From NCBI GenBank assembly GCA_000525675.1, contig CP002190.1, forward strand, positions 1,116,001 through 1,180,000: DNA of 64,000 nt. Direction: 5' to 3'. Shown here one piece after another: positions 1 to 64,000 of the stretch. The notes beneath the pieces are model-generated. The model was not told the DNA's origin. It saw only the letters and a list, made by a program, of their open reading frames with translations, and searched no databases. The number at the start of each line of letters is the position of its first letter. Within the stretch, counting starts at the first letter, position 1. The translations under genes and the position numbers were made by a program. Source of the DNA: Bdellovibrio bacteriovorus W (GTDB lineage: Bacteria > Bdellovibrionota > Bdellovibrionia > Bdellovibrionales > Bdellovibrionaceae).

Positions 1-2
1 CT

Positions 3-701
3 ATCTATACAATCTCTGTAAAGAAAAAAGGTCCTTTCTATCGCATCCGTGTTCAACCTGGAAAGATGGGATGGATTTCTGATATCGATATTCAACCGGG
101 TATTCAAAAAGTTCCTTCGCGCAAAAAAGAAGTCGATAGAGAAGCCAATAAAGAGGCGCCAGAGCTAGCACAAGATGAAGCTCAGTCAGAGACCTTTTAT
201 GCCACTCGCTATAGGGGGCTGACTTTTGACTATATCAACTTCACTGAAGATACGATGGGACAGGAACGATCGTTCCTGATGCCATTTTTAGGTTTCCGAT
301 TCAGTGGTTTTAATACAGTTTTTTCTGGAGATATCTATGCAGAGGGGAATATTTTGTTCTCTCCCGGAGCTCCTAAATATTACGAAGAACAGACGGGTGG
401 CAAAGCCTCTGGCGGCGTTGTGATTGGTAACTTTCTATTGCAGACGGTAATTCCAAAGAGCCCGAATTTAGTTTATTTTTACGGTTTTGGCCCCATGGTG
501 AAATACTCTCATTTTAATATCGATATAGAGGGGACTTCGCTGGGGAAAAGCTATTCTGTGGATGATTTGAATCTGGGAGTGCTTTTTAATTTGGGGCTTG
601 GCTATCGCATCAAAAAAGCGGTTATCAAAGGTGATATTAAATACTACTGGGAAAAAACGAAGTATTTTGGCGCGGGTCTTCATTTTGGATGGGAATTTTA
701 G
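3..701 (+). CDS. Outer-membrane beta-barrel-like protein, 5' end outside window
   Basis: The frame is open from the left edge of the window, with no stop before the ATG at 66, so the gene very probably starts upstream and only its C-terminal 232 residues are visible. The first visible residues (YTISVKKKGPFYRIRV...) could be the end of an SH3-like domain. The part after about residue 75 alternates aromatic and small residues in strand-like stretches and ends in FGWEF; a terminal Phe is typical of beta-barrels inserted by BAM. No family is recognised and the barrel call rests on composition only. Confidence 0.6.
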   Translation: MYTISVKKKGPFYRIRVQPGKMGWISDIDIQPGIQKVPSRKKEVDREANKEAPELAQDEAQSETFYATRYRGLTFDYINFTEDTMGQERSFLMPFLGFRFSGFNTVFSGDIYAEGNILFSPGAPKYYEEQTGGKASGGVVIGNFLLQTVIPKSPNLVYFYGFGPMVKYSHFNIDIEGTSLGKSYSVDDLNLGVLFNLGLGYRIKKAVIKGDIKYYWEKTKYFGAGLHFGWEF

Positions 702-775
702 CAACGCGCCGCAAATCAACCCTGAGCCCCTAAGCATGAGTGGACTTGCACCTTAAACTCATGCAAATTCCCCTT

Positions 776-2689
776 ATGTCTATTCAGATTTTATCTCCCG
801 AAGTTGTGGATCAAATTGCCGCCGGTGAGGTGGTCGAACGCCCTGCTCATTTAGTTAAAGAGCTCGTTGAAAACTCCATCGATGCTGGTGCGACGTCAGT
901 GCATGTTGAGTATTTCGATGGTGGTCGAACGGTCAAGGTCAGTGATAATGGCCGCGGGATGTCTCCAGAGGATCTGCAAAAAAGTTTACAGCGATTCGCC
1001 ACAAGTAAGATTTCAAAAACTGATGATCTGTGGGCTTTGCGAACATTTGGGTTCCGCGGAGAGGCATTGGCCAGTATCGCATCTGTCAGCCGTTTGACAC
1101 TGACTTCTCGCCAAGCGGGTGCAGAGCAAGCTCACCAAATTATCAGTGAATATGGCAAAGTGACTTTTTCAGAAAAAGTCGGTGGCTCTTTCGGAACTTC
1201 TATTTTAGTTGAAAATCTTTTTCAAAATACTCCTGCTAGATTGAAGTTTTTAAAATCAGACTCGGCAGAACATACAGTTATTAAGACGACCCTAAAGGCG
1301 ATGGCGCTTTCTCATCCACACGTTGAGCTGCGCATTCAAGAAAACGGAAAGCTAATCAGCTTTTGGCCTTCTTGCGATAATCGTAAAGACCGTGTGGAGC
1401 AAGTTCTAGAAATCAAACCTCTGTTCGTCGGCGAGGCCGAGCGTGAGTATGTAAAAGCTTATGCGGTTTTTGCAGACCCTCATAACGTCGCGAAAACTTC
1501 TAAGAACATTTGGCTCTTTGCTCAGAATAGATGGATTCAAGATCGTAGTTTGCAAGCTGCGGTGAATGAAGCTTATCGCAGTCTTCTCATGCACGGAGAG
1601 TTTCCAATTGCAGTGGTTTGGGTGGAAGTAGACCCAGCACATGTCGATGTGAATATTCATCCAACAAAATCTCAGGTAAAATTTCAAGAACCTTCGTTGG
1701 CGTTCCGAGCAGTGGCAGCTTCTTTGCGTAATACTCTGGAAGTGGCTCCGTGGTTGAGTCGAGATCAAGCTCGCCTTATGCGCCCTGAAGGGGGAGCCGT
1801 TCCGAATCCATTTACTGAAAATTATCCTGCAGCTCCGACAGAGAACCTAGCTTTTACGGATTCAACTCTGGGGGCGACGCAGTTTCAGAAAAAAGATTTT
1901 TATTTTCCAAGTTCTAACGTCAAAGACAATGCGGTTACTTATAATGCATTGGCTGAATCTAAGGCTTCACGGGAAGATCTCTATTCAGCAAAGAGTGACT
2001 TGAATCAAAGTTATGCTGCGCAGGCGACTTCGCCTCAAGAGTCTGTTGAAAGTGACGAAAGTAGAACGCAAGAAAACGTCATGATGCCCGAAGAACCGCG
2101 TGGTTACTGGTCTTCTTTAGAAGTTTTGGGGCAGGCAAATCTCACTTATATTATTACTCAAGCAAAAGATAAAATCGTCTTCGTGGATCAGCATGCTGCC
2201 CACGAACGAGTTGTTTATGAAAAACTCATGGCAGCATGGCGAGGTGGAAAAATGGAGATCCAAGATTTCTTATTTCCATTAGCTATCGATATGTCTCCTG
2301 AAAAAGTAGAGGCTCTGGTAAGTCTAGCGGATGAAATTGCAAGGCTGGGGGTTCACATTGAACCACTTGGGCCAGGCACTGTCGGAGTGAAAGCAGCGCC
2401 GTTGATGATTAAAGAATCTATCTTAAGTTCGGTTTTGGATAAGATGGCTGCTGAAATTGTTGATCAAGGCGGAAGTTATTCTCTTGAGCGAGCTGTTGGA
2501 GATATCTGTGCCACGATGGCCTGTCACTCGGTGGTGAGAGCAGGGCAGGCGCTGGGGCTAGAGCAGATGCGCTCACTTCTTCGCGACATGGATGCATTTC
2601 CATTATCAAGTTTTTGCCCTCATGGACGGCCTGTGAGCGTCGAGTATCCATTCTACAAACTTGAAAAAGATTTTGGTCGTATCGTCTAA
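776..2689 (+). CDS. mutL: DNA mismatch repair protein MutL
   Basis: MutL couples mismatch recognition by MutS to strand incision. The N-terminal GHKL ATPase shows QIAAGEVVERP, ENSIDAGA, DNGRGM and GFRGEALASI. The C-terminal half carries the endonuclease motif DQHA-x2-E-x4-E (DQHAAHERVVYE, about residue 470), ACHS and CPHGRP, so this is the nicking type, expected where MutH is absent. The start at ATG 776 (MSIQILSPEVV) is chosen because family members begin there; in-frame GTG 740 and ATG 761 are possible but none has a clear ribosome binding site. The stop overlaps the miaA ATG (TAATG), so translation is probably coupled. About 637 residues, normal length. Confidence 0.95.
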   Translation: MSIQILSPEVVDQIAAGEVVERPAHLVKELVENSIDAGATSVHVEYFDGGRTVKVSDNGRGMSPEDLQKSLQRFATSKISKTDDLWALRTFGFRGEALASIASVSRLTLTSRQAGAEQAHQIISEYGKVTFSEKVGGSFGTSILVENLFQNTPARLKFLKSDSAEHTVIKTTLKAMALSHPHVELRIQENGKLISFWPSCDNRKDRVEQVLEIKPLFVGEAEREYVKAYAVFADPHNVAKTSKNIWLFAQNRWIQDRSLQAAVNEAYRSLLMHGEFPIAVVWVEVDPAHVDVNIHPTKSQVKFQEPSLAFRAVAASLRNTLEVAPWLSRDQARLMRPEGGAVPNPFTENYPAAPTENLAFTDSTLGATQFQKKDFYFPSSNVKDNAVTYNALAESKASREDLYSAKSDLNQSYAAQATSPQESVESDESRTQENVMMPEEPRGYWSSLEVLGQANLTYIITQAKDKIVFVDQHAAHERVVYEKLMAAWRGGKMEIQDFLFPLAIDMSPEKVEALVSLADEIARLGVHIEPLGPGTVGVKAAPLMIKESILSSVLDKMAAEIVDQGGSYSLERAVGDICATMACHSVVRAGQALGLEQMRSLLRDMDAFPLSSFCPHGRPVSVEYPFYKLEKDFGRIV

Positions 2690-3630
2690 TGCAATCTTCT
2701 GAGCGACGTATTGTATTTGTTCAAGGGACCACCGCTTCCGGTAAATCAGACTGGGCACTTCGACTTGCGCAAAAATTTAACGGGGTCGTGATTAATTGCG
2801 ACTCTATTCAGGTCTATAAGAAGTTAGATATAGGATCTGCAAAGCCAAGCATCGAAGAGCGTTCCCTTTTGCCACATTATTTATTCGATTATGTTGATGC
2901 ACCGGTTGAGATGACGGCGGGGCAGTACGCGCGAAACTTTGAAGAGGTTTTAAAGCAAATACCTGAGACGGCTCCGATTTTTGTAGTTGGCGGCACAGGC
3001 TTTTACTTTATGGCCATTGAAAAGGGCATGTACCCTGTGCGCTCGGTATCAGAAGGGCTACGTCAAGCCGTAGAGCAGGAAATGAATCAAGAAGGTGGGC
3101 CTGAGAAGCTTTGGAAAGAGCTTCTTGAGAAAGACCCAGAGTATGCGAGCAAACTCCATGTCGCTGATCACTATCGCATTGGCCGAGCTATCGAGTTGAT
3201 TCGTTCGGAAGGTAGGTCCGTCACCGAAGTTCAAAATGAATTTAAAAATCAGAAGAGTCATTTTCCATATCCTTTGTTAAAGGTGGCCCCTCGTTGGGAG
3301 CGTGAACGTCTGTCAGAGAGGATAGATCAGCGCACACAGAAAATGCTGTCAGCGGGGTTGATCGAGGAAGTTCAGAGTTTGCTCGACGAAGGTTTAGGGC
3401 AATGGGCTCCTTTGCAAAGTGTGGGATATCGAGAAGTTTTAGAGTATTTATCGGGAAAGATATCTCGGGAGGAGTTAGCTCCGTTGATATCTCAAGGCAC
3501 TAGGCAGCTTGCGAAAAAGCAGAGGACATGGTTTCAAAGAGACTCAGAGATTTTATGGTTCGACGGTGAGCACGGTTGGGCAGATCTTGAAAGCAGAGTC
3601 GAGGAATTTCTAGGTTCCTTGACCCAATAA
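2689..3630 (+). CDS. miaA: tRNA dimethylallyltransferase MiaA
   Basis: MiaA transfers a dimethylallyl group to N6 of A37 in tRNAs reading UNN codons. The P-loop GTTASGKS lies at residues 13-20, followed by the conserved DSIQVYKKLDIGSAKP stretch that binds A37, and a GTGFYF motif. The 313-residue length is normal. It overlaps the mutL stop by one base; mutL-miaA adjacency is widely conserved, including in enterobacteria. Confidence 0.95.
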   Translation: MQSSERRIVFVQGTTASGKSDWALRLAQKFNGVVINCDSIQVYKKLDIGSAKPSIEERSLLPHYLFDYVDAPVEMTAGQYARNFEEVLKQIPETAPIFVVGGTGFYFMAIEKGMYPVRSVSEGLRQAVEQEMNQEGGPEKLWKELLEKDPEYASKLHVADHYRIGRAIELIRSEGRSVTEVQNEFKNQKSHFPYPLLKVAPRWERERLSERIDQRTQKMLSAGLIEEVQSLLDEGLGQWAPLQSVGYREVLEYLSGKISREELAPLISQGTRQLAKKQRTWFQRDSEILWFDGEHGWADLESRVEEFLGSLTQ

Positions 3631-3656
3631 TTAGACAGTTTCAAAATGGAATGACT

Positions 3657-4535
3657 ATGAAAAGTATGACAGGTTACGGCACGGCAAAAGTGCAAAATAA
3701 AGATGTATCAGTTGATGTAAGTATTCGCGCTGTGAACGGACGCTTTTTAGAGTCGCGCTTTCATATTCCGAGAGAGTTTGCTTCGTTTGAAGGTGATCTT
3801 AAAAAGATTTTAGGACAAACGTTGTTACGCGGAACCGTGGATGTCTTTGTTTCTCGCAGAGTTAAAAATGTGGCGAACAAAGCGCAAGTGACGGTGAACG
3901 ATGCTTTGGCTAAAAAATACGCCTCAGCTTATAAGCATCTTTCTAAATCTTTAGGGATGAACTTTGATGCAAGACTTGAAGTCTTTGCAAGGTTGCCAGA
4001 CGTTATCAAAGTTGAAGAGACCTATGAGTTAGTTTCTGGCGAAGAGAAGATTTTAAAGAAGGCATTTCAAGATGCTTGTAAAAACTGTGATCGCGAACGT
4101 ATTCGTGAAGGGCAGGCACTTCGTAAAGATCTACAAAAACTTTTAATTTCTTTAGAGAAACAAGTGAAGATTATCAGTAACTTGCGAACTCAAGCGAATG
4201 TTCAACTTCAAGAAAAGTTTGAGCAGAAAATTCGCGCTCGCTTGAAGGGGAGTGAGATTGATCCTAATAGATTGTCTCAAGAAATTGTCATTCAACTTGA
4301 AAAGGCCGATATTAACGAAGAACTTACACGCTTAGCAGAGCATATTAAAAATTACCGCCAGATGGTGGGCTCACAAGCCGCAGAAGGTAAAAAGTTAGAC
4401 TTCTATACGCAGGAGCTTCTGAGAGAAGTAAATACGATCGGCTCAAAGTCTCAGGTAGCCAAGATCACTCAAGCTGTGGTAGAAGCGAAAACTCTGATTG
4501 AGAGACTAAGAGAACAGGTGCAAAACGTTCAATGA
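3657..4535 (+). CDS. yicC: YicC family endoribonuclease-like protein
   Basis: The N-terminus MKSMTGYG and the C-terminal stretch EELTRLAEHI...LDFYTQELLREVNTIGSK are the two signatures of the YicC family (YicC N-terminal domain plus DUF1732). E. coli YicC has been linked to RNA turnover. ATG 3657 is preferred over ATG 3651: it gives the family's usual N-terminus and a GGA six bases upstream, whereas 3651 would leave no spacing. It lies 20 bp after miaA and overlaps gmk by four bases (ATGA), so it is probably in one transcript with both. Confidence 0.88.
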   Translation: MKSMTGYGTAKVQNKDVSVDVSIRAVNGRFLESRFHIPREFASFEGDLKKILGQTLLRGTVDVFVSRRVKNVANKAQVTVNDALAKKYASAYKHLSKSLGMNFDARLEVFARLPDVIKVEETYELVSGEEKILKKAFQDACKNCDRERIREGQALRKDLQKLLISLEKQVKIISNLRTQANVQLQEKFEQKIRARLKGSEIDPNRLSQEIVIQLEKADINEELTRLAEHIKNYRQMVGSQAAEGKKLDFYTQELLREVNTIGSKSQVAKITQAVVEAKTLIERLREQVQNVQ

Positions 4536-5089
4536 AGACACGTCTAATCATCGTCGCAGCCCCGAGTGGCGCCGGAAAAAGTAGTTTTGTCGAAAGAATT
4601 AGCCGCGAGGATTCGCGCCTAGAGGACATTATTACGTTCACAACCCGAGAAATGCGTGGCGGTGAGTCTCAAGGACAGCCTTATAACTTCATTACAAAAG
4701 ATGAGTTTGAGTCGAGAATTGAGCAGGGCTTCTTTGTGGAGTGGGCAAGGGTTCATACGAATTTCTACGGAACATCTGGGGAATCCATCGAAAACGCGTG
4801 GAAAGCGGGTCGCTGTGCGATAATGGACATCGATATTCAGGGTGTTCAGACGTTTAAGAGCAAGTATCCGGATGCGAAGACCATTTTTATTCTGCCTCCT
4901 TCTATTGAGGAACTGCGCCGTCGAATTGCCAAACGCGACGGTAAAATGCCGGCAGACATCGAAGTTCGCATGGCCAACGCTGAAAAAGAGATCGCAGTGG
5001 CAGAAACCTTCGATTTTCAGGTAATTAACGATAATTTCGAGAATTCCTACGCTAAATTCAAAAAACTCATTGAAGAATTACTAACTTAG
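4532..5089 (+). CDS. gmk: Guanylate kinase
   Basis: Gmk phosphorylates GMP to GDP. P-loop APSGAGKSS at residues 10-18, TTREMRGGE in the GMP-binding region, and MDIDIQGVQ and RIAKRDGK in the core and lid identify it; 185 residues is slightly shorter than the E. coli enzyme. It overlaps yicC by four bases. The order gmk-rpoZ-spoT matches E. coli and links GTP-pool enzymes with (p)ppGpp metabolism. Confidence 0.95.
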   Translation: MKTRLIIVAAPSGAGKSSFVERISREDSRLEDIITFTTREMRGGESQGQPYNFITKDEFESRIEQGFFVEWARVHTNFYGTSGESIENAWKAGRCAIMDIDIQGVQTFKSKYPDAKTIFILPPSIEELRRRIAKRDGKMPADIEVRMANAEKEIAVAETFDFQVINDNFENSYAKFKKLIEELLT

Positions 5090-5153
5090 CTGTACTTTGG
5101 CTGAATCGAATGCCCTGATTTTAGCTAAAAAGGGCAGGCTTTTGGAGGCATAA

Positions 5154-5393
5154 ATGGCTCGTGTAACGGTTGAAGATTGTTTAGAAAAAGTTCCTAATAG
5201 ATTTGCTTTGGTTTTGATGGTTTCAAAAAGAGCGAAGCAATTGTTAAAAGGTTCTGAGCCAACTGTCTCTACTCGTAGCAATAAATACATCGTGAGTGCT
5301 CTTCGTGAAGTGGCAATCGGTAACGTAGGTTACCTTGAGGCGATGAGTAATAATGAAGCCATTTCTCAAATCGAGAAAGACCTTAATAAATAA
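5154..5393 (+). CDS. rpoZ: RNA polymerase omega subunit
   Basis: [30 protein letters not shown] is the conserved omega N-terminus; 79 residues is normal. Omega assists beta-prime folding and forms part of a ppGpp site on RNA polymerase in proteobacteria. A clear ribosome binding site (GGAGG) precedes the ATG. It lies 64 bp after gmk and is followed by a strong terminator, so the downstream spoT gene is probably transcribed separately. Confidence 0.95.
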
Positions 5394-5417
5394 GGCGTGC
5401 TTTGATAGATGAATATT

Positions 5418-5450
5418 AAAAAGGAGAGCTTCAGCTCTCCTTTTTTTTGC
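5418..5450 (+). terminator. Rho-independent terminator after rpoZ
   Basis: A stem of AAGGAGAGC and GCTCTCCTT closes a very short loop and is followed by eight T. It ends the mutL-miaA-yicC-gmk-rpoZ unit. Confidence 0.85.
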
Positions 5451-5579
5451 CTTTTGTTCGGGATATTTCTTAAGCCCTTTGTCTTTTCTGACGAGATACA
5501 CAGCTTGGATTGGAGGAGGGGGAATTTCTAAGGGTGATCAGCTCTAAGATTTCTAAAAACTCTCCAAAAAACAGGTAAA

Positions 5580-5589
5580 TAGGTACCTA
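5580..5589. promoter_or_regulatory. Perfect 10-bp palindrome upstream of spoT
   Basis: TAGGTACCTA lies about 60 bp before the spoT start in the only gap between the rpoZ terminator and spoT. It is followed at once by a G-rich stretch. It could be an operator or chance; no promoter boxes were convincing here. Confidence 0.25.
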
Positions 5590-5648
5590 GAGGGGGGACC
5601 AGCTTCCGAATCTTTAGTTGGAAGTGGATTCTGAGATCAGGTAAGCTT

Positions 5649-7878
5649 ATGAGCATGGCAGACACATCCAAGGATAGCAGCAACACGAACCAAAAATCCG
5701 TAAAAACTCTTGATGATCTGCTGACGCGGATTCGCAGTTATTATCCTAACGCGGATCTCGGGATAATTGAAAAAGCCTATACATTTTCTGAAAAGGCCCA
5801 TGAAGGGCAGATTCGTCGTTCCGGCGAACCCTATATTTCTCATCCTCTTTCTGTTGCTGGAATTTTGGCCGATCTCCATTTGGACTTAGACACGATTGCG
5901 ACAGGGTTATTGCATGACACTGTTGAGGATACTTATGCGACGCTGGATGATATTCGCAATGAGTTTGGTGAGGTCATTGCTCATCTAGTGGATGGTGTGA
6001 CTAAAATCGGGCAGATGAAGTTTAAAAATAGCCATGAAAAACAAGGCGAAAATATTCGCAAGATGATCGTGGCTATGGGGAAAGACGTGCGCGTCGTTTT
6101 AGTAAAGCTTGCTGATCGTTTGCACAATATGCGCACCCTGAACTTTATGCCTTTTGATAAGCAAGAGCGTATCGCTCTTGAAACTTTAGAGATCTACTGT
6201 CCTCTTGCGGGGCGCATGGGTATTAGCTCTTTAAAGGTGGAACTTGAAGATCTGTGTTTTAGATACTATCGCCCTGATATGTATTATTCGTTGGTTCAGC
6301 AAATTAAGAAAACCGAAGCTGAGCAGAATCGTTACATTGACGAAGTTAAGAGAATGCTTTCCGACGAGTTGGATAAAGCAGGATTTAAATACGACGTTTA
6401 TGGGCGCTCCAAGCACTTGTGGTCCATCTATCGTAAGATGCATGCACGTAATATTGATTACGATCAAGTCTATGACGTTCTTGCCTTCCGTGTTTTAGTG
6501 AACTCTATAGCTGAGTGTTATGCCGTTTTAGGATATGTCCATTCCCTTTGGAAGCCGATTCCAGGAAGATTTAAGGACTTCATCGCGATGCCGAAGGCCA
6601 ATCATTATCAATCATTGCATACGACAGTTATTGGGCCTGGGGGGGGAGCGCATTGAGATTCAAATTCGTACCCAAGCCATGCATGCAGTTGCGGAGCGCG
6701 GGATTGCGGCCCATTGGAAGTACAAAGAGCGCGGACGTATGGTCGACGACCAAGCCACTCAGCAAGCAGACTGGTTGCGAGATTTAGTGACTTGGCATCA
6801 ACAGGTGCGAAGTTCAGATGAGTTTTTAGATACAGTTAAAACAGATTTATTTGAAACTGAGATTTATGTCTTTACTCCGAACGGAGATGTGCGCGAGTTC
6901 CCTGAGGGGGCAACGCCAGTCGACTTTGCCTATGCGGTGCATACAGAGTTGGGGAATAAGATTGTCGGTGCTCGAGTGAACGGCAAAATGGTGCCGATTA
7001 AATATAAACTTCAAAATGGAGACTCTGTCGAAGTTATCACTTCAAAAACTCAAGAGCCGTCCAAAGACTGGTTGAAGTTTGTAGTTACGAATAAGGCTAA
7101 ATCTAAAATCCGTCAGTTTGTAAAAGAGGAGCAGAGAAGAAGGTCCCTTCTTCTGGGTAAGGAACTTCTTGAAAAAGAATTCCGTAAGTTTGGTTTGGCA
7201 GCTGTAAAGTACTTAAAAGGCCCTGCCTTTGAAGCATATCTTAAAGATCATGGCATTGCCGACCTTGATGAGCTCTATGTCACAGTTGGATACGGCAAAC
7301 TAGAGACTCGCATCTTAGTTGAAAGATTAAACCCTGAAGCTGTTCATAAAGAGGTTCAGGAGAAATCAGCCGAATCAACATTTATGGAGCGAGTGATTCG
7401 TGCAGCCACGCAAAAGCGCCGTAAGACGAGTTCTTTAATTAGCGTTGATGGCATGGATGACGTTCTTGTTCACTATGCTAAATGTTGTCATCCAATCCCT
7501 GGAGATTCGATCGTTGGTTTCATCAGTCGTGGACGTGGAATCACTATCCATCGTAGTGATTGTCGCAAAGCTTTTGAGTTCGATCAAATGCGTAAAGTTG
7601 ACGTGAACTGGAATGCGAAGGAAGCTTCCGACGGGCAAGAGCGCATGGTGGGATTGAAAATTATTTCTCAAGATCTACCTGGATTATTGAAGTTAATCTC
7701 AGAGGCTTTTGCACAGCAGGGTATTAATATTCAATCAGCTCAGATTCGTACGACTAAAGATAAAAAAGCTGTCTGTCATTTTGAAGTCAGTGTGAAAGAT
7801 GCAAGCCAGCTAAATAAAGCTATATACGAACTTCAAAAGATCAAAGGAATTATCGGTGTCTCCCGTGTATTACACTAA
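5649..7878 (+). CDS. spoT: Bifunctional (p)ppGpp synthetase/hydrolase (Rsh), frameshifted
   Basis: Rsh enzymes make and degrade the alarmone (p)ppGpp. Two overlapping frames (5649-6656 and 6535-7878) together encode one protein of about 742 residues. Part one holds the HD hydrolase domain (HEGQ at 51, LLHDTVED at 88-95) and most of the synthetase domain, including RFKD, typical of bifunctional enzymes, and KANHYQSLHTT. Part two begins in the middle of the synthetase with GGERIEIQIRT and continues with AAHWKYKE, the TGS domain (EIYVFTPNGDVREFPEGAT) and a C-terminal ACT domain. The frames join at eight G (6639-6646); seven would restore GPGGERIEIQIRT. As written, the first frame ends at 6656 with GPGGGAH, removing the conserved ExxxQIRT segment. 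AGG 7 bp before ATG 5649 supports the start. Sequencing error, real inactivation or slippage cannot be separated here. Confidence 0.9.
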
Positions 7879-10480
7879 TGGGAGGCTGCCGCGATTTCAT
7901 TTCTTCTTTGCAGCTATTACGGCCATCATTTCAGCCCTGGTTATTTTCGGCTGGATTTTTCAGATTCGAGTTCTAGTCCAAACTCATGCTGAAACGGCAC
8001 CGATGGTCTTCAATACGGCCTTCGGTTTATTTATCTATTCAATCTCTTATATTTTAAAGCGACGAACGCACTATCTACTTCTTCGTGCAAGCTCCGTGAT
8101 TATCACTATCTTATCTTTGATGACGATTGCTGAGTATATTCTGGGAGTTCGTACAGGAGTTGATCAATTCTTTGTAGAGCCCTTCTTTGATTCGGGTATT
8201 AACCCCGTGGGCAGAATGTCTTTAAGTACGTGTGTTTCATTTTTAGTTTTAGCTGTCATGGGATTTACTAAAAAAAAGAACTTCACCAATCAGATGATTT
8301 TGGTTGTGTGTTCGGCTCTTTTAATTAGCTTCGCGTTAATCGCATTATTTGGCTACGTCCTTGGATTTAATTCTGACTATGGATGGGGAAGTTATTCGCG
8401 CATGGCCATGAGCACTTCGACGGCCTTGATCTTTATGACATGTGCATTTTTGTGGCAGGTAAAAACCGATACAAGTGCCAAGACTGCCAGTAAAGATGTT
8501 CTCTACCCATTCTATGCAGTCTTTGCGGGAATAGTTATTTCAATGGGTATCTGGCAAATGCTTGTCGCAAAAGACCAAGAGCGAAATCGTGGTGTTACTT
8601 TGCTTAAGGCAGAGAGTGCTAAGACAAATATTGATAGCAATCTGGTTCCCTTTCAAAAGGCCTTACAAAGAATGGCTGCGCGTTTTGCGCATGAGTCCTA
8701 TCCCAACAGAAGAGTATGGGAGCAGGATGCTGCTGGATATTTCGATGAGTTTGAATCGGTTTTTAGATTGGTTTGGTCCGATAATACAAATGTAGCAAAA
8801 TGGGTTTATCCCTATGACGAAGATTCAAAATGGATTATAGGAAGAAATCTCATTCTTCCTCACAGAGATATTAAAAAGAATACGGTTGAGATTTATCGAG
8901 AGTTTGAAGACTCAATGGCATTGACCTCGAAATTATCTGGTGGAGAGCCTGGGTTTGTTTTTCAGACGCCATCTTTTAAGAAGGATGAGTTCATAGGAGC
9001 CATTTCAGCAGTGGTCTTAGCTCAATCATTTTTTGAGTCAGTGATTGATCTTCCAGGTTACAGTGTTGAGATTTGGAAAGGTAATACACGCATTTACTCC
9101 AACAGCGATGTGACAAGCTTCTTTGCCCGAGAGTGGAGAGTGAGCGTGTCGTACGATCGCCTAGGAGTGAACTGGGAGATTGTAGTTATTCCCAACGTTC
9201 AAGAGATCCGGCAGAATACTTCGGCTTTGCCAGCATTTATTTTATTTTTCAGTATCAGTATCTCGATTTTGTTTGGCGTTTCGTTGCGATTCTATATTCG
9301 ATCCAGAGACTCTGAGAAAAAAGTAAAAGAGGCCCTAGAATGGAAAAGGGCAGGTATTGATAGTGCTTCCTTGTTGGTGGTCTCATCTGATTTAAATGGG
9401 CGAATTGTAGAAATCAATGCGGCAGCTCAGGCCACTTTGGAATACTCTCTTTTGGATTTACATCGTTTGCCAACGTCCCATCATTTTTTTGACTCTGAAG
9501 AGGTGAGGCAGTTTCACTCATTAGCTCTTTTAGAGAAGAACATCGCAATTCATAGTTCTGCAGATTTTTTAAAGGCGATCTTTGCTTTGAATCTAGATAA
9601 AGCTTCTGAGTGGACTTTGATTTCAAAATCAAATCGACGTCATAAAGTTGTTCTGACAATTAGTAAAATTCATGGGGCGCAAGGCGAAGTGACGGGTTAC
9701 TTAAGTATTATGGAGAACGTCACTCAGTTACGTGAAAAAGAAATGCTTCTTGCTGAACAGGAAGAGCAACTGCAGATTTCATCGCGCTTAGCTTCTTTAG
9801 GGGAGATGGCTGCTGGAATTGCTCATGAGATTAACAATCCTCTGACAGTGATCGCGGGGCATGCTTCGATTATTCGTAGAACCTTAAGCCAGAGGCCGCA
9901 AGGGGATGAAGATCTTATCAAAAAAGTGGACTCCATTGAGTCCATGGTGCAGAGAATTGCAAAGATCATCAAAGGATTAAAGTTCTATGCACGAGAGCCG
10001 GATGATGCTGAGCTTGAGTCCGTAAACTTTCAAGTCCTTATGGATGACACTCTATCTTTTTGCGAAGAGAGATTTAAAAAAGAAGGTGTGGAGTTAAAAT
10101 TAGATATTGAACCGAATCTGATTTTACGAGTTCAGCCTTATAAGATCACCCAAGTTTTACTGAATCTGTTGAACAATAGTTTGGATGCTGTTGTTGGCTC
10201 CCCACATGCTCTTGTCGAGGTGAGTGCGAGCAGTCAAGGGGAAGATGTTGAGATCCGCATTCGCGACTCTGGCGCGGGGATTCCTGCGCATATTCGCAAG
10301 AAAATCATGGAGCCATTCTTTACGACGAAAGAGGTTGGTAAGGGATTAGGATTGGGGCTCAGTATTTCTTCTGGGATCGTCAACGCCCATCAAGGAACTT
10401 TGACACTGGATGAAACCAGTAACGCAACTCAGTTTATTTTAAGACTGCCTAAAAATTCCAACCCCAGCCAGCTCGGATAG
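7856..10480 (+). CDS. Membrane sensor histidine kinase with CHASE-like and PAS domains
   Basis: An 874-residue hybrid of an N-terminal multi-helix membrane region (about residues 12-205, several hydrophobic segments with GRMSLSTCVSFL and YGWGSYSRMA), a long extracytoplasmic CHASE-like segment (about 225-455), a further helix near 460-485, a PAS domain (about 495-620) and a kinase core. The H-box AGIAHEINNPL is near residue 655, the N-box NLLNNSLDAV near 770, and RDSGAGIP and GKGLGLGLSIS follow. The start GTG 7856 (or GTG 7865) lies inside the end of spoT; the ATG at 7878 is out of frame. No response regulator is adjacent, so it looks orphan. Its 3' end overlaps the convergent gene by 32 bp. 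Confidence 0.85.
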   Translation: MSPVYYTNGRLPRFHFFFAAITAIISALVIFGWIFQIRVLVQTHAETAPMVFNTAFGLFIYSISYILKRRTHYLLLRASSVIITILSLMTIAEYILGVRTGVDQFFVEPFFDSGINPVGRMSLSTCVSFLVLAVMGFTKKKNFTNQMILVVCSALLISFALIALFGYVLGFNSDYGWGSYSRMAMSTSTALIFMTCAFLWQVKTDTSAKTASKDVLYPFYAVFAGIVISMGIWQMLVAKDQERNRGVTLLKAESAKTNIDSNLVPFQKALQRMAARFAHESYPNRRVWEQDAAGYFDEFESVFRLVWSDNTNVAKWVYPYDEDSKWIIGRNLILPHRDIKKNTVEIYREFEDSMALTSKLSGGEPGFVFQTPSFKKDEFIGAISAVVLAQSFFESVIDLPGYSVEIWKGNTRIYSNSDVTSFFAREWRVSVSYDRLGVNWEIVVIPNVQEIRQNTSALPAFILFFSISISILFGVSLRFYIRSRDSEKKVKEALEWKRAGIDSASLLVVSSDLNGRIVEINAAAQATLEYSLLDLHRLPTSHHFFDSEEVRQFHSLALLEKNIAIHSSADFLKAIFALNLDKASEWTLISKSNRRHKVVLTISKIHGAQGEVTGYLSIMENVTQLREKEMLLAEQEEQLQISSRLASLGEMAAGIAHEINNPLTVIAGHASIIRRTLSQRPQGDEDLIKKVDSIESMVQRIAKIIKGLKFYAREPDDAELESVNFQVLMDDTLSFCEERFKKEGVELKLDIEPNLILRVQPYKITQVLLNLLNNSLDAVVGSPHALVEVSASSQGEDVEIRIRDSGAGIPAHIRKKIMEPFFTTKEVGKGLGLGLSISSGIVNAHQGTLTLDETSNATQFILRLPKNSNPSQLG

Positions 10481-11363
10481 AAATGGAGCCGGCTTTCACG
10501 GTGCTTGAAGGTGGGTACATCGTGTATTCCAAACTGATAGGGATGTATTCGCGACGAGAGCGCTGAATATCAAGGCCACCGGCAAGGCTCATCACTTGAG
10601 ATGAAGAGACATTCTTAAGAGCGTTGCTGGATTTTGAAACGGCAAGTAAATATCCTAAGCCTGCTCCCACCCAAGGTCGCATCTTTGTTTTCATCGGATA
10701 CCATTTAAGATGTCCATAGGTAGCCAGATACAGAATCTCGGCATTACAGTCATTACTTTTTTGGCAGGCAGGTTCGTTGGATGTTCCCTTTACAGAGAAT
10801 TGATCTAAGCCCACATATCCGCGAGCAATAATATCTGAGCTGACGATGTAATCATAGAAGCCGCCGACAGCAAGGCCATTGCCCTTCATGTCGACATTGC
10901 TTTGTACAAGGCCGATAGGATCATTATAAGAGACATTTGCAGACATAGAGTTAGACGACAGACCGCCTAAAATTCCATAGGAAGATTTAAGTACACGTAG
11001 ATAGCCGCCATTGCTACCAGAAGAAGTTGGAGCTGTTGGAGTCGTTCCTTTTTGAATCATCTCTGGCGTGACATCAGCGCTGATAGAGGACCTAGCTTTA
11101 GCTTGCAGAGTTTGCCCTTTACTTGCACGGCCCTTGATGATGAGGCCGAGTGCTTTGTTGGGCTTTACTTGTGAGATGCGTAGAATGCCGGAGCGTTTTT
11201 TAGTTTCAGCATCAATTATAAAAAACTCGTCGCCAACTTCAACAATTGCTCCTTCAAGGTTTATTAGAGCCTTACTGTCCTTCACGGCATGGATGGTGGT
11301 TGCATTTACCCATGGCGAGTAGAAAAAAAAGAATGTGAAAGCACTAAGAAAAATTTTTTTCAC
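10449..11363 (-). CDS. Exported outer-membrane beta-barrel-like protein
   Basis: A 304-residue protein with a Sec signal peptide (KKIFLSAFTFFFFYSPWVNA), a small beta-rich N-terminal domain (about 25-95, GDEFFIIDAETKKRSGILRI) and a C-terminal part with barrel-like strands (GLAVGGFYDYIV..., RPWVGAGLGYLLAV...) ending SIRAGWGWNF. It starts at GTG 11363, overlapping the stop of the upstream lipoprotein gene (GTGA), so the two are probably co-translated. Its 3' end overlaps the histidine kinase gene on the other strand. No named family recognised. Confidence 0.7.
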   Translation of the reverse strand: MKKIFLSAFTFFFFYSPWVNATTIHAVKDSKALINLEGAIVEVGDEFFIIDAETKKRSGILRISQVKPNKALGLIIKGRASKGQTLQAKARSSISADVTPEMIQKGTTPTAPTSSGSNGGYLRVLKSSYGILGGLSSNSMSANVSYNDPIGLVQSNVDMKGNGLAVGGFYDYIVSSDIIARGYVGLDQFSVKGTSNEPACQKSNDCNAEILYLATYGHLKWYPMKTKMRPWVGAGLGYLLAVSKSSNALKNVSSSQVMSLAGGLDIQRSRREYIPISLEYTMYPPSSTVKAGSISIRAGWGWNF

Positions 11364-11734
11364 GGAGCTGTACTTTCTTCGGATGTTGTAGTCTCTAGCA
11401 TATCTATAAAATCAGACGAGTTTTTTAAAAAAGACTCCTGATTCTCAAAGGCCCAATGGCAACTTTTTGTGTCTTCAGAGAGAGAGACTACATGGAGATA
11501 GGAGACTTCTTTTCTACTCCAGATAAGGTAAGGCGAAAGAGTCATCTCGTCGTAACCCGAGTTTAAAAGTGTATTTTGTAAAGCAGAATAAGATTCAATT
11601 TTTTGACAACTCATTAAATAAAATGAAGCTTTTGAAAAGTCGAGAGACTCAAATTCTTTACGCCCATCGGAGCGATAGACACTGCACGCAGAGTTCATAA
11701 GCAGAATCGAAAGAATTAAAGTCCATGGTTTCAT
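11360..11734 (-). CDS. Small putative lipoprotein
   Basis: The longest frame opens at 11785, but the ATG at 11734 gives a lipoprotein-like signal, MKPWTLILSILLMNSAC, with Cys about residue 17. The -3 residue of the lipobox is Asn, not the usual Leu, so lipidation is uncertain. The mature part (about 107 residues) has two Cys and no recognised domain. It precedes and overlaps the barrel gene by four bases, which suggests they act together at the outer membrane. Confidence 0.6.
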   Translation of the reverse strand: MKPWTLILSILLMNSACSVYRSDGRKEFESLDFSKASFYLMSCQKIESYSALQNTLLNSGYDEMTLSPYLIWSRKEVSYLHVVSLSEDTKSCHWAFENQESFLKNSSDFIDMLETTTSEESTAP

Positions 11735-11850
11735 CTCTATAAATTGTAAAAGACGTGGGGCTAAATAAGAAGGTTTGATTCTCAATACCGAGCCCTTCGG
11801 CGAGATGAGTAGTGTAGTTCGTAAGAGGTGATGATGAGGGGGGAAGAGAT

Positions 11851-11886
11851 AAAAAAAGGCTCATCTGCAATTTGCTGATGAGCCTT
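11851..11886 (-). terminator. Rho-independent terminator after ssb
   Basis: Read on the minus strand, AGGCTCATC and GATGAGCCT form a 9-bp stem followed by seven T. It lies about 40 bp after the ssb stop and separates ssb from the lipoprotein-barrel pair. Confidence 0.8.
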
Positions 11887-11924
11887 TGTGTACCTCATTT
11901 AAGAGATAAGTCTAAAACTAAAGT

Positions 11925-12356
11925 TTAGAAAGGGATTTCGTCGTTAGAGTCAAAGCTTGGCTCTGGTCCGAAATCTTGGAAGTTGAAATCATCACTTCCA
12001 CCTGAAGATCTGCTTGTAGTGCTTTCCGCGCCAGCAGAACCTAGGAATTGAACAGTGCTTGCTACGATTTCAGTCGTATAGCGCTTTTGACCTTGTTGAT
12101 CTTCCCATTGTCTTGTTTGAAGTTTACCTTCTACATAGACTTGGCGACCTTTAGAAAGATGTTTACCGCAGATTTCAGCTAACTTGCCCCATACAGTGAT
12201 ACGGTGCCACTCAGTACGCTCTTGTCTTTGGCCGTCTTTTACCCAAGATTCGCTAGTTGCAACGTTAAGACGAGCAACAGTGCTGCCGCTCCCGATAGCT
12301 TTAACTTCAGGATCTGCACCTAGGCGACCTACAAGAATGACCTTATTTACTGACAT
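11925..12356 (-). CDS. ssb: Single-stranded DNA-binding protein
   Basis: SSB coats single-stranded DNA during replication and repair. The OB-fold occupies roughly residues 1-105 ([54 protein letters not shown]). A short Gly/Ser linker leads to the acidic tail ending DEIPF, which recruits partner proteins. Length 143. GGAGGG just before the ATG is a strong ribosome binding site. It is monocistronic between two terminators. Confidence 0.96.
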
Positions 12357-12415
12357 ATTCCCTCCAATTCACAACCCGTTCTGGTTCTTAAAGCGTTTGA
12401 AGTCAATGAAAGACT

Positions 12416-12476
12416 AAAAACTTTATTTATTTGCCCACCAGCTCTGCAAAGCAGGGGCTGGGAGGCAAATAAAGTT
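12416..12476 (-). terminator. Terminator of the type II secretion operon
   Basis: On the minus strand AACTTTATTTGCC pairs with GGCAAATAAATAAAGTT (one small bulge), enclosing an inner CCAGC...GCTGG hairpin, and the stem runs into TTTTT. It lies 38 bp after the gspN stop and is the first strong terminator in the gsp unit. Confidence 0.8.
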
Positions 12477-12513
12477 AATTAAACGAGGGTTGGGAAAGGG
12501 GGCAAATTACGGA

Positions 12514-13479
12514 TTAACGCGCGTTGCCAATATTTGGGGGCATCATCGGATTTGTAGCAGAAACGCGGAACTTATATTGAGCGCCTTCGCTCGTATTTGT
12601 TTTATAGCCATCGATAAAGCTGAGGAATAATGCAGCACGGTCTTGCAGGCTTTTTTTGGTTCTTAAGTCGATATCGAAGTTATAGGCACCAGCTTGGGGG
12701 ATGATCTGTCCACCTCTATTAGAAAGATTCAGGGCAATGTTTCCCTTAATTGTTCCATAGAGTTCATCACCTGGTTTTCCAAGAGTACCATTTTCGATAA
12801 CAAAGCGGCCTGCCGCCAATCTACCACGTAGCTCTACAGAAGTGAGTTTTAGGTCGGGAAGAGTGAGAGGGCCCATCATTGTTTCTACGTTCGAAGGAGG
12901 CAATTCGAATTGTTGAATCGTTAGATCGAGTTCAATGTCGGGTTGCTCTTGAAAAGTTAGATCTACAATCGCAGTGCTTGTAAGGTTCACTTGACCCTTT
13001 AAAAGCACTGGAAGGTTTGCGATTTCGCGAATGTCATTTAAAGAGACTCTCTTTGCGGTGACTTCTAGCTTTTGTCGTTCAATCCCATTTTCTGTCTTGC
13101 TGGCTTTGCTGACTCGGATATCAATGTCGCCTTTGAGAATTCCTTTAGCAGAAACGCTACCAAAAGGCTGCTGTTGGATAAGGCCAGAGATGGAGGGTTT
13201 TATATTCAATTCTTTGGCTGAGATGCCCGGGAAGCGAATAGATTCGATATAGACGTTTTCCATATCCACGCCAGGCGCCGGAACTAAGCTGACATTCAAA
13301 TTATCAAATTGAAGGTAAACCGTATTGCGCGAAAGTTTAGAAACTTGCGAGGAAATTAGATCGGTTAAGTCATCGAAGGGAAATATCATAAAGGCAAAGA
13401 CCAAGGCGGAGACCACCATTAAGAAGATCTTACCTTTGCTTTCGCGAATCAATTTTAAGAGGGAGCGTAACTTATCCAT
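12514..13479 (-). CDS. gspN: Type II secretion system protein GspN
   Basis: A 321-residue bitopic protein with a membrane helix at about 18-35 (KIFLMVVSALVFAFMIFPF) and a periplasmic beta-rich domain (VYLQFDNLNVSLVPAPGVDMENVYIES, LTLPDLKLTSVELRGRLAAG) characteristic of GspN, an accessory inner-membrane component related in fold to AsmA-like repeats. It is the last gene of the gsp operon; its start overlaps the gspM stop by one base. GspN is not present in all T2SS, but is usual in operons of this delta-proteobacterial type. Confidence 0.85.
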   Translation of the reverse strand: MDKLRSLLKLIRESKGKIFLMVVSALVFAFMIFPFDDLTDLISSQVSKLSRNTVYLQFDNLNVSLVPAPGVDMENVYIESIRFPGISAKELNIKPSISGLIQQQPFGSVSAKGILKGDIDIRVSKASKTENGIERQKLEVTAKRVSLNDIREIANLPVLLKGQVNLTSTAIVDLTFQEQPDIELDLTIQQFELPPSNVETMMGPLTLPDLKLTSVELRGRLAAGRFVIENGTLGKPGDELYGTIKGNIALNLSNRGGQIIPQAGAYNFDIDLRTKKSLQDRAALFLSFIDGYKTNTSEGAQYKFRVSATNPMMPPNIGNAR

Positions 13480-14150
13480 TAGTTTCCTCCACGGCGGCGA
13501 CCGCGAGAGTTAGCAGGTTCTTCCGCTGGAGCCTCTGGGGGAGCGGGAACAGCTAAAGAGATAAGTTTGTAGACCACATCAAAGTATCTGCCATCTTCAC
13601 GATTGGCAGTGATAGCCATATCTTTAAGTTTCACACTTGGATTGATGCTTTGAAGTTGGTAGCCAAAGTCGACAATCTGGCGCAAGTTCAGTTTTGCCAA
13701 TGAAACTTGAACTCCAGACTCTGTCAGGGTACGCGGGATCAATGTCGAAGGAACTTCAGTGATTTGAGTTCCCTTCATTTGCTCTGGTAAAAAGCCCGCA
13801 TCGCGCATGAAAGATTCAACTGAAGATTGAATAGATCCCGCCGGAGGGGCTTGAGGAATCTGCGGAACGTCTGATGACTCGCGACTGACTTTAAGAAGAT
13901 CGCGAATTGTTGAACGCTTTCCTTCAAATTCCGCGATGTAGTCTTGCGATTGCATATAACCAGAATACGGAATGGATAGAATCAAAAGCGAAACTAGAGC
14001 AGAGGCGCCAATAATGGACAACTTCTGCATAGAAGGCGACATGTTTTCGTAACGATCACGGAGTTGATTAAACGTAGAGCTTTCTTGAAGACGTTCCCAA
14101 GTAGCTTGTGCGTCGGTGACAATACGATCTTTTAAATCTTCTAAATTCAT
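13479..14150 (-). CDS. gspM: Type II secretion system protein GspM
   Basis: A 223-residue bitopic protein with a cytoplasmic N-terminus, one membrane helix at about 44-63 (LSIIGASALVSLLILSIPYSG), a short coiled segment and a periplasmic ferredoxin-like domain (VQVSLAKLNLRQIVDFGYQLQ, VKLKDMAITANREDG). This is the GspM plan; GspM pairs with GspL to form the inner-membrane platform. A C-terminal tail is rich in Pro, Ala and Arg. It overlaps gspL by four bases and gspN by one. Confidence 0.8.
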   Translation of the reverse strand: MNLEDLKDRIVTDAQATWERLQESSTFNQLRDRYENMSPSMQKLSIIGASALVSLLILSIPYSGYMQSQDYIAEFEGKRSTIRDLLKVSRESSDVPQIPQAPPAGSIQSSVESFMRDAGFLPEQMKGTQITEVPSTLIPRTLTESGVQVSLAKLNLRQIVDFGYQLQSINPSVKLKDMAITANREDGRYFDVVYKLISLAVPAPPEAPAEEPANSRGRRRGGN

Positions 14151-15817
14151 CTTGTTACCTTCTGAACACCACGGTCGACATTGAATTTAAAGGAAAAACT
14201 TGTTTTCCCAGGAGAGGGTTGAATCGTTGCGTTTTGAGAGTTGACCTTACCATCGCTAGAAACATTGGTTAAAGCTTGTTGCAGCAAGCGCATCTCGTTA
14301 GGAGAGTTCACATAACCTTGAAGAACAACAAGTTCATCGCGAACATCCAGAGCGCGTACTTCCATTTGAATGGCGTTTCGAGCAGGGATGGACTCACTCA
14401 CTCTTTTCATGACATCAAGGGCAGAGTTCATATTTGCTACACTTGAAAGAGTCTTAAGATCTGCCGCTCTTTTTTTATTGTCGCGGATGTATTTTTTAAT
14501 ACCAGATTCCGACGCTGCACGACCTTTGAGATTTGCAACGACCTTGGCCTGATCTTTAAGCGCCTCTTGAGTGCGATCAGAAAGATTCAGAGTGAAAGTT
14601 TGTCTTAGCGACGTGTAGACAAAGAGTACCACTAAAAAAGCCGACGCAACCTTGACAGTGTTGCCCCACTTATTCCAAAAAAGTTTTAGAGCATGGTTCT
14701 CTTTCGCAAAATCGCCTCTTAAGAAATTCAGAGCCGGATTGCGTGGTTTTTTAAAACCTTCAATCGCAAGTCCTAAGGCAATGCCACACTTAGCTCCGAC
14801 TTGAGGAGAGCGATCAAAAAGAACGTTCGGCACAAGCTCAATGGAAGAGCCTTTATTAACAGGAGCTTCTAAAACTTGAGTTAAGAAAGCTCCCATGTTT
14901 TTGATTTGTGAAGCTCCGCCGACTAAGGCGATGTCAGTGATTTGGCCATTGAATTCGCTTTTTAGTTCCAACATAGAAAGTTGGATATCGCGAGCGAGTT
15001 CGCGAACGCTTTTTGCGATCGTATCAGAGAAAGTAATTTGATCGAAAGTAGCGCCTTGCTTATTCGTTAGAATGAAACCTTTTGTTTCAAGTTCTTTAAC
15101 AGCATCTAAGAAGGGGATTTCGTATTTCTGTGCAATAGCTTCTGAAATATTTTTTCCACCCCATAAAATAGAACGAACAGCGACTAGAGAGCCGCCCTCA
15201 AAGGCACATACTAAAGTGCGCGTGTGGCCGATGTTTAAAACCAAGTGTAGGTGACGAACGGGCTTTTGCTCATCGCCGTCTAAGGATAGGGCTGGAGCTA
15301 AGAGGGCCGCCGGAGGCTCATCCCAACGCTCAATGGTATTAGCGAATGCAATACCCTCTGAAGAAAGAACAAAGGGATCAATGCTTGCATCTTTAGCGCG
15401 TTCTAAAGCGGCTTTCACATGGTGTTTGGGGGCCGCACAGGCAAGAACTTCAGCACCCGTACCAATTGTGCGAATGATCTTCGCATCGAAAATAGCATTT
15501 TCAGCAGAGAAGGGGATATCTTCTTCAAGTTCAAAAGGTAAGCTCTTAGAAATTTTAATTCGGTCATTGAACGGGAAGAATTTATTGCGGATTGCCACTC
15601 TATCTTGACGAAGTCCAAGAACAAATCTTGTTTGGCTCGCATCAAACTGAGTTACAAAATCTCTTAAGTATTCAATGATTTCTAAATCTTGATCCGCGCC
15701 CGGCGCAATGTTTAGAGGGTGCTCCGTATAACGAGTAACCTGAAATCCTTTTGAAGAACTTAAGACTTCAACTATTTTTATGCTGCTAGAACCGATGTCT
15801 ATTCCAACTGACTTCAC
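14147..15817 (-). CDS. gspL: Type II secretion system protein GspL (PilM/PilN-like)
   Basis: A 556-residue protein combining an actin-like cytoplasmic domain similar to PilM (GIDIGSSSIKIVEV at the start; LVGGASQIKNMGAFL near residue 300) with one membrane helix near 370-392 (VKVASAFLVVLFVYTSL), a coiled coil and a PilN-like periplasmic domain. GspL ties the GspE ATPase to the inner-membrane platform. A 170-bp gap separates its start from gspK. The PilM-like form is typical of delta-proteobacterial systems. Confidence 0.85.
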   Translation of the reverse strand: MKSVGIDIGSSSIKIVEVLSSSKGFQVTRYTEHPLNIAPGADQDLEIIEYLRDFVTQFDASQTRFVLGLRQDRVAIRNKFFPFNDRIKISKSLPFELEEDIPFSAENAIFDAKIIRTIGTGAEVLACAAPKHHVKAALERAKDASIDPFVLSSEGIAFANTIERWDEPPAALLAPALSLDGDEQKPVRHLHLVLNIGHTRTLVCAFEGGSLVAVRSILWGGKNISEAIAQKYEIPFLDAVKELETKGFILTNKQGATFDQITFSDTIAKSVRELARDIQLSMLELKSEFNGQITDIALVGGASQIKNMGAFLTQVLEAPVNKGSSIELVPNVLFDRSPQVGAKCGIALGLAIEGFKKPRNPALNFLRGDFAKENHALKLFWNKWGNTVKVASAFLVVLFVYTSLRQTFTLNLSDRTQEALKDQAKVVANLKGRAASESGIKKYIRDNKKRAADLKTLSSVANMNSALDVMKRVSESIPARNAIQMEVRALDVRDELVVLQGYVNSPNEMRLLQQALTNVSSDGKVNSQNATIQPSPGKTSFSFKFNVDRGVQKVTR

Positions 15818-15965
15818 TCTAGGGGCTCCTCCATGAACACGCTCTAAGTCTAAAGTTTAAGCGAGGTTGGAGGGTGTGTATAGTGCAAAGATCATACTTT
15901 AGTGAGTGGTCGAGGCAGTGAAGCTAGACTAAGGACTGAGGGCTTTTTAGAGGGATTAAAAAGAT

Positions 15966-15987
15966 AAATGAGACTCAGAAGTCTCAA
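15966..15987 (-). terminator. Possible weak terminator between gspK and gspL
   Basis: Directly after the gspK stop, TGAGACT and AGTCTCA form a 7-bp stem with a 4-nt loop; on the minus strand it is followed by a T-rich but interrupted stretch (TTTATCTTTTT). It could reduce read-through into gspLMN. The remaining 130 bp of the gap show no gene. Confidence 0.4.
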
Positions 15988-17274
15988 TTATCTTTCGTTC
16001 CAATAGACGATACGAGGTGGGCCCTTGGGAACTTGTGCGGTTTGGTTGTTATTACTGTTGTTACTATTATTGTTATTGTTGTTGTTATTACCACCGCCGC
16101 CGCCATCACCACTTTCGTCATTGGACTTTTCTTTGTCGACGAGGGATTTAACCTTGGTGGCCGTTTTGTCGAGATCTAAAACAATCGCTGTGATTTCACG
16201 AACGGCCCCAGCAAACTCTCCGGTGCTTTGAATGCGAAAGCTTACGATGCTTTCACAAGTCAGGGGAATCTGGCTCGGATCACCCATAAGTCTCGCCCCG
16301 CGGGTTTGGGCAAAATTCCAGAAATCTGAGCTACCGCCATTTTGATCGCACTTAAAGGGACCGCCTTCGTTTTCTGATTCACGCCGTTTGATAATCTCGG
16401 CAACGATTTCATCTGTCAGGCCCGCATCTAGGGATTTTAGAACTTCCTTGGAAGCTAAATTAGGATTGATTCCTTTCATTCCATAGATCGTCACTCGTGG
16501 AGCCAGAAGATCAAAGAAGTCATCGTTCATTCCCGGAACCATGTGCAGTTCTGCAATGGATCTAAAAGCGCGGTTAGGAGGGTAGTAGTCGGTTCCAGAA
16601 AGCTGATTGAGTTCAGAAAAACGCGAGCGCTTATCACCACCATTGAGGGATTGTGCTTTGCTACTCATCCAATCGCCGATGTTATTAATGAGCTCCTCAA
16701 AACGAAAGTTTCCATATTCTCGAGCAAAATTTTGATCTTCTAGCTTCTTTTGTTCGAAAATATTGAGCAACTGCTGCTTGGTCGCTTCTTGCAGTGATTT
16801 TGCTGGGGAATTTAAGTCATTGATATCAATTTTCGAACCTTCATCGTCGATAGTAACAATGTAACTTGCATCCATAGTGGATTCGCTGAAGGTCTTTTTA
16901 AAGTTATCTTTATCAATCGCACTGAGTTCATCGGGGATTGGCATGGGCCAAGCAAACGGGAACTTCCAGAGTTGATCTAAGAGGGGACTGTTGCCTAATT
17001 GTGCCCCCAATTTGGCTTGGGCCTCTTGGTACATTTTGACTCTTAAAAGACTGAGCTGCATTCCTGACTTCGCTGCATAGTAAGCTTTGACACGATTCAG
17101 ACTTTGCGAGTTTACCAGATACTCAACGTTAGATTCATAAGAGATTTCTGTCGCAAAATACATGATCATCATCAGTGCTGCCACAGCGATCATGATGGAA
17201 ACACCTCGTTGATTCTTTAAGGGGCGAGTTAGACCCCAATTAAAGATTTTGCGACGATTGCCTTTGTTGGCCAC
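15988..17274 (-). CDS. gspK: Type II secretion minor pseudopilin GspK
   Basis: GspK caps the pseudopilus tip with GspI and GspJ. The prepilin signal is atypical as usual for GspK (QRG then VSIMIAVAALMMIMYFATEIS), followed by the large alpha-helical insertion (NIGDWMSSKAQSLNGGD, PNRAFRSIAELHMVPGM, GINPNLASKEVLKSLD). The C-terminal tail holds five Gly and a run of Asn (NNNNNNNNSNNSNNN) that adds a low-complexity linker. The start is GTG 17274 with GGAGG six bases upstream; it overlaps gspJ by 35 bp. Confidence 0.88.
   Translation of the reverse strand: MANKGNRRKIFNWGLTRPLKNQRGVSIMIAVAALMMIMYFATEISYESNVEYLVNSQSLNRVKAYYAAKSGMQLSLLRVKMYQEAQAKLGAQLGNSPLLDQLWKFPFAWPMPIPDELSAIDKDNFKKTFSESTMDASYIVTIDDEGSKIDINDLNSPAKSLQEATKQQLLNIFEQKKLEDQNFAREYGNFRFEELINNIGDWMSSKAQSLNGGDKRSRFSELNQLSGTDYYPPNRAFRSIAELHMVPGMNDDFFDLLAPRVTIYGMKGINPNLASKEVLKSLDAGLTDEIVAEIIKRRESENEGGPFKCDQNGGSSDFWNFAQTRGARLMGDPSQIPLTCESIVSFRIQSTGEFAGAVREITAIVLDLDKTATKVKSLVDKEKSNDESGDGGGGGNNNNNNNNSNNSNNNQTAQVPKGPPRIVYWNER
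16043..16103. repeat. Trinucleotide (AAT/AAC and GGT) repeat inside gspK
   Basis: A triplet-repeat tract in the 3' part of gspK encodes GGGGG followed by about 14 Asn with two Ser. The mix of AAT and AAC codons keeps it from being a perfect repeat. All changes by three bases keep frame, so the linker length could vary between strains. Confidence 0.7.
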
Positions 17275-18064
17275 CTTGTCCCTCCGGAGGATTGTTGGGG
17301 AAGTGAATTGGGATTATGAGTTGCATGGAGTACTTCTTGCTCTTGCCCTTGATGTTTTTCTCAACAGTGATGGACAATTCGACAGCTTGTGGAAAGCGGC
17401 CCTTGGTAACTCCATCACCTTGAGAGTCTGTTCTCCAGTCAGAGACCCAATCCTGTTTTCCCTTTCCCATGTAGCGAAATTTGAATTCGGAAACATTTTC
17501 TAAAAGAACGATCTCGTCTCCACCTTTTGTGACATCCAGATCAACATAAGGGGAGCTTCGGCGCCAAATACACTTTGAAGTTCCACCTGACTCTTTCATG
17601 CTGCGACAGTCGCGCACGCTGTAGCCAATTTCAATAAAGTCGGCTTGAGGAGAGTTTCTCACGGTGCGGGCATTGTTCATTGTGACGAAGTTAATACTTT
17701 CTTCGTTTCCAATAAAGTGGGTGGCAGGATCACGGCGGGGAACCTCTGGTGCCGGTGTAAATGTCGAGCCGTAGGTTGGCGGAGGAGGAGGTTGGTTGGG
17801 GTCCACAGGCGGTTTGTTTTTTTTATCAATTAAATCTTTAATTTCTTTTTCAACGTCTCGATAGTGATAAGCAAGGTTGATATCGCGCTCGATTAAACGA
17901 ATGGCATCACGCATGCGTGAGACATCATCAATTTGATCTTGAAGTTTAATTTTAGATTTAATGGATTCAGAAAGTGTTTGCGCAGTCAGAAGAGTCAGCG
18001 TTGCTAAGATCGCAATCGTGATCATGACTTCAATCATGGTAAAGCCGCGACGGTTATAAATCAC
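17240..18064 (-). CDS. gspJ: Type II secretion minor pseudopilin GspJ
   Basis: A 274-residue pseudopilin with cleavage signal RRG-FTMIEVMITIAILATL; Glu at +5 is present. The globular part includes DFIEIGYSVRDCRS and LLENVSEFKFRYMGKG, which fit GspJ. A Pro-rich insertion (PPVDPNQPPPPPTYG) is unusual. It overlaps gspI by four bases and gspK by 35. Confidence 0.88.
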   Translation of the reverse strand: MIYNRRGFTMIEVMITIAILATLTLLTAQTLSESIKSKIKLQDQIDDVSRMRDAIRLIERDINLAYHYRDVEKEIKDLIDKKNKPPVDPNQPPPPPTYGSTFTPAPEVPRRDPATHFIGNEESINFVTMNNARTVRNSPQADFIEIGYSVRDCRSMKESGGTSKCIWRRSSPYVDLDVTKGGDEIVLLENVSEFKFRYMGKGKQDWVSDWRTDSQGDGVTKGRFPQAVELSITVEKNIKGKSKKYSMQLIIPIHFPNNPPEGQGGQQRQSSQNL

Positions 18065-18582
18065 ATTCCACCTCCGCCACCAGGAAGTGATGGTAATGGC
18101 AATGGTTTGTCATAGTCTACAAAGTACTGTGTCGCGCTAAAGTTCAAAGGCTTTTTGCCGCCTTTATAAATCACGGTAACCTTGACCTCTTTGATAGACT
18201 TGCTCAAGTGCTCTGTGAGGGTTTTCATGACTGTTAAAGTAAGTTCATCAGCTCCGCCAGATTGGGCTGTTAGCGTGGCAGAAAAGTCGGGGACTTCAAA
18301 CTCTTTGGACTCCATTTTCCATGAGTACTGAGGGTACTCGGAACCGAAGTCATCTTCTTTTTCTTCGGGGATAGAGTCCAGAGGTTTATCGGCGTACTCC
18401 AACTCAATTTCCACCATCTTGCGTTCAAGCAAGGCCGACACTTCGGTATTGAGTTGAGTCTTACGAACACGCATAAAACTTCCACTCCAAGAATTTGACA
18501 GAAGCAAAAGTCCTGAAGAGAGGATCACCATAGCGATCACAGTTTCAATGAGTGTAAAACCTCGAGAATTAATCTTCCTCAC
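18061..18582 (-). CDS. gspI: Type II secretion minor pseudopilin GspI
   Basis: A 173-residue pseudopilin with signal SRG-FTLIETVIAMVILSSG, a short globular domain and a Gly/Pro-rich tail. GspI nucleates the tip complex with GspJ and GspK. Four-base overlaps with gspH and gspJ indicate translational coupling. Confidence 0.86.
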   Translation of the reverse strand: MRKINSRGFTLIETVIAMVILSSGLLLLSNSWSGSFMRVRKTQLNTEVSALLERKMVEIELEYADKPLDSIPEEKEDDFGSEYPQYSWKMESKEFEVPDFSATLTAQSGGADELTLTVMKTLTEHLSKSIKEVKVTVIYKGGKKPLNFSATQYFVDYDKPLPLPSLPGGGGGM

Positions 18583-19157
18583 CGTTCAATATCCTTTAAC
18601 GTGGCAGCTTTTTCTACAATATCAGCTTGACCCGTCAAAGGATTAAAAACAAGTGTCCAAGTTAAATTATTTCCGTCGGTAATTTGTAAAGCTGAGGCTT
18701 CTACAAACCCCTCTGGGAAGAAGTGAATATAGGCTGCTCCGGAAGTGACGGGAGCTTTCATATTGATCGATTCAACAGAAGCAAAGCGAAGTCCACTAGG
18801 CAGTTTTTTTTGTTTTTTTGTGATCGATTTGTCGATTTGAAAAGCCGAAGGAGGCTGATCTTCTTTGGAGTCTTTTTCTTTTTCGGCAGCGTCTGGATCG
18901 ACAGGGCGAGGACCGCTGGCTCTTTCGACCCAGTAGGACTCATTGTCAGGTTCCATGTTAATAACGATACGATAAGTGGAATTGCTGAGGCGGGCTTTGT
19001 TGCGCACCTCTTTGCTGAGAACTAGAAATTCTCGGGCGATGGTTTTGACGTTTGTGTTTTTCTTGCTTAATCGAGGGGCTGCCACCAGCATCACAGCAGA
19101 TATGATTGCCAAAACAATCATAATTTCTATGAGGGTGAAGCCCTTTCTCGATAGCAT
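18579..19157 (-). CDS. gspH: Type II secretion minor pseudopilin GspH
   Basis: A 192-residue pseudopilin with signal SRKG-FTLIEIMIVLAIISAV and a beta-rich globular part (TYRIVINMEPDNESYWVER). A charged, Lys/Asp/Glu-rich loop (EKEKDSKEDQPPS) interrupts the domain. The position between gspG and gspI supports the GspH call more than sequence alone. Five bases separate it from gspG. Confidence 0.84.
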   Translation of the reverse strand: MLSRKGFTLIEIMIVLAIISAVMLVAAPRLSKKNTNVKTIAREFLVLSKEVRNKARLSNSTYRIVINMEPDNESYWVERASGPRPVDPDAAEKEKDSKEDQPPSAFQIDKSITKKQKKLPSGLRFASVESINMKAPVTSGAAYIHFFPEGFVEASALQITDGNNLTWTLVFNPLTGQADIVEKAATLKDIER

Positions 19158-19162
19158 TCTGA

Positions 19163-19573
19163 TTATTGCTCGTCGTCTAGAGTAACGTCCGCGTTGTAGC
19201 CAGAGCCACCTTCGCGACCGTCTTTACCTAAAGACTTTAAAGTGTACTCAGTGCCTTCTAATTCATACACAAGATCATGGTTGAATGGATCTTTAAGTGA
19301 TTTTTTATAATAAGGCTCTGGTCCCCAATTAGAGCAGTTAGGATCTGCTTTCGTAAGACCTTCAAGAGTTTCAGGGTATTTACCACAGTCTGTGTAGTAC
19401 ATAGAAAGGGCATTCACAACTTGCGTTAACTGAATGCGGGCTTCACGAACTTTGGATTTATCCAACTGTCCAGTGATGTTAGGTAAAAGAAGGGCTGCAA
19501 TACTACCGATGATCGCAAGAACGATCATGATCTCGATCAGAGTCATACCCTTGCGGTTTTTTAGAAGAAACAT
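19163..19573 (-). CDS. gspG: Type II secretion major pseudopilin GspG
   Basis: GspG polymerises into the pseudopilus. The prepilin signal RKG-MTLIEIMIVLAIIGSIAALLLP is followed by the conserved GspG globular domain (YYTDCGKYPETLEGL, KDPFNHDLVYE, SLGKDGREGGSGYNADV), which contains the calcium-binding C-terminal loop. Length 136 is typical. The +1 residue is Met rather than the commoner Phe. The prepilin peptidase needed to process it is not in this window. Confidence 0.94.
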   Translation of the reverse strand: MFLLKNRKGMTLIEIMIVLAIIGSIAALLLPNITGQLDKSKVREARIQLTQVVNALSMYYTDCGKYPETLEGLTKADPNCSNWGPEPYYKKSLKDPFNHDLVYELEGTEYTLKSLGKDGREGGSGYNADVTLDDEQ

Positions 19574-19958
19574 CCAATACTCCTTGTTTTTTCAATTTCA
19601 AAGAATAGCAGAAGGCTACTTTGAGGTAAAGGAAAGCGTCTAGATTTCTTCAAAATGGCGCAAAGATAAAAATGAAAGCGAGTTGAACAAGAGGTCTAGA
19701 AATAGAAAGAAGAAGTCCGCTTTAAAAGGATTCAAAGCGCTAACTCGGGGGCTTCTAGGATTTATTGCAAGAACCTAGAGATTTTAGCTAATGACGAAGA
19801 CGGCTATGGGTGAAACTCTTTAATAAGGGATCTCCGGTAGGCATGGATGCCTGCGACCACCGTAATCGGTGGTCAAGAAGCCGGCTGAGCCTGGAGGGCG
19901 TATCCCGCTTAAAGAGTTTCATTCATAGCCGTTCTGCTTAGCTAGCAAGATCTGGGAC
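19574..19958. other. 385-bp non-coding gap inside the gsp operon
   Basis: No credible gene lies here. It contains the structured repeat at 19801-19931 and, near 19750-19775, a short TCTAGG/CCTAGA hairpin. The rest shows no recognisable element. Such a long gap is out of keeping with the overlapping genes on either side. Confidence 0.7.
19801..19931 (+). repeat. Structured palindromic repeat, copy 1
   Basis: The outer arms pair as CGGCTATG/CATAGCCG, then TGAAACTCTTTAA/TTAAAGAGTTTCA, then GGGAT/ATCCC (26 bp). The 80-nt core at 19827-19906 contains a GGCAT-GG-ATGCC hairpin, a perfect GACCACCG-TAAT-CGGTGGTC hairpin and the motif CTGAGCCTGGAGGGCGT. The core is about 89% identical to copy 2 at 53978-54057, while the outer arms are unrelated in sequence. 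It lies antisense to gsp transcription, which would produce the complementary fold. Confidence 0.8.
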
Positions 19959-21180
19959 TTATCCTGCGATGTTCGCCATTTCAAACATAGGAACCATCAC
20001 CGCCATGACAATCATACCAATGGCAAGACCCATCATTACGATCACAACTGGACCCATCAGACTTGTAAGACCCTCAAGTTTTTGTTTTTACTTGAAAGTC
20101 GTAGGCGTCAGAGACTTGCGAGAGCATATTCTCGAGTTCGCCAGTTTTTTCACCAATGTTGACCATGTGGATCACGATCGGTGGGAATTGTCCTGATTTT
20201 TTTAAAGGGCCGGCGATAGATTCACCTTCTGAGATATTGCTACGGGCTTCGTCAATGGCTTGCGCTAAAACGTGATTATTAACAACGTTTCTGACGATGT
20301 CCATGGCTGCTAGCATGGGGACGCCACCATTGAGCAAAGTCGATAGTGTGCGAGTAAAGCGCGATACCGCAACCATGCGAACAGTGGGGCCCACAACTGG
20401 AAGTTTAAGAGAGATAGCATCCCACTGAGCTTGCCCCGCAGGAGTGTTCTTCCAATTTTTGAAAAGCAGATACATTAGCAGGGCGCCACCCACTAAGAGA
20501 TACCAGTAATTTACAACAAACTGGCTGGCATCAATGAGCGTCACCGTATACCAAGGAAGCTCTAAATTGGGAGCGGATTCAAAAACAGTGACCATTTTAG
20601 GAATCAGAAATACAAAGAGGAAGCCCAAGAGACCCAACGTCACAACCATCATCACAATCGGGTAGGTCATGGCGCTGCTCACTTTGGCGCGCAAGTCGGC
20701 CTGTGCTTCCGTAAACTCTGCAAGACGCATCAGGATCACGTCTAAGCTTCCTGACATTTCTCCGGCCTCAACCATAGAAATATAAATATTAGAAAAGATA
20801 TTGGGATACTTGGCCAAAGATTTATAAAGCGGCGAACCTTCGTTGACCATGTTCTTACAGTCAGCGATGGCTTCTGAAAGAGTCGGGTTCTCCACCTGTT
20901 CAGAGACCGCCGTGAGAGCGTCGACAAGGGGAATGTTTGCTTTAATTAAAGTCGCCAATTGACGAGTCATCAGAGAAAGTTCTTTAACGCCGACATTCTT
21001 GGTAGAGCGAGGAGCCCCTTTTGCTTTCTTACTATCGCCTTTTTTCTTATCGCGGATATCAACGACAAATATATTGTCTTTTTTCAATTTAGCGCGCGCC
21101 GCTCGCATATTCTCCGAGTCGATGATGCCTTTGACGTTTTTTCCGTCTCTTGTAAGACCTTTGTATTCAAAAATAGGCAT
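19959..21180 (-). CDS. gspF: Type II secretion inner-membrane platform protein GspF, frameshifted
   Basis: GspF is the polytopic platform protein that couples GspE to pseudopilus growth. Two T2SSF domains are visible (about residues 68-190 and 270-390) with helices YPIVMMVVTLGLLGFLFVFLI and YWYLLVGGALLMYLLF. The uninterrupted frame stops at 20074 after DFQVKTKT. Skipping one A in the run at 20079-20083 continues as KLEGLTSLMGPVVIVMMGLA and on to MANIAG, stop at 19959, restoring the conserved third membrane helix and the normal length of about 406 residues. As written, the last 38 residues are lost. Read-level confirmation would decide between error and mutation. Confidence 0.9.
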
Positions 21181-21197
21181 GGCGCGTTCGTTATCTC

Positions 21198-22886
21198 CTA
21201 AATATCTAACTGAGTATTTGAAGTTAGTTCTTCAATAGTCGTGATTCCAGCTAGGACTTTTTGAATGCCATGGTCACGGAATGTCTTCATTCCATTTTCA
21301 ACGGCAACTTTTTTAATTGTGTTACCGTCCTTACGTTGCATCACGAGGGTGCGAATATCGTCGGTGACCATTAAAAGCTCACTGATTGTCGTACGACCCG
21401 AATAACCTTTTTGGTTGCAGTGATTGCAGCCAATAGCTTTACAGATATGTGCATTCTGAGCTTGATCTTCGGTGATGCCTAAAAGTTGGCGTTCAAACGC
21501 CGTTGGCTCATGCGGCGCCTTGCAGTGAGGGCAGAGAACACGCACAAGACGTTGAGCGATCACACCTTGAATAGAGGTTGCAATCAAGAACGGCTCTACA
21601 CCGAAGTCAATCAGACGAGGGAAGGCGCCGGCCGCATCGTTCGTATGGAGCGTGGATAAAACCAAGTGGCCCGTGAGGGAAGCTTGAATTGCAAGCTCGG
21701 CAGTTTCTAAGTCACGAACCTCACCGACCATGATGATGTCAGGGTCTTGACGAAGGAAGGAGCGCAGACCTGCGGCAAACGTTAAGCCAATGCGTGAGTT
21801 CACTTGAACCTGTCCGATGCCGTGGATTCGTTGCTCCACAGGATCTTCAACGGTCAAAATATTTACATCAGGCTCATTCAATTTAGAAAGAGCTCCGTAA
21901 AGAGTCGTGGACTTACCAGAGCCCGTTGGACCGGTTACGAGGAAGATGCCGTAGGAACGACTTAAAAGATCGTCGAGTCTTTCAAGGTTCTCCGTAGAGA
22001 AACCCAGTTGCTCCAACTCAAGAACGATATTGGATCTATCTTGAATACGCATCACCAGACGTTCACCATGAGCGGTTGGAACTGTGGAAAGACGAATATC
22101 AATGTCTTTACCGCCCACTTTCAAGGGGATACGACCATCTTGAGGGAGGCGTTTTTCAGCGATGTTTAAATTTGCCATAACTTTGATTCTCGAAGTGATA
22201 GCATTTTGCAGTTTCTTTGGTGGTTTGAAGATATCAAAAAGAATACCGTCTGTTCTAAAGCGAACGACCATGTCTTTTTCATAGGGTTCAATATGGATAT
22301 CAGATGCTTTTTCTTTGACGGCGCGGAAAAGAAGGCTATTCACCATCTTGATCACGGGCGCATCGTCTTCGCCAGCCTCGAGAAGATCCACAATCGGATC
22401 GTCTAAGTCGTAGTCTTCGTCGTCAATCTCATCCAATCCAGAAAGGTTCGCGGTGCTTTTTTCGTAGACCTTATTGATGGCATCTTGCACGCGCATCGTC
22501 GTCGTAATCAGAGGGCGAACACGCTTTCCGAAAAGCACTTTTAAATCATCCAGCGCTTTAAGGTTTACAGGATTTGAGGTGAGGGCCACAAGCACGTCGG
22601 ACTCTTCCTTGTAAGGAAGGATGTTGTGCTGTTTAGCGTAGTTAATAGGGATGTCAGTGACTAAATCAGCGGAAATATCGCTGACGGGAATGTCTTTGAT
22701 GAAATCAAGACCTAACTCTTTACAGAGATCAGAGACCAGCTCATCCGCATTGGTAAATTCCTTTGCAGAAAGAGCTTCTCCGACAGAAATTGGACGGACC
22801 ACAGATGTGTTCGCAAGAACCGAACGAATTTGGTCCTGCGAAAGGGAAGTGGCCTTAGAAAGTATCGTCTGTATATCTGCTGCCAT
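21198..22886 (-). CDS. gspE: Type II secretion ATPase GspE
   Basis: GspE is the cytoplasmic hexameric ATPase that powers pseudopilus assembly. The N-terminal domain (about 1-150) binds GspL. The core has Walker A GPTGSGKSTTLYGAL (about residue 315), an Asp box, Walker B DPDIIMVGEVRD and a His box. The C-terminal tetracysteine zinc motif is complete: CPHC near 445 and CNHC about 40 residues later. Length 562 is normal. It lies 17 bp upstream of gspF. Confidence 0.96.
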   Translation of the reverse strand: MAADIQTILSKATSLSQDQIRSVLANTSVVRPISVGEALSAKEFTNADELVSDLCKELGLDFIKDIPVSDISADLVTDIPINYAKQHNILPYKEESDVLVALTSNPVNLKALDDLKVLFGKRVRPLITTTMRVQDAINKVYEKSTANLSGLDEIDDEDYDLDDPIVDLLEAGEDDAPVIKMVNSLLFRAVKEKASDIHIEPYEKDMVVRFRTDGILFDIFKPPKKLQNAITSRIKVMANLNIAEKRLPQDGRIPLKVGGKDIDIRLSTVPTAHGERLVMRIQDRSNIVLELEQLGFSTENLERLDDLLSRSYGIFLVTGPTGSGKSTTLYGALSKLNEPDVNILTVEDPVEQRIHGIGQVQVNSRIGLTFAAGLRSFLRQDPDIIMVGEVRDLETAELAIQASLTGHLVLSTLHTNDAAGAFPRLIDFGVEPFLIATSIQGVIAQRLVRVLCPHCKAPHEPTAFERQLLGITEDQAQNAHICKAIGCNHCNQKGYSGRTTISELLMVTDDIRTLVMQRKDGNTIKKVAVENGMKTFRDHGIQKVLAGITTIEELTSNTQLDI

Positions 22887-22923
22887 TTAAGAACAATCTC
22901 CGTAAATTCCTAAAAAATCTCAA

Positions 22924-25251
22924 TTACTCTTCCATAAATGGAATGTCATCGTCTTGCAACTCAGGAGCTGGAGCACCTGAAGGCGCTTGAGCTCTGCGAT
23001 GGATTTGATCCATCTTTTTACCATAAGGATCAACGCCGCCTTGTGCTTTGATAAAATCTATACGTTCGTCAAGCTTTTGAGAAACGATAGCGTTTGAATC
23101 AAATGTGTTGCGAATAATCTTAGGTGTTAAGAAGACAACCATATTGGTTTTATCTTTCACGATAGTGCGTGACTTAAACAACCAACCTAGGATTGGAATA
23201 TCTCCAAGAAGAGGGACTTTCGTTACCGACTCGATATCTTGTTCTCTCATCAAACCACCCAAAATCGCAGTGTCACCATTTTGTACGTTGATCACAGTCT
23301 TGATCGAACGTTTGGCTAACGGCTGAGTAGAGTCTTGGAATGCCTTTGGAGTACTTGCTGTCGATAGCTGAGAAACCTGTTGCTTGATCTCCATACGAAT
23401 TTGATTTGTCGTAGGGCTGATGAATGGTTTCAAAGTTAGTTTAATCGTCGCATCTTCAAATACCGGAGTTGTGATTGTCGTTCCAGAAGTTCCTGTGCTT
23501 GTTGCATTGGAACCAACAACAACTTTATCACCCACTTCGATTTCACCTTCTTGGTTATCTAAAGTCATCAATTGAGGAGTCGAAAGGATATTTGCTTTTT
23601 TTGCTGTCTTTAAGAAGTTGATGAAACCTAAAAGGCTAGGGATCTTCAAGCTCTGCTTAGAGATAGGATCTGTGACTTCGATAACTTTGCCTTCACCAAA
23701 GCCGATAACAGCACCGTTACCGCCAGTAGGGCTAAGAAGGGTGTTGATGTTATCAATTCCGTTGAATCCGACTTTACCATAACCAGTATCGCCGTATTTA
23801 TAGTAACCAATGCCCCATGCAGTACCATCGTTCGCACTCATCTCCATGATGATAGCTTCAACGAAGACTTGGTCGCGAGGAGTGTCGATTTTTGAAAGAA
23901 TATTCAGAACAACTTCATAGTCTTGCTTAGACGCTGTGATGATGAGGCTGTTTGTCGTCTTATCGCCTACGATTTTTACATCGCCACCAAAGATCTCTTG
24001 CGGAGCCTGCATTTGGCCGCCAGCACCGATTGGAGAAAGCAAGCTTCCGCCAGTTTGTGGCTTAGGAGTGGCATCTTTTGCAACTCCTTGAAGAGTCTGT
24101 GCTAATTTTTCTGCGTCCCCATTTTTAACGTGGTAAACGTAAACGCCACCAGATTCTTCAGGGCGAATTTTGAAATCCAATTGAGCAATAAGGCGTTTGA
24201 TGCGACCGATACCAGATTTATTACCAACAACAATGATAGAATTTGTTCTATCATCTGGGATCGCCATAAAGAAGCTGGCTCCTTGTTGAGAAGAAGCGCC
24301 TGCAGTTCTTGAAAAACGTGGAACCCCTGCTGTGAATGTACCTGGAGCACCGCCAGCTTGTGGACGATTTCCTTTGTTCACGATCTTGTCTACGAGATCC
24401 GCAAGGTCTTTTGCTTTTGCGTAGCGGATAGGAATAACTTCGAGTTGCTCTTCAAAGCCCGGAACATCTAGCTGACTGATGATTTTCATCACACGGTCAA
24501 TATTAGAACCGTAGTCAGAGATAATGATGGAGTTTGTTGGTTCATAAATATTCATTTCACCATCTTTAGACGGTAAAATACGCAGATCACGATTCACTTG
24601 AGAAGCAGAGATGTGCTTTAAGTGGATAATACGTGTGATCATTTGGTCAGCATTAGGGTAGTAGGCTCCAGAGAATGTTTCGATATTATCTCTTTGAGCA
24701 TTACGTGCTGACTTTACTTTTAGAAAGCTTCCAGAAGGAACAACTGTGAAACCATTGATAGCTAAAGCCGAAAGGAAAGCCTTGTAAGCTTCAGCAACAG
24801 AGATCTTTGTTGGTGCAACAATTGTGATTTTACCACGAACACTTGGGTCGATGATAAAGTTCTTCCCCGTAAGTTCGCCGATAGCTTTAATAAGGTCGGT
24901 GATTTCGACATTCGGGAAATCGAAAGACTCAATTGTTTCAGGGAAGTTAGTGCTATTGATATCTTCAATAGGCGCATTGGCAAATTTATCTTTTGCAGAC
25001 TTATTTAAAACCTCTGACTTATCACTCTCGGCTGAAGCAGTACCAGCACCACGCGAAGACGCAGGGCCTGAAGGGCGCGAAGGTAAAGAAGACGGTGGTG
25101 GCGGGAAGTAGCTATCTTCAGAATTATCTGAATCACCAAAATCTGGTGGCGGCGGAGGAGGAGGGAAGTCCTCAAACTGAGCCTGAGCAGCCGGGCCCAC
25201 AAGTTGGGCAGTCATCAATGAAGCAAGTCCTATGCTGACGGTTTTTTTCAT
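22924..25251 (-). CDS. gspD: Type II secretion secretin GspD
   Basis: GspD forms the outer-membrane channel. A Sec signal (MKKTVSIGLASLMTAQLVGPAAQA) is followed by a Pro-rich stretch (about 28-65), then N0-N3 domains (VEITDLIKAIGELTGKNFII; AIPDDRTNSIIVVGNK) and the secretin core (ATIKLTLKPFISPTTNQI, NGDTAILGGL, VPLLGDIPILGWLFKSR). Length 775 is a little longer than enterobacterial GspD because of the Pro-rich N-terminus and C-terminal tail. AGGAGAGG before the ATG is a strong ribosome binding site. Confidence 0.96.
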   Translation of the reverse strand: MKKTVSIGLASLMTAQLVGPAAQAQFEDFPPPPPPPDFGDSDNSEDSYFPPPPSSLPSRPSGPASSRGAGTASAESDKSEVLNKSAKDKFANAPIEDINSTNFPETIESFDFPNVEITDLIKAIGELTGKNFIIDPSVRGKITIVAPTKISVAEAYKAFLSALAINGFTVVPSGSFLKVKSARNAQRDNIETFSGAYYPNADQMITRIIHLKHISASQVNRDLRILPSKDGEMNIYEPTNSIIISDYGSNIDRVMKIISQLDVPGFEEQLEVIPIRYAKAKDLADLVDKIVNKGNRPQAGGAPGTFTAGVPRFSRTAGASSQQGASFFMAIPDDRTNSIIVVGNKSGIGRIKRLIAQLDFKIRPEESGGVYVYHVKNGDAEKLAQTLQGVAKDATPKPQTGGSLLSPIGAGGQMQAPQEIFGGDVKIVGDKTTNSLIITASKQDYEVVLNILSKIDTPRDQVFVEAIIMEMSANDGTAWGIGYYKYGDTGYGKVGFNGIDNINTLLSPTGGNGAVIGFGEGKVIEVTDPISKQSLKIPSLLGFINFLKTAKKANILSTPQLMTLDNQEGEIEVGDKVVVGSNATSTGTSGTTITTPVFEDATIKLTLKPFISPTTNQIRMEIKQQVSQLSTASTPKAFQDSTQPLAKRSIKTVINVQNGDTAILGGLMREQDIESVTKVPLLGDIPILGWLFKSRTIVKDKTNMVVFLTPKIIRNTFDSNAIVSQKLDERIDFIKAQGGVDPYGKKMDQIHRRAQAPSGAPAPELQDDDIPFMEE

Positions 25252-25296
25252 TACACCTCTCCTCTTCTTGAGGATAAAAAATCTTTTATTCAGTTA

Positions 25297-26265
25297 TTAC
25301 TGAATATTATAAGTCATAGTTTCAGTTTTACCGTTGCGCTCTACTTGCAAACTCACGCGAGGTGAGTTTTTAAGAGCGTTGTAAAGCTCCATAGCCTTAG
25401 CAGGGCTATCCACTGGAGTGCCATCGACGGATTTGATGACGTCCATACGCTGCAAACCGAGTTGTTCGTAAATACTTCCAGGCTGCATATCTAAAATTCT
25501 AAAGCCATTAATGTTACCAGTGCCGGGTTCGCGATTAGGAACGGCGCGGGCCTGCATAAGAATGCTTGAAAGGTCATTGGTGTATTTTAAGAGGTCCGAT
25601 TTTTTGATCGCAAACGTGTTGTCGCCTGTTTTTTGAACTTCTTGGCCATTGTCCACTGCAGCTGGCCGTGATGAGCCAAACGCTAAGCGACCCCCATCTT
25701 TTTTCATCTCAATAAACTCAAGACGACCCGAGTTGAGATTGCGGAAAGTCACTTTTTGACGTTCAATTTTAATAATATTCGCCATGGACTCAATGTCTTT
25801 ACCAACGCTGTAAGAGATCACTTGGTTTTTGCCGCGAACTTCAATCGCCGCCAAGGATTTATCGGGATTAGAGTGCACCAATGTACCAATTAAAGTGAGT
25901 GGAAGTTGTGATGGCACAGGCGCATCTTCTTGTTGAGTTTGGGTGCCTTTTGATTCATCGACAAGAGCATCGGGCATTTGCCCCGTGAACGAGAACATAT
26001 TTCTAGAAGCAATTCCGCTGTAAGAACTTTTACTAGCTTGAGTGGAGATGTTTCTTTGTTTCGGTTGAGCAGGGGGAGCTGTTTGCGGCAACATGCGATC
26101 GCGGTACGCCAAGATAGAAAGATCAGCAATGCAATAACCTATAAATACAAAGAGAATATAGGAATACCATTTCTCAAATGGTGGGCGCTGATTTTTTCGG
26201 TTGCGTAAAATCACAGTTGTACAATCCTTGTCTTTTAAGCGGCAATTTTTGCCGAGTGACACCAT
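25297..26265 (-). CDS. gspC: Type II secretion protein GspC
   Basis: GspC bridges the inner platform and the secretin. One membrane helix near residues 34-54 (YSYILFVFIGYCIADLSIL), a homology region domain (about 85-160, SRNMFSF..., LIGTLVHSNPDKSLAAIEV) and a C-terminal PDZ domain (FRILDMQPGSIYEQLGLQ, VIKSVDGTPVDS). First gene of the operon. ATG 26265 gives 322 residues; GTG 26214, with AAGGA upstream, is a plausible alternative start that leaves the helix intact. Confidence 0.9.
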   Translation of the reverse strand: MVSLGKNCRLKDKDCTTVILRNRKNQRPPFEKWYSYILFVFIGYCIADLSILAYRDRMLPQTAPPAQPKQRNISTQASKSSYSGIASRNMFSFTGQMPDALVDESKGTQTQQEDAPVPSQLPLTLIGTLVHSNPDKSLAAIEVRGKNQVISYSVGKDIESMANIIKIERQKVTFRNLNSGRLEFIEMKKDGGRLAFGSSRPAAVDNGQEVQKTGDNTFAIKKSDLLKYTNDLSSILMQARAVPNREPGTGNINGFRILDMQPGSIYEQLGLQRMDVIKSVDGTPVDSPAKAMELYNALKNSPRVSLQVERNGKTETMTYNIQ

Positions 26266-26388
26266 CTAGGCTCATGTCCATGTTAGCAAATAGAAGAACT
26301 TGGCTGCACTAAAAAATGGAAGCTAGACCATGGTCGTATGTTAACTTTTTGCTCAACATTTGGCTCCAACTTAGGTCAAGATATAAGT

Positions 26389-26958
26389 ATGAGAATTCTC
26401 TACTTCACGGATGGAGCAGGAATCGATCTTCTAGGTATCAGGGAATCCGTTCTCAGAATACCTGAAGTACTCACCTCACTACGAGCAGGCCAGGAACAGG
26501 TTCGCTATGTGGATTTAATGCAGGTGATGACGATAACAGATGAAGAGTTTCGACTGATCCCATCTGCGCTAAAAAGTCTAATCATCAATCTAGTTCAGCG
26601 TGGTCTGCACCAACGCTGGGTTAACCGTGATCATCAGTCAGATCTGATTCTTCGACGTATCAACCATCGCTCGGTGGAAGAGGTGAAGTGTCAGCTCCTT
26701 CAGTTCGTGCGCGCGCGAGCAGAGTTGTTCTCTGTTCCGGCAGATCAGTTGAGATTGAGTCATTTTCTTTCTCGATTGGAAATAACTATCATTGGACCAG
26801 GATATGATGACGTGGAGTTATGGCTCCGTCGAGAGGCCGAAAAATGCCTGCAAATGAAGGTCTGCGTAAAAGACGTGATTGCTTCGGACCCGCAATTGGA
26901 CTGGTTCTGGCCCCACGTCTCTCAGAACGTTCTCAATCATGATTCTATAGTGATGTAA
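26389..26958 (+). CDS. Hypothetical protein divergent from gspC
   Basis: A 189-residue soluble protein without signal peptide or membrane helix. ATG 26389 (MRILYFTDGAGIDLLGIRES) is preferred over in-frame 26338 because the residues before it are unlike a protein start. The region 85-150 is rich in Arg and Leu with helical periodicity. No family recognised. It shares a 120-bp intergenic region with gspC and is closed by its own terminator. Confidence 0.6.
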   Translation: MRILYFTDGAGIDLLGIRESVLRIPEVLTSLRAGQEQVRYVDLMQVMTITDEEFRLIPSALKSLIINLVQRGLHQRWVNRDHQSDLILRRINHRSVEEVKCQLLQFVRARAELFSVPADQLRLSHFLSRLEITIIGPGYDDVELWLRREAEKCLQMKVCVKDVIASDPQLDWFWPHVSQNVLNHDSIVM

Positions 26959-26980
26959 GCGAAAATAGATCTTAAATAGA

Positions 26981-27019
26981 AAATAAGGGCTTTCCAAACA
27001 CTGGAAAGCCCTTATTTTT
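26981..27019 (+). terminator. Strong rho-independent terminator
   Basis: AATAAGGGCTTTCCA pairs with TGGAAAGCCCTTATT around a short AACAC loop and is followed by T residues. It ends the 26389-26958 gene; the A-rich left flank is short, so it works mainly in the + direction. Confidence 0.85.
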
Positions 27020-27039
27020 TTGTGAAAACGAGTTTTAAA

Positions 27040-27068
27040 TTGCGAAAGAGCAGGCCTATGATTATATC
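27040..27068 (+). promoter_or_regulatory. Sigma-70-like promoter for the sulfatase-family gene
   Basis: TTGCGA (27040-27045), a 17-bp spacer and TATATC (27063-27068) lie about 30 bp before the start codon and just after the previous terminator. Inference from boxes and spacing only. Confidence 0.4.
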
Positions 27069-27098
27069 TCCAAAGTTTATTAAATAGGCGAGAGTGAT

Positions 27099-29126
27099 AT
27101 GTCATTGGGTCGTTATCTTTTAGGAATTTTGCGAATATCTGCGTTTTTGCTGCTTTTGCAGGTGGTTTTTAGGGGGATATTTGCGACTTTCTTTGTCGAG
27201 AGTTCTTTGTTGTCGCAAGGAGATTTCTGGAGAGCCTTTTTTTTAGGGATTCGCTTCGATGGAACTATTGTTGCCTATATCAATAGTATTCCGCTCTTAT
27301 TGGTATTCTTAGTCTACGCTGCGGTTGGTAAGGTTCCTTCTTTTTTTCTGAAATTCTCTAGGTTCTATTATCTTGTGTTTGCAGTATTGGTTTTCTTTTT
27401 GAATGTGATGGATCTTGGGTTCTATTCATTCTTTCAGGATCGCCTCAATGTGATGATCTTTGGTTTTTTTGAAGACGATACAGTTGCTTTGATAAAAACC
27501 ATTTGGAGTGACTACCCCGTGATCTGGGGAGCACTTGCTTTCGTCGCTTTTATAGTTAGTTCTAAAGCCTTCTTAAAGTATGTCTTTAAGGAGAAAGTTG
27601 TGAAGTACTTTGGTTTAGAACCTCAGCAAAGTCTTTCTTCACGAGCTTTTGTGCTTTTAGGGCTTTTTGTTTTGATGCTCGCAAACGGTGTAGCAGCCCG
27701 AGGATCATTGACGCTCTTTCCATTAAGTGAAATGGATTTGGGGGTAACTTCGAATCCTGTATTAAACGATATGGCTTTCAACTCCAGTCGAGCTTTTTCT
27801 AGATCCGTAGAGCTGCGTTCGCAGATTGAGTCGACGCCGGATCTTAATATTCGTAAGTTCGGCTATGATGGGAGAGTCAATCAGGCCTTCGCAAACTACT
27901 TTGATGTTGAAGTGGGCAGTGTGCCTGAAAATCCTTTTGAACTCATGCGCCATCAAATTCCAACCAAAGTTCAATCAGGGCCGTCACCCCACGTGGTTTT
28001 AGTGGTGATGGAAAGTTGGGGGCAGTATTGGTTGCAATATCAATCTGGTGACTTCGACCTCGTAGGCGCTATGAAGACTCATTTGAGTGAAGACTACCTC
28101 ACGCGCCACTGTTTGCCAGGAACTGGGGGCACGATTGGATCTTTAAGTGCATTGATGGCAGGGCAGATTCATAGACTGGGCTATAACTTTCTTTCAGAGA
28201 CCCAATTTCTTCATGTGCCATTTCAGACTTCCCCTGCGCGAATTTTTCAAAAGGCAGGATATGAAACACGACTGGTTTACGGCGGGAATCCTGGATGGCG
28301 TGAGCTGGCAAAATTTGCCAGAGCCCAAGGTTATGCCCTTGTCGATGGCGGTCAAGAGGTGCAGGCGTCTTTAGGTACGGAAATCGAAGAGCACTCTTGG
28401 GGTGTTTATGATGAAGAGGTCTTTGCGCATGTTTTGAAGGTTCTTAAGGAAGCATCACAACCTCAGTTTATCGTTGTTATGACGACAACAAATCATCCAC
28501 CATTTGAGTTGCCGACCAAATATCAATTGCCCGAATTAAAAATTCCATCTGAGGTGCAGGCCGAATTAAACACCAGCGTGGAGTTGTCGCAAAAGCGCTT
28601 TGATACCTATCGCTACTCGATGGATCGTTTAGCTGAATTTATGACAGCGATCAAAGCAGGGGATTTAGGAAAGAACACTCTCGTTGCGGGAACGGGGGAT
28701 CACAACTTTTGGAACGTTCGCTTTAATGATAAGAATCTTATAGATCAGCATGGAGTGCCGTTTTATCTCTACGTGCCACAGGGCTTAAAGTCAGAAACTG
28801 CTCCTGCTAAAGAAGCCTTTTCTAATATTTATATGTCTCACCAAGATATATTGCCGACGCTTTATGAATTGGCTCTGAGCGGGCAAGATTATTTTTCTTT
28901 AGGGAAGAATGTTTTGAAAGTAAATCCTGAAGATAGCTATGCCTTTGATGGATTTGGTTTGGCGCTTTCAGCCGATGGCTTTATGTCGTCTTCACAAGGT
29001 GTTCATGCTTACCAAGAAAATGATCTTGCAACTTCAAGGCTAGAGCGCATGAAGATGAAGTACCAGTCTTTGCAAGCTATTATGGATGATTATTTCCGAT
29101 TTGAGAAGAGTCGGACTTCCAACTAA
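27099..29126 (+). CDS. LtaS-like membrane sulfatase / phosphoglycerol transferase
   Basis: A 675-residue inner-membrane enzyme of the LTA synthase family. About five hydrophobic segments span residues 1-205, followed by an extracytoplasmic sulfatase-fold domain. Visible metal and catalytic signatures are VVLVVMESWG, the nucleophile region PGTGGTIGSLSALM (Thr), MTTTNHPPFELP and AGTGDHNFWN. In Gram-positives LtaS makes lipoteichoic acid; in Gram-negatives homologues modify envelope glycans with phosphoglycerol or phosphoethanolamine. The substrate here is unknown. It ends 5 bp from the convergent next gene. Confidence 0.85.
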   Translation: MSLGRYLLGILRISAFLLLLQVVFRGIFATFFVESSLLSQGDFWRAFFLGIRFDGTIVAYINSIPLLLVFLVYAAVGKVPSFFLKFSRFYYLVFAVLVFFLNVMDLGFYSFFQDRLNVMIFGFFEDDTVALIKTIWSDYPVIWGALAFVAFIVSSKAFLKYVFKEKVVKYFGLEPQQSLSSRAFVLLGLFVLMLANGVAARGSLTLFPLSEMDLGVTSNPVLNDMAFNSSRAFSRSVELRSQIESTPDLNIRKFGYDGRVNQAFANYFDVEVGSVPENPFELMRHQIPTKVQSGPSPHVVLVVMESWGQYWLQYQSGDFDLVGAMKTHLSEDYLTRHCLPGTGGTIGSLSALMAGQIHRLGYNFLSETQFLHVPFQTSPARIFQKAGYETRLVYGGNPGWRELAKFARAQGYALVDGGQEVQASLGTEIEEHSWGVYDEEVFAHVLKVLKEASQPQFIVVMTTTNHPPFELPTKYQLPELKIPSEVQAELNTSVELSQKRFDTYRYSMDRLAEFMTAIKAGDLGKNTLVAGTGDHNFWNVRFNDKNLIDQHGVPFYLYVPQGLKSETAPAKEAFSNIYMSHQDILPTLYELALSGQDYFSLGKNVLKVNPEDSYAFDGFGLALSADGFMSSSQGVHAYQENDLATSRLERMKMKYQSLQAIMDDYFRFEKSRTSN

Positions 29127-29131
29127 ATCTG

Positions 29132-30625
29132 CTATTTGCGACAGAACTCCAAGCTCGGTGTTTTTTGCGAAGAACGTTGACAGTTTCTTGCAGCGAAATT
29201 AGCACCCAGTTGATGTTGAGAAATCGTCCAATCAAAGTCTACTTCCCAAGCGCGAATTTTATTTAAAGCCTTGCGACAGCTCTCGGTGCTAAGATGCTGT
29301 CCGCAAAGGTTCAGAGGCAACTGTCCTTGTGCAACTAACCATTTAAGAAATGGATGAGGCCCAAAGATTTGATCACGAGTACAAGGTAGACTTACCCCAA
29401 ATATATCACCTGTGATTGTCCAAGAAGCGTAAACGCCACTAGCAATAATATTGTCGATGTTTTTATTTAAAAGAGATTTTGCGCGTTCTTCGAGGCGCGG
29501 TAAAGACAGAACACTCGGCGCGCCAAGGGCTTCAAGCACCTGGCAGTAGGCATTAGAGTTTGCGACTTTTTCTTGGGCACAGATACCACTTTTTCCAGTT
29601 TCTAAAGTTTGTTTAACGACGAATTCTTCAAAGGTCATGGAGTAAGGTTTTTTACGAATTTCAGGGCTTTTTTGAATCAATCTAAAGAGCCATGCCGGTT
29701 GCTCGACATTTTGACAAAGACGAATTCCTCGATAAAGGCTGGCGGCTGTAGTCTCTACTTGTACGGCTAAGAGGGGATGAAGGCCTGCCTCGATCATTTG
29801 GCAGGTCATAAAGGCAGCACCTAAAATATGATAATTTTTAGAGGCAATTTGCTCGGCCTTTTTTCCCGGGTATTGGTAGTACAGAATTTTTTCTTTTAAA
29901 GAAGAACTAATATCTACGTTTTTACCAAGGCTTGAAGAAACAAAAAAATCCGCCTCTTTATCAGGGCAGAACGAAAGGGCGTCAGCTTCTCCGTCATCAG
30001 AGACATCGCTAAAAAGAACTTGCAGAGATTCTTCAGAATGGCCTTTGGCGGTTAGGTTTTTAAGGGCTTCGGCATTAAAGAAATCACCTTGTTCGACATC
30101 GTCATGACCGCAGAGTCCAATCAAGGTGATGGCCGCATTCGCGTTGCCGCGAGTGTGTTTAAGGGCTTTTTCCCAAAGCCAGCCGGCTTTGAGGTCTTTG
30201 CGTGTTCCGCCAGCGACATCAGCTAATGATGGGCGAGAGTGGCGTACTTGATCAGGATTTAGTTTTTGGTTTTGTCGGGTTTCGGTGCGCAGTTCGCTGT
30301 AGAACTCGTAAGCTGTTTCTGCAAAGCAAGTGTTTCGCTTAAAGTGATACTCAAAGAAGTTCGCAATACCAGAGTTTTTAAAGCCCACGGAGTCGTCATC
30401 GAGATAGGAGGTTGGTGCAAGTATACTGTAGTAGCGAAGAAGTCCGTTTTTGGTGTTGGATTCAGGGAGGGACTGGATAATCTTTCGAGCAATGCGATCC
30501 GCTGAAGAAACCTGACCGCGACTTTGTCCTTCAATAGCTTGAATCTCCTGCCCCATAGCAACGCTGGTGCTCAGGCACATATATAAGAGAGACATCTTAA
30601 GAAGGTTTCCAAAGTTCCAATTCAT
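29132..30625 (-). CDS. Exported hypothetical protein, Cys-containing
   Basis: A protein of about 497 residues (518 from the upstream ATG 30688). Either start gives a hydrophobic N-terminus; ATG 30625 leaves NLLKMSLLYMCLSTSVAMG as a likely signal peptide. About 13 Cys are scattered through the mature part (KRNTCFAE, LIGLCGHDD, ALSFCPDK, SLPCTRDQ, LNLCGQHL), which suggests a disulfide-bonded periplasmic or secreted protein. No catalytic motif or known domain was recognised. It is divergent from the exported gene set at 30900-35122 and may share regulation with it. Confidence 0.6.
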   Translation of the reverse strand: MNWNFGNLLKMSLLYMCLSTSVAMGQEIQAIEGQSRGQVSSADRIARKIIQSLPESNTKNGLLRYYSILAPTSYLDDDSVGFKNSGIANFFEYHFKRNTCFAETAYEFYSELRTETRQNQKLNPDQVRHSRPSLADVAGGTRKDLKAGWLWEKALKHTRGNANAAITLIGLCGHDDVEQGDFFNAEALKNLTAKGHSEESLQVLFSDVSDDGEADALSFCPDKEADFFVSSSLGKNVDISSSLKEKILYYQYPGKKAEQIASKNYHILGAAFMTCQMIEAGLHPLLAVQVETTAASLYRGIRLCQNVEQPAWLFRLIQKSPEIRKKPYSMTFEEFVVKQTLETGKSGICAQEKVANSNAYCQVLEALGAPSVLSLPRLEERAKSLLNKNIDNIIASGVYASWTITGDIFGVSLPCTRDQIFGPHPFLKWLVAQGQLPLNLCGQHLSTESCRKALNKIRAWEVDFDWTISQHQLGANFAARNCQRSSQKTPSLEFCRK

Positions 30626-30803
30626 CAATAGATAGAACAGCAAAACCAAGGCCCCCTTAAAACAAAGGAGAGTCACTTTAGGACGCATCGAGTGTCTAAC
30701 TTTAAAACACTCGCCGTAAGATGGCGGGAGCGTGTTTTGTGCTCAATGAGTGCGCTAATTGAGGCTATGTATGAATAAATTTCGCTGAGCGAAGGTGTTT
30801 TGA

Positions 30804-30833
30804 ATCTATTAAGCAACAGGTTCTTTAATAGAT
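30804..30833. promoter_or_regulatory. 9-bp inverted repeat in the divergent promoter region
   Basis: ATCTATTAA and TTAATAGAT are perfect inverted repeats with a 12-bp spacer, about 22 bp upstream of a possible promoter (TTGCTC at 30855, 16 bp, TATAAA at 30877) for the 30900 gene. The symmetry would suit a dimeric regulator; this is inference. Confidence 0.35.
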
Positions 30834-30899
30834 CAAACGCCGTTGGCAAAAGGATTGCTCTAGGATTCCTCGATTCTATAAATCTTAATGGAGGATTTT

Positions 30900-32159
30900 A
30901 TGAAAAGAGCGGTACTAGGTACGTCGGTCTGTGCTTTATTGCTTATGGGTGCTTCAGCCAAGGCCGCTGTTTGGCAAGAAACCCAATCATGGAACGCGCA
31001 GTGGGAAGCTCGTTATTCCCAATGGGTAGAGACCAGTTTTAACGAAGACTTTTTTACGTCTGGTAAATATAAAGGTATTTCAACAGATTGCGCCGATGCT
31101 GTTTATGCCGCACGCTTGATCTTTGCTTACGAAAACTCTCTTCCGTTTGCCATCAAAGACCCCACTGGTGGCAGTCAAATGATCACCAATAAGATGACTC
31201 GTTTTGATGGCACAGGCGATTCTTTTGCGCGCTTAAAACGATTTATCAACTATGTTTCTGAAATCACTAGCACGAAGAGTTTACCGAACGATTCTTATCC
31301 AATTAAGATTTCTCGTGAACACGTAAAGGCCGGTACGATTTGGAGCCGTCCACGTATTACGAAGCAGAATATTTTCAGCAAGATTTTTGGTGGAAGTGTT
31401 AAAGAGGACCCAGGCCATGCGGAACTTGTCAAAGAGGTGAGTGAAGGTGGAGCCGTTTATTTGATCGGCTCAACAGTTCCAGCGGCTGTTCGTCCTTTGA
31501 TTACAACATCGAGCTTGGTGTTTATGCCAGTTGAGAAAAACACTGGATTCAGAAATTGGATTCAGCCGCAACAGTATGCTCAAGGTGTTTCTTCATTACC
31601 AGGGTATTCTTTAGAGCAGTTTGAGATCGGTGTTACGCAAAGTCATAATAGCAATGACGATCACAACAGTAGCTCAAATCGCCAAAGACATATTTCTCAG
31701 TGGACCAAAGATGTTCAAGAAAGATTGGCACTCAGACCGGAAGAAAAAGGTGAGAGCTACGAGCGTCAAGCGCAGAATCTTTGTAACTTAGTAACTGCCA
31801 GAATTGACGTTGTTCAGAAATCAGAAGTGGTTCGTCAAAGACTGAATGGTACTTGTATGAATGCGGATCAGTACGATGCTTATTCAACGCCATCTCGTGA
31901 CAAACGTATCTTAAAAACTATTAAAGATATGGCAAGTTCAGCCTCTGGTTTTGGAATCACTTCAGCACAAAGAATTAAAAAGTTGAAGTCGTTCATTGAT
32001 CAATGTCCTGCTATTGAATATCGCCCAGGTCGTAAGATGGATCTTTATGATTTCGTAACTGCGATGTTGGATGGAAAAGTTTCTTCAAATCCTAATGATT
32101 CATTAGAAGCTCGATGGGGACTTGCGGATTCAAACGGTAAAGGTTGTCCAAAGTACTAA
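30900..32159 (+). CDS. Exported protein with possible papain/NlpC-like active site
   Basis: A 419-residue protein with a Sec signal (MKRAVLGTSVCALLLMGASAKA). ATG 30900 is chosen over 30888 because GGAGG lies five bases before it. The segment STDCADAVYAARLIFAYENSLPF resembles the Cys-nucleophile helix of NlpC/P60 or related papain-like enzymes, and DPGHAELVKEV 120 residues later could supply the His followed by a beta strand. This is weak, pattern-level evidence. An Asn/His-rich stretch (HNSNDDHNSSSNRQRH) may be a loop. It leads a run of four exported genes. Confidence 0.55.
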   Translation: MKRAVLGTSVCALLLMGASAKAAVWQETQSWNAQWEARYSQWVETSFNEDFFTSGKYKGISTDCADAVYAARLIFAYENSLPFAIKDPTGGSQMITNKMTRFDGTGDSFARLKRFINYVSEITSTKSLPNDSYPIKISREHVKAGTIWSRPRITKQNIFSKIFGGSVKEDPGHAELVKEVSEGGAVYLIGSTVPAAVRPLITTSSLVFMPVEKNTGFRNWIQPQQYAQGVSSLPGYSLEQFEIGVTQSHNSNDDHNSSSNRQRHISQWTKDVQERLALRPEEKGESYERQAQNLCNLVTARIDVVQKSEVVRQRLNGTCMNADQYDAYSTPSRDKRILKTIKDMASSASGFGITSAQRIKKLKSFIDQCPAIEYRPGRKMDLYDFVTAMLDGKVSSNPNDSLEARWGLADSNGKGCPKY

Positions 32160-32162
32160 TTT

Positions 32163-32909
32163 ATGAAAAAGCGATATTATCTCGTTCTAGCCGTTATAGC
32201 GATGCTCACAGTTTATCTGCGGGCGCAAAAACAATCCCCCGTTGTAGAAACTTCTGCAACGGGAGTGGTCGCTCAGAGGGAGAGTGAAAAGGGGCCAGTT
32301 TCTGAAGCCCTGTTCACTGCAAGTCTTCAAGGCGAGTCGTCCACTGTTGTTCAAGGTATTACTGAGCGAGATGATTCCTACAAAGAATTGCTTTCCAACA
32401 ATTTTTCAAAGCATCTTGAGAAAATGGGTCAATGCCTAGATATCAAGAATATAGTTTTCTCGGAGCTTCCCACTTTGCAGTCTTTAAATACTTCTTTAAA
32501 GCCAGAGATGGGAGATCTTTCTGAAGTTTCGACAGAGTGGTTTAATACTCATATTAATCTTCCCAACGGAGAGCAGCGTCGCGTCCGCATTGAAGTCGAG
32601 GGGCGAGGCGAAGAGTCTTCACATCGTATTTTGAAATACTACGGTCTAGATAAAGAGGGACTACCGATCTCGTTATCAGTTCCCAATGACCAAAAGTACA
32701 ACCCATCGGCAAGTTATGTGGGACAATTGGAGCAGGAAGGCAAAGTAGTCATGCGCGAAAAGGCTGCGAGGGCAGTTTTTAGTGGCGGTGGTGATCTTTA
32801 TTACGTTGAGCGAAACGGTCTCTTAAAGGACATTGAAGTGACTTTAAAGGATCGAAGTTTTAAGTGCTCTGGTATGGAGTCTTTAAGTGCAACCTGCGCT
32901 TGTTTCTAA
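32163..32909 (+). CDS. Membrane-anchored or secreted hypothetical protein
   Basis: A 248-residue protein with an N-terminal hydrophobic segment (YYLVLAVIAMLTVYL), an extracytoplasmic remainder and three closely spaced Cys at the end (KCSGMESLSATCACF). No domain recognised. It follows the previous gene by 3 bp, so it is very probably co-transcribed and perhaps co-functional with the putative Cys-His enzyme. Confidence 0.6.
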   Translation: MKKRYYLVLAVIAMLTVYLRAQKQSPVVETSATGVVAQRESEKGPVSEALFTASLQGESSTVVQGITERDDSYKELLSNNFSKHLEKMGQCLDIKNIVFSELPTLQSLNTSLKPEMGDLSEVSTEWFNTHINLPNGEQRRVRIEVEGRGEESSHRILKYYGLDKEGLPISLSVPNDQKYNPSASYVGQLEQEGKVVMREKAARAVFSGGGDLYYVERNGLLKDIEVTLKDRSFKCSGMESLSATCACF

Positions 32910-33029
32910 AAAGTTTTAAAGAAAATTAAATCTCCGTAAATCTATTGCGACAATAGGCTGGAGAATATTAAACAGAGATAGATTCATCACCCATCCTATG
33001 AGATTTTTTAAGATGCGGAGGGTTCTATC

Positions 33030-33812
33030 TTGAAGAGTCTATTTCTTATTTTAGCAGTATTAAGCTATCAATCAGCCCAAGGGCAGACATTATTGATCCC
33101 AACGCCATTTCGTGCGCCGATTCCCTGTCAGAAACAAGTCAGTGCCTTCCTAAAAAATGAGTTCTCAAAAGACGGTATTCAATGGGAGAGGGTGGTTGAT
33201 CAGGATTCCCAGACTCAAGTCTATCGAGCTTCGCGCGATCTAGGTCATTGGTATGAGTTGCAAGTTTCTGAGAAGAATCCACCCAAAATTTTTTATATTT
33301 CATCCAAGCTGAATAAGAACTTTGAGTGGAATAAAAAGACCTGCGCAATGACTCAGAGTGAGGGGCGAGGCTTGATGTTTAAGCAAGAGACTGCAGGGGC
33401 ACGCCCAGCAGATTCGGAGCCTGAAAGTTTTTTTACAGATAGCGATCTTAAGAATCTCGTGGCTTCGGGGAAGTCGGGAGTCATTTATGTTTGGTCACCG
33501 CGCATGGTTTACTCAGTCACTGAGTTTCGAGTCTTTCGAGATGTCGCAAAAAAACTAAATATTGAATTTGTTCCCGTCCTTGATCCTTTTGTGCATGAAA
33601 GTGAAGCCAGAGGGGCTGCAAAAAGTGTTCAGGCAGAATTTAAAGGTCGACGTTTAGCTTCGGTGGATCTTTATATGCGAAACTCTACTTTGCATTTTCC
33701 GACAGTTTTTGTGTATGGCAATGGCAAGATCAACTCTCGCAGAGTGATTGGAGTTCTTCCGCCGGAAGGGTTGGAGATCACTTTCAAAGAATGGTTAAAG
33801 GAGTTGAACTAA
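33030..33812 (+). CDS. Exported thioredoxin-fold-like protein without CxxC
   Basis: Starts at TTG 33030, supported by GGAGGG seven bases upstream. A Sec signal (MKSLFLILAVLSYQSAQG) leads into a 260-residue protein. The C-terminal half (SGVIYVWSPRMVYSVTEFRVFRD...FVPVLDPF...LHFPTVFVYGNGKI) follows the thioredoxin-like order, including a cis-Pro-like FPTVFVY, but where the redox pair should be it has WSPRMVYS and no Cys. It is therefore unlikely to be a redox enzyme; a binding role is more plausible. Its stop overlaps the next start (TAATG). Confidence 0.55.
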   Translation: MKSLFLILAVLSYQSAQGQTLLIPTPFRAPIPCQKQVSAFLKNEFSKDGIQWERVVDQDSQTQVYRASRDLGHWYELQVSEKNPPKIFYISSKLNKNFEWNKKTCAMTQSEGRGLMFKQETAGARPADSEPESFFTDSDLKNLVASGKSGVIYVWSPRMVYSVTEFRVFRDVAKKLNIEFVPVLDPFVHESEARGAAKSVQAEFKGRRLASVDLYMRNSTLHFPTVFVYGNGKINSRRVIGVLPPEGLEITFKEWLKELN

Positions 33813-35122
33813 TGAGTCACTTTAAAAAATACCCAGTCGCAGTGCTTTGCGGAACTTTATTGTTTTCTTCTTTAACATTGGCGCAATCGGAATGTGTAAA
33901 GGCCAACGAATATATCCCTTTTGTTGGTAAGGCAGCTTTAAAAAATAGAGACGGATCGAGTGCAAGTTTGGGAACCTATTCGCGAATTAGCCCAGACGGT
34001 CGATACGTTCTGAGGTCTCTTTCCGGCGATCATTTAACTTCAGCAAGTCTTATGGAAATCCGCGACACTGATAGCGGCGGAAAAGAAGCCATCGCTTATA
34101 ATACGAATTTGAAGAATGAAGCGTTTCCGGTGCAGGGGACTTGGCGTTTTGTGAACAACATTGGTGGTGATCACTTTCGAGTGGCTGATGTTATCGCTCA
34201 TGAAAAGAAAGCAAGCCGCCAGTTTAAAGGTGGCATAGAGGGCTTTTATGCGACGGCAGCCGAGATGCCTGGCTCGACAGATGCCTCTATAAAAATCAGA
34301 TCTCTTTCGTGGCCTAACGATGGCAATCAGGCCACGGCAGGTTCACTGAAGAATAAGGTCATCGAAGTTTCTAAAAATAAAGATGGCTCTTATAAAAAGA
34401 ATAAAGAATCGCAAAGTTACACAATGTGCGGGAACTTAAGAAAAACAGAAGGGGACATGTTCACTCTTCCGATGATCTCAACTGATGGCAAAGAATTTGC
34501 GGCATTTCCCGTGAACTCTGCTGACAAAAATCCGACGATGAGGATTTACGAATTTGCTGCCAATAATACTGACTGTAAGCTTGTTGATGATATTGGGTTT
34601 GCCACGTCAAAGGTGATTTTTGGTTTTCCGCAAGAAGGTAAAAAAGCACCACTGGTATTTTTGGGGAGTAGTACTGTCCAAGGGGCAGAGACTTGTAAAG
34701 CTTCAGCAAAGGGACAAACTCAGTGTTTCAGGGATCGCGTGCCCGTCAGTGGAATTCATCTTTATGACCGAGATTTAAAAAGAACTTTTTATGTTGGAGA
34801 TAGAACTCGCAAAGTGGATTCTGTGGATTCATTCCCAGGGATGACTAAAGATGGTCGCGTCGTCTACGGGGCTCGTTGGCAGGATTGCTCTTCCGCGAAG
34901 AAGGGTGCTTGTGAAGAAAAAGTGGGTTATGTCATCGCGGACCCTTATCAGGCAGATGATTATCGTCAGTTTCTTAAAGAAAATCCTAAGTTTGCAGCAA
35001 ATGCTAAAACCTGTATTACGAAAGCCGAAGTTTTAAAAGTAGAGCAGGATCAAAGAGTGATTTATGGAATGAGTTCGGGCGGAGAAAGTGCTCCACCTGC
35101 TTCTCGAAAAGGACATAAGTAA
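33812..35122 (+). CDS. Exported beta-propeller-like protein
   Basis: A 436-residue exported protein; ATG 33812 overlaps the previous stop and has GGAG eight bases upstream, with a Sec signal (KKYPVAVLCGTLLFSSLTLAQ). Repeated short segments such as SRISPDGRYVLRSL, PMISTDGKEFAAF and PGMTKDGRVVYGARW resemble TolB/PD40 beta-propeller blades. Function unknown. It is the last gene of the four-gene exported set. Confidence 0.6.
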   Translation: MSHFKKYPVAVLCGTLLFSSLTLAQSECVKANEYIPFVGKAALKNRDGSSASLGTYSRISPDGRYVLRSLSGDHLTSASLMEIRDTDSGGKEAIAYNTNLKNEAFPVQGTWRFVNNIGGDHFRVADVIAHEKKASRQFKGGIEGFYATAAEMPGSTDASIKIRSLSWPNDGNQATAGSLKNKVIEVSKNKDGSYKKNKESQSYTMCGNLRKTEGDMFTLPMISTDGKEFAAFPVNSADKNPTMRIYEFAANNTDCKLVDDIGFATSKVIFGFPQEGKKAPLVFLGSSTVQGAETCKASAKGQTQCFRDRVPVSGIHLYDRDLKRTFYVGDRTRKVDSVDSFPGMTKDGRVVYGARWQDCSSAKKGACEEKVGYVIADPYQADDYRQFLKENPKFAANAKTCITKAEVLKVEQDQRVIYGMSSGGESAPPASRKGHK

Positions 35123-35143
35123 CTTGAACTGGTCCATTAGGCT

Positions 35144-35321
35144 GGTTTGAAAGCGAGGGATTTGCGGAGCAATCTAAGCAAGTCTCTAGCACTTCAGCGG
35201 CACGCCATCCTGGCTCAATTGCGGCCGCTGCCTTTGGCATCGGTTCGGGCCGTCCAGGCCCCCGCAAAGGCCGCTTTCGGCCAGAGACTTTCTTAGCTTT
35301 CTCCGCAAATTTTGATTTCAA
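35144..35321 (-). repeat. Multibranched palindromic element, divergent copy 3 of the repeat family
   Basis: The outer arms match as imperfect inverted repeats: ATTTGCGGAG/CTCCGCAAAT is perfect, followed by CTAAG and AAGTCTCT pairings. Inside are CAGCGGC/GCCGCTG, GCCTTTG/CAAAGGC and GGGCC/GGCCC hairpins. On the minus strand it carries TTGAGCCAGGATGGCGT (35202-35218), 15 of 17 bases identical to the motif of copy 2. The core is more GC-rich than its surroundings. It lies next to a transposase remnant. Confidence 0.7.
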
Positions 35322-35352
35322 CAATGCTATAGGGATGTTTTTTATTTATGAA

Positions 35353-35842
35353 CTATATGAATCTGTATTGATTCACCTTAGCTATGTACAAATAGATGTT
35401 CAGTTCGAGGTGTTCTTTGATTTTGGATGTACACCAACTTTTTCTAGCAAGTCTTTTGATATGATCTCTTAATACAGCGCAGGTATGGTTGAGTGGAAAA
35501 AGTGGATCATGGATTCTCTTTTCAGAGCTTAGATACTTTTGCTCTATGGCCGAGCCATTTAAATTTATAGTATACGGTTTTATAGTTACAGTTTAATAGT
35601 CTTGCGATCTCTCTTAGAGCGACTCCTGAGGTTGCAAGTTTAAATATCTGTACATTAAGATCGACTCTTTTTTGTCCAAATGTAGGGGATAAAGTTCTAG
35701 TGGAAAAGGACTTCTTGCAGGCAAAACACTGATATCTTGGGATGAAAGTTTTAGTGCTCTTTTTATAGAAGTAACCTCTTTTGGAAAAGTTCTTTTCTCC
35801 ACAATGGGGGCATCTGAAGTGCTTAATGGATAGCTGAGACAT
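35353..35842 (-). pseudogene. Internally deleted transposase-like gene
   Basis: The intact frame (35522-35842) encodes a zinc ribbon (CPHCGEKNFSKRGYFY... CFACKKSFS) and a helix-turn-helix (GVALREIARLLNCNYKTVYYKF), as at the start of IS1-type and related transposases, and then stops at AKVSKL. The -1 frame directly after continues with HDPLFPLNHTCAVLRDHIKRLARKSWCTSK to a stop at 35353, which looks like the C-terminal end of the same transposase type. The DDE catalytic middle, some 150 or more residues, is missing, so this is a remnant rather than an active element. No flanking inverted repeats of an IS were clear. Confidence 0.65.
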
Positions 35843-35877
35843 ACAAGCCTATACCGAAGCAAGAATCTTACTGGCTT

Positions 35878-35917
35878 AAAAGTATAAAGGCGCAAAGTCT
35901 AAAGAGATCTTTGCGCC
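35878..35917 (-). terminator. Rho-independent terminator after the GNAT-like gene
   Basis: On the minus strand GGCGCAAAG and CTTTGCGCC form a 9-bp stem with an 11-nt loop, followed by TTTATACTTTT. It terminates the cobalamin adenosyltransferase/GNAT-like pair. Confidence 0.7.
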
Positions 35918-35967
35918 GATAATCGGAATAGGGCCATCAATGTCTTCACCATGCTGAGGGATCAGTT

Positions 35968-37098
35968 TTAAAGTGAAAAGAAGGGCTCCATCTCAATGGA
36001 TTTTTCATTGGACGGATGCAGAAAGCTTGGCACTTCAGCGTCGGGCGGAAGGATGGCATAGACTCCAAATGGGAGTTGTGTACCAATCCAGTTTTGCGGT
36101 CGACGATAAATGTACTCAGAGCGAACCTGATTATAGACGATGAACTCATTGTCACGAGCCTCATCGTAAGCCCTCCATAAGAGGGCTTCAAAAATATCCG
36201 CATTATCCGCAAATAAAAAATTTAAATACTTGAAATTAAAACCGGCTTCAATTTTTAAACGGCTAAAGGGTTTGGTGAGTGTACGAGTCCAGCCAAACAT
36301 TTTTCCGAACTTCAAGAACTGACGGAAGTTGTGAGCGCGTAAGTTGTACTGTAGAGGAATGAACTCCTGAAGGCTTCCGCCGGACCATGGAGCGACACAA
36401 CCCACGACATTGTCGTCCTTGTCAAAGGCGATGAGAAAGTCTTCAAGCTTTAAACCCTTCCAACGTGCGAGCTTGTCATAAAAACTTTTACTGTCCCAAG
36501 TTGTTGCTAAGTCTTTTTGTAAAGATTTTTGCGAGATATAATAAATCAAAGCGTCGACGTTCTCGCTGCTGCCACGGCGAATGCGAAGCTTAGGCAGGGG
36601 ATTCTTAGCCCAAGGTAAGCGGCCATGCACAGAGACCAAGTTGAAACGACGGAATAGGTAGTATCTTGGCAGGGGACGCTTCGAGGTGCGCGGACGCACA
36701 AAAGCATTCAGAGCCTGAACTTCAGCCATGCTTAAAACCGAAAATAAATACTTACTTTCAAATAGACGCAGGACTTCGTGCATAACCGGTAAGAAGTGCT
36801 GTGACCACTCTAAGATAGCTGCGCGATTATTGGATATGCGCAGGTCCCGCCCAAAGACAATGGGTTGAACCTGATTTTCTAAAAGAGTATCGCGAACGAT
36901 GAAGCTAGCAATACCTTCAATTTGATCTTCGTCGTTTTTAAGTTGATAGGTGAGGTAGCGATCAGATTGCACCTCGTAAGGAGCAAAGAAGTTATCACCG
37001 CGATCAACTTTCATCTCTACATAGCCACGTAAAACAAAGTTTTTATAAAAATCGGCTAACTCTTTAGTATCCGTTGGTTGAGCAATTTCTAGTCTCAT
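35968..37098 (-). CDS. GNAT-like acyltransferase-fold protein
   Basis: A 376-residue soluble protein. The N-terminal half begins as GNAT proteins do (MRLEIAQPTDTKELADFYKNF) and continues with strand-like IEGIASFIVRD and ISNNRAAILEWS; the second half contains a similar series (FLIAFDKDDNVVGCVAPW), suggesting two GNAT-like units. The acetyl-CoA loop (Q/R-x2-G-x-G/A) is not evident, so activity is uncertain. It overlaps the stop of the upstream cobalamin gene by four bases. Confidence 0.55.
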   Translation of the reverse strand: MRLEIAQPTDTKELADFYKNFVLRGYVEMKVDRGDNFFAPYEVQSDRYLTYQLKNDEDQIEGIASFIVRDTLLENQVQPIVFGRDLRISNNRAAILEWSQHFLPVMHEVLRLFESKYLFSVLSMAEVQALNAFVRPRTSKRPLPRYYLFRRFNLVSVHGRLPWAKNPLPKLRIRRGSSENVDALIYYISQKSLQKDLATTWDSKSFYDKLARWKGLKLEDFLIAFDKDDNVVGCVAPWSGGSLQEFIPLQYNLRAHNFRQFLKFGKMFGWTRTLTKPFSRLKIEAGFNFKYLNFLFADNADIFEALLWRAYDEARDNEFIVYNQVRSEYIYRRPQNWIGTQLPFGVYAILPPDAEVPSFLHPSNEKSIEMEPFFSL

Positions 37099-37673
37099 TC
37101 TTCAGATTTCTTCCATAGAACTTCGGCAACATTTTTTTTGTAGTTCACCCAGCGGGCAGCAACGAAGAGGTAATCACTTAGGCGATTCAAGTACTGCAAA
37201 GGCAAGGCGTAAGTGTCATCCTTTACTGCGATTTCTGCAGATCTTCTTTCGGCACGGCGGCAAGAAGTGCGGCAGACATGCAGGGCAGAGGCTGCAATGT
37301 GGCCTGCAGGAAGAATAAAGTTCTTCAAAACGGGGAGGTCTACGGTCATGCGATCAATTTCCGCCTCGAGAAAACGAATTTGCAGTTCGGTGATCTGCGG
37401 AAGGTGCTGCATGACTTCTTGTTTTTCCGTGGCTAGTAGGCTGCCTAAATTGAAAAGTTCGCTTTGGATTTTTTCTAAAGCTGTTTGTAGATCTAAAAAA
37501 TCGTTGTCATCTGCCAGATGAGCCCGAGCCAGTCCGATAGAACTGTTGAGTTCGTCCACACAGCCATAGGCTTCGACGCGAGGATTGAATTTTTCAACGC
37601 AGGAACCATCGACTAAGCGAGTTGTGCCTTTGTCTCCTGTGCGTGTGTATATCTTGGCTTTAGGTGTCGTCAT
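37095..37673 (-). CDS. PduO-type cob(I)alamin adenosyltransferase
   Basis: Transfers adenosyl from ATP to cob(I)alamin to make coenzyme B12. The N-terminal KIYTRTGDKGTTRLVDG phosphate-binding segment, VEAYGCVDELNSSIGLAR and the C-terminal CRTSCRRAERR are PduO/MMAB signatures; 192 residues is normal. No B12 biosynthesis genes surround it, so it may serve salvage or a B12-dependent mutase elsewhere. Confidence 0.9.
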   Translation of the reverse strand: MTTPKAKIYTRTGDKGTTRLVDGSCVEKFNPRVEAYGCVDELNSSIGLARAHLADDNDFLDLQTALEKIQSELFNLGSLLATEKQEVMQHLPQITELQIRFLEAEIDRMTVDLPVLKNFILPAGHIAASALHVCRTSCRRAERRSAEIAVKDDTYALPLQYLNRLSDYLFVAARWVNYKKNVAEVLWKKSEE

Positions 37674-37766
37674 TTTTTAAAATCCAATCTCTTGAAATCC
37701 TCTTAAAATTCTTGCTTTTTCCGAGGAACAGGTCAAGGGTTGAGAATAGTCTATGAGGAGCCGGCC

Positions 37767-38579
37767 ATGTCCCTACAGCAAATTCCATTAATAGTTTCTA
37801 TACCTCACTCTGGTGAAAAAGTGCCTTCTCAAACTCCATGGTTGAGTGCGCTGCCAGAAGAAATCTTGATGTGTGACGTGGATCGCTATGTGGATTTTCT
37901 CTATGAGCCGACTTTGAAGAGTTTAGACATTCCCTATGTTAAAACCGAGTGGCACCGTTATGCGGCGGACTTGAACCGTATCCCTGAGGATGTTGATGCG
38001 AGTTCAGTGATCGGGAATGAAAATCCAGCAGGGATGCATAACCGTGGGTTCCACTGGGTGATCACGACTCATAAAGACGTTTTGATGAAAGAACCAATGT
38101 CCTTAGCGGACCATAACGAATTAGTGAAGCTGGTTTACGAGCCATTCCATGCGGGAGTGCGAGGAATGTACTCGCAGATGCATCAGCAAGGGCATAAGAA
38201 GGTTTATCACATTGATGCGCATAGTATGCCATCTGTGGGGACTTCGGAGCATCGTGATCCAGGTGAAAGACGCGCCGATATCGTGATCAGCGATAGCAAG
38301 GGCAAAAGCTGCAGCCCTGAGTTTCGCGATCTAGTTATTGCGGCCTATGTCACTGCAGGATTCAAAGTAGCGTACAACTGGCCGTACTTTGGCGGTCGTG
38401 TCACAGAGCAGTATGGGAAGCCAGATCGTGGACAACATACATTGCAGGTCGAAATTAATCGCTCTCTTTACATGGATGAAAAGACAAAGAAGCTAAAAAA
38501 TGAAGAAGCTTCGAAAGTTCAAGAGCGACTTCAGATGGCGATTGAATATGTGCGCAACAATTTGCTGCGCATAACATAG
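37767..38579 (+). CDS. N-formylglutamate amidohydrolase family protein
   Basis: Family members hydrolyse N-formyl-L-glutamate in histidine breakdown. The N-terminus LIVSIPHSGEKVP, the DVDRYVD and HRYAADLNR motifs, HIDAHSMPS, and RVTEQYGKPDRGQHTLQVEINRSLYM are family signatures with metal-binding His/Asp/Glu. ATG 37767 has GAGGAG seven bases upstream; a longer in-frame opening from TTG 37740 is rejected. About 270 residues. No other hut genes are near, so the physiological substrate is open. Confidence 0.85.
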   Translation: MSLQQIPLIVSIPHSGEKVPSQTPWLSALPEEILMCDVDRYVDFLYEPTLKSLDIPYVKTEWHRYAADLNRIPEDVDASSVIGNENPAGMHNRGFHWVITTHKDVLMKEPMSLADHNELVKLVYEPFHAGVRGMYSQMHQQGHKKVYHIDAHSMPSVGTSEHRDPGERRADIVISDSKGKSCSPEFRDLVIAAYVTAGFKVAYNWPYFGGRVTEQYGKPDRGQHTLQVEINRSLYMDEKTKKLKNEEASKVQERLQMAIEYVRNNLLRIT

Positions 38580-38671
38580 GGCGTTGTAGAATCAAATTTA
38601 TGGTCTATAGAGCCGACTTAAACTATTGATAGCATGTAATTTTTTAAATTAGCTTTCAATAAGGGTTGGCG

Positions 38672-40084
38672 TTGAGTAGAGCAAGTTCTTCCCAAAAATC
38701 TCTGTTTAAAAGAATCAACAAACCACTGGCTTCAGTGAAGCTGGCTGTTTTTATTATTTTGGCCATGGCTATTATCACAGCCATCGGAACTTTCGTTGAG
38801 GCCAAATTCGATGCTTATGCCGCTAAGAAGCTCGTTTACGACACTTGGTATATGTATGCGATCATGGGTTTGTTATCCATTAATCTCATTGCGGTGATGA
38901 TTGATCGTTGGCCTTGGAAAAAGCGCCACGCAGCCTTTGTGTCAGCTCATATCGGGATTCTTATTCTCCTTCTTGGTTCCTTACTAACTTTCCAATACGG
39001 GCTTGATGGTACGATGAGAGTCGGGATTGGTGAGAAAAACAATCTAGTTCAGACGGCGGAGACGGATCTTGTTGTTTATACTTCTTTTGATGGAGATCGT
39101 TACTCTAAGACATTCGATCAAGAAGTAGATTTCTTTTTAAAACCACCGACTCCGGAAAAGCCTTTCATCATTCCTACTTACGAAGGTGAAATTCGTATCG
39201 TCGGTTATGAGAAATATGTCGCAGCCTCAAAGAAGGTAGTGGCAGCGGAAAACATCAAAGCAGGTGCGGGCGTGCGTTTTCAAGTCTTCAATGACAACGT
39301 GAATGTTATTGAATGGATGGTTCAGAAGAAGCAAGACACCATGGCTACGCACGATTTTGGCCCTGCGCAAGTTCATCTTGGAGTGGCGCCACCGCACGGT
39401 CGCGGAGTGAATGAGATTTATCTTACTCCAGAAAAAGATGGACTTCGTTATGTGGTTTTTCAAAAGGACTCACAGAAGGCCTTGAAAAAAGGTTTTGTTA
39501 AAGAAGGTGAGGTCTTTGATCCGGGCTTTAAAATGGCTCTGAATCTTCGTGTATTGCGCTATTTGCCGCATGCTATGGAAGACTGGGATCTGCAAATGCT
39601 GAAGGCGCCAACGCCTGTAACTAGCGCTGCGATCAAGATCATTTTTGACAACAAAGAGCATTGGGTCTTGTTGAACGATATGGTGAAGTTATTCACGGAT
39701 AATTCAGTTTATCTGATGACCTTCGGAAATCGCCGTACGGATATTGGTTTTGATATCACATTGAAAAACTTTGCGGTGACCAGATACCAAGGGACTCTGC
39801 GTGCGATGGAGTACCAAAGTATTGTTGAAGTTCCAGAGATAGGTGAACAAAGCATCTCTATGAACGAGCCGTTGAAGTATCGCGGACTGACAATTTATCA
39901 AGCAAGTTTTCAAGAGGAAAATGGTCAGCCGACGGCTTCTATCTTCTCTGTCAACCATGATCCGGGAAGATTTTTGAAATATCTGGGATCTTTGGTGATG
40001 TCTTTAGGGATTGTCTTGCTGATGTGGTTTAAGCATCTTGATTTTAAACTTGCTAAGAAATCGAAGAATACGAAAGAGGGCTAA
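38672..40084 (+). CDS. resB: Cytochrome c biogenesis protein ResB (Ccs1)
   Basis: With CcsA, ResB forms the system II haem-export/ligation complex. Membrane helices near residues 20-42, 58-78, 85-105 and a last one near 440-460 flank a large periplasmic domain; the final QASFQEENGQPTASIFSVNHDPGR is typical of ResB. A TTG start at 38672 with AAGGG six bases upstream is preferred to TTG 38666. About 470 residues. It is 3 bp from ccsA. Confidence 0.9.
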   Translation: MSRASSSQKSLFKRINKPLASVKLAVFIILAMAIITAIGTFVEAKFDAYAAKKLVYDTWYMYAIMGLLSINLIAVMIDRWPWKKRHAAFVSAHIGILILLLGSLLTFQYGLDGTMRVGIGEKNNLVQTAETDLVVYTSFDGDRYSKTFDQEVDFFLKPPTPEKPFIIPTYEGEIRIVGYEKYVAASKKVVAAENIKAGAGVRFQVFNDNVNVIEWMVQKKQDTMATHDFGPAQVHLGVAPPHGRGVNEIYLTPEKDGLRYVVFQKDSQKALKKGFVKEGEVFDPGFKMALNLRVLRYLPHAMEDWDLQMLKAPTPVTSAAIKIIFDNKEHWVLLNDMVKLFTDNSVYLMTFGNRRTDIGFDITLKNFAVTRYQGTLRAMEYQSIVEVPEIGEQSISMNEPLKYRGLTIYQASFQEENGQPTASIFSVNHDPGRFLKYLGSLVMSLGIVLLMWFKHLDFKLAKKSKNTKEG

Positions 40085-40087
40085 CGC

Positions 40088-41725
40088 ATGCGTCATCTCA
40101 TTGCTTTTATTTTTCTAGGACTCTTTTCACTCTCTGCTTTTGCAAAGCCTGGGGATGCTCTTAAAGCATTGCCTGTTCAGGACAGTGGGCGCATAAAACC
40201 CTACGATAGTTTTGCGCGAGAGATGTTGGAAATCATCTATGGGAAGTCGAAGTTCGAAGGGCGTGAAGCCACTGAGATCGTGATGACTTGGGTGCTTGCA
40301 CCGCAGACTTGGCAAGATAAGAAAATCTTTGAAGTTCGTAACTTCGAAATTTTGCAGGCGATGAAGTTGCCAAAAGATCAAAGATGGTTCACAGGTGAAG
40401 AACTCTTTTCGAATGAGCGCTTTGCTCTTTTAAGACAAGAACTTCAAGGTAAACGAGAGAGCCAAGAAAAACTAGATCCTTATTTTCAAGCAGTTCAGCG
40501 CCTAGAAAACCAGTTTGTTATTTTTCAAGAAATCGCTGCGGGAAGAATGTTAAAGGTTGTTCCTCCGAAAGAGGGCGACTCGTGGATTTCAGTGGCTGAT
40601 CTAGAGGGGGAAGCTCAGGGTAAATTTCTTGAGATCACCAAAACATTTATTAACTATATCGGAGCTGTCGCCACAGGAGCTGCAACAGCAGAGGCGGGGA
40701 CAGCGTTAGACAATGCGGTGCTTGAGTTTGAAAAAGTAGCAGGGGCATCCAATCCAGCACTTTATGACGTAGGGGCGCGTATCAAAGCAGAAGTTCATTA
40801 TAATGACTTCCATCCTTTCCGTTGGGCCTACATTCTGTACTTCTTAGCTTTCATCGTTTTGCTTTTAGTTTGGACCTTAAGCAAAGAGTCTTTGATGAAG
40901 CTTGCTTGGGTTCTGATTATCGCTGGCTTTATTTTGAATACTTATGGTTTTGGATTGCGTGTTTATATTATGGGCCGTGCGCCCGTGACGAATATGTATG
41001 AAACCGTGATCTGGGTAGCGTGGGGGACTATGGTCTTTGCGGCTATCTTGGAGATGATCTACAAGTACCGCGTGATTTTGACGGCGGGAACTCTAGTTGC
41101 GGCTTTTGGATTAGTGATTGCGGACTTTGCTCCAGCAGTTTTAGATCCGACTTTGCAACCGCTTGAGCCTGTTTTGCGCAGTAACTATTGGTTAACCATT
41201 CACGTAATGACAATCACAATCAGTTATGCGGCATTCTTCCTCGCTTTTGGTTTGGGAGACATCGGACTCATCTACTTCTTAAAAGATGAAACGAAATACA
41301 AAAATCAAATTCGCGCTTTGGTGACTGGCATTTATCGCTCGATGCAAATCGGTGTCGCATTTTTGGCGCCGGGAATTATTCTGGGCGGTGTGTGGGCGGA
41401 TTACTCATGGGGAAGATTCTGGGGTTGGGACCCTAAGGAAACATGGGCGTTGATTGCGTTGTTAGGTTATTTGGCGGTTCTTCATGCTCGCTACGCGGGG
41501 ATGATTCGCGATTTTGGTATGGTAGTCAGCTCTATTCTTAGTTTCTCGCTGGTTATCATGGCATGGTACGGAGTGAACTTCGTACTTGGCGCAGGGCTCC
41601 ACTCTTATGGGTTCGGAGCTGGCGGTGTTGAATATGTTTCTGCGTTTGTTGTGATTCACATTCTATTTACTGTGTACGTAGGAGTGATTCGCTCTGGCAG
41701 AATGAAAAAACAGAAGCAAACCTAA
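40088..41725 (+). CDS. ccsA: Cytochrome c biogenesis protein CcsA (ResC), long N-terminal form
   Basis: The C-terminal half holds the haem-handling WWD-type segment (WADYSWGRFWGWDPKETWAL) and conserved His in a multi-helix CcsA domain. The N-terminal half, with a Sec signal (MRHLIAFIFLGLFSLSAFA) and a roughly 230-residue soluble domain containing PVQDSGRIKPYDSFAREML, is an extension seen in some system II proteins. Transcribed with resB and lying 200 bp upstream of the ACIII operon, it probably matures ActA and ActE. Confidence 0.9.
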   Translation: MRHLIAFIFLGLFSLSAFAKPGDALKALPVQDSGRIKPYDSFAREMLEIIYGKSKFEGREATEIVMTWVLAPQTWQDKKIFEVRNFEILQAMKLPKDQRWFTGEELFSNERFALLRQELQGKRESQEKLDPYFQAVQRLENQFVIFQEIAAGRMLKVVPPKEGDSWISVADLEGEAQGKFLEITKTFINYIGAVATGAATAEAGTALDNAVLEFEKVAGASNPALYDVGARIKAEVHYNDFHPFRWAYILYFLAFIVLLLVWTLSKESLMKLAWVLIIAGFILNTYGFGLRVYIMGRAPVTNMYETVIWVAWGTMVFAAILEMIYKYRVILTAGTLVAAFGLVIADFAPAVLDPTLQPLEPVLRSNYWLTIHVMTITISYAAFFLAFGLGDIGLIYFLKDETKYKNQIRALVTGIYRSMQIGVAFLAPGIILGGVWADYSWGRFWGWDPKETWALIALLGYLAVLHARYAGMIRDFGMVVSSILSFSLVIMAWYGVNFVLGAGLHSYGFGAGGVEYVSAFVVIHILFTVYVGVIRSGRMKKQKQT

Positions 41726-41927
41726 GTAGTGGAGAGCAGTAGTTAGGAAGCAGTCGGCCAAGACTGCCTAGGAACTGGGCTAAAAAGACTGGTAGGTCCC
41801 CTTTTTCAATAAGCTTGCAAAAAGAATATGGACAACTAGACTTTTACACCATTAAATAGGAACAAAAATAATTTTAGGACAGCATACGTTTGTCTTTGGC
41901 CCAACAGTGTAGTGAATAAGGATGATT

Positions 41928-42467
41928 ATGCATCGGGTATTTAAAAGATTAGCGGGGAACGCTTTCGCGTTCGCAGGCGCTCTTGTGGTTTCAGCCCTTT
42001 TAATGGGTTGTAAATTTCAACCAGGGTTTGGTTACAATAAAGGATACGCTCCAGAACAGCCGATTCCTTTTGAACACTCCCTTCACGTAGGAACACACAA
42101 CATTCAGTGTCAGTACTGCCATAATCAGGTGGAAAGAACGAAGCATGCCAACATTCCTTCGTTGCAAACCTGTATGAATTGCCATCTTCAAGTGGCAACG
42201 GATAAGCCAAGCATTCAAAAAATGCGCGAGCTTTACGACAATGGTGGTTCGGTGGAGTGGGTACGCGTTCACATGCTACCAGACTTTGTTCACTTCAATC
42301 ATAATGCGCACGTTTCTAAAGGCGTTAACTGCCAAACATGTCACGGTCAAATCGAGACTATGAAAACTGTTGAACAGTTCTCTGATCTATCCATGGGATG
42401 GTGTGTGAACTGTCATAGACAGCCAGAAAACAAAGCGCCTCTTAACTGTTCAACTTGTCACTACTAA
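41928..42467 (+). CDS. actA: Alternative complex III subunit ActA, pentahaem cytochrome c
   Basis: Five CxxCH motifs (CQYCH, CMNCH, CQTCH, CVNCH, CSTCH) in 179 residues identify the ActA multihaem subunit. The N-terminal helix ends in LLMGC, a lipobox, so it is probably anchored by lipid on the periplasmic side. ATG 41928 has AAGG six bases upstream and is preferred over 41922. First gene of the act operon. Confidence 0.9.
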   Translation: MHRVFKRLAGNAFAFAGALVVSALLMGCKFQPGFGYNKGYAPEQPIPFEHSLHVGTHNIQCQYCHNQVERTKHANIPSLQTCMNCHLQVATDKPSIQKMRELYDNGGSVEWVRVHMLPDFVHFNHNAHVSKGVNCQTCHGQIETMKTVEQFSDLSMGWCVNCHRQPENKAPLNCSTCHY

Positions 42468-42484
42468 GAGTTTCGGAAGGTACT

Positions 42485-45400
42485 ATGTCTGACATGCATC
42501 ATGATCACGATTTAGAAATGAAGAAAGCGCTTCGCCCGGACGTGGAGCGCGACAACAAGTATTGGCTAAGCCTTGAGCAATGGAAAAATGATCCAGAGTT
42601 CATGAAAATGGCCGAAACTGAATTCCAATCTTCTCCTCTACGCGGAAGCGATGAAGAGGGTGGATGGGCACGCCGCGAGTTCTTGAAGCTTATGGGAGCT
42701 TCTCTTGCAATGGCTTCAGCGGGATGTATTCGTCGTCCTGTTCAGAAAATCGTTCCTTACAATAAGCAACCTGAGGAAGTTACTCTAGGAGTAGCTAACT
42801 ACTATACTTCTGCTTATATGGAAGGTTCTGAAGGTCTTGGCGTTCTTATTAAAACAAGAGAAGGTCGTCCAATTAAGATTGAGCCAAACGATGGGCACCC
42901 ATACAGCGTAAGTGGTTTGAACATCCGCTCTCAGGCTTCTTTATTGAACCTTTATGATCCAGAAAGACTTCAAGGTCCAAAGAGAAACCTTTTCAACGAT
43001 AAAAAGTCTAATAGCCAAATTATCGATGTGAAATGGGAAGATTTAGACAATAAAGTTGTTGAACAACTTAAAAAGGGTGGCGTTGTTGTATTAACAAGCA
43101 CTCTTTCTTCACCAGCGACTCGTGCAGTTGTAGGTGATTTCGTTCAAGGTTTTAAAGCAAAACACGTTGTGTGGGATGCTTTTGCTAACGAAGAGATCCG
43201 TGAAGGTCAAAAAGCTTCTTACGGTGATGACGTTGTTCCTTCATTCCGTTTCGATAAAGCGAAAATGATCGTTTCTATCGATGCAGACTTCTTGGGTACT
43301 TGGATCGCTCCAACGACATTTACAAATCATTTCGTCAACGGACGTAAAGACATCAACAACATGAGCAGAATGGTTTCTTTTGATTCCAACTACTCATTGA
43401 CAGGTGCAAACGCAGATATCCGTTTCAAAATTAAACCTTCTCAACAGCTTGATGTTGTAATGGGTCTTCTCCATGAAATTATCGTGAAGAAGGGTGCTTC
43501 TTCTTTCGCAGGAAATGCGAACGTAAAAGCAGCTCTTGCTCCATTTGCTGACGTTGCTGCAAAGCTTGGTTTTGAACCAGCGATGTTTGCAAAAGTAGCG
43601 GCAGATCTACTTGCTAACAAAGGTAAATCTATCGTTGTAGCGGGCGGTATCCAGACTCTGACTGAAAAATCAAAAGAGTTACAAGTTGCAGTTAACTTCT
43701 TAAACTCAGTTCTTGAGAACGACGGAAAAACTGTAGACCACAAAGGCGGAAACTCAGCATCTAAAGCTTCTTACTTAGACATGGCGTCTTTAATCAAAGA
43801 CATGGCTGATGGAAAAGTAAAAACTTTAATCATGCATAAAGTGAATCCAGCGTTTGTTCTTCCTGAAGACTCTGGATTTGTTGAAGCTATTAAGAAAGTA
43901 GACATGGTTGTTTACACGGGTGACCGTGTTGATGAAACAGGCGTGTTTGCTGATTACGTGGCGCCAGACAATCACGCTCTTGAGTCATGGAGTGATGCTG
44001 AATTGGTAAATGGTGTTTACACGATCTGCCAACCTGCAATCCGTCCAATGTATGACACTCGTTCTTTCCAATTGTCTTTGATGACTTGGGCATACATGGC
44101 TGACATGGGGCCCGCACGTCTAAAAGACTACGAAACATTCTACGACTATCTTCGCGTATTCTGGAAATCTGATATCCTTCCTAAAGTAGGAAAAGGAAAA
44201 GATTTCGAAGATTTCTGGCAAGAAGTTCTTCAAAAAGGTTACGTAGGGGAGATGAACTCTGGTTCAGCAGCGCGCTCATTCAAAGTAGATGCATTTGCTT
44301 CTATTAAGCCGGCAGCTGCAACAGAAGGTTTCGAGCTTGTTCTTTACCCAACTTCACAAATGGGCGATGGCTCATTGAACAACGTATCTTGGTTGCATGA
44401 GCTTCCGGATCCAGTAACTAAAGTTGTTTGGGATAACTACATCCTTGTATCTCTTGCTACGGCAGAGAAGCACGGTTTGAAGCAAGCATCTGTTCTTGAA
44501 CTAACTGTAAATGGAAAAACAATTGAGCTTCCAGTTCACATTCAACCAGGTTTGCATGACGATGTTCTAGCAATTCCAGTTGGATACGGCCGTACTCGCG
44601 TGGGTAAGGTTGGAAATGGTATCGGTAAAAACGCCTTTGCATTGGCAAGCTTTGCTAATGGCAACGTGATTTTTTCTGGCCAAAAAGCTGAATTCAAAAA
44701 AACAAATAAAAAATATGAATTGGCTTGTACTCAAGGTCATCACTCAATGGAAGGCCGTAAGCTTGCTGTTGAATCAACAATTTCTGAGTACAAACAAAGC
44801 CATGGCGCAGGTGTTCCTCATGCACACATTTGGAATATCTGGTCAGGTCACGAGTACAGCGGTCACAAGTGGGGAATGGCAGTAGACCTTCACTCTTGTA
44901 CTGGTTGTTCTTCTTGCGTGGTTGCGTGTCAGTCTGAAAACAACATCCCAGTGGTTGGAAAGAAATATATTCTTGAAGGTCGCGAGATGCAGTGGATCCG
45001 TATCGACAGATACTACACGGGTGACCCAGCAAATGCGGAAGCTGTATTCCAGCCAGTTATGTGTCAACACTGTGACAACGCTCCATGTGAGACTGTTTGT
45101 CCGGTTCTTGCGACAGTTCACTCTGACGAAGGCCTTAACGACATGGTTTACAACCGTTGCGTGGGAACTCGTTATTGCGCGAATAACTGCCCGTATAAAG
45201 TACGTCGTTTCAACTGGTTCAACTATGCGAAGTTGATCGAGAAGCCTCTTCACATGGCTCTAAATCCATCTGTAACTGTTCGTACACGTGGGGTTATGGA
45301 GAAATGTACATTCTGCGTTCAAAGAATTCAGGATGCGAAGATGGTTGCTCGTAACGAGAAGCGCGCAATGAAAGATGGCGATGTTAAGACTGCGTGCCAA

Positions 45401-45583
45401 ACTGCATGTCCTGCAGGTGGTATCGTGTTTGGTGATCTTAATGATCCAAACTCGGCAGTGGCTAAGATCTTTAAATCTGAGCCAAGAGCTTATGCACTCC
45501 TTGAAGAGTGGCATGCAGCTCCTTCTGTACGCTATCTAACTAAGATTCGTAATAATGATAAAACACAAGGTGAACAGGCATGA
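42485..45583 (+). CDS. actB: Alternative complex III subunit ActB, molybdopterin-type/Fe-S
   Basis: A 1032-residue fusion of a molybdopterin-oxidoreductase-like domain and a four-cluster ferredoxin domain. A twin-arginine-like signal ([20 protein letters not shown]) lies near residue 60. The C-terminal part shows [38 protein letters not shown] and [15 protein letters not shown] Fe-S ligands. In ACIII the molybdenum cofactor is absent and the domain passes electrons from quinol to ActA/E. ATG 42485 (GGAAGG upstream) is chosen; the longer frame from 42455 would overlap actA. Confidence 0.93.
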
Positions 45584-46941
45584 TTAAGCGTAGTCCATTA
45601 GTCCTTGGAAATAAGAGTTTAAAAGATGTGACCGACGACATCTGTGCTCCCTTAGAAAGATTTCCTTCTAAGGGGTGGATGGCTATGTTCCTAGGAGCAA
45701 AAACATTGCTCCTAGCATACATCGCGGTTTTAGCTACCGTCGTAGGTGTGGGGATTGGACTTCTAGGGGTTAACAATCCGGTTTACTGGGGAACGATGAT
45801 CGTAACTTTCGTTTTCTGGATCGGTATTGGTCACGCCGGAACGCTAATTTCTGCAGTTCTATTTTTATTCCGTCAGAAGTGGAGAACCTCCGTTGCTCGT
45901 ACAGCAGAGGCCATGACCGTATTTGCGGTTATGACAGCGGGTCTATTCCCATTACTTCACACAGGTCGTCCTTGGTTGGATTACTGGTTATTCCCGTATC
46001 CAAATCAACGTGGTCCGTTGTGGGTGAATTTCCGTTCACCACTATTGTGGGACGTTTTCGCCGTATCTACATACGCGACGGTTTCTATCACATTCTGGTA
46101 TATCGGTTTAATCCCTGACTTTGCTACAATTAAAGATCGCGCGAAAAACGCTTTCCGTCGTAAAGTTTACGGAGCTCTTTCTCTTGGTTGGAGAGGGACT
46201 GCTAAAAACTGGAGCCACTACGAGATGCTATATCTGATCCTAGCGGGTCTTTCGACTCCACTAGTTCTTTCAGTTCATACAATCGTATCTTTCGACTTCG
46301 CGGTTTCTAACTTGCCAGGTTGGCATACAACGATCTTCCCTCCGTACTTCGTTGCGGGTGCGATATTCTCTGGATTCGCGATGGTTGTTACGTTGATGAC
46401 ATTGGTGCGTATTGGATTCCCTGAGTTCAAAAACTACGTAACTCTAGATCATATGGAAGTGATGAATAAGATCATCATGTGTACAGGTATGCTAGTAGGG
46501 TACGCTTACGCTGCTGAGTTCTTCATTGCATGGTACTCTGGTAACGAATACGAGCGTTTCGTATTTATCAACCGCGCGTTTGGTCCTTACGGTTGGTCAT
46601 ATTGGATCATGGTTTCTTGTAACGTTTTGATTCCACAACTTTTCTGGTTCAGAAAACTACGCCGTTCTATCCCTGTGATGTTCGTTGTTTCTATCTTCGT
46701 TAACATCGGTATGTGGTTTGAGCGTTTCGTGATCGTGACAACTTCACTTCACAGAGACTTCTTGCCATCAAGCTGGGGAATGTACGCTTGGTCGTGGTTC
46801 GATACTGGAGTCCTTGTTGGATCATTCGGTATGTTCTTAACAATTTTCTTGCTCTATTTGAGAGTCTTCCCTGCGATCTCTATCGCGGAAGTGAAGCCTG
46901 TTCTTCATGTAGGTTATGATGATAAAGGAGGGGAACACTAA
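45580..46941 (+). CDS. actC: Alternative complex III subunit ActC (NrfD-like)
   Basis: A 453-residue polytopic quinol-binding subunit of the NrfD family with about ten hydrophobic helices ([40 protein letters not shown], and others). [29 protein letters not shown] is the conserved NrfD core. ATGA overlap with actB. Confidence 0.93.
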
Positions 46942-47462
46942 TGGCTAAATATACAAAAGGCATTGCCGGAATTTGGGAAGATGAAGCATTGGTGTTGAAG
47001 GCTGCGCGCAAAGTGCGCGAAGCTGGATTTCAAAAGTTCGAAGCTATCTCTGGTTACCCAGTTCATGGGATGGAAGAAGCTTGTGGTATCAAAAGATCTT
47101 GGTTGCCGTATGTAACTTTCGGCATGGGTGTCTTCGGTCTGGTTGCAGGTTTGCTATTGACATGGTGGACCTCTGCAGTGAGCTGGCCAATCAACGTTGG
47201 TGGTAAACCAATGTTTTCTTTGCCTGCGTTCATTCCAGTTATTTTTGAAGTAACCATTCTATTTGCAGCTCTTTCATCTGTTGCGGCTCTATTCTACGCT
47301 TGTGGAATGCCGAAAATGGATCCACCAGTGATTGATCCTGATCTAAGCTCGCACAAGTTTGCGATCTTCATTCCATACAATGATATTGGATATGATGAAT
47401 CAAAACTTGAAGGCATGTTCAAAGATCTTGGCGCAACTGAAGTGAAGAAGACGGAGTACTAA
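46941..47462 (+). CDS. actD: Alternative complex III subunit ActD (DUF3341)
   Basis: A 173-residue membrane subunit with two helices (about 55-77 and 95-120) and a short cytoplasmic N-terminal domain ([30 protein letters not shown]) typical of ActD. Its first base overlaps the actC stop. Confidence 0.9.
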   Translation: MAKYTKGIAGIWEDEALVLKAARKVREAGFQKFEAISGYPVHGMEEACGIKRSWLPYVTFGMGVFGLVAGLLLTWWTSAVSWPINVGGKPMFSLPAFIPVIFEVTILFAALSSVAALFYACGMPKMDPPVIDPDLSSHKFAIFIPYNDIGYDESKLEGMFKDLGATEVKKTEY

Positions 47463-47463
47463 G

Positions 47464-48039
47464 ATGAAGGGTCTTGTGAATTTATCAATGGCTGCAGCAG
47501 CTGCTATTGCTGCGATGACTTTAGTGAGTTGTGGTCCGCGCGGTAACAAACCGAACGTGGAACTTATCCAAGACATGATGGAATCTCCGGCTATTAAAGC
47601 TCAAGAGTTTGAAGCGGGTGCTCCACATAACCGTGGAATGAGAGTTCCTCCTGAGGGAACAACTCCTGTTGGGTTTGAACACTATAAGTACGCAACTGAC
47701 GTTGAAGGTGCTTCGAAAAATCTTAGAAATCCACTTGCTGGAAAAATGGATGAGGCGACTTTACTTGTAGGGCAAAAGTTCTATGAAACAAACTGCACAA
47801 TCTGCCATGGCGCTAAAGGCGAGGGCGGAGTTGCTGCGGGATCTACAGTTTCTGAAAAAATGGCTTTGAAGCCACCTGCAGTTATTTCTGACAAAGTGAA
47901 GGGTTGGACTGATGGTCACCTTTACCATGTTATTACAATGGGCCAAGGGGTGATGGGACCATATGCTTCTCACATTCCACAAGAGTACCGTTGGCAGGTT
48001 GTTAACTATATTCGCTTCTTAGAGAAGCAGTCGAAGTAG
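47464..48039 (+). CDS. actE: Alternative complex III subunit ActE, monohaem cytochrome c
   Basis: A 191-residue lipoprotein (lipobox LVSC near residue 23) with one CxxCH (CTICHG) and a distal Met region (ITMGQGVMGPYASHI) as in class I cytochrome c. It accepts electrons from the complex. It starts one base after the actD stop. Confidence 0.92.
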   Translation: MKGLVNLSMAAAAAIAAMTLVSCGPRGNKPNVELIQDMMESPAIKAQEFEAGAPHNRGMRVPPEGTTPVGFEHYKYATDVEGASKNLRNPLAGKMDEATLLVGQKFYETNCTICHGAKGEGGVAAGSTVSEKMALKPPAVISDKVKGWTDGHLYHVITMGQGVMGPYASHIPQEYRWQVVNYIRFLEKQSK

Positions 48040-48046
48040 GCGAAAA

Positions 48047-49246
48047 ATGGGCGAAAACAATCAAGTTAATTTACACGTTTCTAAATTCGTAACTCCTGCA
48101 AAGCTTAAGACTTTAAGCTTTGCTCTAGTTGCAATCGGTCTTTTGACTTTTGTTGTAGGACTAATGAAGAACCAAGATAGACTTTGGACTTCATACCTAG
48201 TTGCATTCTTCTTCTTCTCAAGCATGGCTTTGAGTGGATTGTTCTGGATTGCTCTTAACAACGTAGCAAAAGCAGGATGGTCAGTTTCTATCCGTCGTTA
48301 CGCGGAAGCAACATCTGCATTTATTCCAGCAATTCTAATTGGTGGTTTGGTGCTTTTAGTTGGTTTCAAACACTTGTTCCCATGGGCAAATCAAGCATTC
48401 CTTGATGAGCACCCGGTGGTAGCTGCAAAAACTGGATATTTGAACACAGGATTCTTTGTAGTTCGTTTATTCATCTTTGCAATCGGTTGTATGTTGTTTA
48501 AACGTGTGATCGTAGGTGGATCTTTGAAGCAAGACCAAACTGGTGATCAAAGCATCACTGCAAGAGCTGTAGCTCCAGCGGTAGGCTTTATCGGTTTCTT
48601 TGCACTTATGTACACATTCTTCAGCTTTGACCTTCTTATGTCATTGCTTCCAACTTGGTACTCAACGATTTTCGGTATCTATACTTTCTCTGGAATGTTC
48701 CAAGCGGGTATGGCTTTCCTTTTGATCGTGATTATCTTGATGAGAAGAGCTGGCTTTGTAAAAGGCTATGTAACTGAAGAACACCAGCACGACGTTGCGA
48801 AATACCTAAAAGGTTTCTCAATTTTCTGGGCGTACATTGCATTCTCTCAGTTCATGTTGATTTGGTACGCAAATATTCCTGAGGAGACTGAGTACTACAT
48901 CATGAGAGCGCAAGGTGGCTGGATGAGCGTTTCTATGCTTCTTCTAGTATTCCGCTTTATCGTTCCTTTCTTGGCTCTAATGCCAAGAGGTATGAAGCGT
49001 AACGATACAAACGTATTGTTGGTGTCTGCGATCGTACTTATCATGCAGTACGTAGATATTTACTGGATGGTTTATCCAAACTTCTTCGAAGGCCAAGTAG
49101 TATTTGGTTTCTGGGAAGTAGGTATCTTCGCTGGTTTTGCGGGTCTGTTCTTGTTAACAGTAACTGCATTCTGGGCTAAGCACAGCCTAGTACCGTTGAA
49201 AGATCCTCGTATGCACGAGGCAATCTCTCACCACGTTACTTACTAG
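48047..49246 (+). CDS. actF: Alternative complex III subunit ActF
   Basis: A 399-residue polytopic protein with about ten helices, similar to ActC but smaller; FWIALNNVAKAGWSVSIRRYAEA and DLLMSLLPTWYSTIFGIY are ActF features. Last gene of the operon, followed 14 bp later by a strong terminator. Cytochrome oxidase genes, often next to act operons, do not follow here. Confidence 0.92.
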   Translation: MGENNQVNLHVSKFVTPAKLKTLSFALVAIGLLTFVVGLMKNQDRLWTSYLVAFFFFSSMALSGLFWIALNNVAKAGWSVSIRRYAEATSAFIPAILIGGLVLLVGFKHLFPWANQAFLDEHPVVAAKTGYLNTGFFVVRLFIFAIGCMLFKRVIVGGSLKQDQTGDQSITARAVAPAVGFIGFFALMYTFFSFDLLMSLLPTWYSTIFGIYTFSGMFQAGMAFLLIVIILMRRAGFVKGYVTEEHQHDVAKYLKGFSIFWAYIAFSQFMLIWYANIPEETEYYIMRAQGGWMSVSMLLLVFRFIVPFLALMPRGMKRNDTNVLLVSAIVLIMQYVDIYWMVYPNFFEGQVVFGFWEVGIFAGFAGLFLLTVTAFWAKHSLVPLKDPRMHEAISHHVTY

Positions 49247-49260
49247 TCTTTTAAGATTAG

Positions 49261-49291
49261 AAAAAGGGAGTCTTCGGACTCCCTTTTTTTT
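49261..49291 (+). terminator. Terminator of the act operon
   Basis: AAAAAGGGAGTC and GACTCCCTTTTT pair around a TTCG tetraloop, followed by further T. The A-rich left flank means it may also serve the convergent lipocalin gene. Confidence 0.9.
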
Positions 49292-49293
49292 GG

Positions 49294-49869
49294 CTAAAAT
49301 AGATCACAAAGAGACGATCTCTCTTGAAGCCCTCGGCTTTGCGGTTGGATGAAAAAGCGGCACGGGTCTAGCTTGTGTTGACGAAGAGTCTGAGCGATAT
49401 GTTTTAAGTCAGGTAAAGAAAGCTCTTCATCCCGCGACAAGATCCAGCCCAAGCGTTTCTCCCTGTTTCCAACAACCATATAATTCTCATTTTTGTCGAA
49501 ATTGAGAATTTGAAGATCTGTTCCAAGAAGATGAATCCAGTCAAAAAAACGAATATAAGTAATGGATATTTGCGGATTCTCTTGCGAGTTAAGCAGTCGA
49601 CCTCGACCTTCAGCGATGAACTTTTCCTCGTTGAACTGAATACAGGTATTGAGGACTTTGAGTTCTTTATCGGGAAGTTCAAAGAGCTCGAGAGCGGAGT
49701 TATTGCGGCATTGCCTTTGGTAGCTTTGAGGGGTGGCCGCGATCTCATACCATTTCCCCAGCATCTGAGAAGTTGCCAAGGCAGGCATGTTAGAGGGGAG
49801 CCCCAAGGAACGACTCCCTGGGGTGGCGAAGAGAATGAAAAGGAGGACAATCCGTTGCCAAGCCTTCAT
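49294..49869 (-). CDS. Lipocalin (Blc-like), exported
   Basis: Lipocalins bind small hydrophobic ligands or phospholipids. GKWYEIAATPQSYQRQC is the first lipocalin signature; YMVVGNREKRLGWILSRDE matches the third structural region. ATG 49869, with AGGA eight bases upstream, gives a Sec signal (MKAWQRIVLLFILFATPGSRS) and about 191 residues. Unlike E. coli Blc no lipobox Cys is seen, so it is probably periplasmic and soluble. Confidence 0.85.
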   Translation of the reverse strand: MKAWQRIVLLFILFATPGSRSLGLPSNMPALATSQMLGKWYEIAATPQSYQRQCRNNSALELFELPDKELKVLNTCIQFNEEKFIAEGRGRLLNSQENPQISITYIRFFDWIHLLGTDLQILNFDKNENYMVVGNREKRLGWILSRDEELSLPDLKHIAQTLRQHKLDPCRFFIQPQSRGLQERSSLCDLF

Positions 49870-49879
49870 TCCGTCATTC

Positions 49880-50206
49880 CTAGTGTGAAGATCTATCTTC
49901 AACAGATTTCTCTTGATCCTCTAGAAACTCTTGTCTTTCCATTTCGCGATGCTTACGTTTTTGCTCTTCGCACTTTTTATCACCCTTCACGCACACGACC
50001 TCTGCAGTTCTATGAGCGCCTTTTTTAGCAAAGCGCTCTGTATTTCTGCCAGCCTCTTTGGTGTCATTTTTGATATCTCTGCCGATACGGGAAGAGTCTT
50101 CCTTGACCTCTTGAAGTTCTTGTTTGGCTTTTTCTGACAGTGTTTGTTCAGCAAAGCTGGATACGGAAACGAGAGAGCAGAGGACTATAAGAGGCAGGCT
50201 TTTCAT
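49880..50206 (-). CDS. Small periplasmic coiled-coil-like protein
   Basis: A 108-residue protein with a clear signal peptide (MKSLPLIVLCSLVSVSSFA) and a highly charged helical mature part (EKAKQELQEVKEDSSRIGRDI, KRKHREMERQEFLEDQEK) with two Cys (CVKGDKKC). AAGGAG before the ATG supports it. No family recognised. It lies just upstream of the lipocalin on the same strand and may be co-expressed. Confidence 0.65.
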   Translation of the reverse strand: MKSLPLIVLCSLVSVSSFAEQTLSEKAKQELQEVKEDSSRIGRDIKNDTKEAGRNTERFAKKGAHRTAEVVCVKGDKKCEEQKRKHREMERQEFLEDQEKSVEDRSSH

Positions 50207-50384
50207 AGAATCTCCTTTTGTGAGTGTTTCAAAATGATATTTTCATAAACTCAAAACTTTATGTAAATCAGTTATTTAGCAGGGGTGTTTAAAGTCAGTT
50301 AGACGGGTGTTTAAATTTTCAACGGCGCCAGCGTATTAAAGGGGAGCTTAGGTTTGGGCCCTCTCTTTGCAATGAACAATCTTG

Positions 50385-50642
50385 ATGAAGCAATTGAGCG
50401 ATTTCGATTTTATATTTCTTGGCCAGGATTTTAATGAAGAGTTGCGCTCTTTGGGGCCGATCCGCTGGGTTTTTATTAACTCGGATCAGGAGTTTCAAGT
50501 GCAGCTACAACATGTAAAAAAAAGAGGTTTTTGTTGTGATTCAGATGCAGACTTTTACATTCAAACATTTAAAGTTCTTAGAAGTTCTTTCGCGCACTTA
50601 TTTAAAGTGTCACTTTATAGTTATGTCTCAAGTAGTCGATAG
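50385..50642 (+). pseudogene. Possible N-terminal part of the PilZ-domain gene in another frame
   Basis: From ATG 50385 the frame encodes 84 protein-like residues (MKQLSDFDFIFLGQDFNEEL, LFKVSLYSYVS) and then stops. The next gene's frame takes over within this overlap and reads on as YPVLNYMPNIYLYTRW. A single extra base between about 50600 and 50645 would join them. No homopolymer marks the site, so the case is weaker than for spoT and gspF. Confidence 0.4.
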
Positions 50643-51057
50643 TGCTTGTTACCCAGTTTTGAATTATATGCCAAATATTTATCTTTATACGCGCTGGTCA
50701 GCGGTCAACTTCAAGAGTTTTGTTCATAGATGTATTGATGGCTTGTGGAAGAATCGCCGCCAAGAAAGGCGCCCAGTGGCCTCCGGCGTGATGATAAAGC
50801 GCAGTGGGTTTTCGCAAAGGTCTCCGATTGGTGAGGGAGTGCAGTTTCTGCGAGAGGGGACAATGGATGACTTTTCGGCAACCGGGGCACGATTGAGTTT
50901 GTCCAGCGGCGGAGTGGAGTTAAAGGATTTTCTGAACTTAATGTACAAAAACCAGCATGGGATCTGGGTTTCTGTGGAAAGTCAGGTGCGCTGGGTTCAA
51001 GCACAGAAAAACGGCGAAATCTCCTTCGGAGTGCAATTTCTTGCGGTGAATGCTTGA
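50536..51057 (+). CDS. PilZ-domain protein
   Basis: PilZ domains bind cyclic di-GMP. The first motif is RRQERR near residue 75 and the second, DFSATGARL, fits D/N-x-S-x-x-G; the rest of the barrel (WVSVESQVRWVQAQKNGEISFGVQFL) follows. The open frame is 173 residues from GTG 50536, with ATG 50623 as an alternative start; neither has a good ribosome binding site, which agrees with the real N-terminus lying upstream in another frame. Bdellovibrio-type genomes are known to encode many PilZ proteins. Confidence 0.7.
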   Translation: MIQMQTFTFKHLKFLEVLSRTYLKCHFIVMSQVVDSACYPVLNYMPNIYLYTRWSAVNFKSFVHRCIDGLWKNRRQERRPVASGVMIKRSGFSQRSPIGEGVQFLREGTMDDFSATGARLSLSSGGVELKDFLNLMYKNQHGIWVSVESQVRWVQAQKNGEISFGVQFLAVNA

Positions 51058-51071
51058 CCCTTCAGAGCAGG

Positions 51072-51094
51072 GGCATTACTAATAAAGTAATGCC
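51072..51094 (+). other. Hairpin in the thrS leader
   Basis: GGCATTACT and AGTAATGCC form a perfect 9-bp stem with loop AATAA, 16 bp after the PilZ gene and about 90 bp before thrS. There is no T run, so it is not a clear terminator; it could be part of the thrS leader. Confidence 0.4.
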
Positions 51095-51184
51095 ATTGCA
51101 TAATTTAAAGTCATTTTTCAAAGTTCAAATAGATCCGAATCAAGATCAGAAAGTACGTCGTACTTCGGCGTTCACCGTATCATA

Positions 51185-53149
51185 ATGTCACAATTTACAA
51201 TTATTCTGCCGGATAACTCTACGAAGGTGTTTGACCATCAACCGACGGCGTTAGAAGTCGCCATGTCAATTGGCCCACGTTTAGCCAAAGAAACCTTGGG
51301 TGTTAAAATTGATGGGTCCAACGAAATTTCAGATTTAAGAACTCCTTTAAAGGATCAAGCGAAAGTCGCTTTGATCACCACCAAGAGCCCAGAGTCTGTG
51401 GAAGTGATTCGTCACTCAACAGCGCATATCATGGCTCAAGCAGTTCAAGAAATTTGGCCAGAAGTAAAAGTGACCATTGGTCCAGTGATCGAAAATGGTT
51501 TCTATTACGATTTCGATTCTCCGTTTGCTTTTACAGAAGAGCATTTTGAAAAGATTGAAAAGAAGATGGCAGAGATCGTCGCTAAAGATCTTCCGATCAA
51601 GCGCGAGAATTGGCCGATTCAAAAAGCGATAGAGACGTTCAAACAAATGAATGAGCGTTTCAAAGTTGAGTTGATCGAGGACTTAGCTTCTAAAGGTGAG
51701 ACGGTTGTAGGTATTTACTTCAACGGTGAAGGTTGGTTTGATCTTTGTCGTGGACCGCACATTCAGAGCACGGGGCAGATCAAAGCTTTTAAACTTTTAT
51801 CGGTGGCGGGTGCTTACTGGCGCGGGGATGAAAAAAACGCTCAACTTCAGCGTGTCTACGCAACAGCCTTTGGTGATAAGAAAGATCTTGAGCTGTATCT
51901 TCATAACTTGGAAGAGGCTAAGAAACGCGATCACCGCAAGCTTGGTAAAGAACTTGGTATGTTCATGTTTCATGAATATGCACCGGCTTCTCCGTTCTTC
52001 ACAGGCAAGGGTGCTACGGTTTACAACCAGCTTGTGAATTACATCCGTGAGCTTTACCTGTCGTACGACTATCAAGAAGTAATCACTCCACAGATTTTTG
52101 ACGTTGAGTTGTTTAAACGTTCTGGTCACTACCAAAACTATAAAGACAGCATGTACTTCACAAAAGTGGATGATCAGATTGATGCTTTAAAACCAATGAA
52201 CTGTCCAAGTCACTGCTTGATGTTCGGAGCAGAGAAACACTCCTACAGAGAACTTCCTCTAAGAATGGCAGATTTTGGGCGTTTACATCGTTATGAGAAG
52301 TCAGGATCTATTCACGGTATCACACGTGTAAGAACTTTCTGCCAAGACGATGCTCATATCTTCTGTACATTGGATCAGTTGAAAGTTGAGATCTCTCGCT
52401 TTGTCGAGATGTTAAACAAGATTTATCAAACTCTTGGAATGCCGAACTACAAGATTCTTTTGGCAACTCGCCCAGAAAATAGAATGGGTGGGGACGATGT
52501 TTGGGATCGCTCTGAAGGGGCCCTTGCTGACGCCCTCACAGAGTTGAATTTGCCTTTTGAATACTCTCCAGGTGAAGGTGCGTTCTACGGGCCAAAGCTA
52601 GAGTTTCACTTTGTCGATGCTCTAGGTCGCTCATGGCAGACGGGTACGATTCAAGTCGACTTCAATATGCCAGAGGCTTTTGATTTAAAATACACAGGTG
52701 AAGATAATAAAGAGCACCGCCCAGTGATGTTACATAGAGCCGTTCTTGGTTCATTGGAGCGTTTCATTGGTGTATATCTTGAGCATACTGCAGGTCACTT
52801 ACCACCATGGTTGAGCCCTATTCAGGTGGCGATTCTGAATGTTACGGATCGTGTGAATGAGTTCTGTGAGGAGCTACAAGGTCAACTTAAAGGCATGGGA
52901 GTTCGTGTAGAATTCGATCGCCGTAATGAGAAATTGAACTACAAGATTCGTGAAGCTCAGATGCAGAAGATCCCATACATGGTTATTGTAGGGGATAAGG
53001 AAGCAGAGACGAAAACTCTTTCTTTGCGCTTAAGAGATGGATCTGAGCACAAAGGTTTAGATGTTGAACAGTTTTTAAAGTTAGTAGAAAACGATATTAA
53101 GACAAGACAGCTACAGTCTTCACTTGCGAAGCCTGCAGCTCAAAATTAG
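51185..53149 (+). CDS. thrS: Threonyl-tRNA synthetase
   Basis: Charges tRNA-Thr and edits mis-charged Ser. The order is TGS domain (residues 1-62, IILPDNSTKVFDHQPTALEV), editing domain (VIRHSTAHIMAQAVQEIWP with HxxxH), class II core (KPMNCPSHCLMF, RYEKSGSIHGITRVR, HRAVLGSLERFIGVYLEH) and an anticodon-binding domain. Length 654 is normal. No obvious ribosome binding site precedes ATG 51185. Eighteen bases separate it from infC. Confidence 0.97.
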   Translation: MSQFTIILPDNSTKVFDHQPTALEVAMSIGPRLAKETLGVKIDGSNEISDLRTPLKDQAKVALITTKSPESVEVIRHSTAHIMAQAVQEIWPEVKVTIGPVIENGFYYDFDSPFAFTEEHFEKIEKKMAEIVAKDLPIKRENWPIQKAIETFKQMNERFKVELIEDLASKGETVVGIYFNGEGWFDLCRGPHIQSTGQIKAFKLLSVAGAYWRGDEKNAQLQRVYATAFGDKKDLELYLHNLEEAKKRDHRKLGKELGMFMFHEYAPASPFFTGKGATVYNQLVNYIRELYLSYDYQEVITPQIFDVELFKRSGHYQNYKDSMYFTKVDDQIDALKPMNCPSHCLMFGAEKHSYRELPLRMADFGRLHRYEKSGSIHGITRVRTFCQDDAHIFCTLDQLKVEISRFVEMLNKIYQTLGMPNYKILLATRPENRMGGDDVWDRSEGALADALTELNLPFEYSPGEGAFYGPKLEFHFVDALGRSWQTGTIQVDFNMPEAFDLKYTGEDNKEHRPVMLHRAVLGSLERFIGVYLEHTAGHLPPWLSPIQVAILNVTDRVNEFCEELQGQLKGMGVRVEFDRRNEKLNYKIREAQMQKIPYMVIVGDKEAETKTLSLRLRDGSEHKGLDVEQFLKLVENDIKTRQLQSSLAKPAAQN

Positions 53150-53154
53150 AACCC

Positions 53155-53169
53155 CGGAGGTTTCCCATT
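53155..53169 (+). promoter_or_regulatory. Strong ribosome binding site and ATT start codon of infC
   Basis: CGGAGG is followed by six bases and ATT 53167, in frame with the first internal ATG at 53293. IF3 genes in many bacteria start at ATT, which lets IF3 repress its own translation by rejecting the non-canonical codon. The spacing and the conserved N-terminal residues after ATT make this start clear. Confidence 0.85.
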
Positions 53170-53832
53170 AGCAAGTTTGAAGGTAATTCTAGAGGTGGTC
53201 GTTTTGACCGTAATAGAAACTCTAAGGACTCTTTAAGAGTTAACCGTGAGATTCGTGCCCCGCAAATTCGCGTTATCGACGACGAAGGCGCAATGTTGGG
53301 CGTGATGACTGTTCCTGAGGCGTTACGTATTGCGGAAGATAAAGGCCTCGATCTTCTTGAGATTGCTCCTACAGCGACTCCACCGACTTGTAAAATTATG
53401 GACTACGGTAAGTACAAATACGAGAAGAAGAAGCAGGCGACTGCGGCTCGTAAAAAGCAAACTGTAGTAACAATTAAAGAAGTTCAAATGCGCCCAAGAA
53501 CAGATCAGCATGACTTCGAAACGAAGATGAATCATGCGCGTCGTTTTATTCTTGAGGGTGATAAGGTGAAAGTATCTTTGCGCTTTATGGGACGTGAAAT
53601 GGCCCATCAAGAGCTAGGTATGGAAGTTCTGAAGCGTTGTATCGCATTCGTCGAAGATATCGCTTTAGTTGAGTCTCAACCAAAATCAGAGGGCAGAAAT
53701 ATGTTCCTGATGTTGGCTCCAGATCCAGCAAAGATCAAAGAATACGAAAAAGCGCATCCTAATAAGTCTAAACAAGACACTAAAAAATTGGATGAGTTAA
53801 CTGACGTAGAAGACGACGAAGACGAGGAGTAA
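53167..53832 (+). CDS. infC: Translation initiation factor IF-3 (ATT start)
   Basis: IF3 keeps 30S subunits free and proofreads initiator tRNA. From ATT the protein is 221 residues: a basic, Gly/Arg/Asn-rich extension (SKFEGNSRGGRFDRNRNSKD), then VNREIRAPQIRVIDDEGAMLGVM (N-domain), the linker (YEKKKQATAARKKQTVVTIKEVQMRPRTDQHDFETK split across both domains) and the C-domain. It ends in an acidic tail (LTDVEDDEDEE). Starting at ATG 53293 would remove essential N-domain residues. Unusually, rpmI and rplT do not follow; a terminator does. Confidence 0.95.
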   Translation: MSKFEGNSRGGRFDRNRNSKDSLRVNREIRAPQIRVIDDEGAMLGVMTVPEALRIAEDKGLDLLEIAPTATPPTCKIMDYGKYKYEKKKQATAARKKQTVVTIKEVQMRPRTDQHDFETKMNHARRFILEGDKVKVSLRFMGREMAHQELGMEVLKRCIAFVEDIALVESQPKSEGRNMFLMLAPDPAKIKEYEKAHPNKSKQDTKKLDELTDVEDDEDEE

Positions 53833-53885
53833 ATCGCTTTTGTCAGGTTTCTGTGAATAAGTTCGTGATTTGAAAAGTTAAATAC

Positions 53886-53922
53886 AAAAAAGCAAGGTCC
53901 GAGTGGTCCTTGCTTTTTTTTT
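53886..53922 (+). terminator. Rho-independent terminator after infC
   Basis: AGCAAGG and CCTTGCT form the stem with a 10-nt loop and are followed by nine T. It isolates thrS-infC from what lies downstream. Confidence 0.85.
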
Positions 53923-53957
53923 AGAAAACAAAAGTCGTTTAGTTGGTGACGAGGACG

Positions 53958-54077
53958 TGGGAGTATCTCTGCAATATGGGATCTTCGGCAGGCATGGATG
54001 CCTGCGACCGCCGTACTCGGCGCTCAAGAAGCCGATTGAGCCTGGACGGCGTATCCCGTATTGCAGGGATATTGCCA
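53958..54077 (+). repeat. Structured palindromic repeat, copy 2
   Basis: Outer arms TATCTCTGCAATATGGGAT (53964-53982) and the complementary run ending near 54071 pair with few mismatches and extend outward with TGG/CCA. The 80-nt core (53978-54057) shares 71 of 80 bases with copy 1; the second hairpin shows an A-T to G-C change at one pair. It carries GGCAT-GG-ATGCC and TTGAGCCTGGACGGCGT. It lies between the infC terminator and the end of the motor operon. Confidence 0.8.
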
Positions 54078-54083
54078 TGGTCG

Positions 54084-54098
54084 GCTCGCTCAGCGAGC
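54084..54098. other. Short hairpin at the end of the motor operon
   Basis: GCTCGCT and AGCGAGC pair around one base, immediately after the stop of the VWA gene. It lacks a T run. It may belong to the flank of repeat copy 2. Confidence 0.3.
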
Positions 54099-54099
54099 G

Positions 54100-55344
54100 T
54101 TACTTTTTCACAGTGAGAGGGACCATTTCTACAGTGAAACGGGCACCTTCCACATACTGGTAAGCGATGTCACCAGAGAGATAGATCGAGTTGTTCTCTG
54201 GGTTGTACAGCCAGCCACCTTTAGCTTGTTGTGGGATCGCTTGGTTGCCGTAACGAACTTTCAACATCAACTGACCGTTCTTTTCAAGTCTCGGTCTTTG
54301 GCTTAAGAAGATTTCTTTAGCCAATGTTTTTGCTGTGATGTCGGAACCGATTTTCCCTAAGTCATCCCCAAATTTTGGGCTCGTAATCGCCATGATATGC
54401 TTTGCGCGAACCTCATCAGGAGTACCAGAGTTTTTATTGGCTTCCACGATAAGTTGCTCAAGGCGCTCCGGGCCGAAGCCCTTACAGATCCCAAGATTCT
54501 TAGGTGTCTTCACAGTCATGTCGAAGCACTCAGGATGGTATTTCGGGTGAACACGTAAATCCCAGTCTTTCACAGAGTCAGGATCGTTGGCCTTTACAAG
54601 AACTCCGTAAACAGAAACTTTTTCGCTCTTGCCACCTTTGAAATCAATCAAAGTGCGCGCCATCTGTTCAGGAGTGATGTTCGCTGTAGAGTCATCCGCA
54701 TCGGTCACGAAAATCACGACAAGTTGAGCATCTTTTCTGAAGAACCCTTCGTTCGTAGCGCCGCGACCTGTTTTTTGAAGAGCTGCTGCCAGAGGAGAGA
54801 ACATCTCTTCGTACTCTGGTCCACCTTGTTCATAAGGTGTCACACCGATTTTTAAAGTCGGAGCGATAAACGAACTGCCATCAGCTTTTGTGATGTAGCG
54901 ACGGTTGTTAGCGGTTTTACCTTGAGAGTTTTTAATAAATCTTAAATCGCCGATTTCGAAAGGATCTTTTTTCGCTTTCAAATATCTCTCAGAGCTATCC
55001 CAAACAGAGACAACACCGATATTGTAGTCGATCATTTTATTCTTCAAAAGACCCGCTGTGAAGCGATCCATGTTCTTGCTCAAGTTCTCTTGAGCAGAGC
55101 GCATACTATCAGAGTCATCCGTCACAAATAAAATATCAACTTGTGGGTTGAAGTCGAGTTGGCGTTGACCACCGTCTTCAGTAATCCAAGTGAAAGTTTG
55201 CTCCGCAATTGGATCGTATTGTGGGATCACAACTGGTGGTTCTTCCAAAGGTTTTTCTACGTAAAGAGTCGCTGATTCAGGACTGCACGCAGTTAAGAGC
55301 ATATAAGCAGAAACATAAATGGCGGCAACAAGGAGAGTTCTCAC
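54100..55344 (-). CDS. VWA-domain lipoprotein
   Basis: A 414-residue lipoprotein (signal RTLLVAAIYVSAYMLLTAC). The von Willebrand A domain begins at VDILFVTDDSDSMRSAQENL; D-x-S-x-S (DDSDS) is the metal-ion adhesion motif, with a later VIFVTDADDST strand and EEMFSPLAAALQKTG. VWA proteins usually mediate metal-dependent binding. Last gene of the minus-strand operon; its start overlaps the preceding stop by four bases. Confidence 0.8.
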   Translation of the reverse strand: MRTLLVAAIYVSAYMLLTACSPESATLYVEKPLEEPPVVIPQYDPIAEQTFTWITEDGGQRQLDFNPQVDILFVTDDSDSMRSAQENLSKNMDRFTAGLLKNKMIDYNIGVVSVWDSSERYLKAKKDPFEIGDLRFIKNSQGKTANNRRYITKADGSSFIAPTLKIGVTPYEQGGPEYEEMFSPLAAALQKTGRGATNEGFFRKDAQLVVIFVTDADDSTANITPEQMARTLIDFKGGKSEKVSVYGVLVKANDPDSVKDWDLRVHPKYHPECFDMTVKTPKNLGICKGFGPERLEQLIVEANKNSGTPDEVRAKHIMAITSPKFGDDLGKIGSDITAKTLAKEIFLSQRPRLEKNGQLMLKVRYGNQAIPQQAKGGWLYNPENNSIYLSGDIAYQYVEGARFTVEMVPLTVKK

Positions 55345-56372
55345 ATCTTCCTCCTAATGTTTTTCACACACGCTTTAGTGGCAACTTCGTATTTATCAAG
55401 TTCATCAATCCAAGGGCGTCCATCATCCATAAATACCAATTTGTCAGAGCCCACTTTTTGGAACTTTGTTTTTTCAAACTGATCAGCTTCAAGGCCTAAA
55501 TCTGTATGAACACGTTGAATCGCTTCAACTTCCACCAGGTTTAACTTTTGGATAGCTTTAAAGTTTGCTTCATTTTCAGCCAAAGCGATTTCTTTAATGC
55601 GTTTCTTTAAAGCCGTCATCGCACGATTTTGTGACTGTCTGATTTGGCGCTCAAGTTTTGTCGAACCAGCAGGTAGTGCAGCTAAAGCTTTTTCAGCGGC
55701 TTTAATTCTTAAAGCTTGAGTCTGAAACTCTTTGTCTCTGTGAATCAGTAATGGCAACTCACGAGCAGAGTCACCAAGGTCTGCCAACGTTAAAGGGAAG
55801 GAGTCTGCCTTCTTAAGAACAGTGGCAACCGCATCGCTAAAGCCAGTTTCAGAAAGGCTTTGCACTTTGATCATACGATTGCGTTGTTTTTCCTTAAACG
55901 TTTGATGTGTTTCAAACACACCTTGATAGTCACAAATTCTTAATTGTGAAAGAGACTGAAGAAGGTAAGCTTCAGGGCTTACGATATCAGAAAACTGTGG
56001 AGCTAAAAGAGTTTTCGACTGACTTAAAGCTTTGGAATAGTCTTCTTTGCGGAAGTGAGCCCAGCCTTTTTCTTCAACGGCTAAGAGCCACTGATCATCA
56101 CCACGTGGGATTTTATCATAGTTTGACAGAGCCTGGTCAAATTGACCTTGAGCAAATTGCTTACGAGCTAAATCCAAAGAAGATTTATTTTTCTTATCAA
56201 GATCTAAAGACAGAGCCTTCGCCTCAAGAGATTGAGTGCTAAAAGTTTTGTTTTTTTGAGTGGACCAATTTTTCGCCCACTCTGACGTAGAGACACGCTC
56301 AGATGCTAGAGCTGAAGAAGCTCCAACAATGAGAATGACTGATGTGCAAAGAGAGAGAACTTTTGTCATCAT
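55341..56372 (-). CDS. Periplasmic TPR-like protein
   Basis: A 343-residue exported helical protein; ATG 56372 overlaps the upstream stop as ATGA, so is preferred. Signal peptide MTKVLSLCTSVILIVGASSALA. TPR-like helix pairs run from about 55 to 150 (ARKQFAQGQFDQALSNYDKIP, EEKGWAHFRKEDYSKALSQSK), then a long Lys/Glu-rich helix region. Such TPR proteins are common scaffolds in gliding-type motor clusters. Confidence 0.65.
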   Translation of the reverse strand: MMTKVLSLCTSVILIVGASSALASERVSTSEWAKNWSTQKNKTFSTQSLEAKALSLDLDKKNKSSLDLARKQFAQGQFDQALSNYDKIPRGDDQWLLAVEEKGWAHFRKEDYSKALSQSKTLLAPQFSDIVSPEAYLLQSLSQLRICDYQGVFETHQTFKEKQRNRMIKVQSLSETGFSDAVATVLKKADSFPLTLADLGDSARELPLLIHRDKEFQTQALRIKAAEKALAALPAGSTKLERQIRQSQNRAMTALKKRIKEIALAENEANFKAIQKLNLVEVEAIQRVHTDLGLEADQFEKTKFQKVGSDKLVFMDDGRPWIDELDKYEVATKACVKNIRRKM

Positions 56373-57133
56373 AAGATCCATCCAATTCCAAGAGATCCAG
56401 TTACGATATCAAGGGAACGAGATCCAGTAGCGATTTGATCGTCATACTTTTGGTAACGAATTTCTGCGCGGGCAGAAACGTGCTTTGATAACCATGCACC
56501 GATACCTAAACCACCCGTAAGAACAGAAGTGTCACCGCTAGATAAAGAGATGTTTCCGCCACCTGCTAAAAGGTAAACGTCAAACTGAGTCACACCCATA
56601 TCTAGGAAGCTTGTTTTTCCATAGATTGGATACCAGTTGATAACAGCCATTGTAGAGCTCAGAGGGTAGTCAATATCCACAGAAAGAGCGCGGCCGCCAG
56701 CATTTACAGATTCGCGAGCTTGGTCGTAAATTCTTTTACCTTCGTTTGTGAGAGTGTTTCCGAAGTCATAGTAACGAACGCCGAGGGACCAGCGAGGAGT
56801 GAAATGATAATCTACTGCTGCTCCAATGCTTTGAGTTTTTACGTAGGCGTCGCCACCGAAAACAGAACCATAAGAAAGACCGAATTCAACAGTGTTTCTT
56901 CTCTCAACAATGCGCTCTTGAACGATACGTGAACGGCTTGTTGAACGGATTTTTTCCGCCATCTCCATAAGTTCTTTATTGCCACCTAAAGTATCAATGT
57001 CTTCAGCAACGTTGATTTTCTTCGCAGGCGCAGCATTTTTTGGAGCTGCCTTTTTCGAAGAGGCCATGCCTAAAGAACCACATAGAAGCACGCTCAAAAC
57101 TAGAGTTGTGGATAAAACTTTGAAGTTTCTCAT
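56369..57133 (-). CDS. Outer-membrane beta-barrel protein
   Basis: A 254-residue exported protein with signal MRNFKVLSTTLVLSVLLCGSLGMA, an Ala/Lys-rich spacer, a short coiled segment (about 45-75) and eight-strand-like barrel (VEFGLSYGSVFGGDAYV, WSLGVRYYDFGNTL, VSARAEIRYQKYDDQI). ATG 57133 overlaps the preceding stop by four bases (ATGA). It may be the outer-membrane end of the motor machine. Confidence 0.7.
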   Translation of the reverse strand: MRNFKVLSTTLVLSVLLCGSLGMASSKKAAPKNAAPAKKINVAEDIDTLGGNKELMEMAEKIRSTSRSRIVQERIVERRNTVEFGLSYGSVFGGDAYVKTQSIGAAVDYHFTPRWSLGVRYYDFGNTLTNEGKRIYDQARESVNAGGRALSVDIDYPLSSTMAVINWYPIYGKTSFLDMGVTQFDVYLLAGGGNISLSSGDTSVLTGGLGIGAWLSKHVSARAEIRYQKYDDQIATGSRSLDIVTGSLGIGWIL

Positions 57134-58497
57134 TTTGTAGCCTCCGTAGAGCAAAGGGAAGTGTCTTCTTGTGCTGCTGGTTGAACATTTAAAGTGTATT
57201 CAGTAACTTCAGAGTTTCTGCCGTTAGAGACACTGTATGCACTCATACGGATTTCACCTTTAAGTGCTTCTGCTTTTGCGTCGCAAGCGATATTCATCGT
57301 CAATGTACAGTCTTGTTTTGCAGTACCTTCTTTAGAGTCACCGCAAGAAACTTGAGGGTTGCCTGCTAAGTTAGATTTAGCACTCTCAACTCTAACAACA
57401 GAATTTTTATCCGCGGAGCTGACGATGAACTTAAGTGATACTTTTTGTCCTTTTTGAACTTCAAGAGCTTGTTGAGCTAAACCAGAAAGATCAAACTTTG
57501 GAGCTACAAGACCTTTTGTGTATTTGATTTTAACCTGAGCCACTTTTTCAGCTGTCGAAAGACCAGAAGGGTTGTAGGCCTTCACACTCAAGCGAACACG
57601 AGTGCCATCGGCGTTGCTGATAATTTTTCCATCTTTGCTCAGTTGAGGTTGAACAGAGATATTTTTAGTGTCAAAGATTAAAGAGAACTTCCAATTAGAA
57701 TCGCCTAGGTATTCAGGGTCTTTCTTGTTGAGGTCCGCAATGATGTGGCGGGAACCATCAAGTTCTAAGAACGAGTTACCAGCAGTGAGACTTGCGCCAT
57801 CATAGCTAATAACTAAACGAGGTTTTTGTGTTGAGCGACCATCAATACCAGGAACCTTCACAGTGATTGTAAATGGTGTCAAAGAGTCTTCATTGATTTC
57901 AGTAGGAAGTGCGATTTTAAGATCTGTCGGTGCTTTTTGGTTTTTAAAAAGGAAAAGGCTGATCTCTTTTTCGCGCACAAGTCCTTTTAAAAGCTGTAAG
58001 TCTTCAGGAGTTTTTGCTGAAACAACCTCAGCAGTCAATTTAACAGAGAAAGACTTCATCATAGCATTTGAATCGAGAGTGTAAACCTCAGGATTCCATG
58101 AAAGGATATAGATGTCTTTTTCGTCTTTAGAAGGAGTGAGTGTCGCACCTTTAGGAAGACCTTGTGCAACCAATTTAATTTGCACGTCTTGCAGAAGAGC
58201 GCTGGCGCGAATCTTAAATTTACTTTCTTCACCTTCGTTGAAAGTCATCTCAGAATCAGGAGTGATCACAATGAACTTCTCGTCGATAGTAGATTCTTCT
58301 TTAACAACAAGAACCGGCTTTTCGACTACTACCGTATTGGTAATCTCTCGCGGCTTATCTGGGCCAGCTTGCGCTTGAGCGCGGGCGTGGGCACGCATTT
58401 CGTCCAATCCGCTTGCAGGATCTTTTTGGTATTCACCACATCCAACCCCAAAAAGGGCTAGAACTAGGACGGGGATAAGTGCTTGAGAGTTTTTCAT
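57130..58497 (-). CDS. Lipoprotein with Ig/cadherin-like domains
   Basis: A 455-residue lipoprotein (MKNSQALIPVLVLALFGVGC). The mature part contains repeated beta-sandwich-like segments (MTFNEGEESKFKIRASALLQDV; EINEDSLTPFTITVKV; VQKGQKVSLKFIVSSAD), an arrangement typical of Ig- or cadherin-like surface proteins. ATG 58497 is chosen for the lipobox. Two Cys near the C-terminus may pair. Function unknown; by position it belongs to the motor operon. Confidence 0.65.
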   Translation of the reverse strand: MKNSQALIPVLVLALFGVGCGEYQKDPASGLDEMRAHARAQAQAGPDKPREITNTVVVEKPVLVVKEESTIDEKFIVITPDSEMTFNEGEESKFKIRASALLQDVQIKLVAQGLPKGATLTPSKDEKDIYILSWNPEVYTLDSNAMMKSFSVKLTAEVVSAKTPEDLQLLKGLVREKEISLFLFKNQKAPTDLKIALPTEINEDSLTPFTITVKVPGIDGRSTQKPRLVISYDGASLTAGNSFLELDGSRHIIADLNKKDPEYLGDSNWKFSLIFDTKNISVQPQLSKDGKIISNADGTRVRLSVKAYNPSGLSTAEKVAQVKIKYTKGLVAPKFDLSGLAQQALEVQKGQKVSLKFIVSSADKNSVVRVESAKSNLAGNPQVSCGDSKEGTAKQDCTLTMNIACDAKAEALKGEIRMSAYSVSNGRNSEVTEYTLNVQPAAQEDTSLCSTEATK

Positions 58498-58519
58498 GGG
58501 AACTGCTCCTCTTATCAAG

Positions 58520-59797
58520 TTATCTTGCGCTCACGCGCGTAAGTTCAAATGGGTAAAGTACGTCAACACTGACTGCTCCCACTGGACGAGGGAACTGCCA
58601 AGTTTTCATTCTAGCAATCATGCAGTTTTCAACAGTTCTTGAACCTAAAGAAGACTCAGCGACATTTGCTTTAGAGATCTTTCCATTAGGACCAATGATG
58701 AAGCTTACTGCCACGCGACCACCAATTGTTGGTTGCGCTCTTAAACCTTGTTCATAACAATATGTGATCTGACCTTTGTTACGATTAATCACAGCGATGA
58801 TTTGGTCTTGATCTAAACCACCTTCAACAGTGACTTCTTCATTTAAAGGAAGACTCGTTGCCGATGTACCACCAACCATAGAGATCTTTCCGTAACCAGC
58901 TTTGCCGCCACCAGAGCCACGTGTTCCGTAACCGCCAGCACCTTGAGCGCGTGCGCCTTCGCCCGCTGAACCTGCAATCAGACCGTTGCCTGGAAGGTAA
59001 CCTTTAGCGCCGCCGCGACCTGTAGTTCCGATACCGCCACCACCGTTGCCAGTTCCTGCTGCACGGATATTTTTTAGAGAATTCATATCAAGTCCTTCAG
59101 CGGACTTACTTCCCTTAGCAACTCCACCAAGAGCGGCTAGAGCTCCTACGCGGCGGATGTCCTTTGTTGGAGCTTGGCGAACAGCGGGTTGAGTTTTAGC
59201 CACTTGCTGCGTTGGACGGGGGGGAACTGTTTTATTGACAACTTTAGGAGTCGGTTTTTTAGGGGTTGCCACTTTAGCAACCTTTTTAACTGTTGGCGTG
59301 ATCTTCTTTTGAGCCGCTTTTACAGTTTCAACTTTTTGCTTAATAGGAGCTGGAGTTTCCTTCTTAGGAATAACAATAGTCACCAGAGGTTGTTCTGGAG
59401 CTTTATTAATGAAGCTTGTGTAGACCCAAGAGCTCAATAGTAATAAAACAATCGCAGCAGCATGGCCTACAGAGGCTTTTTTCAATGCAGCAATAAGAGT
59501 TTTATCGTCATCTTCTTCTGGTAGATTGTAAGAAGGGCTGTTAACTGCGTTGTCTGAATTTAAACGCAGACGACCCAAACCTACTAAATCTACAGAGTCT
59601 GTCATTTCATTGACTTGAATAGATTTAATAAGTGCATAGGAAATTTCGTTGTCATCTAGAACTGAAAGATCAGAGAACGCCTCAACACGACGAGAGTCTT
59701 TGAGATAGACAATATGAATCGCATTGGACTGTACTGCAAATGTGCGTACTTTCTGTCCTAGGGAATTTTCTAAAATTAATAATTTAGCTGCGTTCAT
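58520..59797 (-). CDS. AgmX/GltG-like TonB-type periplasmic linker protein
   Basis: A 425-residue inner-membrane protein. A cytoplasmic domain (about 1-110, with FHA/GYF-type regions not clear) precedes one membrane helix near 112-132 (AAAIVLLLLSSWVYTSFI), a Lys/Pro/Val-rich periplasmic spacer (TPTVKKVAKVATPKKPTPKVV) and a Gly-rich linker. The C-terminal domain (DQIIAVINRNKGQITYCYEQGLR...VAVSFIIGPNGKISKANVAESSLG...VENCMIARMKTWQFPRP) is the AgmX/PglI TonB-like domain with two Cys. This family links the proton-driven motor to the outer envelope. Confidence 0.85.
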   Translation of the reverse strand: MNAAKLLILENSLGQKVRTFAVQSNAIHIVYLKDSRRVEAFSDLSVLDDNEISYALIKSIQVNEMTDSVDLVGLGRLRLNSDNAVNSPSYNLPEEDDDKTLIAALKKASVGHAAAIVLLLLSSWVYTSFINKAPEQPLVTIVIPKKETPAPIKQKVETVKAAQKKITPTVKKVAKVATPKKPTPKVVNKTVPPRPTQQVAKTQPAVRQAPTKDIRRVGALAALGGVAKGSKSAEGLDMNSLKNIRAAGTGNGGGGIGTTGRGGAKGYLPGNGLIAGSAGEGARAQGAGGYGTRGSGGGKAGYGKISMVGGTSATSLPLNEEVTVEGGLDQDQIIAVINRNKGQITYCYEQGLRAQPTIGGRVAVSFIIGPNGKISKANVAESSLGSRTVENCMIARMKTWQFPRPVGAVSVDVLYPFELTRVSAR

Positions 59798-59807
59798 AAT
59801 TTTGCCT

Positions 59808-60128
59808 TTAGTTACGTCCTACTTCTTGTTGACGGCGATCTTCAAAATTAGTTCTTCCGTTTAACAAGTCATCCAACAATTTATCGTTCTCAACCGTGGC
59901 TGCTGTCCCCATGGAGGTTTGGTATTTACCTCTTAGAGAAGAGCCCGTGAATCGAAACGATGTGCCCAGTTTTGCCTGTTTAGAGACCGCCTGTTTAGGG
60001 GCTGATCGCTTTACAGTTTGTGTCGCTTTTTGAGTCACTTTCTTTCCTTGTTTCGTTTTAGCCAACACATCCTGAGAACTCAGTGAAATAGTAAGCAAAA
60101 CAAGGGCCAGAGAAATTATTGATTTCAT
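59808..60128 (-). CDS. Small exported basic protein
   Basis: A 106-residue protein with signal peptide MKSIISLALVLLTISLSSQDVLA, a Lys/Gln/Thr-rich basic stretch (KTKQGKKVTQKATQTVKRS) and a short tail. It overlaps the large TPR gene by four bases and precedes the AgmX-like gene by 10 bp. No family recognised; probably a periplasmic accessory or peptidoglycan-binding protein. Confidence 0.6.
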   Translation of the reverse strand: MKSIISLALVLLTISLSSQDVLAKTKQGKKVTQKATQTVKRSAPKQAVSKQAKLGTSFRFTGSSLRGKYQTSMGTAATVENDKLLDDLLNGRTNFEDRRQQEVGRN

Positions 60129-63085
60129 AGGCTATTTCCTCTCTGTAAGTGAGTTAAACGCGCTTCCAAGTAAGACGGCATTAAAGGATGGCCAATTTTT
60201 GTCTCGATTGCCTTTAAACGCTCAATATTGCGCGCGTTCGAAGGATCTTCAGACACGTTTGTGCGAGCTGCGGTTAGATCATTCATCGTGAAAGACTTTT
60301 CGCGAAGAGCGTTCTCAACAGCAGACTTCATCGGGCCATTTCCAGGAAGTTCTGCAAGAAGTGAAAGTTCCTTAGCTAATAAATTACGAAGCTCAGGTCC
60401 TGCAGATTGGAAGTCTTTTAAAGTTTGCGCCAATGCTGGAGACTTTGCCCAGATGGCCTGTTGCTGTTGTTGCGCCGTTTGAGCTTTGACAAAGTAAGGA
60501 CGTGATTGGTTTTTAAGAAGTCCTAAGTACTGATTTTGTTCAGCGGGGCTTAATCCTTTTGGTAAAGGAAGTGCGGCAAGATCACTTACAAGGCGTAGGT
60601 TTTCATAAGCTACGATATTGAGAGCCATCATCTGCGCTGTAACGTCTTTAAGTTTTAAGCTTTCTGCCAAAAGACCATCTGCTTTTTGCAGCAGGTTGAT
60701 TCTCTCAGTAAGAGTTCTTTGAACTGTGCGGTCGTTTTTAGTATTGAGCTTGTGGGCACCAATAATTACTTTCTCACGCTGAACCTTTGCATAGAAATCC
60801 TGTTTTGCAATGAAGTTAGGCGCTGATTGGCGGCGCAACTCTGGCATTTCAAGAACTGACTTTAATGCCTTCGCATTTCCAGTTTTTGCATACACCACTA
60901 AAACAGCTTCATTTAAAAGAGCCGGTCTCTTTTTAAGTTCCGGAGCTTGTTCTTTCAATTCGCTGATAGAGTTTTTAGCCGTCATCACTAAGCGACTGCG
61001 AACTAGGAAAGATCTTTGTCCGCTAAGGCCTGCTTTAAGAGAGGCTTTATAGTGTTTGCTTGAGTTCATGCCCGCAAGGTCTGCTAAAGTTCCAAGGCGG
61101 AATTCTTTTTCGGCCTGAGAAATTTTAGGCTGATTCATGCGTAAAGCTGTTGAGTAAGCATTTCTGAAATCAAGCTTTCTTTCGTAATAACCTGTCATTT
61201 GCTCAAGAACGTCTTCTCTTTGGGCTTCACTCAAACCAGGGAGTGCAAGTTGCGCGTTGGAAGAAACGATAAACGTTTTATCGTCTCCCACTTTCTGAGC
61301 AAGGACTGATTGGTTCTTATAGAAAAGCATTTTTTCAGCCGCAGAGGCCGATTTAATTTTTGAATCATCTAGAGCACGTAATGACTTTTTCAAATCCGAC
61401 TGACTAGATTTTTGGTTATTCGCAACTGTTGCTACTTGATTCATTAAAGATTTACGCGCAATAGTTTCAAACTCAGCACGGTCTTTTTTGAAAATTTCAG
61501 AGTATTCCCATGCTAACGATTCTAAGCGAGATTCATTTTTAGACTGAACCAATGAATCTAGAGAAAGATCCGCAGCTTTCTTTCTAAGTGCCAAGTTGCC
61601 TTTTTCATCTTTTGCCAGAGTTTCAAAGTCTTTTGCAGAATTTGAGAACTTCTTTTCTTGATAGTTTAGATAAGCTAACTGGTAGCGAACCTCAAATCCC
61701 TTAACTTCATCATCAGATGTTTTAAGGAAGTGCTGGTAGGCTTCTCTTTGTAGTTTAATGCTCTTAGATTGTTCTGCTGCTGAGATTTCATTGAGAAGAG
61801 CTTCGTTGCGCTCTTTATCGGAAGCCTTCTTATTCGTGCTGATAGAACGGTAAAGCTTTACCGCTCCGTCGAAGTTATTTAGTTCTAACGCTAAGAATGC
61901 CGCTCTATGAGTCATTTCTGAATCGAGAGGGAATGCAGAGTTATAGGCTAAGTAAGCATTCATTAGATCAGAGTCAGGTTTTAGCTTCTTTGAACGATGA
62001 AGTTCTGTGACAAAAGTGCGCATAGACTTTTGCAGACTCTCACATTTGTCTTTAGAGCAACCGTCAAAGTCTTTTGTCGCTTTTGTAAACTCCAAAACAG
62101 ATTGCTTTGATTGGCCGCGATCGTAATAGATTTGCGCTAGCTGAATAGAAGCTTCTAAACGCTCGTCTTTGCTTAAAGCGTTATTAGCCAAATAGCGGCT
62201 CATGATTTCTTGAGCTGCTTTCTTTTGACCAATACGATCTGTCTCTTTTGCAAAGTGAAGCATCATCTCTTTGCGTTTTTCAACCGGAGTTAAGTTCTCA
62301 AATGTAGATATCTCTTTTTCAGTGACCGATTTCTTAGTGTAGAAAGTAGCAAGGTCTCTAAGAATATCCGAGTGAAAAGGAGCATCGTAAGTTTTTCCGC
62401 CTTCAGTTTCACGAGTGATTTGCGATGGGTCTTTTAATAGAGACTCCAGTGTGTTGATAGCGCGGTTCAGTTGATCCGTATTGTATTGACTCCAAGCAAG
62501 GTTGTATTGAGTCAAGTAACGGTTCTGTAGGGATTTGCTCTTGAGAGCAATTTGGTAGTGTTCTTTAGCTTTATTGAATTCGCCTTTTTGGAATAAAAGA
62601 TCACCAAGGCCAATGCGCGAACGGGTGACAATGTCACCCTTAATGCTTTTCTTTTTTTGATCCTTTATAATGTCTTCATAAAGGGAAATGGCTTTGTCGG
62701 TTTTTCCGGCCATCTCATAAAGATGGGCTAGTTGGAAAAGAACCGGACCATGTTCATTCAGTTTCAAATCTTTTAAGAGAGTTTCATAGATGCCGATAGC
62801 TTGTTCGCGATCGGTCATAGAGCCTTTGCACGAAGTATTGCAATTAGCTTCAATCTCAAGCATGAAGCGTGTACGAGCTCTCTCTGCAAGAAGATCCGCC
62901 AAGCGCTGTTGGCTGACCATCCAAGAAGGGGAGTTCTTTTCAAGAGTAGAAAGGACTCGTTCCATCTTTTTGATAACGAGATCCTGTGTTTCAATATTCA
63001 TCTTCTCAGAAGCATAGGCCGGAGAGGCTGTTAACACGCCTGAAAAAAACGCACTTAAAATAAGGAAATCGTTTAGCTTTTTCAT
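60125..63085 (-). CDS. Large periplasmic TPR protein
   Basis: A 986-residue exported protein with signal MKKLNDFLILSAFFSGVLTASPAYA. At least five TPR-like pairs are visible in residues 70-330 (HGPVLFQLAHLYEMAGKTDKAISLYEDII; GDLLFQKGEFNKAKEHYQIALK; QYNLAWSQYNTDQLNRAINTLESLL) and more degenerate ones follow to about 800. The C-terminus is helical and basic. Likely a scaffold of the envelope motor. Four-base overlaps with both neighbours suggest strict co-translation. Confidence 0.8.
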   Translation of the reverse strand: MKKLNDFLILSAFFSGVLTASPAYASEKMNIETQDLVIKKMERVLSTLEKNSPSWMVSQQRLADLLAERARTRFMLEIEANCNTSCKGSMTDREQAIGIYETLLKDLKLNEHGPVLFQLAHLYEMAGKTDKAISLYEDIIKDQKKKSIKGDIVTRSRIGLGDLLFQKGEFNKAKEHYQIALKSKSLQNRYLTQYNLAWSQYNTDQLNRAINTLESLLKDPSQITRETEGGKTYDAPFHSDILRDLATFYTKKSVTEKEISTFENLTPVEKRKEMMLHFAKETDRIGQKKAAQEIMSRYLANNALSKDERLEASIQLAQIYYDRGQSKQSVLEFTKATKDFDGCSKDKCESLQKSMRTFVTELHRSKKLKPDSDLMNAYLAYNSAFPLDSEMTHRAAFLALELNNFDGAVKLYRSISTNKKASDKERNEALLNEISAAEQSKSIKLQREAYQHFLKTSDDEVKGFEVRYQLAYLNYQEKKFSNSAKDFETLAKDEKGNLALRKKAADLSLDSLVQSKNESRLESLAWEYSEIFKKDRAEFETIARKSLMNQVATVANNQKSSQSDLKKSLRALDDSKIKSASAAEKMLFYKNQSVLAQKVGDDKTFIVSSNAQLALPGLSEAQREDVLEQMTGYYERKLDFRNAYSTALRMNQPKISQAEKEFRLGTLADLAGMNSSKHYKASLKAGLSGQRSFLVRSRLVMTAKNSISELKEQAPELKKRPALLNEAVLVVYAKTGNAKALKSVLEMPELRRQSAPNFIAKQDFYAKVQREKVIIGAHKLNTKNDRTVQRTLTERINLLQKADGLLAESLKLKDVTAQMMALNIVAYENLRLVSDLAALPLPKGLSPAEQNQYLGLLKNQSRPYFVKAQTAQQQQQAIWAKSPALAQTLKDFQSAGPELRNLLAKELSLLAELPGNGPMKSAVENALREKSFTMNDLTAARTNVSEDPSNARNIERLKAIETKIGHPLMPSYLEARLTHLQRGNSL

Positions 63086-63582
63086 TGTCTTGGTACCACC
63101 GCAAATTTCATTTTTTCAAAACCTGATAAAGAGCTCGCCTTTAAAAGAGGATCTAGATCCTGGTAGCGCATCTCTTGGTCTGCTTGAACAAGAAGCTCGA
63201 CAGTGTCGGCTTTTTTGTTCTTCGTAAGCTCCGCTTTAAGCTCGGCTAACTTCTGTGGAAGCTGTCTAATAGAAACAACTTTATCGTTGATCTTATAAAC
63301 GCCTTTTTCGATAGAGATCACGGGAACTTCTTTATCCAAAGAAACTCCGTGCTCTGCCATTGGAAGATTCATCTTTGCTGGAACATCGGATTCGATTCCG
63401 TTGTTTTGAGTCCCAATCAAAAGATAAATCACGATGATCGAGAAAGCATCGATCAGTGAAGTTAACGGCAAAGACATCGCGAGACCCGCAATGCCTTTTT
63501 TCTTTTTACCTGGCTTCATTCCCTGTATATCGGACAAGGGAGATCTGCGCTTACTAGAATCTAAAAAAGAAGTTGGTTTCAT
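63082..63582 (-). CDS. ExbD/TolR-family motor subunit
   Basis: A 166-residue bitopic protein. One helix near residues 42-62 (LTSLIDAFSIIVIYLLIGTQ) with the Asp (SLIDAFS) that carries protons in TolR/ExbD; the periplasmic domain (VDVPAKMNLP-like SDVPAKMNLPMAEHG, VSIEKGVYKINDKVVSI) follows the ExbD pattern. The neighbour upstream is a second ExbD, as in the AglR-AglQ-AglS motor of Myxococcus. Four-base overlap with the TPR gene. Confidence 0.85.
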   Translation of the reverse strand: MKPTSFLDSSKRRSPLSDIQGMKPGKKKKGIAGLAMSLPLTSLIDAFSIIVIYLLIGTQNNGIESDVPAKMNLPMAEHGVSLDKEVPVISIEKGVYKINDKVVSIRQLPQKLAELKAELTKNKKADTVELLVQADQEMRYQDLDPLLKASSLSGFEKMKFAVVPRQ

Positions 63583-63588
63583 AAATTC

Positions 63589-64000
63589 CTACCCAAGAGG
63601 GGATAAACCCACGCCTTCAAATTGAAATTGTTTAAGTTTGTCCATAATGCGAATAACATCGCCGTAAGCGGCTTGCGCTTCCGGAGTTACCACACCTGTT
63701 TTTAGCTCAGGCCACTGAGCGCGTAAGCCTTCAAGCTTCTTTTCCAAAGCCGCCCAGTTTACACCGCCACGGCTTGCTTGAATGCTATCCTCATGTCTTT
63801 TTGCATTTGGAAGATCCCGCAAAGAGAGTTGAACTGCACCCTGTGTGTTTACCGTGATCCACAAGGAGGGAGGATTTGTCGCACCTGCCACAGAGTTATC
63901 ACCAATCGCTTGACGTGTGTCGATAGTACCAATCTGAACCCAAACCGCTGTTAGCAGAAGGAAGCAGATCATCACTGACAAGATGTCGAGGATCGGAAGA
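63589..64000 (-). CDS. ExbD/TolR-family motor subunit, 5' end outside window
   Basis: The frame is open to the right edge. Residues LPILDILSVMICFLLLTAVWV show the helix with the proton-carrying Asp of ExbD/TolR, followed by a periplasmic domain (SLWITVNTQGAVQLSLRDLP). An apparent start at TTG 63981 would cut the helix, so the gene starts beyond the window. A TolQ/ExbB partner is predicted just outside. Confidence 0.85.
   Translation of the reverse strand, partial: LPILDILSVMICFLLLTAVWVQIGTIDTRQAIGDNSVAGATNPPSLWITVNTQGAVQLSLRDLPNAKRHEDSIQASRGGVNWAALEKKLEGLRAQWPELKTGVVTPEAQAAYGDVIRIMDKLKQFQFEGVGLSPLG

What the first reader, a model, noticed from the sequence alone, without database searches (positions are those of the whole stretch)
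19801..54077. Family of structured intergenic repeats with conserved core and variable, self-complementary arms
Copy 1 (19801-19931) and copy 2 (53958-54077) share an 80-nt core, GGGAT...ATCCC, with 71 of 80 identical bases. Outside the core, the arms of each copy pair with each other over 13 or more bases but are unrelated between copies. One hairpin shows an A-T to G-C pair change. Two explanations are possible: a structured RNA or DNA element whose outer stem is kept by selection, or an element that inserts into the loop of existing hairpins. Neither is a feature I can name. A search for relatives and a covariation test would decide.
Basis: seen in the sequence. Interest (0 to 1): 0.75.

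Follow-up and report, generated by a model that had tools for sequence, protein, structure and literature searches.

The report
Branched DNA hairpins with exchangeable tips
This bacterial lineage carries a dispersed family of long hairpins between its genes, all ending in the same branched tip on locus-specific stems; sequence evidence suggests the hairpin works as folded single-stranded DNA and that copies trade their tips.

Summary
The own genome has 20 matches; 23 of 24 genomes of the genus have 337 in all. The 70-80 nt core folds as P1[P2(P3,P4),P5] with very strong covariation. The outer arms differ from locus to locus and pair with their own partner (median 33 columns, 88% Watson-Crick).

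Evidence leans to folded single-stranded DNA rather than RNA: G-U pairs are nearly absent from the core (18 of 2891 cells, against 171 of 2277 in RNase P of the same genus); DNA energy parameters predict the covarying fold better in 94 of 121 cores, RNase P in 0 of 23; no excess of promoter-like hexamers or T-runs was found.

Tips are exchanged between loci: in 15 of 24 orthologous loci (12 of 21 without insert-bearing ones) the core resembles another copy of its own genome more than its ortholog. Four cores carry a smaller hairpin unit inside a loop.

Best reading: a REP-like dispersed DNA hairpin element. No mobilising protein was found.

The parts
19800..19823 (+). Copy 1, 5' outer arm
   Evidence: pairs with 19909-19932: 22 WC + 2 G-U of 24 columns (L005)
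19827..19906 (+). Copy 1 core: P1 19827-19831/19902-19906; P2 19834-19838/19880-19884; P3 hairpin 19839-19852 (loop TGGA); P4 hairpin 19855-19874; P5 hairpin 19889-19899 (loop TGGAG)
   Evidence: R2 70.9 bits, E 3.7e-15; covariation; these helices are in the DNA-parameter MFE fold
19909..19932 (+). Copy 1, 3' outer arm
35280..35310 (-). Copy 3 (not in the finding), 5' outer arm
   Evidence: 27 WC + 1 G-U of 31 columns (L040)
35197..35274 (-). Copy 3 core
   Evidence: R2 75.7 bits, E 2.5e-16; identical core at genome position 1821525
35160..35190 (-). Copy 3, 3' outer arm
53958..53976 (+). Copy 2, 5' outer arm
   Evidence: 16 WC + 2 G-U of 19 columns (L035)
53978..54057 (+). Copy 2 core
   Evidence: R2 69.5 bits, E 8.4e-15
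54059..54077 (+). Copy 2, 3' outer arm

Best explanation
A dispersed, non-coding, intergenic element of about 150 nt that acts as folded single-stranded DNA. One strand forms a long hairpin: a locus-specific helix of roughly 25-45 columns ending in a conserved branched tip P1[P2(P3,P4),P5] with two small GGA or CGA loops. SHOWN by sequence: the tip's helices are kept by Watson-Crick co-changes almost without G-U; the arms keep pairing while they change between sister species; near-identical tips sit on unrelated arms; tips are exchanged between loci of one genome; four tips carry a smaller three-hairpin unit in a loop. INFERRED: the hairpin extrudes when the locus is single-stranded (replication, repair); template switching across it helps to keep the arms complementary; tips are homogenised by recombination between copies or by a dedicated ssDNA enzyme; the tip is the recognition site of an unknown protein, with GGA loops as contact or target points. 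It resembles REP/REPIN elements in its way of life.
For: Covariation: 25 of 25 pairs with changes on both sides, 445 double-change cells against 116 in shuffles. G-U scarcity: 18 G-U to 10 A-C in 123 distinct cores (62 A-C cells of one mostly unpaired P4 column set aside) against 171 to 7 in RNase P of 23 genus members (Fisher p 4.5e-6 for the ratio). DNA energies put 92% of the consensus pairs in the minimum-energy fold, RNA energies 79%; DNA better in 94 of 121 by mean pair probability; for RNase P 0 of 23, also when only covarying pairs are used. [quoted passage not shown] Core exchange: 15 of 24 orthologous loci in each genome, 12 of 21 without three insert-bearing loci. Location: 46 convergent, 51 tandem (28 opposite, 23 same strand), 9 divergent of 106 placed elements. 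TATAAT-like hexamers in 60 nt: 27 upstream, 24 on the control side, of 126; T-runs downstream 16, upstream 33.
Against: Arm mismatches are strand-specific (238 A-G against 6 C-T; 119 G-U against 28 A-C), so one strand folds, which RNA would also show. Among the 10 most similar ortholog arms double and single changes are about equal (12 and 14), so stepwise compensation is not excluded. No replication-strand bias was seen in four genomes (origin position assumed). No mobilising enzyme: the own genome has no Y1 transposase match, copy number and Y1 counts do not correlate (rho 0.23, p 0.27), and no R2 match lies in the 12 Y1 loci fetched. In 45 elements an open frame of 100 codons or more covers the core; I took these as chance in G+C-rich repeats and did not test them. 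Nearest-neighbour energies are models, and the first consensus was drawn by hand. No clean gain of a whole core was found.
Confidence: 0.55

Rival explanations
1. A multicopy structured RNA family (trans-acting sRNA): each copy is transcribed into a long hairpin RNA with a conserved branched tip.
For: Extreme covariation; strand-specific G-A and G-U mismatches on the core strand; GGA loops recall CsrA or TwoAYGGAY-type loops (recalled).
Against: G-U nearly absent in the core; RNA energies predict P2 and P5 poorly, 60% and 57% of pairs; no excess of TATAAT-like hexamers or T-runs within 60 nt; no Rfam match over gathering score. Of five listed copies (of 12) of G006, which has the recalled size of strain HD100, one overlaps a published attack-phase sRNA, on the opposite strand (compared by eye).
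Confidence: 0.22
2. A cis-acting RNA in 3' UTRs or between genes (terminator, stability element, antisense).
For: 46 of 106 placed copies lie between convergent genes; copy 2 follows the infC gene.
Against: In tandem contexts the orientation is 28 opposite to 23 same; T-runs in 60 nt are rarer downstream (16 of 126) than upstream (33 of 126); copy 2 lies beyond a terminator-like hairpin with a T-run (read by eye).
Confidence: 0.1
3. Functionless long palindromes kept complementary by replication template switching and homogenised by chance recombination; the tip is not recognised by anything.
For: Double changes outnumber single ones in the arms overall; template switching can create and maintain hairpins (PMC8794818, abstract and start of the introduction seen).
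Against: Loop and junction letters (CT after P1, GAGCC..GGCG, GGA loops) are conserved across species although template switching does not constrain loops; 23 of 24 genomes keep the element.
Confidence: 0.13

Closest known systems
REP / BIME / REPIN (GTAG- and CGTC-tagged palindromes)
   Same: Dispersed extragenic palindromes with strand-specific hairpins and some head-to-head pairs; REPIN spacers also show compensatory changes (PMC3116915, passages).
   Different: Core of 70-80 nt, branched, at the tip of a locus-specific stem; REPs are 20-40 bp (PMC3733652, start of abstract, passages). No R2 match beside 12 Y1 genes and no Y1 match in the own genome.
Bacterial MITEs (recalled)
   Same: Short non-coding repeats with hairpin potential.
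   Different: MITE ends are shared between copies; here the ends (arms) differ and the middle is shared.
Integron attC sites (recalled)
   Same: Recognised as folded single strand, variable sequence with conserved fold.
   Different: Here the conserved part is the tip, not the base. No integrase or cassette search was run.
TwoAYGGAY RNA motif (RF01731, recalled) and a plasmid three-hairpin motif near rep genes
   Same: Two hairpins with GGA loops; the plasmid motif has the same P3-P4-P5 order and weak R2 scores of 17-21 bits.
   Different: No RF01731 match; the plasmid motif lacks P2 and long arms, and its members were found through a preselected pattern.
merRNA of Bdellovibrio (PMC3627812, passages)
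   Same: Structured non-coding sequence of, probably, the same genus.
   Different: merRNA is a 445-nt RNA with a c-di-GMP riboswitch; no riboswitch match here.

Membership tests
REP (GTAG/CGTC) | 20-40 bp palindrome, high copy | tested here: not met
   core 70-80 nt plus arms of median 33 columns; 0-33 matches per genome
REP (GTAG/CGTC) | invariant tetranucleotide tag at the foot | tested here: inconclusive
   GNAG at the 5' foot of the core in 86 of 126 (GTAG alone in 6), against 44 in a control window; the 3' foot has it too on the same strand, 71 of 126
REPIN/RAYT | associated tyrosine transposase | tested here: not met
   0 Y1_Tnp matches in the own genome, no correlation with copy number, 0 R2 matches in 12 Y1 loci; only 12 of 79 Y1 matches were fetched as loci and checked
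MITE | terminal inverted repeats shared between copies | tested here: not met
   median arm identity of close paralogs 49-51%, as in other pairs
MITE | target-site duplication | not tested
   no clean pre-insertion site of a whole element was found
Structured RNA (any Rfam family) | covariance-model match | tested here: not met
   none over gathering score; one chance-level overlap of a core, CRISPR-DR29 at E 4.8 on the other strand
Structured RNA | transcription of the folded strand | not testable with these tools
   no RNA-seq data here
TwoAYGGAY RNA | match to the RF01731 model | tested here: not met
   no hit in E-value mode on 16 element loci and one plasmid-type stretch
Integron attC | cassette array with IntI | not tested
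   no integrase search was run

The most novel reading that the evidence does not exclude
A recursive single-stranded-DNA hairpin system: multi-hairpin units whose targets are the GGA loops of other hairpins. Units land in loops, building hairpins within hairpins, and the branched tip is itself such a unit seated on an unrelated stem; tips circulate between loci through an ssDNA pathway with a host or plasmid-type enzyme that reads folded DNA. The similar three-hairpin motif near plasmid rep genes and DnaA-box-like sites would be the same signal in its replication role.
Probability: 0.2. Interest if true: 0.88.

Novelty: new variant of a known kind. Interest (0 to 1): 0.7.

Why it matters
Strong covariation is usually taken as a mark of structured RNA. 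Here two internal tests (G-U scarcity, DNA against RNA folding energies), each with RNase P of the same genus as control, argue that it can mark folded single-stranded DNA, which would make this a natural test case for telling the two apart. Sister species with about 30 copies each let one watch hairpin tips being exchanged, arms being rewritten and a small unit entering loops, and, if the genus is Bdellovibrio, cultured members exist in which function could be tested.

Tried and rejected
Rejected or led nowhere: (1) Known RNA families: no match over gathering score. (2) merRNA/c-di-GMP riboswitch: passages of PMC3627812; no relation seen. (3) RAYT mobilisation: not supported. (4) Arms as guides against other genes: for L034 and L006 no second place in their own genomes covered an arm alone at E 0.001; only these two copies were tested so. 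(5) Replication-strand bias: none seen (10:10, 10:18, 10:16, 9:8), origin position assumed. (6) Insertion of the core into an empty hairpin: L093/L109 and L098/L114 fit deletion better; G021 lacks the whole hairpin at both loci, G011 at the first. In L104/L113 nearly all of the element is missing in G022, and the G012 arms are weak. L091, L095 and L105 lie in stretches too different between the sisters to read. (7) Named genome scan with a pattern: two hits, one inside a pyrD-like reading frame and judged chance, one leading to the plasmid motif; the tool says that the own genome and near ones may be left out there. (8) Phage collection: no match to copy 1, one weak match to the plasmid motif; plasmid search with an L006 core gave one weak partial match. 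(9) Paper searches on hairpin repeats and primosome sites: from their listings I opened PMC3733652, PMC3116915 and PMC4666352 (passages), PMC8794818 (outline) and PMC2267715 and PMC13155455 (word searches without hits); what I saw of them does not describe this element. (10) A tRNA control for folding energies gave no tRNAs; RNase P covarying pairs were used instead. (11) The first count of arm changes used 19 hand-picked ortholog pairs; it was repeated on all 26, and those numbers are reported.
Full report
WHAT IS THERE. The two copies named in the finding are real: their cores agree at 71 of 80 positions and their arms pair over 24 and 19 columns. A third copy lies at 35197-35274 on the minus strand with arms 35160-35190 and 35280-35310; a full scan finds these three in the window at E up to 1. 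Copy 1 lies between type II secretion genes G and F, copy 2 after the gene of initiation factor IF-3. All three fold far better than shuffled sequence.

HOW WIDESPREAD. BLAST finds 4 places in the own 3.0 Mb genome. A covariance model from those four finds the family in 27 of 59 genomes, the own one included. A model rebuilt from 66 rows (58 distinct) finds 20 places in the own genome at E 0.01, 337 matches in 23 of 24 genomes of the genus (sum of the table) and matches in 36 of 143 genomes, 12 of 68 genera, of the class, the genus included (stricter filters there). One genus member, G004, has none.

THE FOLD. P1 of 5 bp; CT; P2 of 5 bp enclosing hairpins P3 (loop mostly TGGA, or CGA) and P4; a GA-containing linker; the small hairpin P5 GCC-NGGAN-GGC; P1'. 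On 84 distinct rows all 25 pairs change on both sides somewhere, 445 cells change on both sides against 116 expected by shuffling, and sliding the partner destroys the signal (the alignment was fitted to the model, and relatedness inflates such counts). Outside P1 many copies have a small purine internal loop (CGAAG/CGAAGC or GCA/GGA types) and then the locus-specific helix. Over 126 elements the arm helix has a median of 33 columns; of 4525 columns 3996 are Watson-Crick, 132 G-U, 384 mismatches and 13 gaps. So the arms are well paired but not perfect; some copies pair without a flaw over 25-50 bp.

WHICH STRAND, WHICH NUCLEIC ACID. Arm mismatches in 126 elements are 238 A-G, 119 G-U, 32 A-A, 28 A-C, 13 G-G, 7 T-T, 6 C-T and 3 C-C on the core strand, outermost 6 columns dropped. 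Such asymmetry means that the core strand folds by itself; a two-sided cruciform would not show it. RNA and ssDNA both remain possible on this point. Two tests lean to DNA. First, core helices of 123 distinct cores hold 2873 Watson-Crick, 18 G-U and 10 A-C cells (62 A-C cells of one mostly unpaired outer P4 column set aside, 42 other mismatches, 70 gaps), while RNase P of 23 genus members holds 2106, 171 and 7. Second, in 121 cores the covariation-supported pairs are in the minimum-energy fold at 92% with DNA and 79% with RNA parameters; DNA is better in 94 of 121 by mean pair probability; for RNase P it is better in 0 of 23, also on covarying pairs only. [quoted passage not shown] seven pairs were dropped as too different. 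With more than 80% equal columns (10 pairs) double and single changes are about equal, 12 and 14. Template switching (PMC8794818, abstract and start of introduction seen) would give double changes, but stepwise compensation is not excluded. Within 60 nt of the helix no excess of TATAAT-like hexamers (27 upstream, 24 control, of 126) or T-runs was found. Of 106 elements with a called gene on each side 46 are convergent, 51 tandem without clear orientation preference (28, 23) and 9 divergent; 14 lacked a gene on one side and 6 of 126 had too little flank. Genes were called by open frames only, and open frames of 100 codons or more that cover the core (45 elements) were left out.

EXCHANGE OF TIPS. 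Within one genome, paralogs with cores at least 93% identical have arms no more alike (medians 49-51%) than other pairs. Between sister genomes G012 (29 elements held) and G022 (27 held) I matched 24 orthologous loci with flanks of about 90% identity (75-99%). Median core identity of orthologs is 90%, of the best paralog in the same genome 94%; 15 of 24 cores are closer to a paralog in each genome. Without the three loci that carry the insert described next it is 12 of 21 in each, 10 and 11 by a margin of at least 2 points, with medians 93 and 94%. Example: L106/L107 have arms 96 and 93% identical but cores 89%. This is concerted evolution confined to the tip.

HAIRPINS IN HAIRPINS. Four loci carry a unit of about 64 nt, made of hairpins with GGA, GTA-type and GGA loops, inside a GGA loop of the core: L152 and L154 in P3, L151 and L190 (same place as L039) in P5. 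In three the unit follows the letters GGA directly; in L154 the left junction differs. For the three G012 loci the G022 ortholog lacks it; in L152/L160 the arms are 100 and 98% identical. L154/L161 is matched by one flank only, and L151/L156 differ elsewhere in the core. In the sequence held then (867 kb with overlaps, counted) the unit was seen only in these places at up to 3 mismatches in its first hairpin; whole genomes were not searched for it.

LOSS AND GAIN. At two loci one sister lacks core plus the inner 5' arm; 3-nt repeats at the junctions (by eye) suggest deletion. G021 lacks the hairpin altogether at both loci, G011 at the first. G022 has an inverted pair where G012 has one copy. 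I found no clean gain of a core in an otherwise unchanged site.

WHAT IT IS NOT. No Rfam match over gathering score; no sign of a tie to Y1 transposases (21 of 24 genus genomes have matches, the own genome none). It fails REP size, the RAYT link and shared MITE ends.

A LEAD. A pattern scan of named genomes led to a three-hairpin GGA-GNA-GGA motif in plasmids of Pseudomonas, Xanthomonas, Thioflavicoccus and an uncultured bacterium. It lies about 500 bp before a replication initiation gene in L138 and L140 and about 260 bp past the 3' end of repA in L141; L139 shows no rep gene in the stretch. TTATCCACA-like sites follow within about 25-55 nt in L139, L140 and L141 (by eye), not in L138 or L122. 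R2 scores the motif at 17-21 bits, but the sequences were preselected, so this is only a lead to an origin or priming role.

PRINT AND NAME. Searches of the open-access library for Bdellovibrio with palindromic/intergenic/repeat, with small RNA/RNA-seq/intergenic and with REP/RAYT/transposase listed no title or abstract start that describes such an element; most subscription papers are not held. That the genus is Bdellovibrio is an inference from the size of G006 (3,782,950 bases, recalled for strain HD100); no call names the own genome.

Noticed in passing
window 19961-21180, minus strand: The T2SS F gene's open frame stops at 20074, while codons that look like its C-terminus continue at 19961-20073 in another frame (by eye); a frameshift or sequencing error is possible.
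   Followed up: no
L138 2501-2561, L139 2501-2565, L140 2501-2547, L141 2501-2571, L122 6975-7024: Three-hairpin GGA-GNA-GGA motif, near plasmid replication genes in three of the five stretches, with TTATCCACA-like sites about 25-55 nt downstream in three.
   Followed up: partly
L152, L154, L151 (G012) and L190 (G000): A unit of about 64 nt with three hairpins sits inside GGA loops of the core; in two G012 copies it contains GTAG beside a hairpin, as REPs do.
   Followed up: partly
G000 885095(-)/885589(+), L048, L049, L050, L051, L052, L027: Seven divergent pairs of elements, cores about 145-540 bp apart.
   Followed up: partly
L036 1193-1317, L038 1249-1372 and 2837-2962, L042 1270-1395, L037 1803-1916: Another dispersed repeat of about 120 bp in the own genome, seen in flanks of several elements.
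   Followed up: no
G022 and G012: 12 and 10 Y1 transposase-like matches per genome, none in the own genome; their own REPs were not sought.
   Followed up: no
L045 (G006:C1:1337800-1340600): An element lies antisense inside a transcript published as APsRNA6 (if G006 is HD100), which also holds a 92-codon open frame for a membrane-like protein, so that 'sRNA' may be an mRNA.
   Followed up: partly

Follow-up and report, generated by a model that had tools for sequence, protein, structure and literature searches.

At the right end of the 64,000-nucleotide stretch of the Bdellovibrio bacteriovorus W genome analysed here (the window), an operon on the minus strand continues past the window edge. 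It comprises ten genes, including an exbB gene that lies beyond the edge (Table 1). A preliminary description of the window had named two ExbD/TolR subunits, a large and a smaller TPR protein, a linker, an Ig-like lipoprotein, a barrel and a VWA lipoprotein, and all of these are present on the minus strand in the order it gave; the small secreted protein between the large TPR protein and the linker was missing from its list. The junctions were described as mostly four-base overlaps, which is fair if slightly overstated, since four such overlaps in the window (ExbD2/TPR, TPR/small protein, Ig/barrel and TPR/VWA) stand against one 13-base overlap and spacings of 6, 10 and roughly 22 bases; outside the window, exbB and the first exbD gene are separated by 2 bases. 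The ten-gene order and the conserved overlaps are kept in 40 related loci. Within the genus the ten genes and their order are identical and the overlaps largely kept, and the order as a whole shows a less strict form of it, so the arrangement is not due to chance.

Table 1. Genes of the operon, listed from its first gene; positions refer to the window unless marked as genome positions.
Gene product	Position	Strand	Features
ExbB/TolQ (AglR position)	genome 1180041-1180730		Next gene right of the window; first gene of the operon
ExbD/TolR subunit 1 (AglQ/S type)	63589-64000, cut by the window edge and running to 64038; genome 1179589-1180038	-	149 aa; Pfam ExbD 4.7e-15
ExbD/TolR subunit 2	63082-63582	-	166 aa; Pfam ExbD 4.1e-18
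Large periplasmic TPR protein, GltD position	60125-63085	-	986 aa; Pfam TPR_2 4.5e-12
Small signal-peptide protein, GltF position	59808-60128	-	106 aa
GltG-like TonB/AgmX-tail linker	58520-59797	-	425 aa; TM near residue 115; Gly-rich periplasmic part
Ig-like lipoprotein	57130-58497	-	All-beta domains; invariant lipobox Cys (alignment)
Outer-membrane beta-barrel (GltA/GltB family)	56369-57133	-	NCBIfam OMP_myx_plus 2.2e-34
Periplasmic TPR protein 2, GltC-like	55341-56381	-	346 aa; NCBIfam GltC 1.8e-15 over about 110 residues
VWA/MIDAS lipoprotein	54100-55344	-	414 aa; GTG start

The ExbB/TolQ partner that had been predicted just right of the window is indeed there, adjoining the first exbD gene, and the operon thus holds one ExbB (AglR) together with two ExbD proteins (AglQ and AglS). 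The proton-path residues of ExbB and ExbD are retained: among 31 orthologues, T137 and T171 of ExbB and the transmembrane Asp45 of the second ExbD are invariant (31/31 each), and the transmembrane Asp18 of the first ExbD is kept in 28.

The linker had been described as AgmX/TonB-like. It does carry the AgmX/PglI tail (myxo_SS_tail, 8.5e-29, 99.5 bits, exceeding the cut-off of 40), but its C-terminal half matches the NCBIfam GltG model at 2.5e-32 and 112 bits, under the 650-bit equivalog cut-off, whereas the AgmX/GltJ match reaches 1.4e-9 and 38 bits, with the tail region alone in common; an AgmX/GltJ identity was therefore dropped in favour of GltG. Profile searches gave no FHA domain match in this linker or its HD100 orthologue, in contrast to the Bd0828-type GltG of strain W, which has an FHA domain at 3e-13. 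The GltC match of the second TPR protein is of partial length and below the equivalog cut-off. The 986-aa TPR protein has no match to the NCBIfam GltD model, so its assignment follows from position and TPR content only. The 106-aa signal-peptide protein has no family match in Pfam or NCBIfam and is conserved in all operons compared. There is a single OMP_myx_plus barrel in the operon and there are two in the HD100 Bd0828-type cluster. No ORF for the TPR lipoprotein GltE or for GltI, GltJ or GltK was found in the operon, and GltH-K have been published as absent from Bdellovibrio (PMC3169522). Profile and sequence comparisons show that the predicted products make up an ExbB with two ExbD proteins, a GltG-like linker, a TPR scaffold, a barrel and two lipoproteins. 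The likeness to the Agl-Glt gliding machinery, proposed at the outset from the pattern of genes, is borne out by the Agl/Glt searches, in which the GltG, GltC, AgmX/PglI-tail and myxobacterial barrel profiles all match. Neither of the two findings named beforehand as refuting it, a missing ExbB/TolQ partner or profile matches to plain Tol-Pal, was made.

All 41 related operons in which it could be looked for carry the VWA lipoprotein gene. Its DxSxS MIDAS motif is invariant in 32 sequences, and in the alignment the lipobox C20 (29/29), the motif residues D76, S78 and S80 and the loop-3 D215 are invariant. Our profile comparisons matched it to Bd1483 (99.8%) and Bd0875 (99.3%), with homology end to end in the former, where the alignment covers both termini, and over 283 columns in the latter; most of the protein aligns, including the lipobox, the VWA domain with its DxSxS and the beta region at the C-terminus. 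In these adhesins the VWA domain sits within a small beta domain to which the two termini contribute. The alignments make the protein of strain W a relative of two MIDAS adhesins of Bdellovibrio, Bd0875 and Bd1483. It differs from Bd0875, which is encoded outside the Glt operons, in lacking the cap and, apparently, an equivalent of the acidic loop-3 residue E213, a position that aligns with Ala216, with a one-residue alignment shift possible. The NCBIfam Bdellovibrio MIDAS adhesin model matches at 7.3e-6 and the VWA region of CglD weakly at 1.6e-6; CglB gave no profile match to the lipoprotein. One weak VWA match was returned by a PDB profile search, and the AlphaFold model, built from two sequences only, is of low confidence (mean pLDDT 44.8), its Foldseek match to integrin beta being a hint only.

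The VWA lipoprotein had been regarded as foreign to the classic gliding set, which does not hold, as the Myxococcus gliding adhesin CglB is itself a VWA lipoprotein (PMC13104615; PMC4488436). The accompanying suggestion that both lipoproteins could be adhesins fares differently for the two. VWA/MIDAS adhesins of the same family have been characterised in Bdellovibrio (PMC11003981) and the MIDAS residues of Bd0875 are required for normal prey invasion; predation was normal after deletion of bd1483 in HD100, which counts against the adhesin reading. For the VWA protein, a putative adhesin, the suggestion is well supported. For the Ig-like lipoprotein the case is circumstantial. It is the fastest-evolving gene product of the operon by conservation and length, and in strain W it is about 100 residues longer at the C-terminus than its HD100 counterpart. 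Nothing was found for it in a PDB profile search, and its AlphaFold model (two sequences only, mean pLDDT 47.9) matched cadherin/Ig tandem domains in Foldseek, again only a hint.

The operon shares with the Myxococcus xanthus Agl-Glt system (AglRQS, GltA-K and CglB) one ExbB with two ExbD proteins, a GltG-like linker with the AgmX/PglI tail, a GltC-like TPR protein, a myxobacterial barrel and a putative outer-membrane VWA lipoprotein, which is the adhesive end in Myxococcus. It differs in that its linker lacks the FHA domain, one barrel takes the place of GltA and GltB, GltE, GltH, GltI, GltJ and GltK are not found in it, and the genes for its two lipoproteins, VWA and Ig-like, belong to the operon itself. 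The closest counterpart is the orthologous ten-gene operon of HD100, with 48-81% identity gene by gene, which has been published as the gliding/agl or "tonB/agl" cluster Bd0412-Bd0420 (PMC2797640). A sister subtype, the HD100 cluster Bd2368-Bd2377, has the same ten genes, including those for the Ig-like and VWA lipoproteins, and forms one clade with the W operon type (SH-aLRT 100), but it has no sigma-54 promoter and is missing from W and NC01; its proteins peak at prey exit (PMC12546842).

Just upstream of exbB in strain W lies a predicted sigma-54 site of the form TGGCAC-N5-TTGCW. The HD100 orthologue has the same promoter type, and a canonical sigma-54 promoter precedes the Bd0412-type operon in 21 of 21 loci; none was found at the other Glt clusters of HD100, W and JSS, which represent three other cluster types. 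The genome encodes rpoN and sigma-54 activators. Expression of Bd0412-Bd0420 rises 4-7 fold 30 min into predation but not in host-independent growth (PMC2797640), and the proteins of the HD100 operon peak at 45-60 min (PMC12546842). The predicted sigma-54 promoter fits this unique early induction, offering a testable reason why one of four similar operons goes on at 30 min of predation and a route to the regulator that senses prey contact. A GTGAC/GTCAC dyad upstream of the promoter does not clearly mark a regulon, having exact copies in only 10 of 31 loci and, among the remaining sigma-54 sites of exact consensus that were examined, at a single W promoter.

We propose, as the probable reading, that the operon represents in strain W the early-predation Agl-Glt type known from HD100 as Bd0412-Bd0420, with its own VWA adhesin gripping the prey. 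Proton flow through ExbB-ExbD would move the GltG-like linker, and the TPR proteins would pass the movement across the periplasm to a barrel that may hold the VWA lipoprotein, whose metal site would grip the prey envelope. The predator might in this way pull on the prey at entry or settle inside the bdelloplast, with sigma-54 and a prey-responsive activator presumably turning the operon on after contact. Points that speak against this reading, besides the normal predation of the bd1483 mutant, are the apparent loss of the E213 equivalent and, relative to Myxococcus, the lack of GltE, of a second barrel and of the FHA domain.

The 2010 authors raised energised transport for Bd0412-0420 (PMC2797640), with the TonB-like linker driving the import or export of molecules across the outer membrane in the course of predation, and this would agree with the TonB-type C-terminus of the linker and with induction at prey contact. 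We consider it rather unlikely: neither a TonB-dependent receptor nor a secretin or a substrate-binding protein is encoded in the operon, its barrel is small, of OmpA size and of the Glt family, and two TPR scaffolds with a VWA lipoprotein suit an adhesion machine better. Less likely again is an Nfs-like role in moving or arranging a polymer on the cell surface, for example to wrap the predator while it is inside its prey or within the bdellocyst that strain W makes (PMC5941755). The Nfs paralogue of Glt serves the Myxococcus spore coat (PMC3858216), a known other use of the same motor, and expression inside prey would be in keeping with such a role, but the operon is kept across the order and in strains not known to encyst, no polysaccharide genes neighbour it, and the VWA adhesin points to surface gripping. 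That the operon is simply a Tol-Pal or TonB-ExbBD paralogue maintaining the envelope, as the shared ExbB, ExbD and TonB_C folds might suggest, is very improbable and was dropped as largely excluded: the GltG and GltC profiles and that of the barrel are of gliding type, a TolQRA-like trio of ExbB, ExbD and TonB tail lies apart at 128-132 kb, TolB and Pal are missing from the operon, and the HD100 orthologue is induced by prey.

Extending the early-predation Agl-Glt reading, we tentatively suggest that Bdellovibrio might possess Glt motors specific to particular stages, each paired with a VWA adhesin of its own, among which the W type could be a motor that sigma-54 switches on and prey contact fires, gripping the prey from within its envelope; it might then supply the adhesin-plus-motor pair still missing for periplasmic entry, and its loss be a mark of the epibiotic lifestyle. 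The operon is absent from the epibiotic B. exovorus JSS, which also favours the early-predation reading, and the correlation with lifestyle draws on this one named epibiotic genome.

As an orthologue of the published HD100 Bd0412-Bd0420, the operon itself is not new; what appear to be new are the VWA adhesin as a fixed part of the motor and the sigma-54 switch ahead of the operon. The locus offers a concrete motor-adhesin pair, co-encoded and invariantly linked across the order, in which Asp76 of the DxSxS motif is the residue to mutate. The 2025 proteome paper names the HD100 operon Bd0411-0421, and the VWA gene in HD100 is Bd0411 or Bd0412.

The ten-gene cluster belongs to a kind already known, the Agl-Glt-type motor operons, and the preliminary description spotted it correctly; it is real and complete, running from exbB to a gene for a VWA lipoprotein. 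Four of the gene overlaps are of 4 bases and one is of 13 bases; all 20 loci of the initial set, drawn at genus and family level, repeat the gene order and most overlaps, and the order was found again in about 40 loci overall. The motor residues Thr137 and Thr171 of ExbB and Asp45 of ExbD2 are kept in 31/31, and Asp18 of ExbD1 in 28/31. The strain W genome encodes seven MotA/ExbB proteins, three of them in Glt-type clusters, and a TolQRA-like trio lies at a separate place. In NCBIfam, the linker hits GltG (2.5e-32) and has the AgmX/PglI tail (8.5e-29). GltC is hit by the second TPR protein (1.8e-15), and the barrel falls in the myxobacterial OMP family (2.2e-34). The GltG and GltC matches are of partial length and fall under the equivalog cut-offs, so the linker and the second TPR protein are relatives of the Myxococcus proteins and not certified equivalents. 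In contrast to Myxococcus Glt, the operon has a single barrel and lacks GltE. No FHA domain was found in its linker; one is present in the strain W GltG of the Bd0828-type cluster. The product of the operon's divergent neighbour is lipoprotein-like and 1010 aa long, and combines a bacterial Ig-like domain with an Lcl C-terminal (DUF1566-type) domain.

Features of the operon and related loci (window coordinates unless marked; the window spans 1116001-1180000 of a single 3,006,992-base contig; L008, fetched strain W region covering the operon start and upstream sequence; L041, another locus)
Feature	Coordinates	Strand	Remark
exbB	genome 1180041-1180730	-	first gene; just beyond window edge
exbD (first)	63589-64038	-	downstream of exbB
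exbD (second)	63082-63582	-	downstream of first exbD
TPR protein, 986 aa		-	after second exbD
Secreted protein, 106 aa		-	after 986-aa TPR protein
TonB/AgmX-tail linker		-	after 106-aa secreted protein
Ig-like lipoprotein		-	after linker
Barrel		-	after Ig-like lipoprotein
TPR protein, 346 aa		-	after barrel
VWA lipoprotein	ends at 54100	-	last gene
Sigma-54 promoter TGGCACTTTAGTTGCT, exact	genome 1180770-1180785 (window equivalent 64770-64785; L008:15770-15785)		outside window; 55 bases upstream of exbB
Dyad GTGACAAATCCCGTCAC	genome 1180826-1180842 (L008:15826-15842)		candidate activator site
Divergent neighbour	L008:16150-19179		lipoprotein-like
Related VWA lipoprotein	L041:3475-4764		Thr-Pro repeat
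Bd0875 adhesin gene	HD100 (G006:C1:826930-828051); W (G000:C1:615647-616768); JSS (G025:C1:756855-757973)

Four Glt-type clusters have been described in strain HD100 (PMC2797640; PMC3169522), where the orthologue of the window operon lies at 388-398 kb; its position and gene content fit Bd0412-Bd0420. Published work found this type up-regulated 4-7 fold 30 min into predation and not in host-independent growth (PMC2797640). The levels of its proteins are highest at 45-60 min, and a use in movement inside the bdelloplast has been proposed (PMC12546842); the operon as such is thus already known. We infer that its motor acts on prey. The present analysis adds the status of the VWA/MIDAS lipoprotein as a constant component and Bd0875 family member, the variability of the Ig-like lipoprotein, the sigma-54 switch, and the lack of the operon in the genome taken as epibiotic B. 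exovorus JSS. A tree of ExbB, ExbD and GltD unites the window type with the exit-phase (Bd2368) type (SH-aLRT 100); the operons of this clade have ten genes and encode both Ig-like and VWA lipoproteins, and the Bd1473 and Bd0828 types fall outside it. The exit type (Bd2368-2377) was not found in the whole genomes of W and NC01, and its proposed role in leaving prey therefore cannot be universal.

No operon lacks the VWA gene where the contig extends that far; the count comprises 39 fetched loci, the window and L041, and includes a weak match of 2.4e-4 at locus L072. The encoded protein has an invariant lipobox Cys20 and invariant MIDAS residues Asp76, Ser78, Ser80 and Asp215. In profile comparison, it aligned with Bd1483 over the full length (99.8%) and with Bd0875 over 283 columns (99.3%). 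A VWA lipoprotein is also encoded in the exit-type cluster and in the Bd1473 type, where it is Bd1483. According to the available text of the MIDAS adhesin paper, Bd0875 sits at the predator-prey junction and requires its MIDAS aspartate to avoid failed invasions, single deletion of bd1483 has no effect, and no link between these adhesins and Glt operons is drawn (PMC11003981). In Myxococcus, the VWA lipoprotein CglB is recruited by the Glt complex as a gliding adhesin (PMC13104615); we infer that the window protein may play a CglB-like part. In the related VWA lipoprotein of L041, lipobox and VWA domain are separated by a long Thr-Pro repeat, which resembles a surface-display stalk.

Of all products of the operon, the Ig-like lipoprotein is the least conserved, with a median identity in the genus of 50% (ExbB, 85%; VWA protein, 64%), and also the most variable in length (338-476 aa within the genus). 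Even where no homologue was detected at the position between linker and barrel, the slot is occupied by a lipoprotein of 335-711 aa. This conservation gradient would suit an exposed part.

Window-type GltD is present in 21 of 21 sampled genomes of the genus and had no match in six sampled genomes of the JSS genus, JSS among them; four other genomes of that genus have a distant GltD relative, two of which were placed with the exit type. JSS has rpoN, so the loss concerns the operon and not the regulator; as a comparison of lifestyles this is thin evidence, JSS being the one named epibiotic genome. The only Glt cluster of JSS is of the Bd0828 type. In HD100, W, NC01 and JSS, a distance of 32-42 kb separates the Bd0875 gene from the Bd0828-type cluster. 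Since JSS retains just this one Glt motor and a single close Bd0875 relative, the two may work together.

A sigma-54 site is located 49-86 bases upstream of exbB in all 21 window-type loci (15 exact, four with one mismatch and two with two) and in 8 of 10 more distant loci; shuffled upstream regions yield one in 0-4% of cases. Its motif positions are 94% identical among 19 loci, versus 27-38% for the flanks. Whole-locus scans at up to one mismatch revealed none in the HD100, W and JSS loci of the Bd0828, Bd1473 and Bd2368 types, and the heads of five further exit-type clusters had none either. The promoter correlates with the unique early induction of the window type, and no earlier report of such regulation was found in the literature searched. 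HD100 and W each have one rpoN and many activators, with 10 and 12 exact sites genome-wide, respectively, versus 0-1 for the reversed pattern. Downstream of this small set of 10-12 sites, of which the literature searched yielded no description, are genes for flagellar-type proteins and for envelope or secreted ones; as read from sequence, two sites other than that of exbB appear to lie ahead of a flagellar rod-type gene and a FliL-like gene, respectively. A GTGAC-N7/10-GTCAC dyad, exact in 10 of 31 loci, is placed about 60-80 bases upstream of the promoter and may be the binding site of an activator. The perfect form, GTGACG-N8-CGTCAC, is found at the same position in HD100 and also, once, in W at 1200306.
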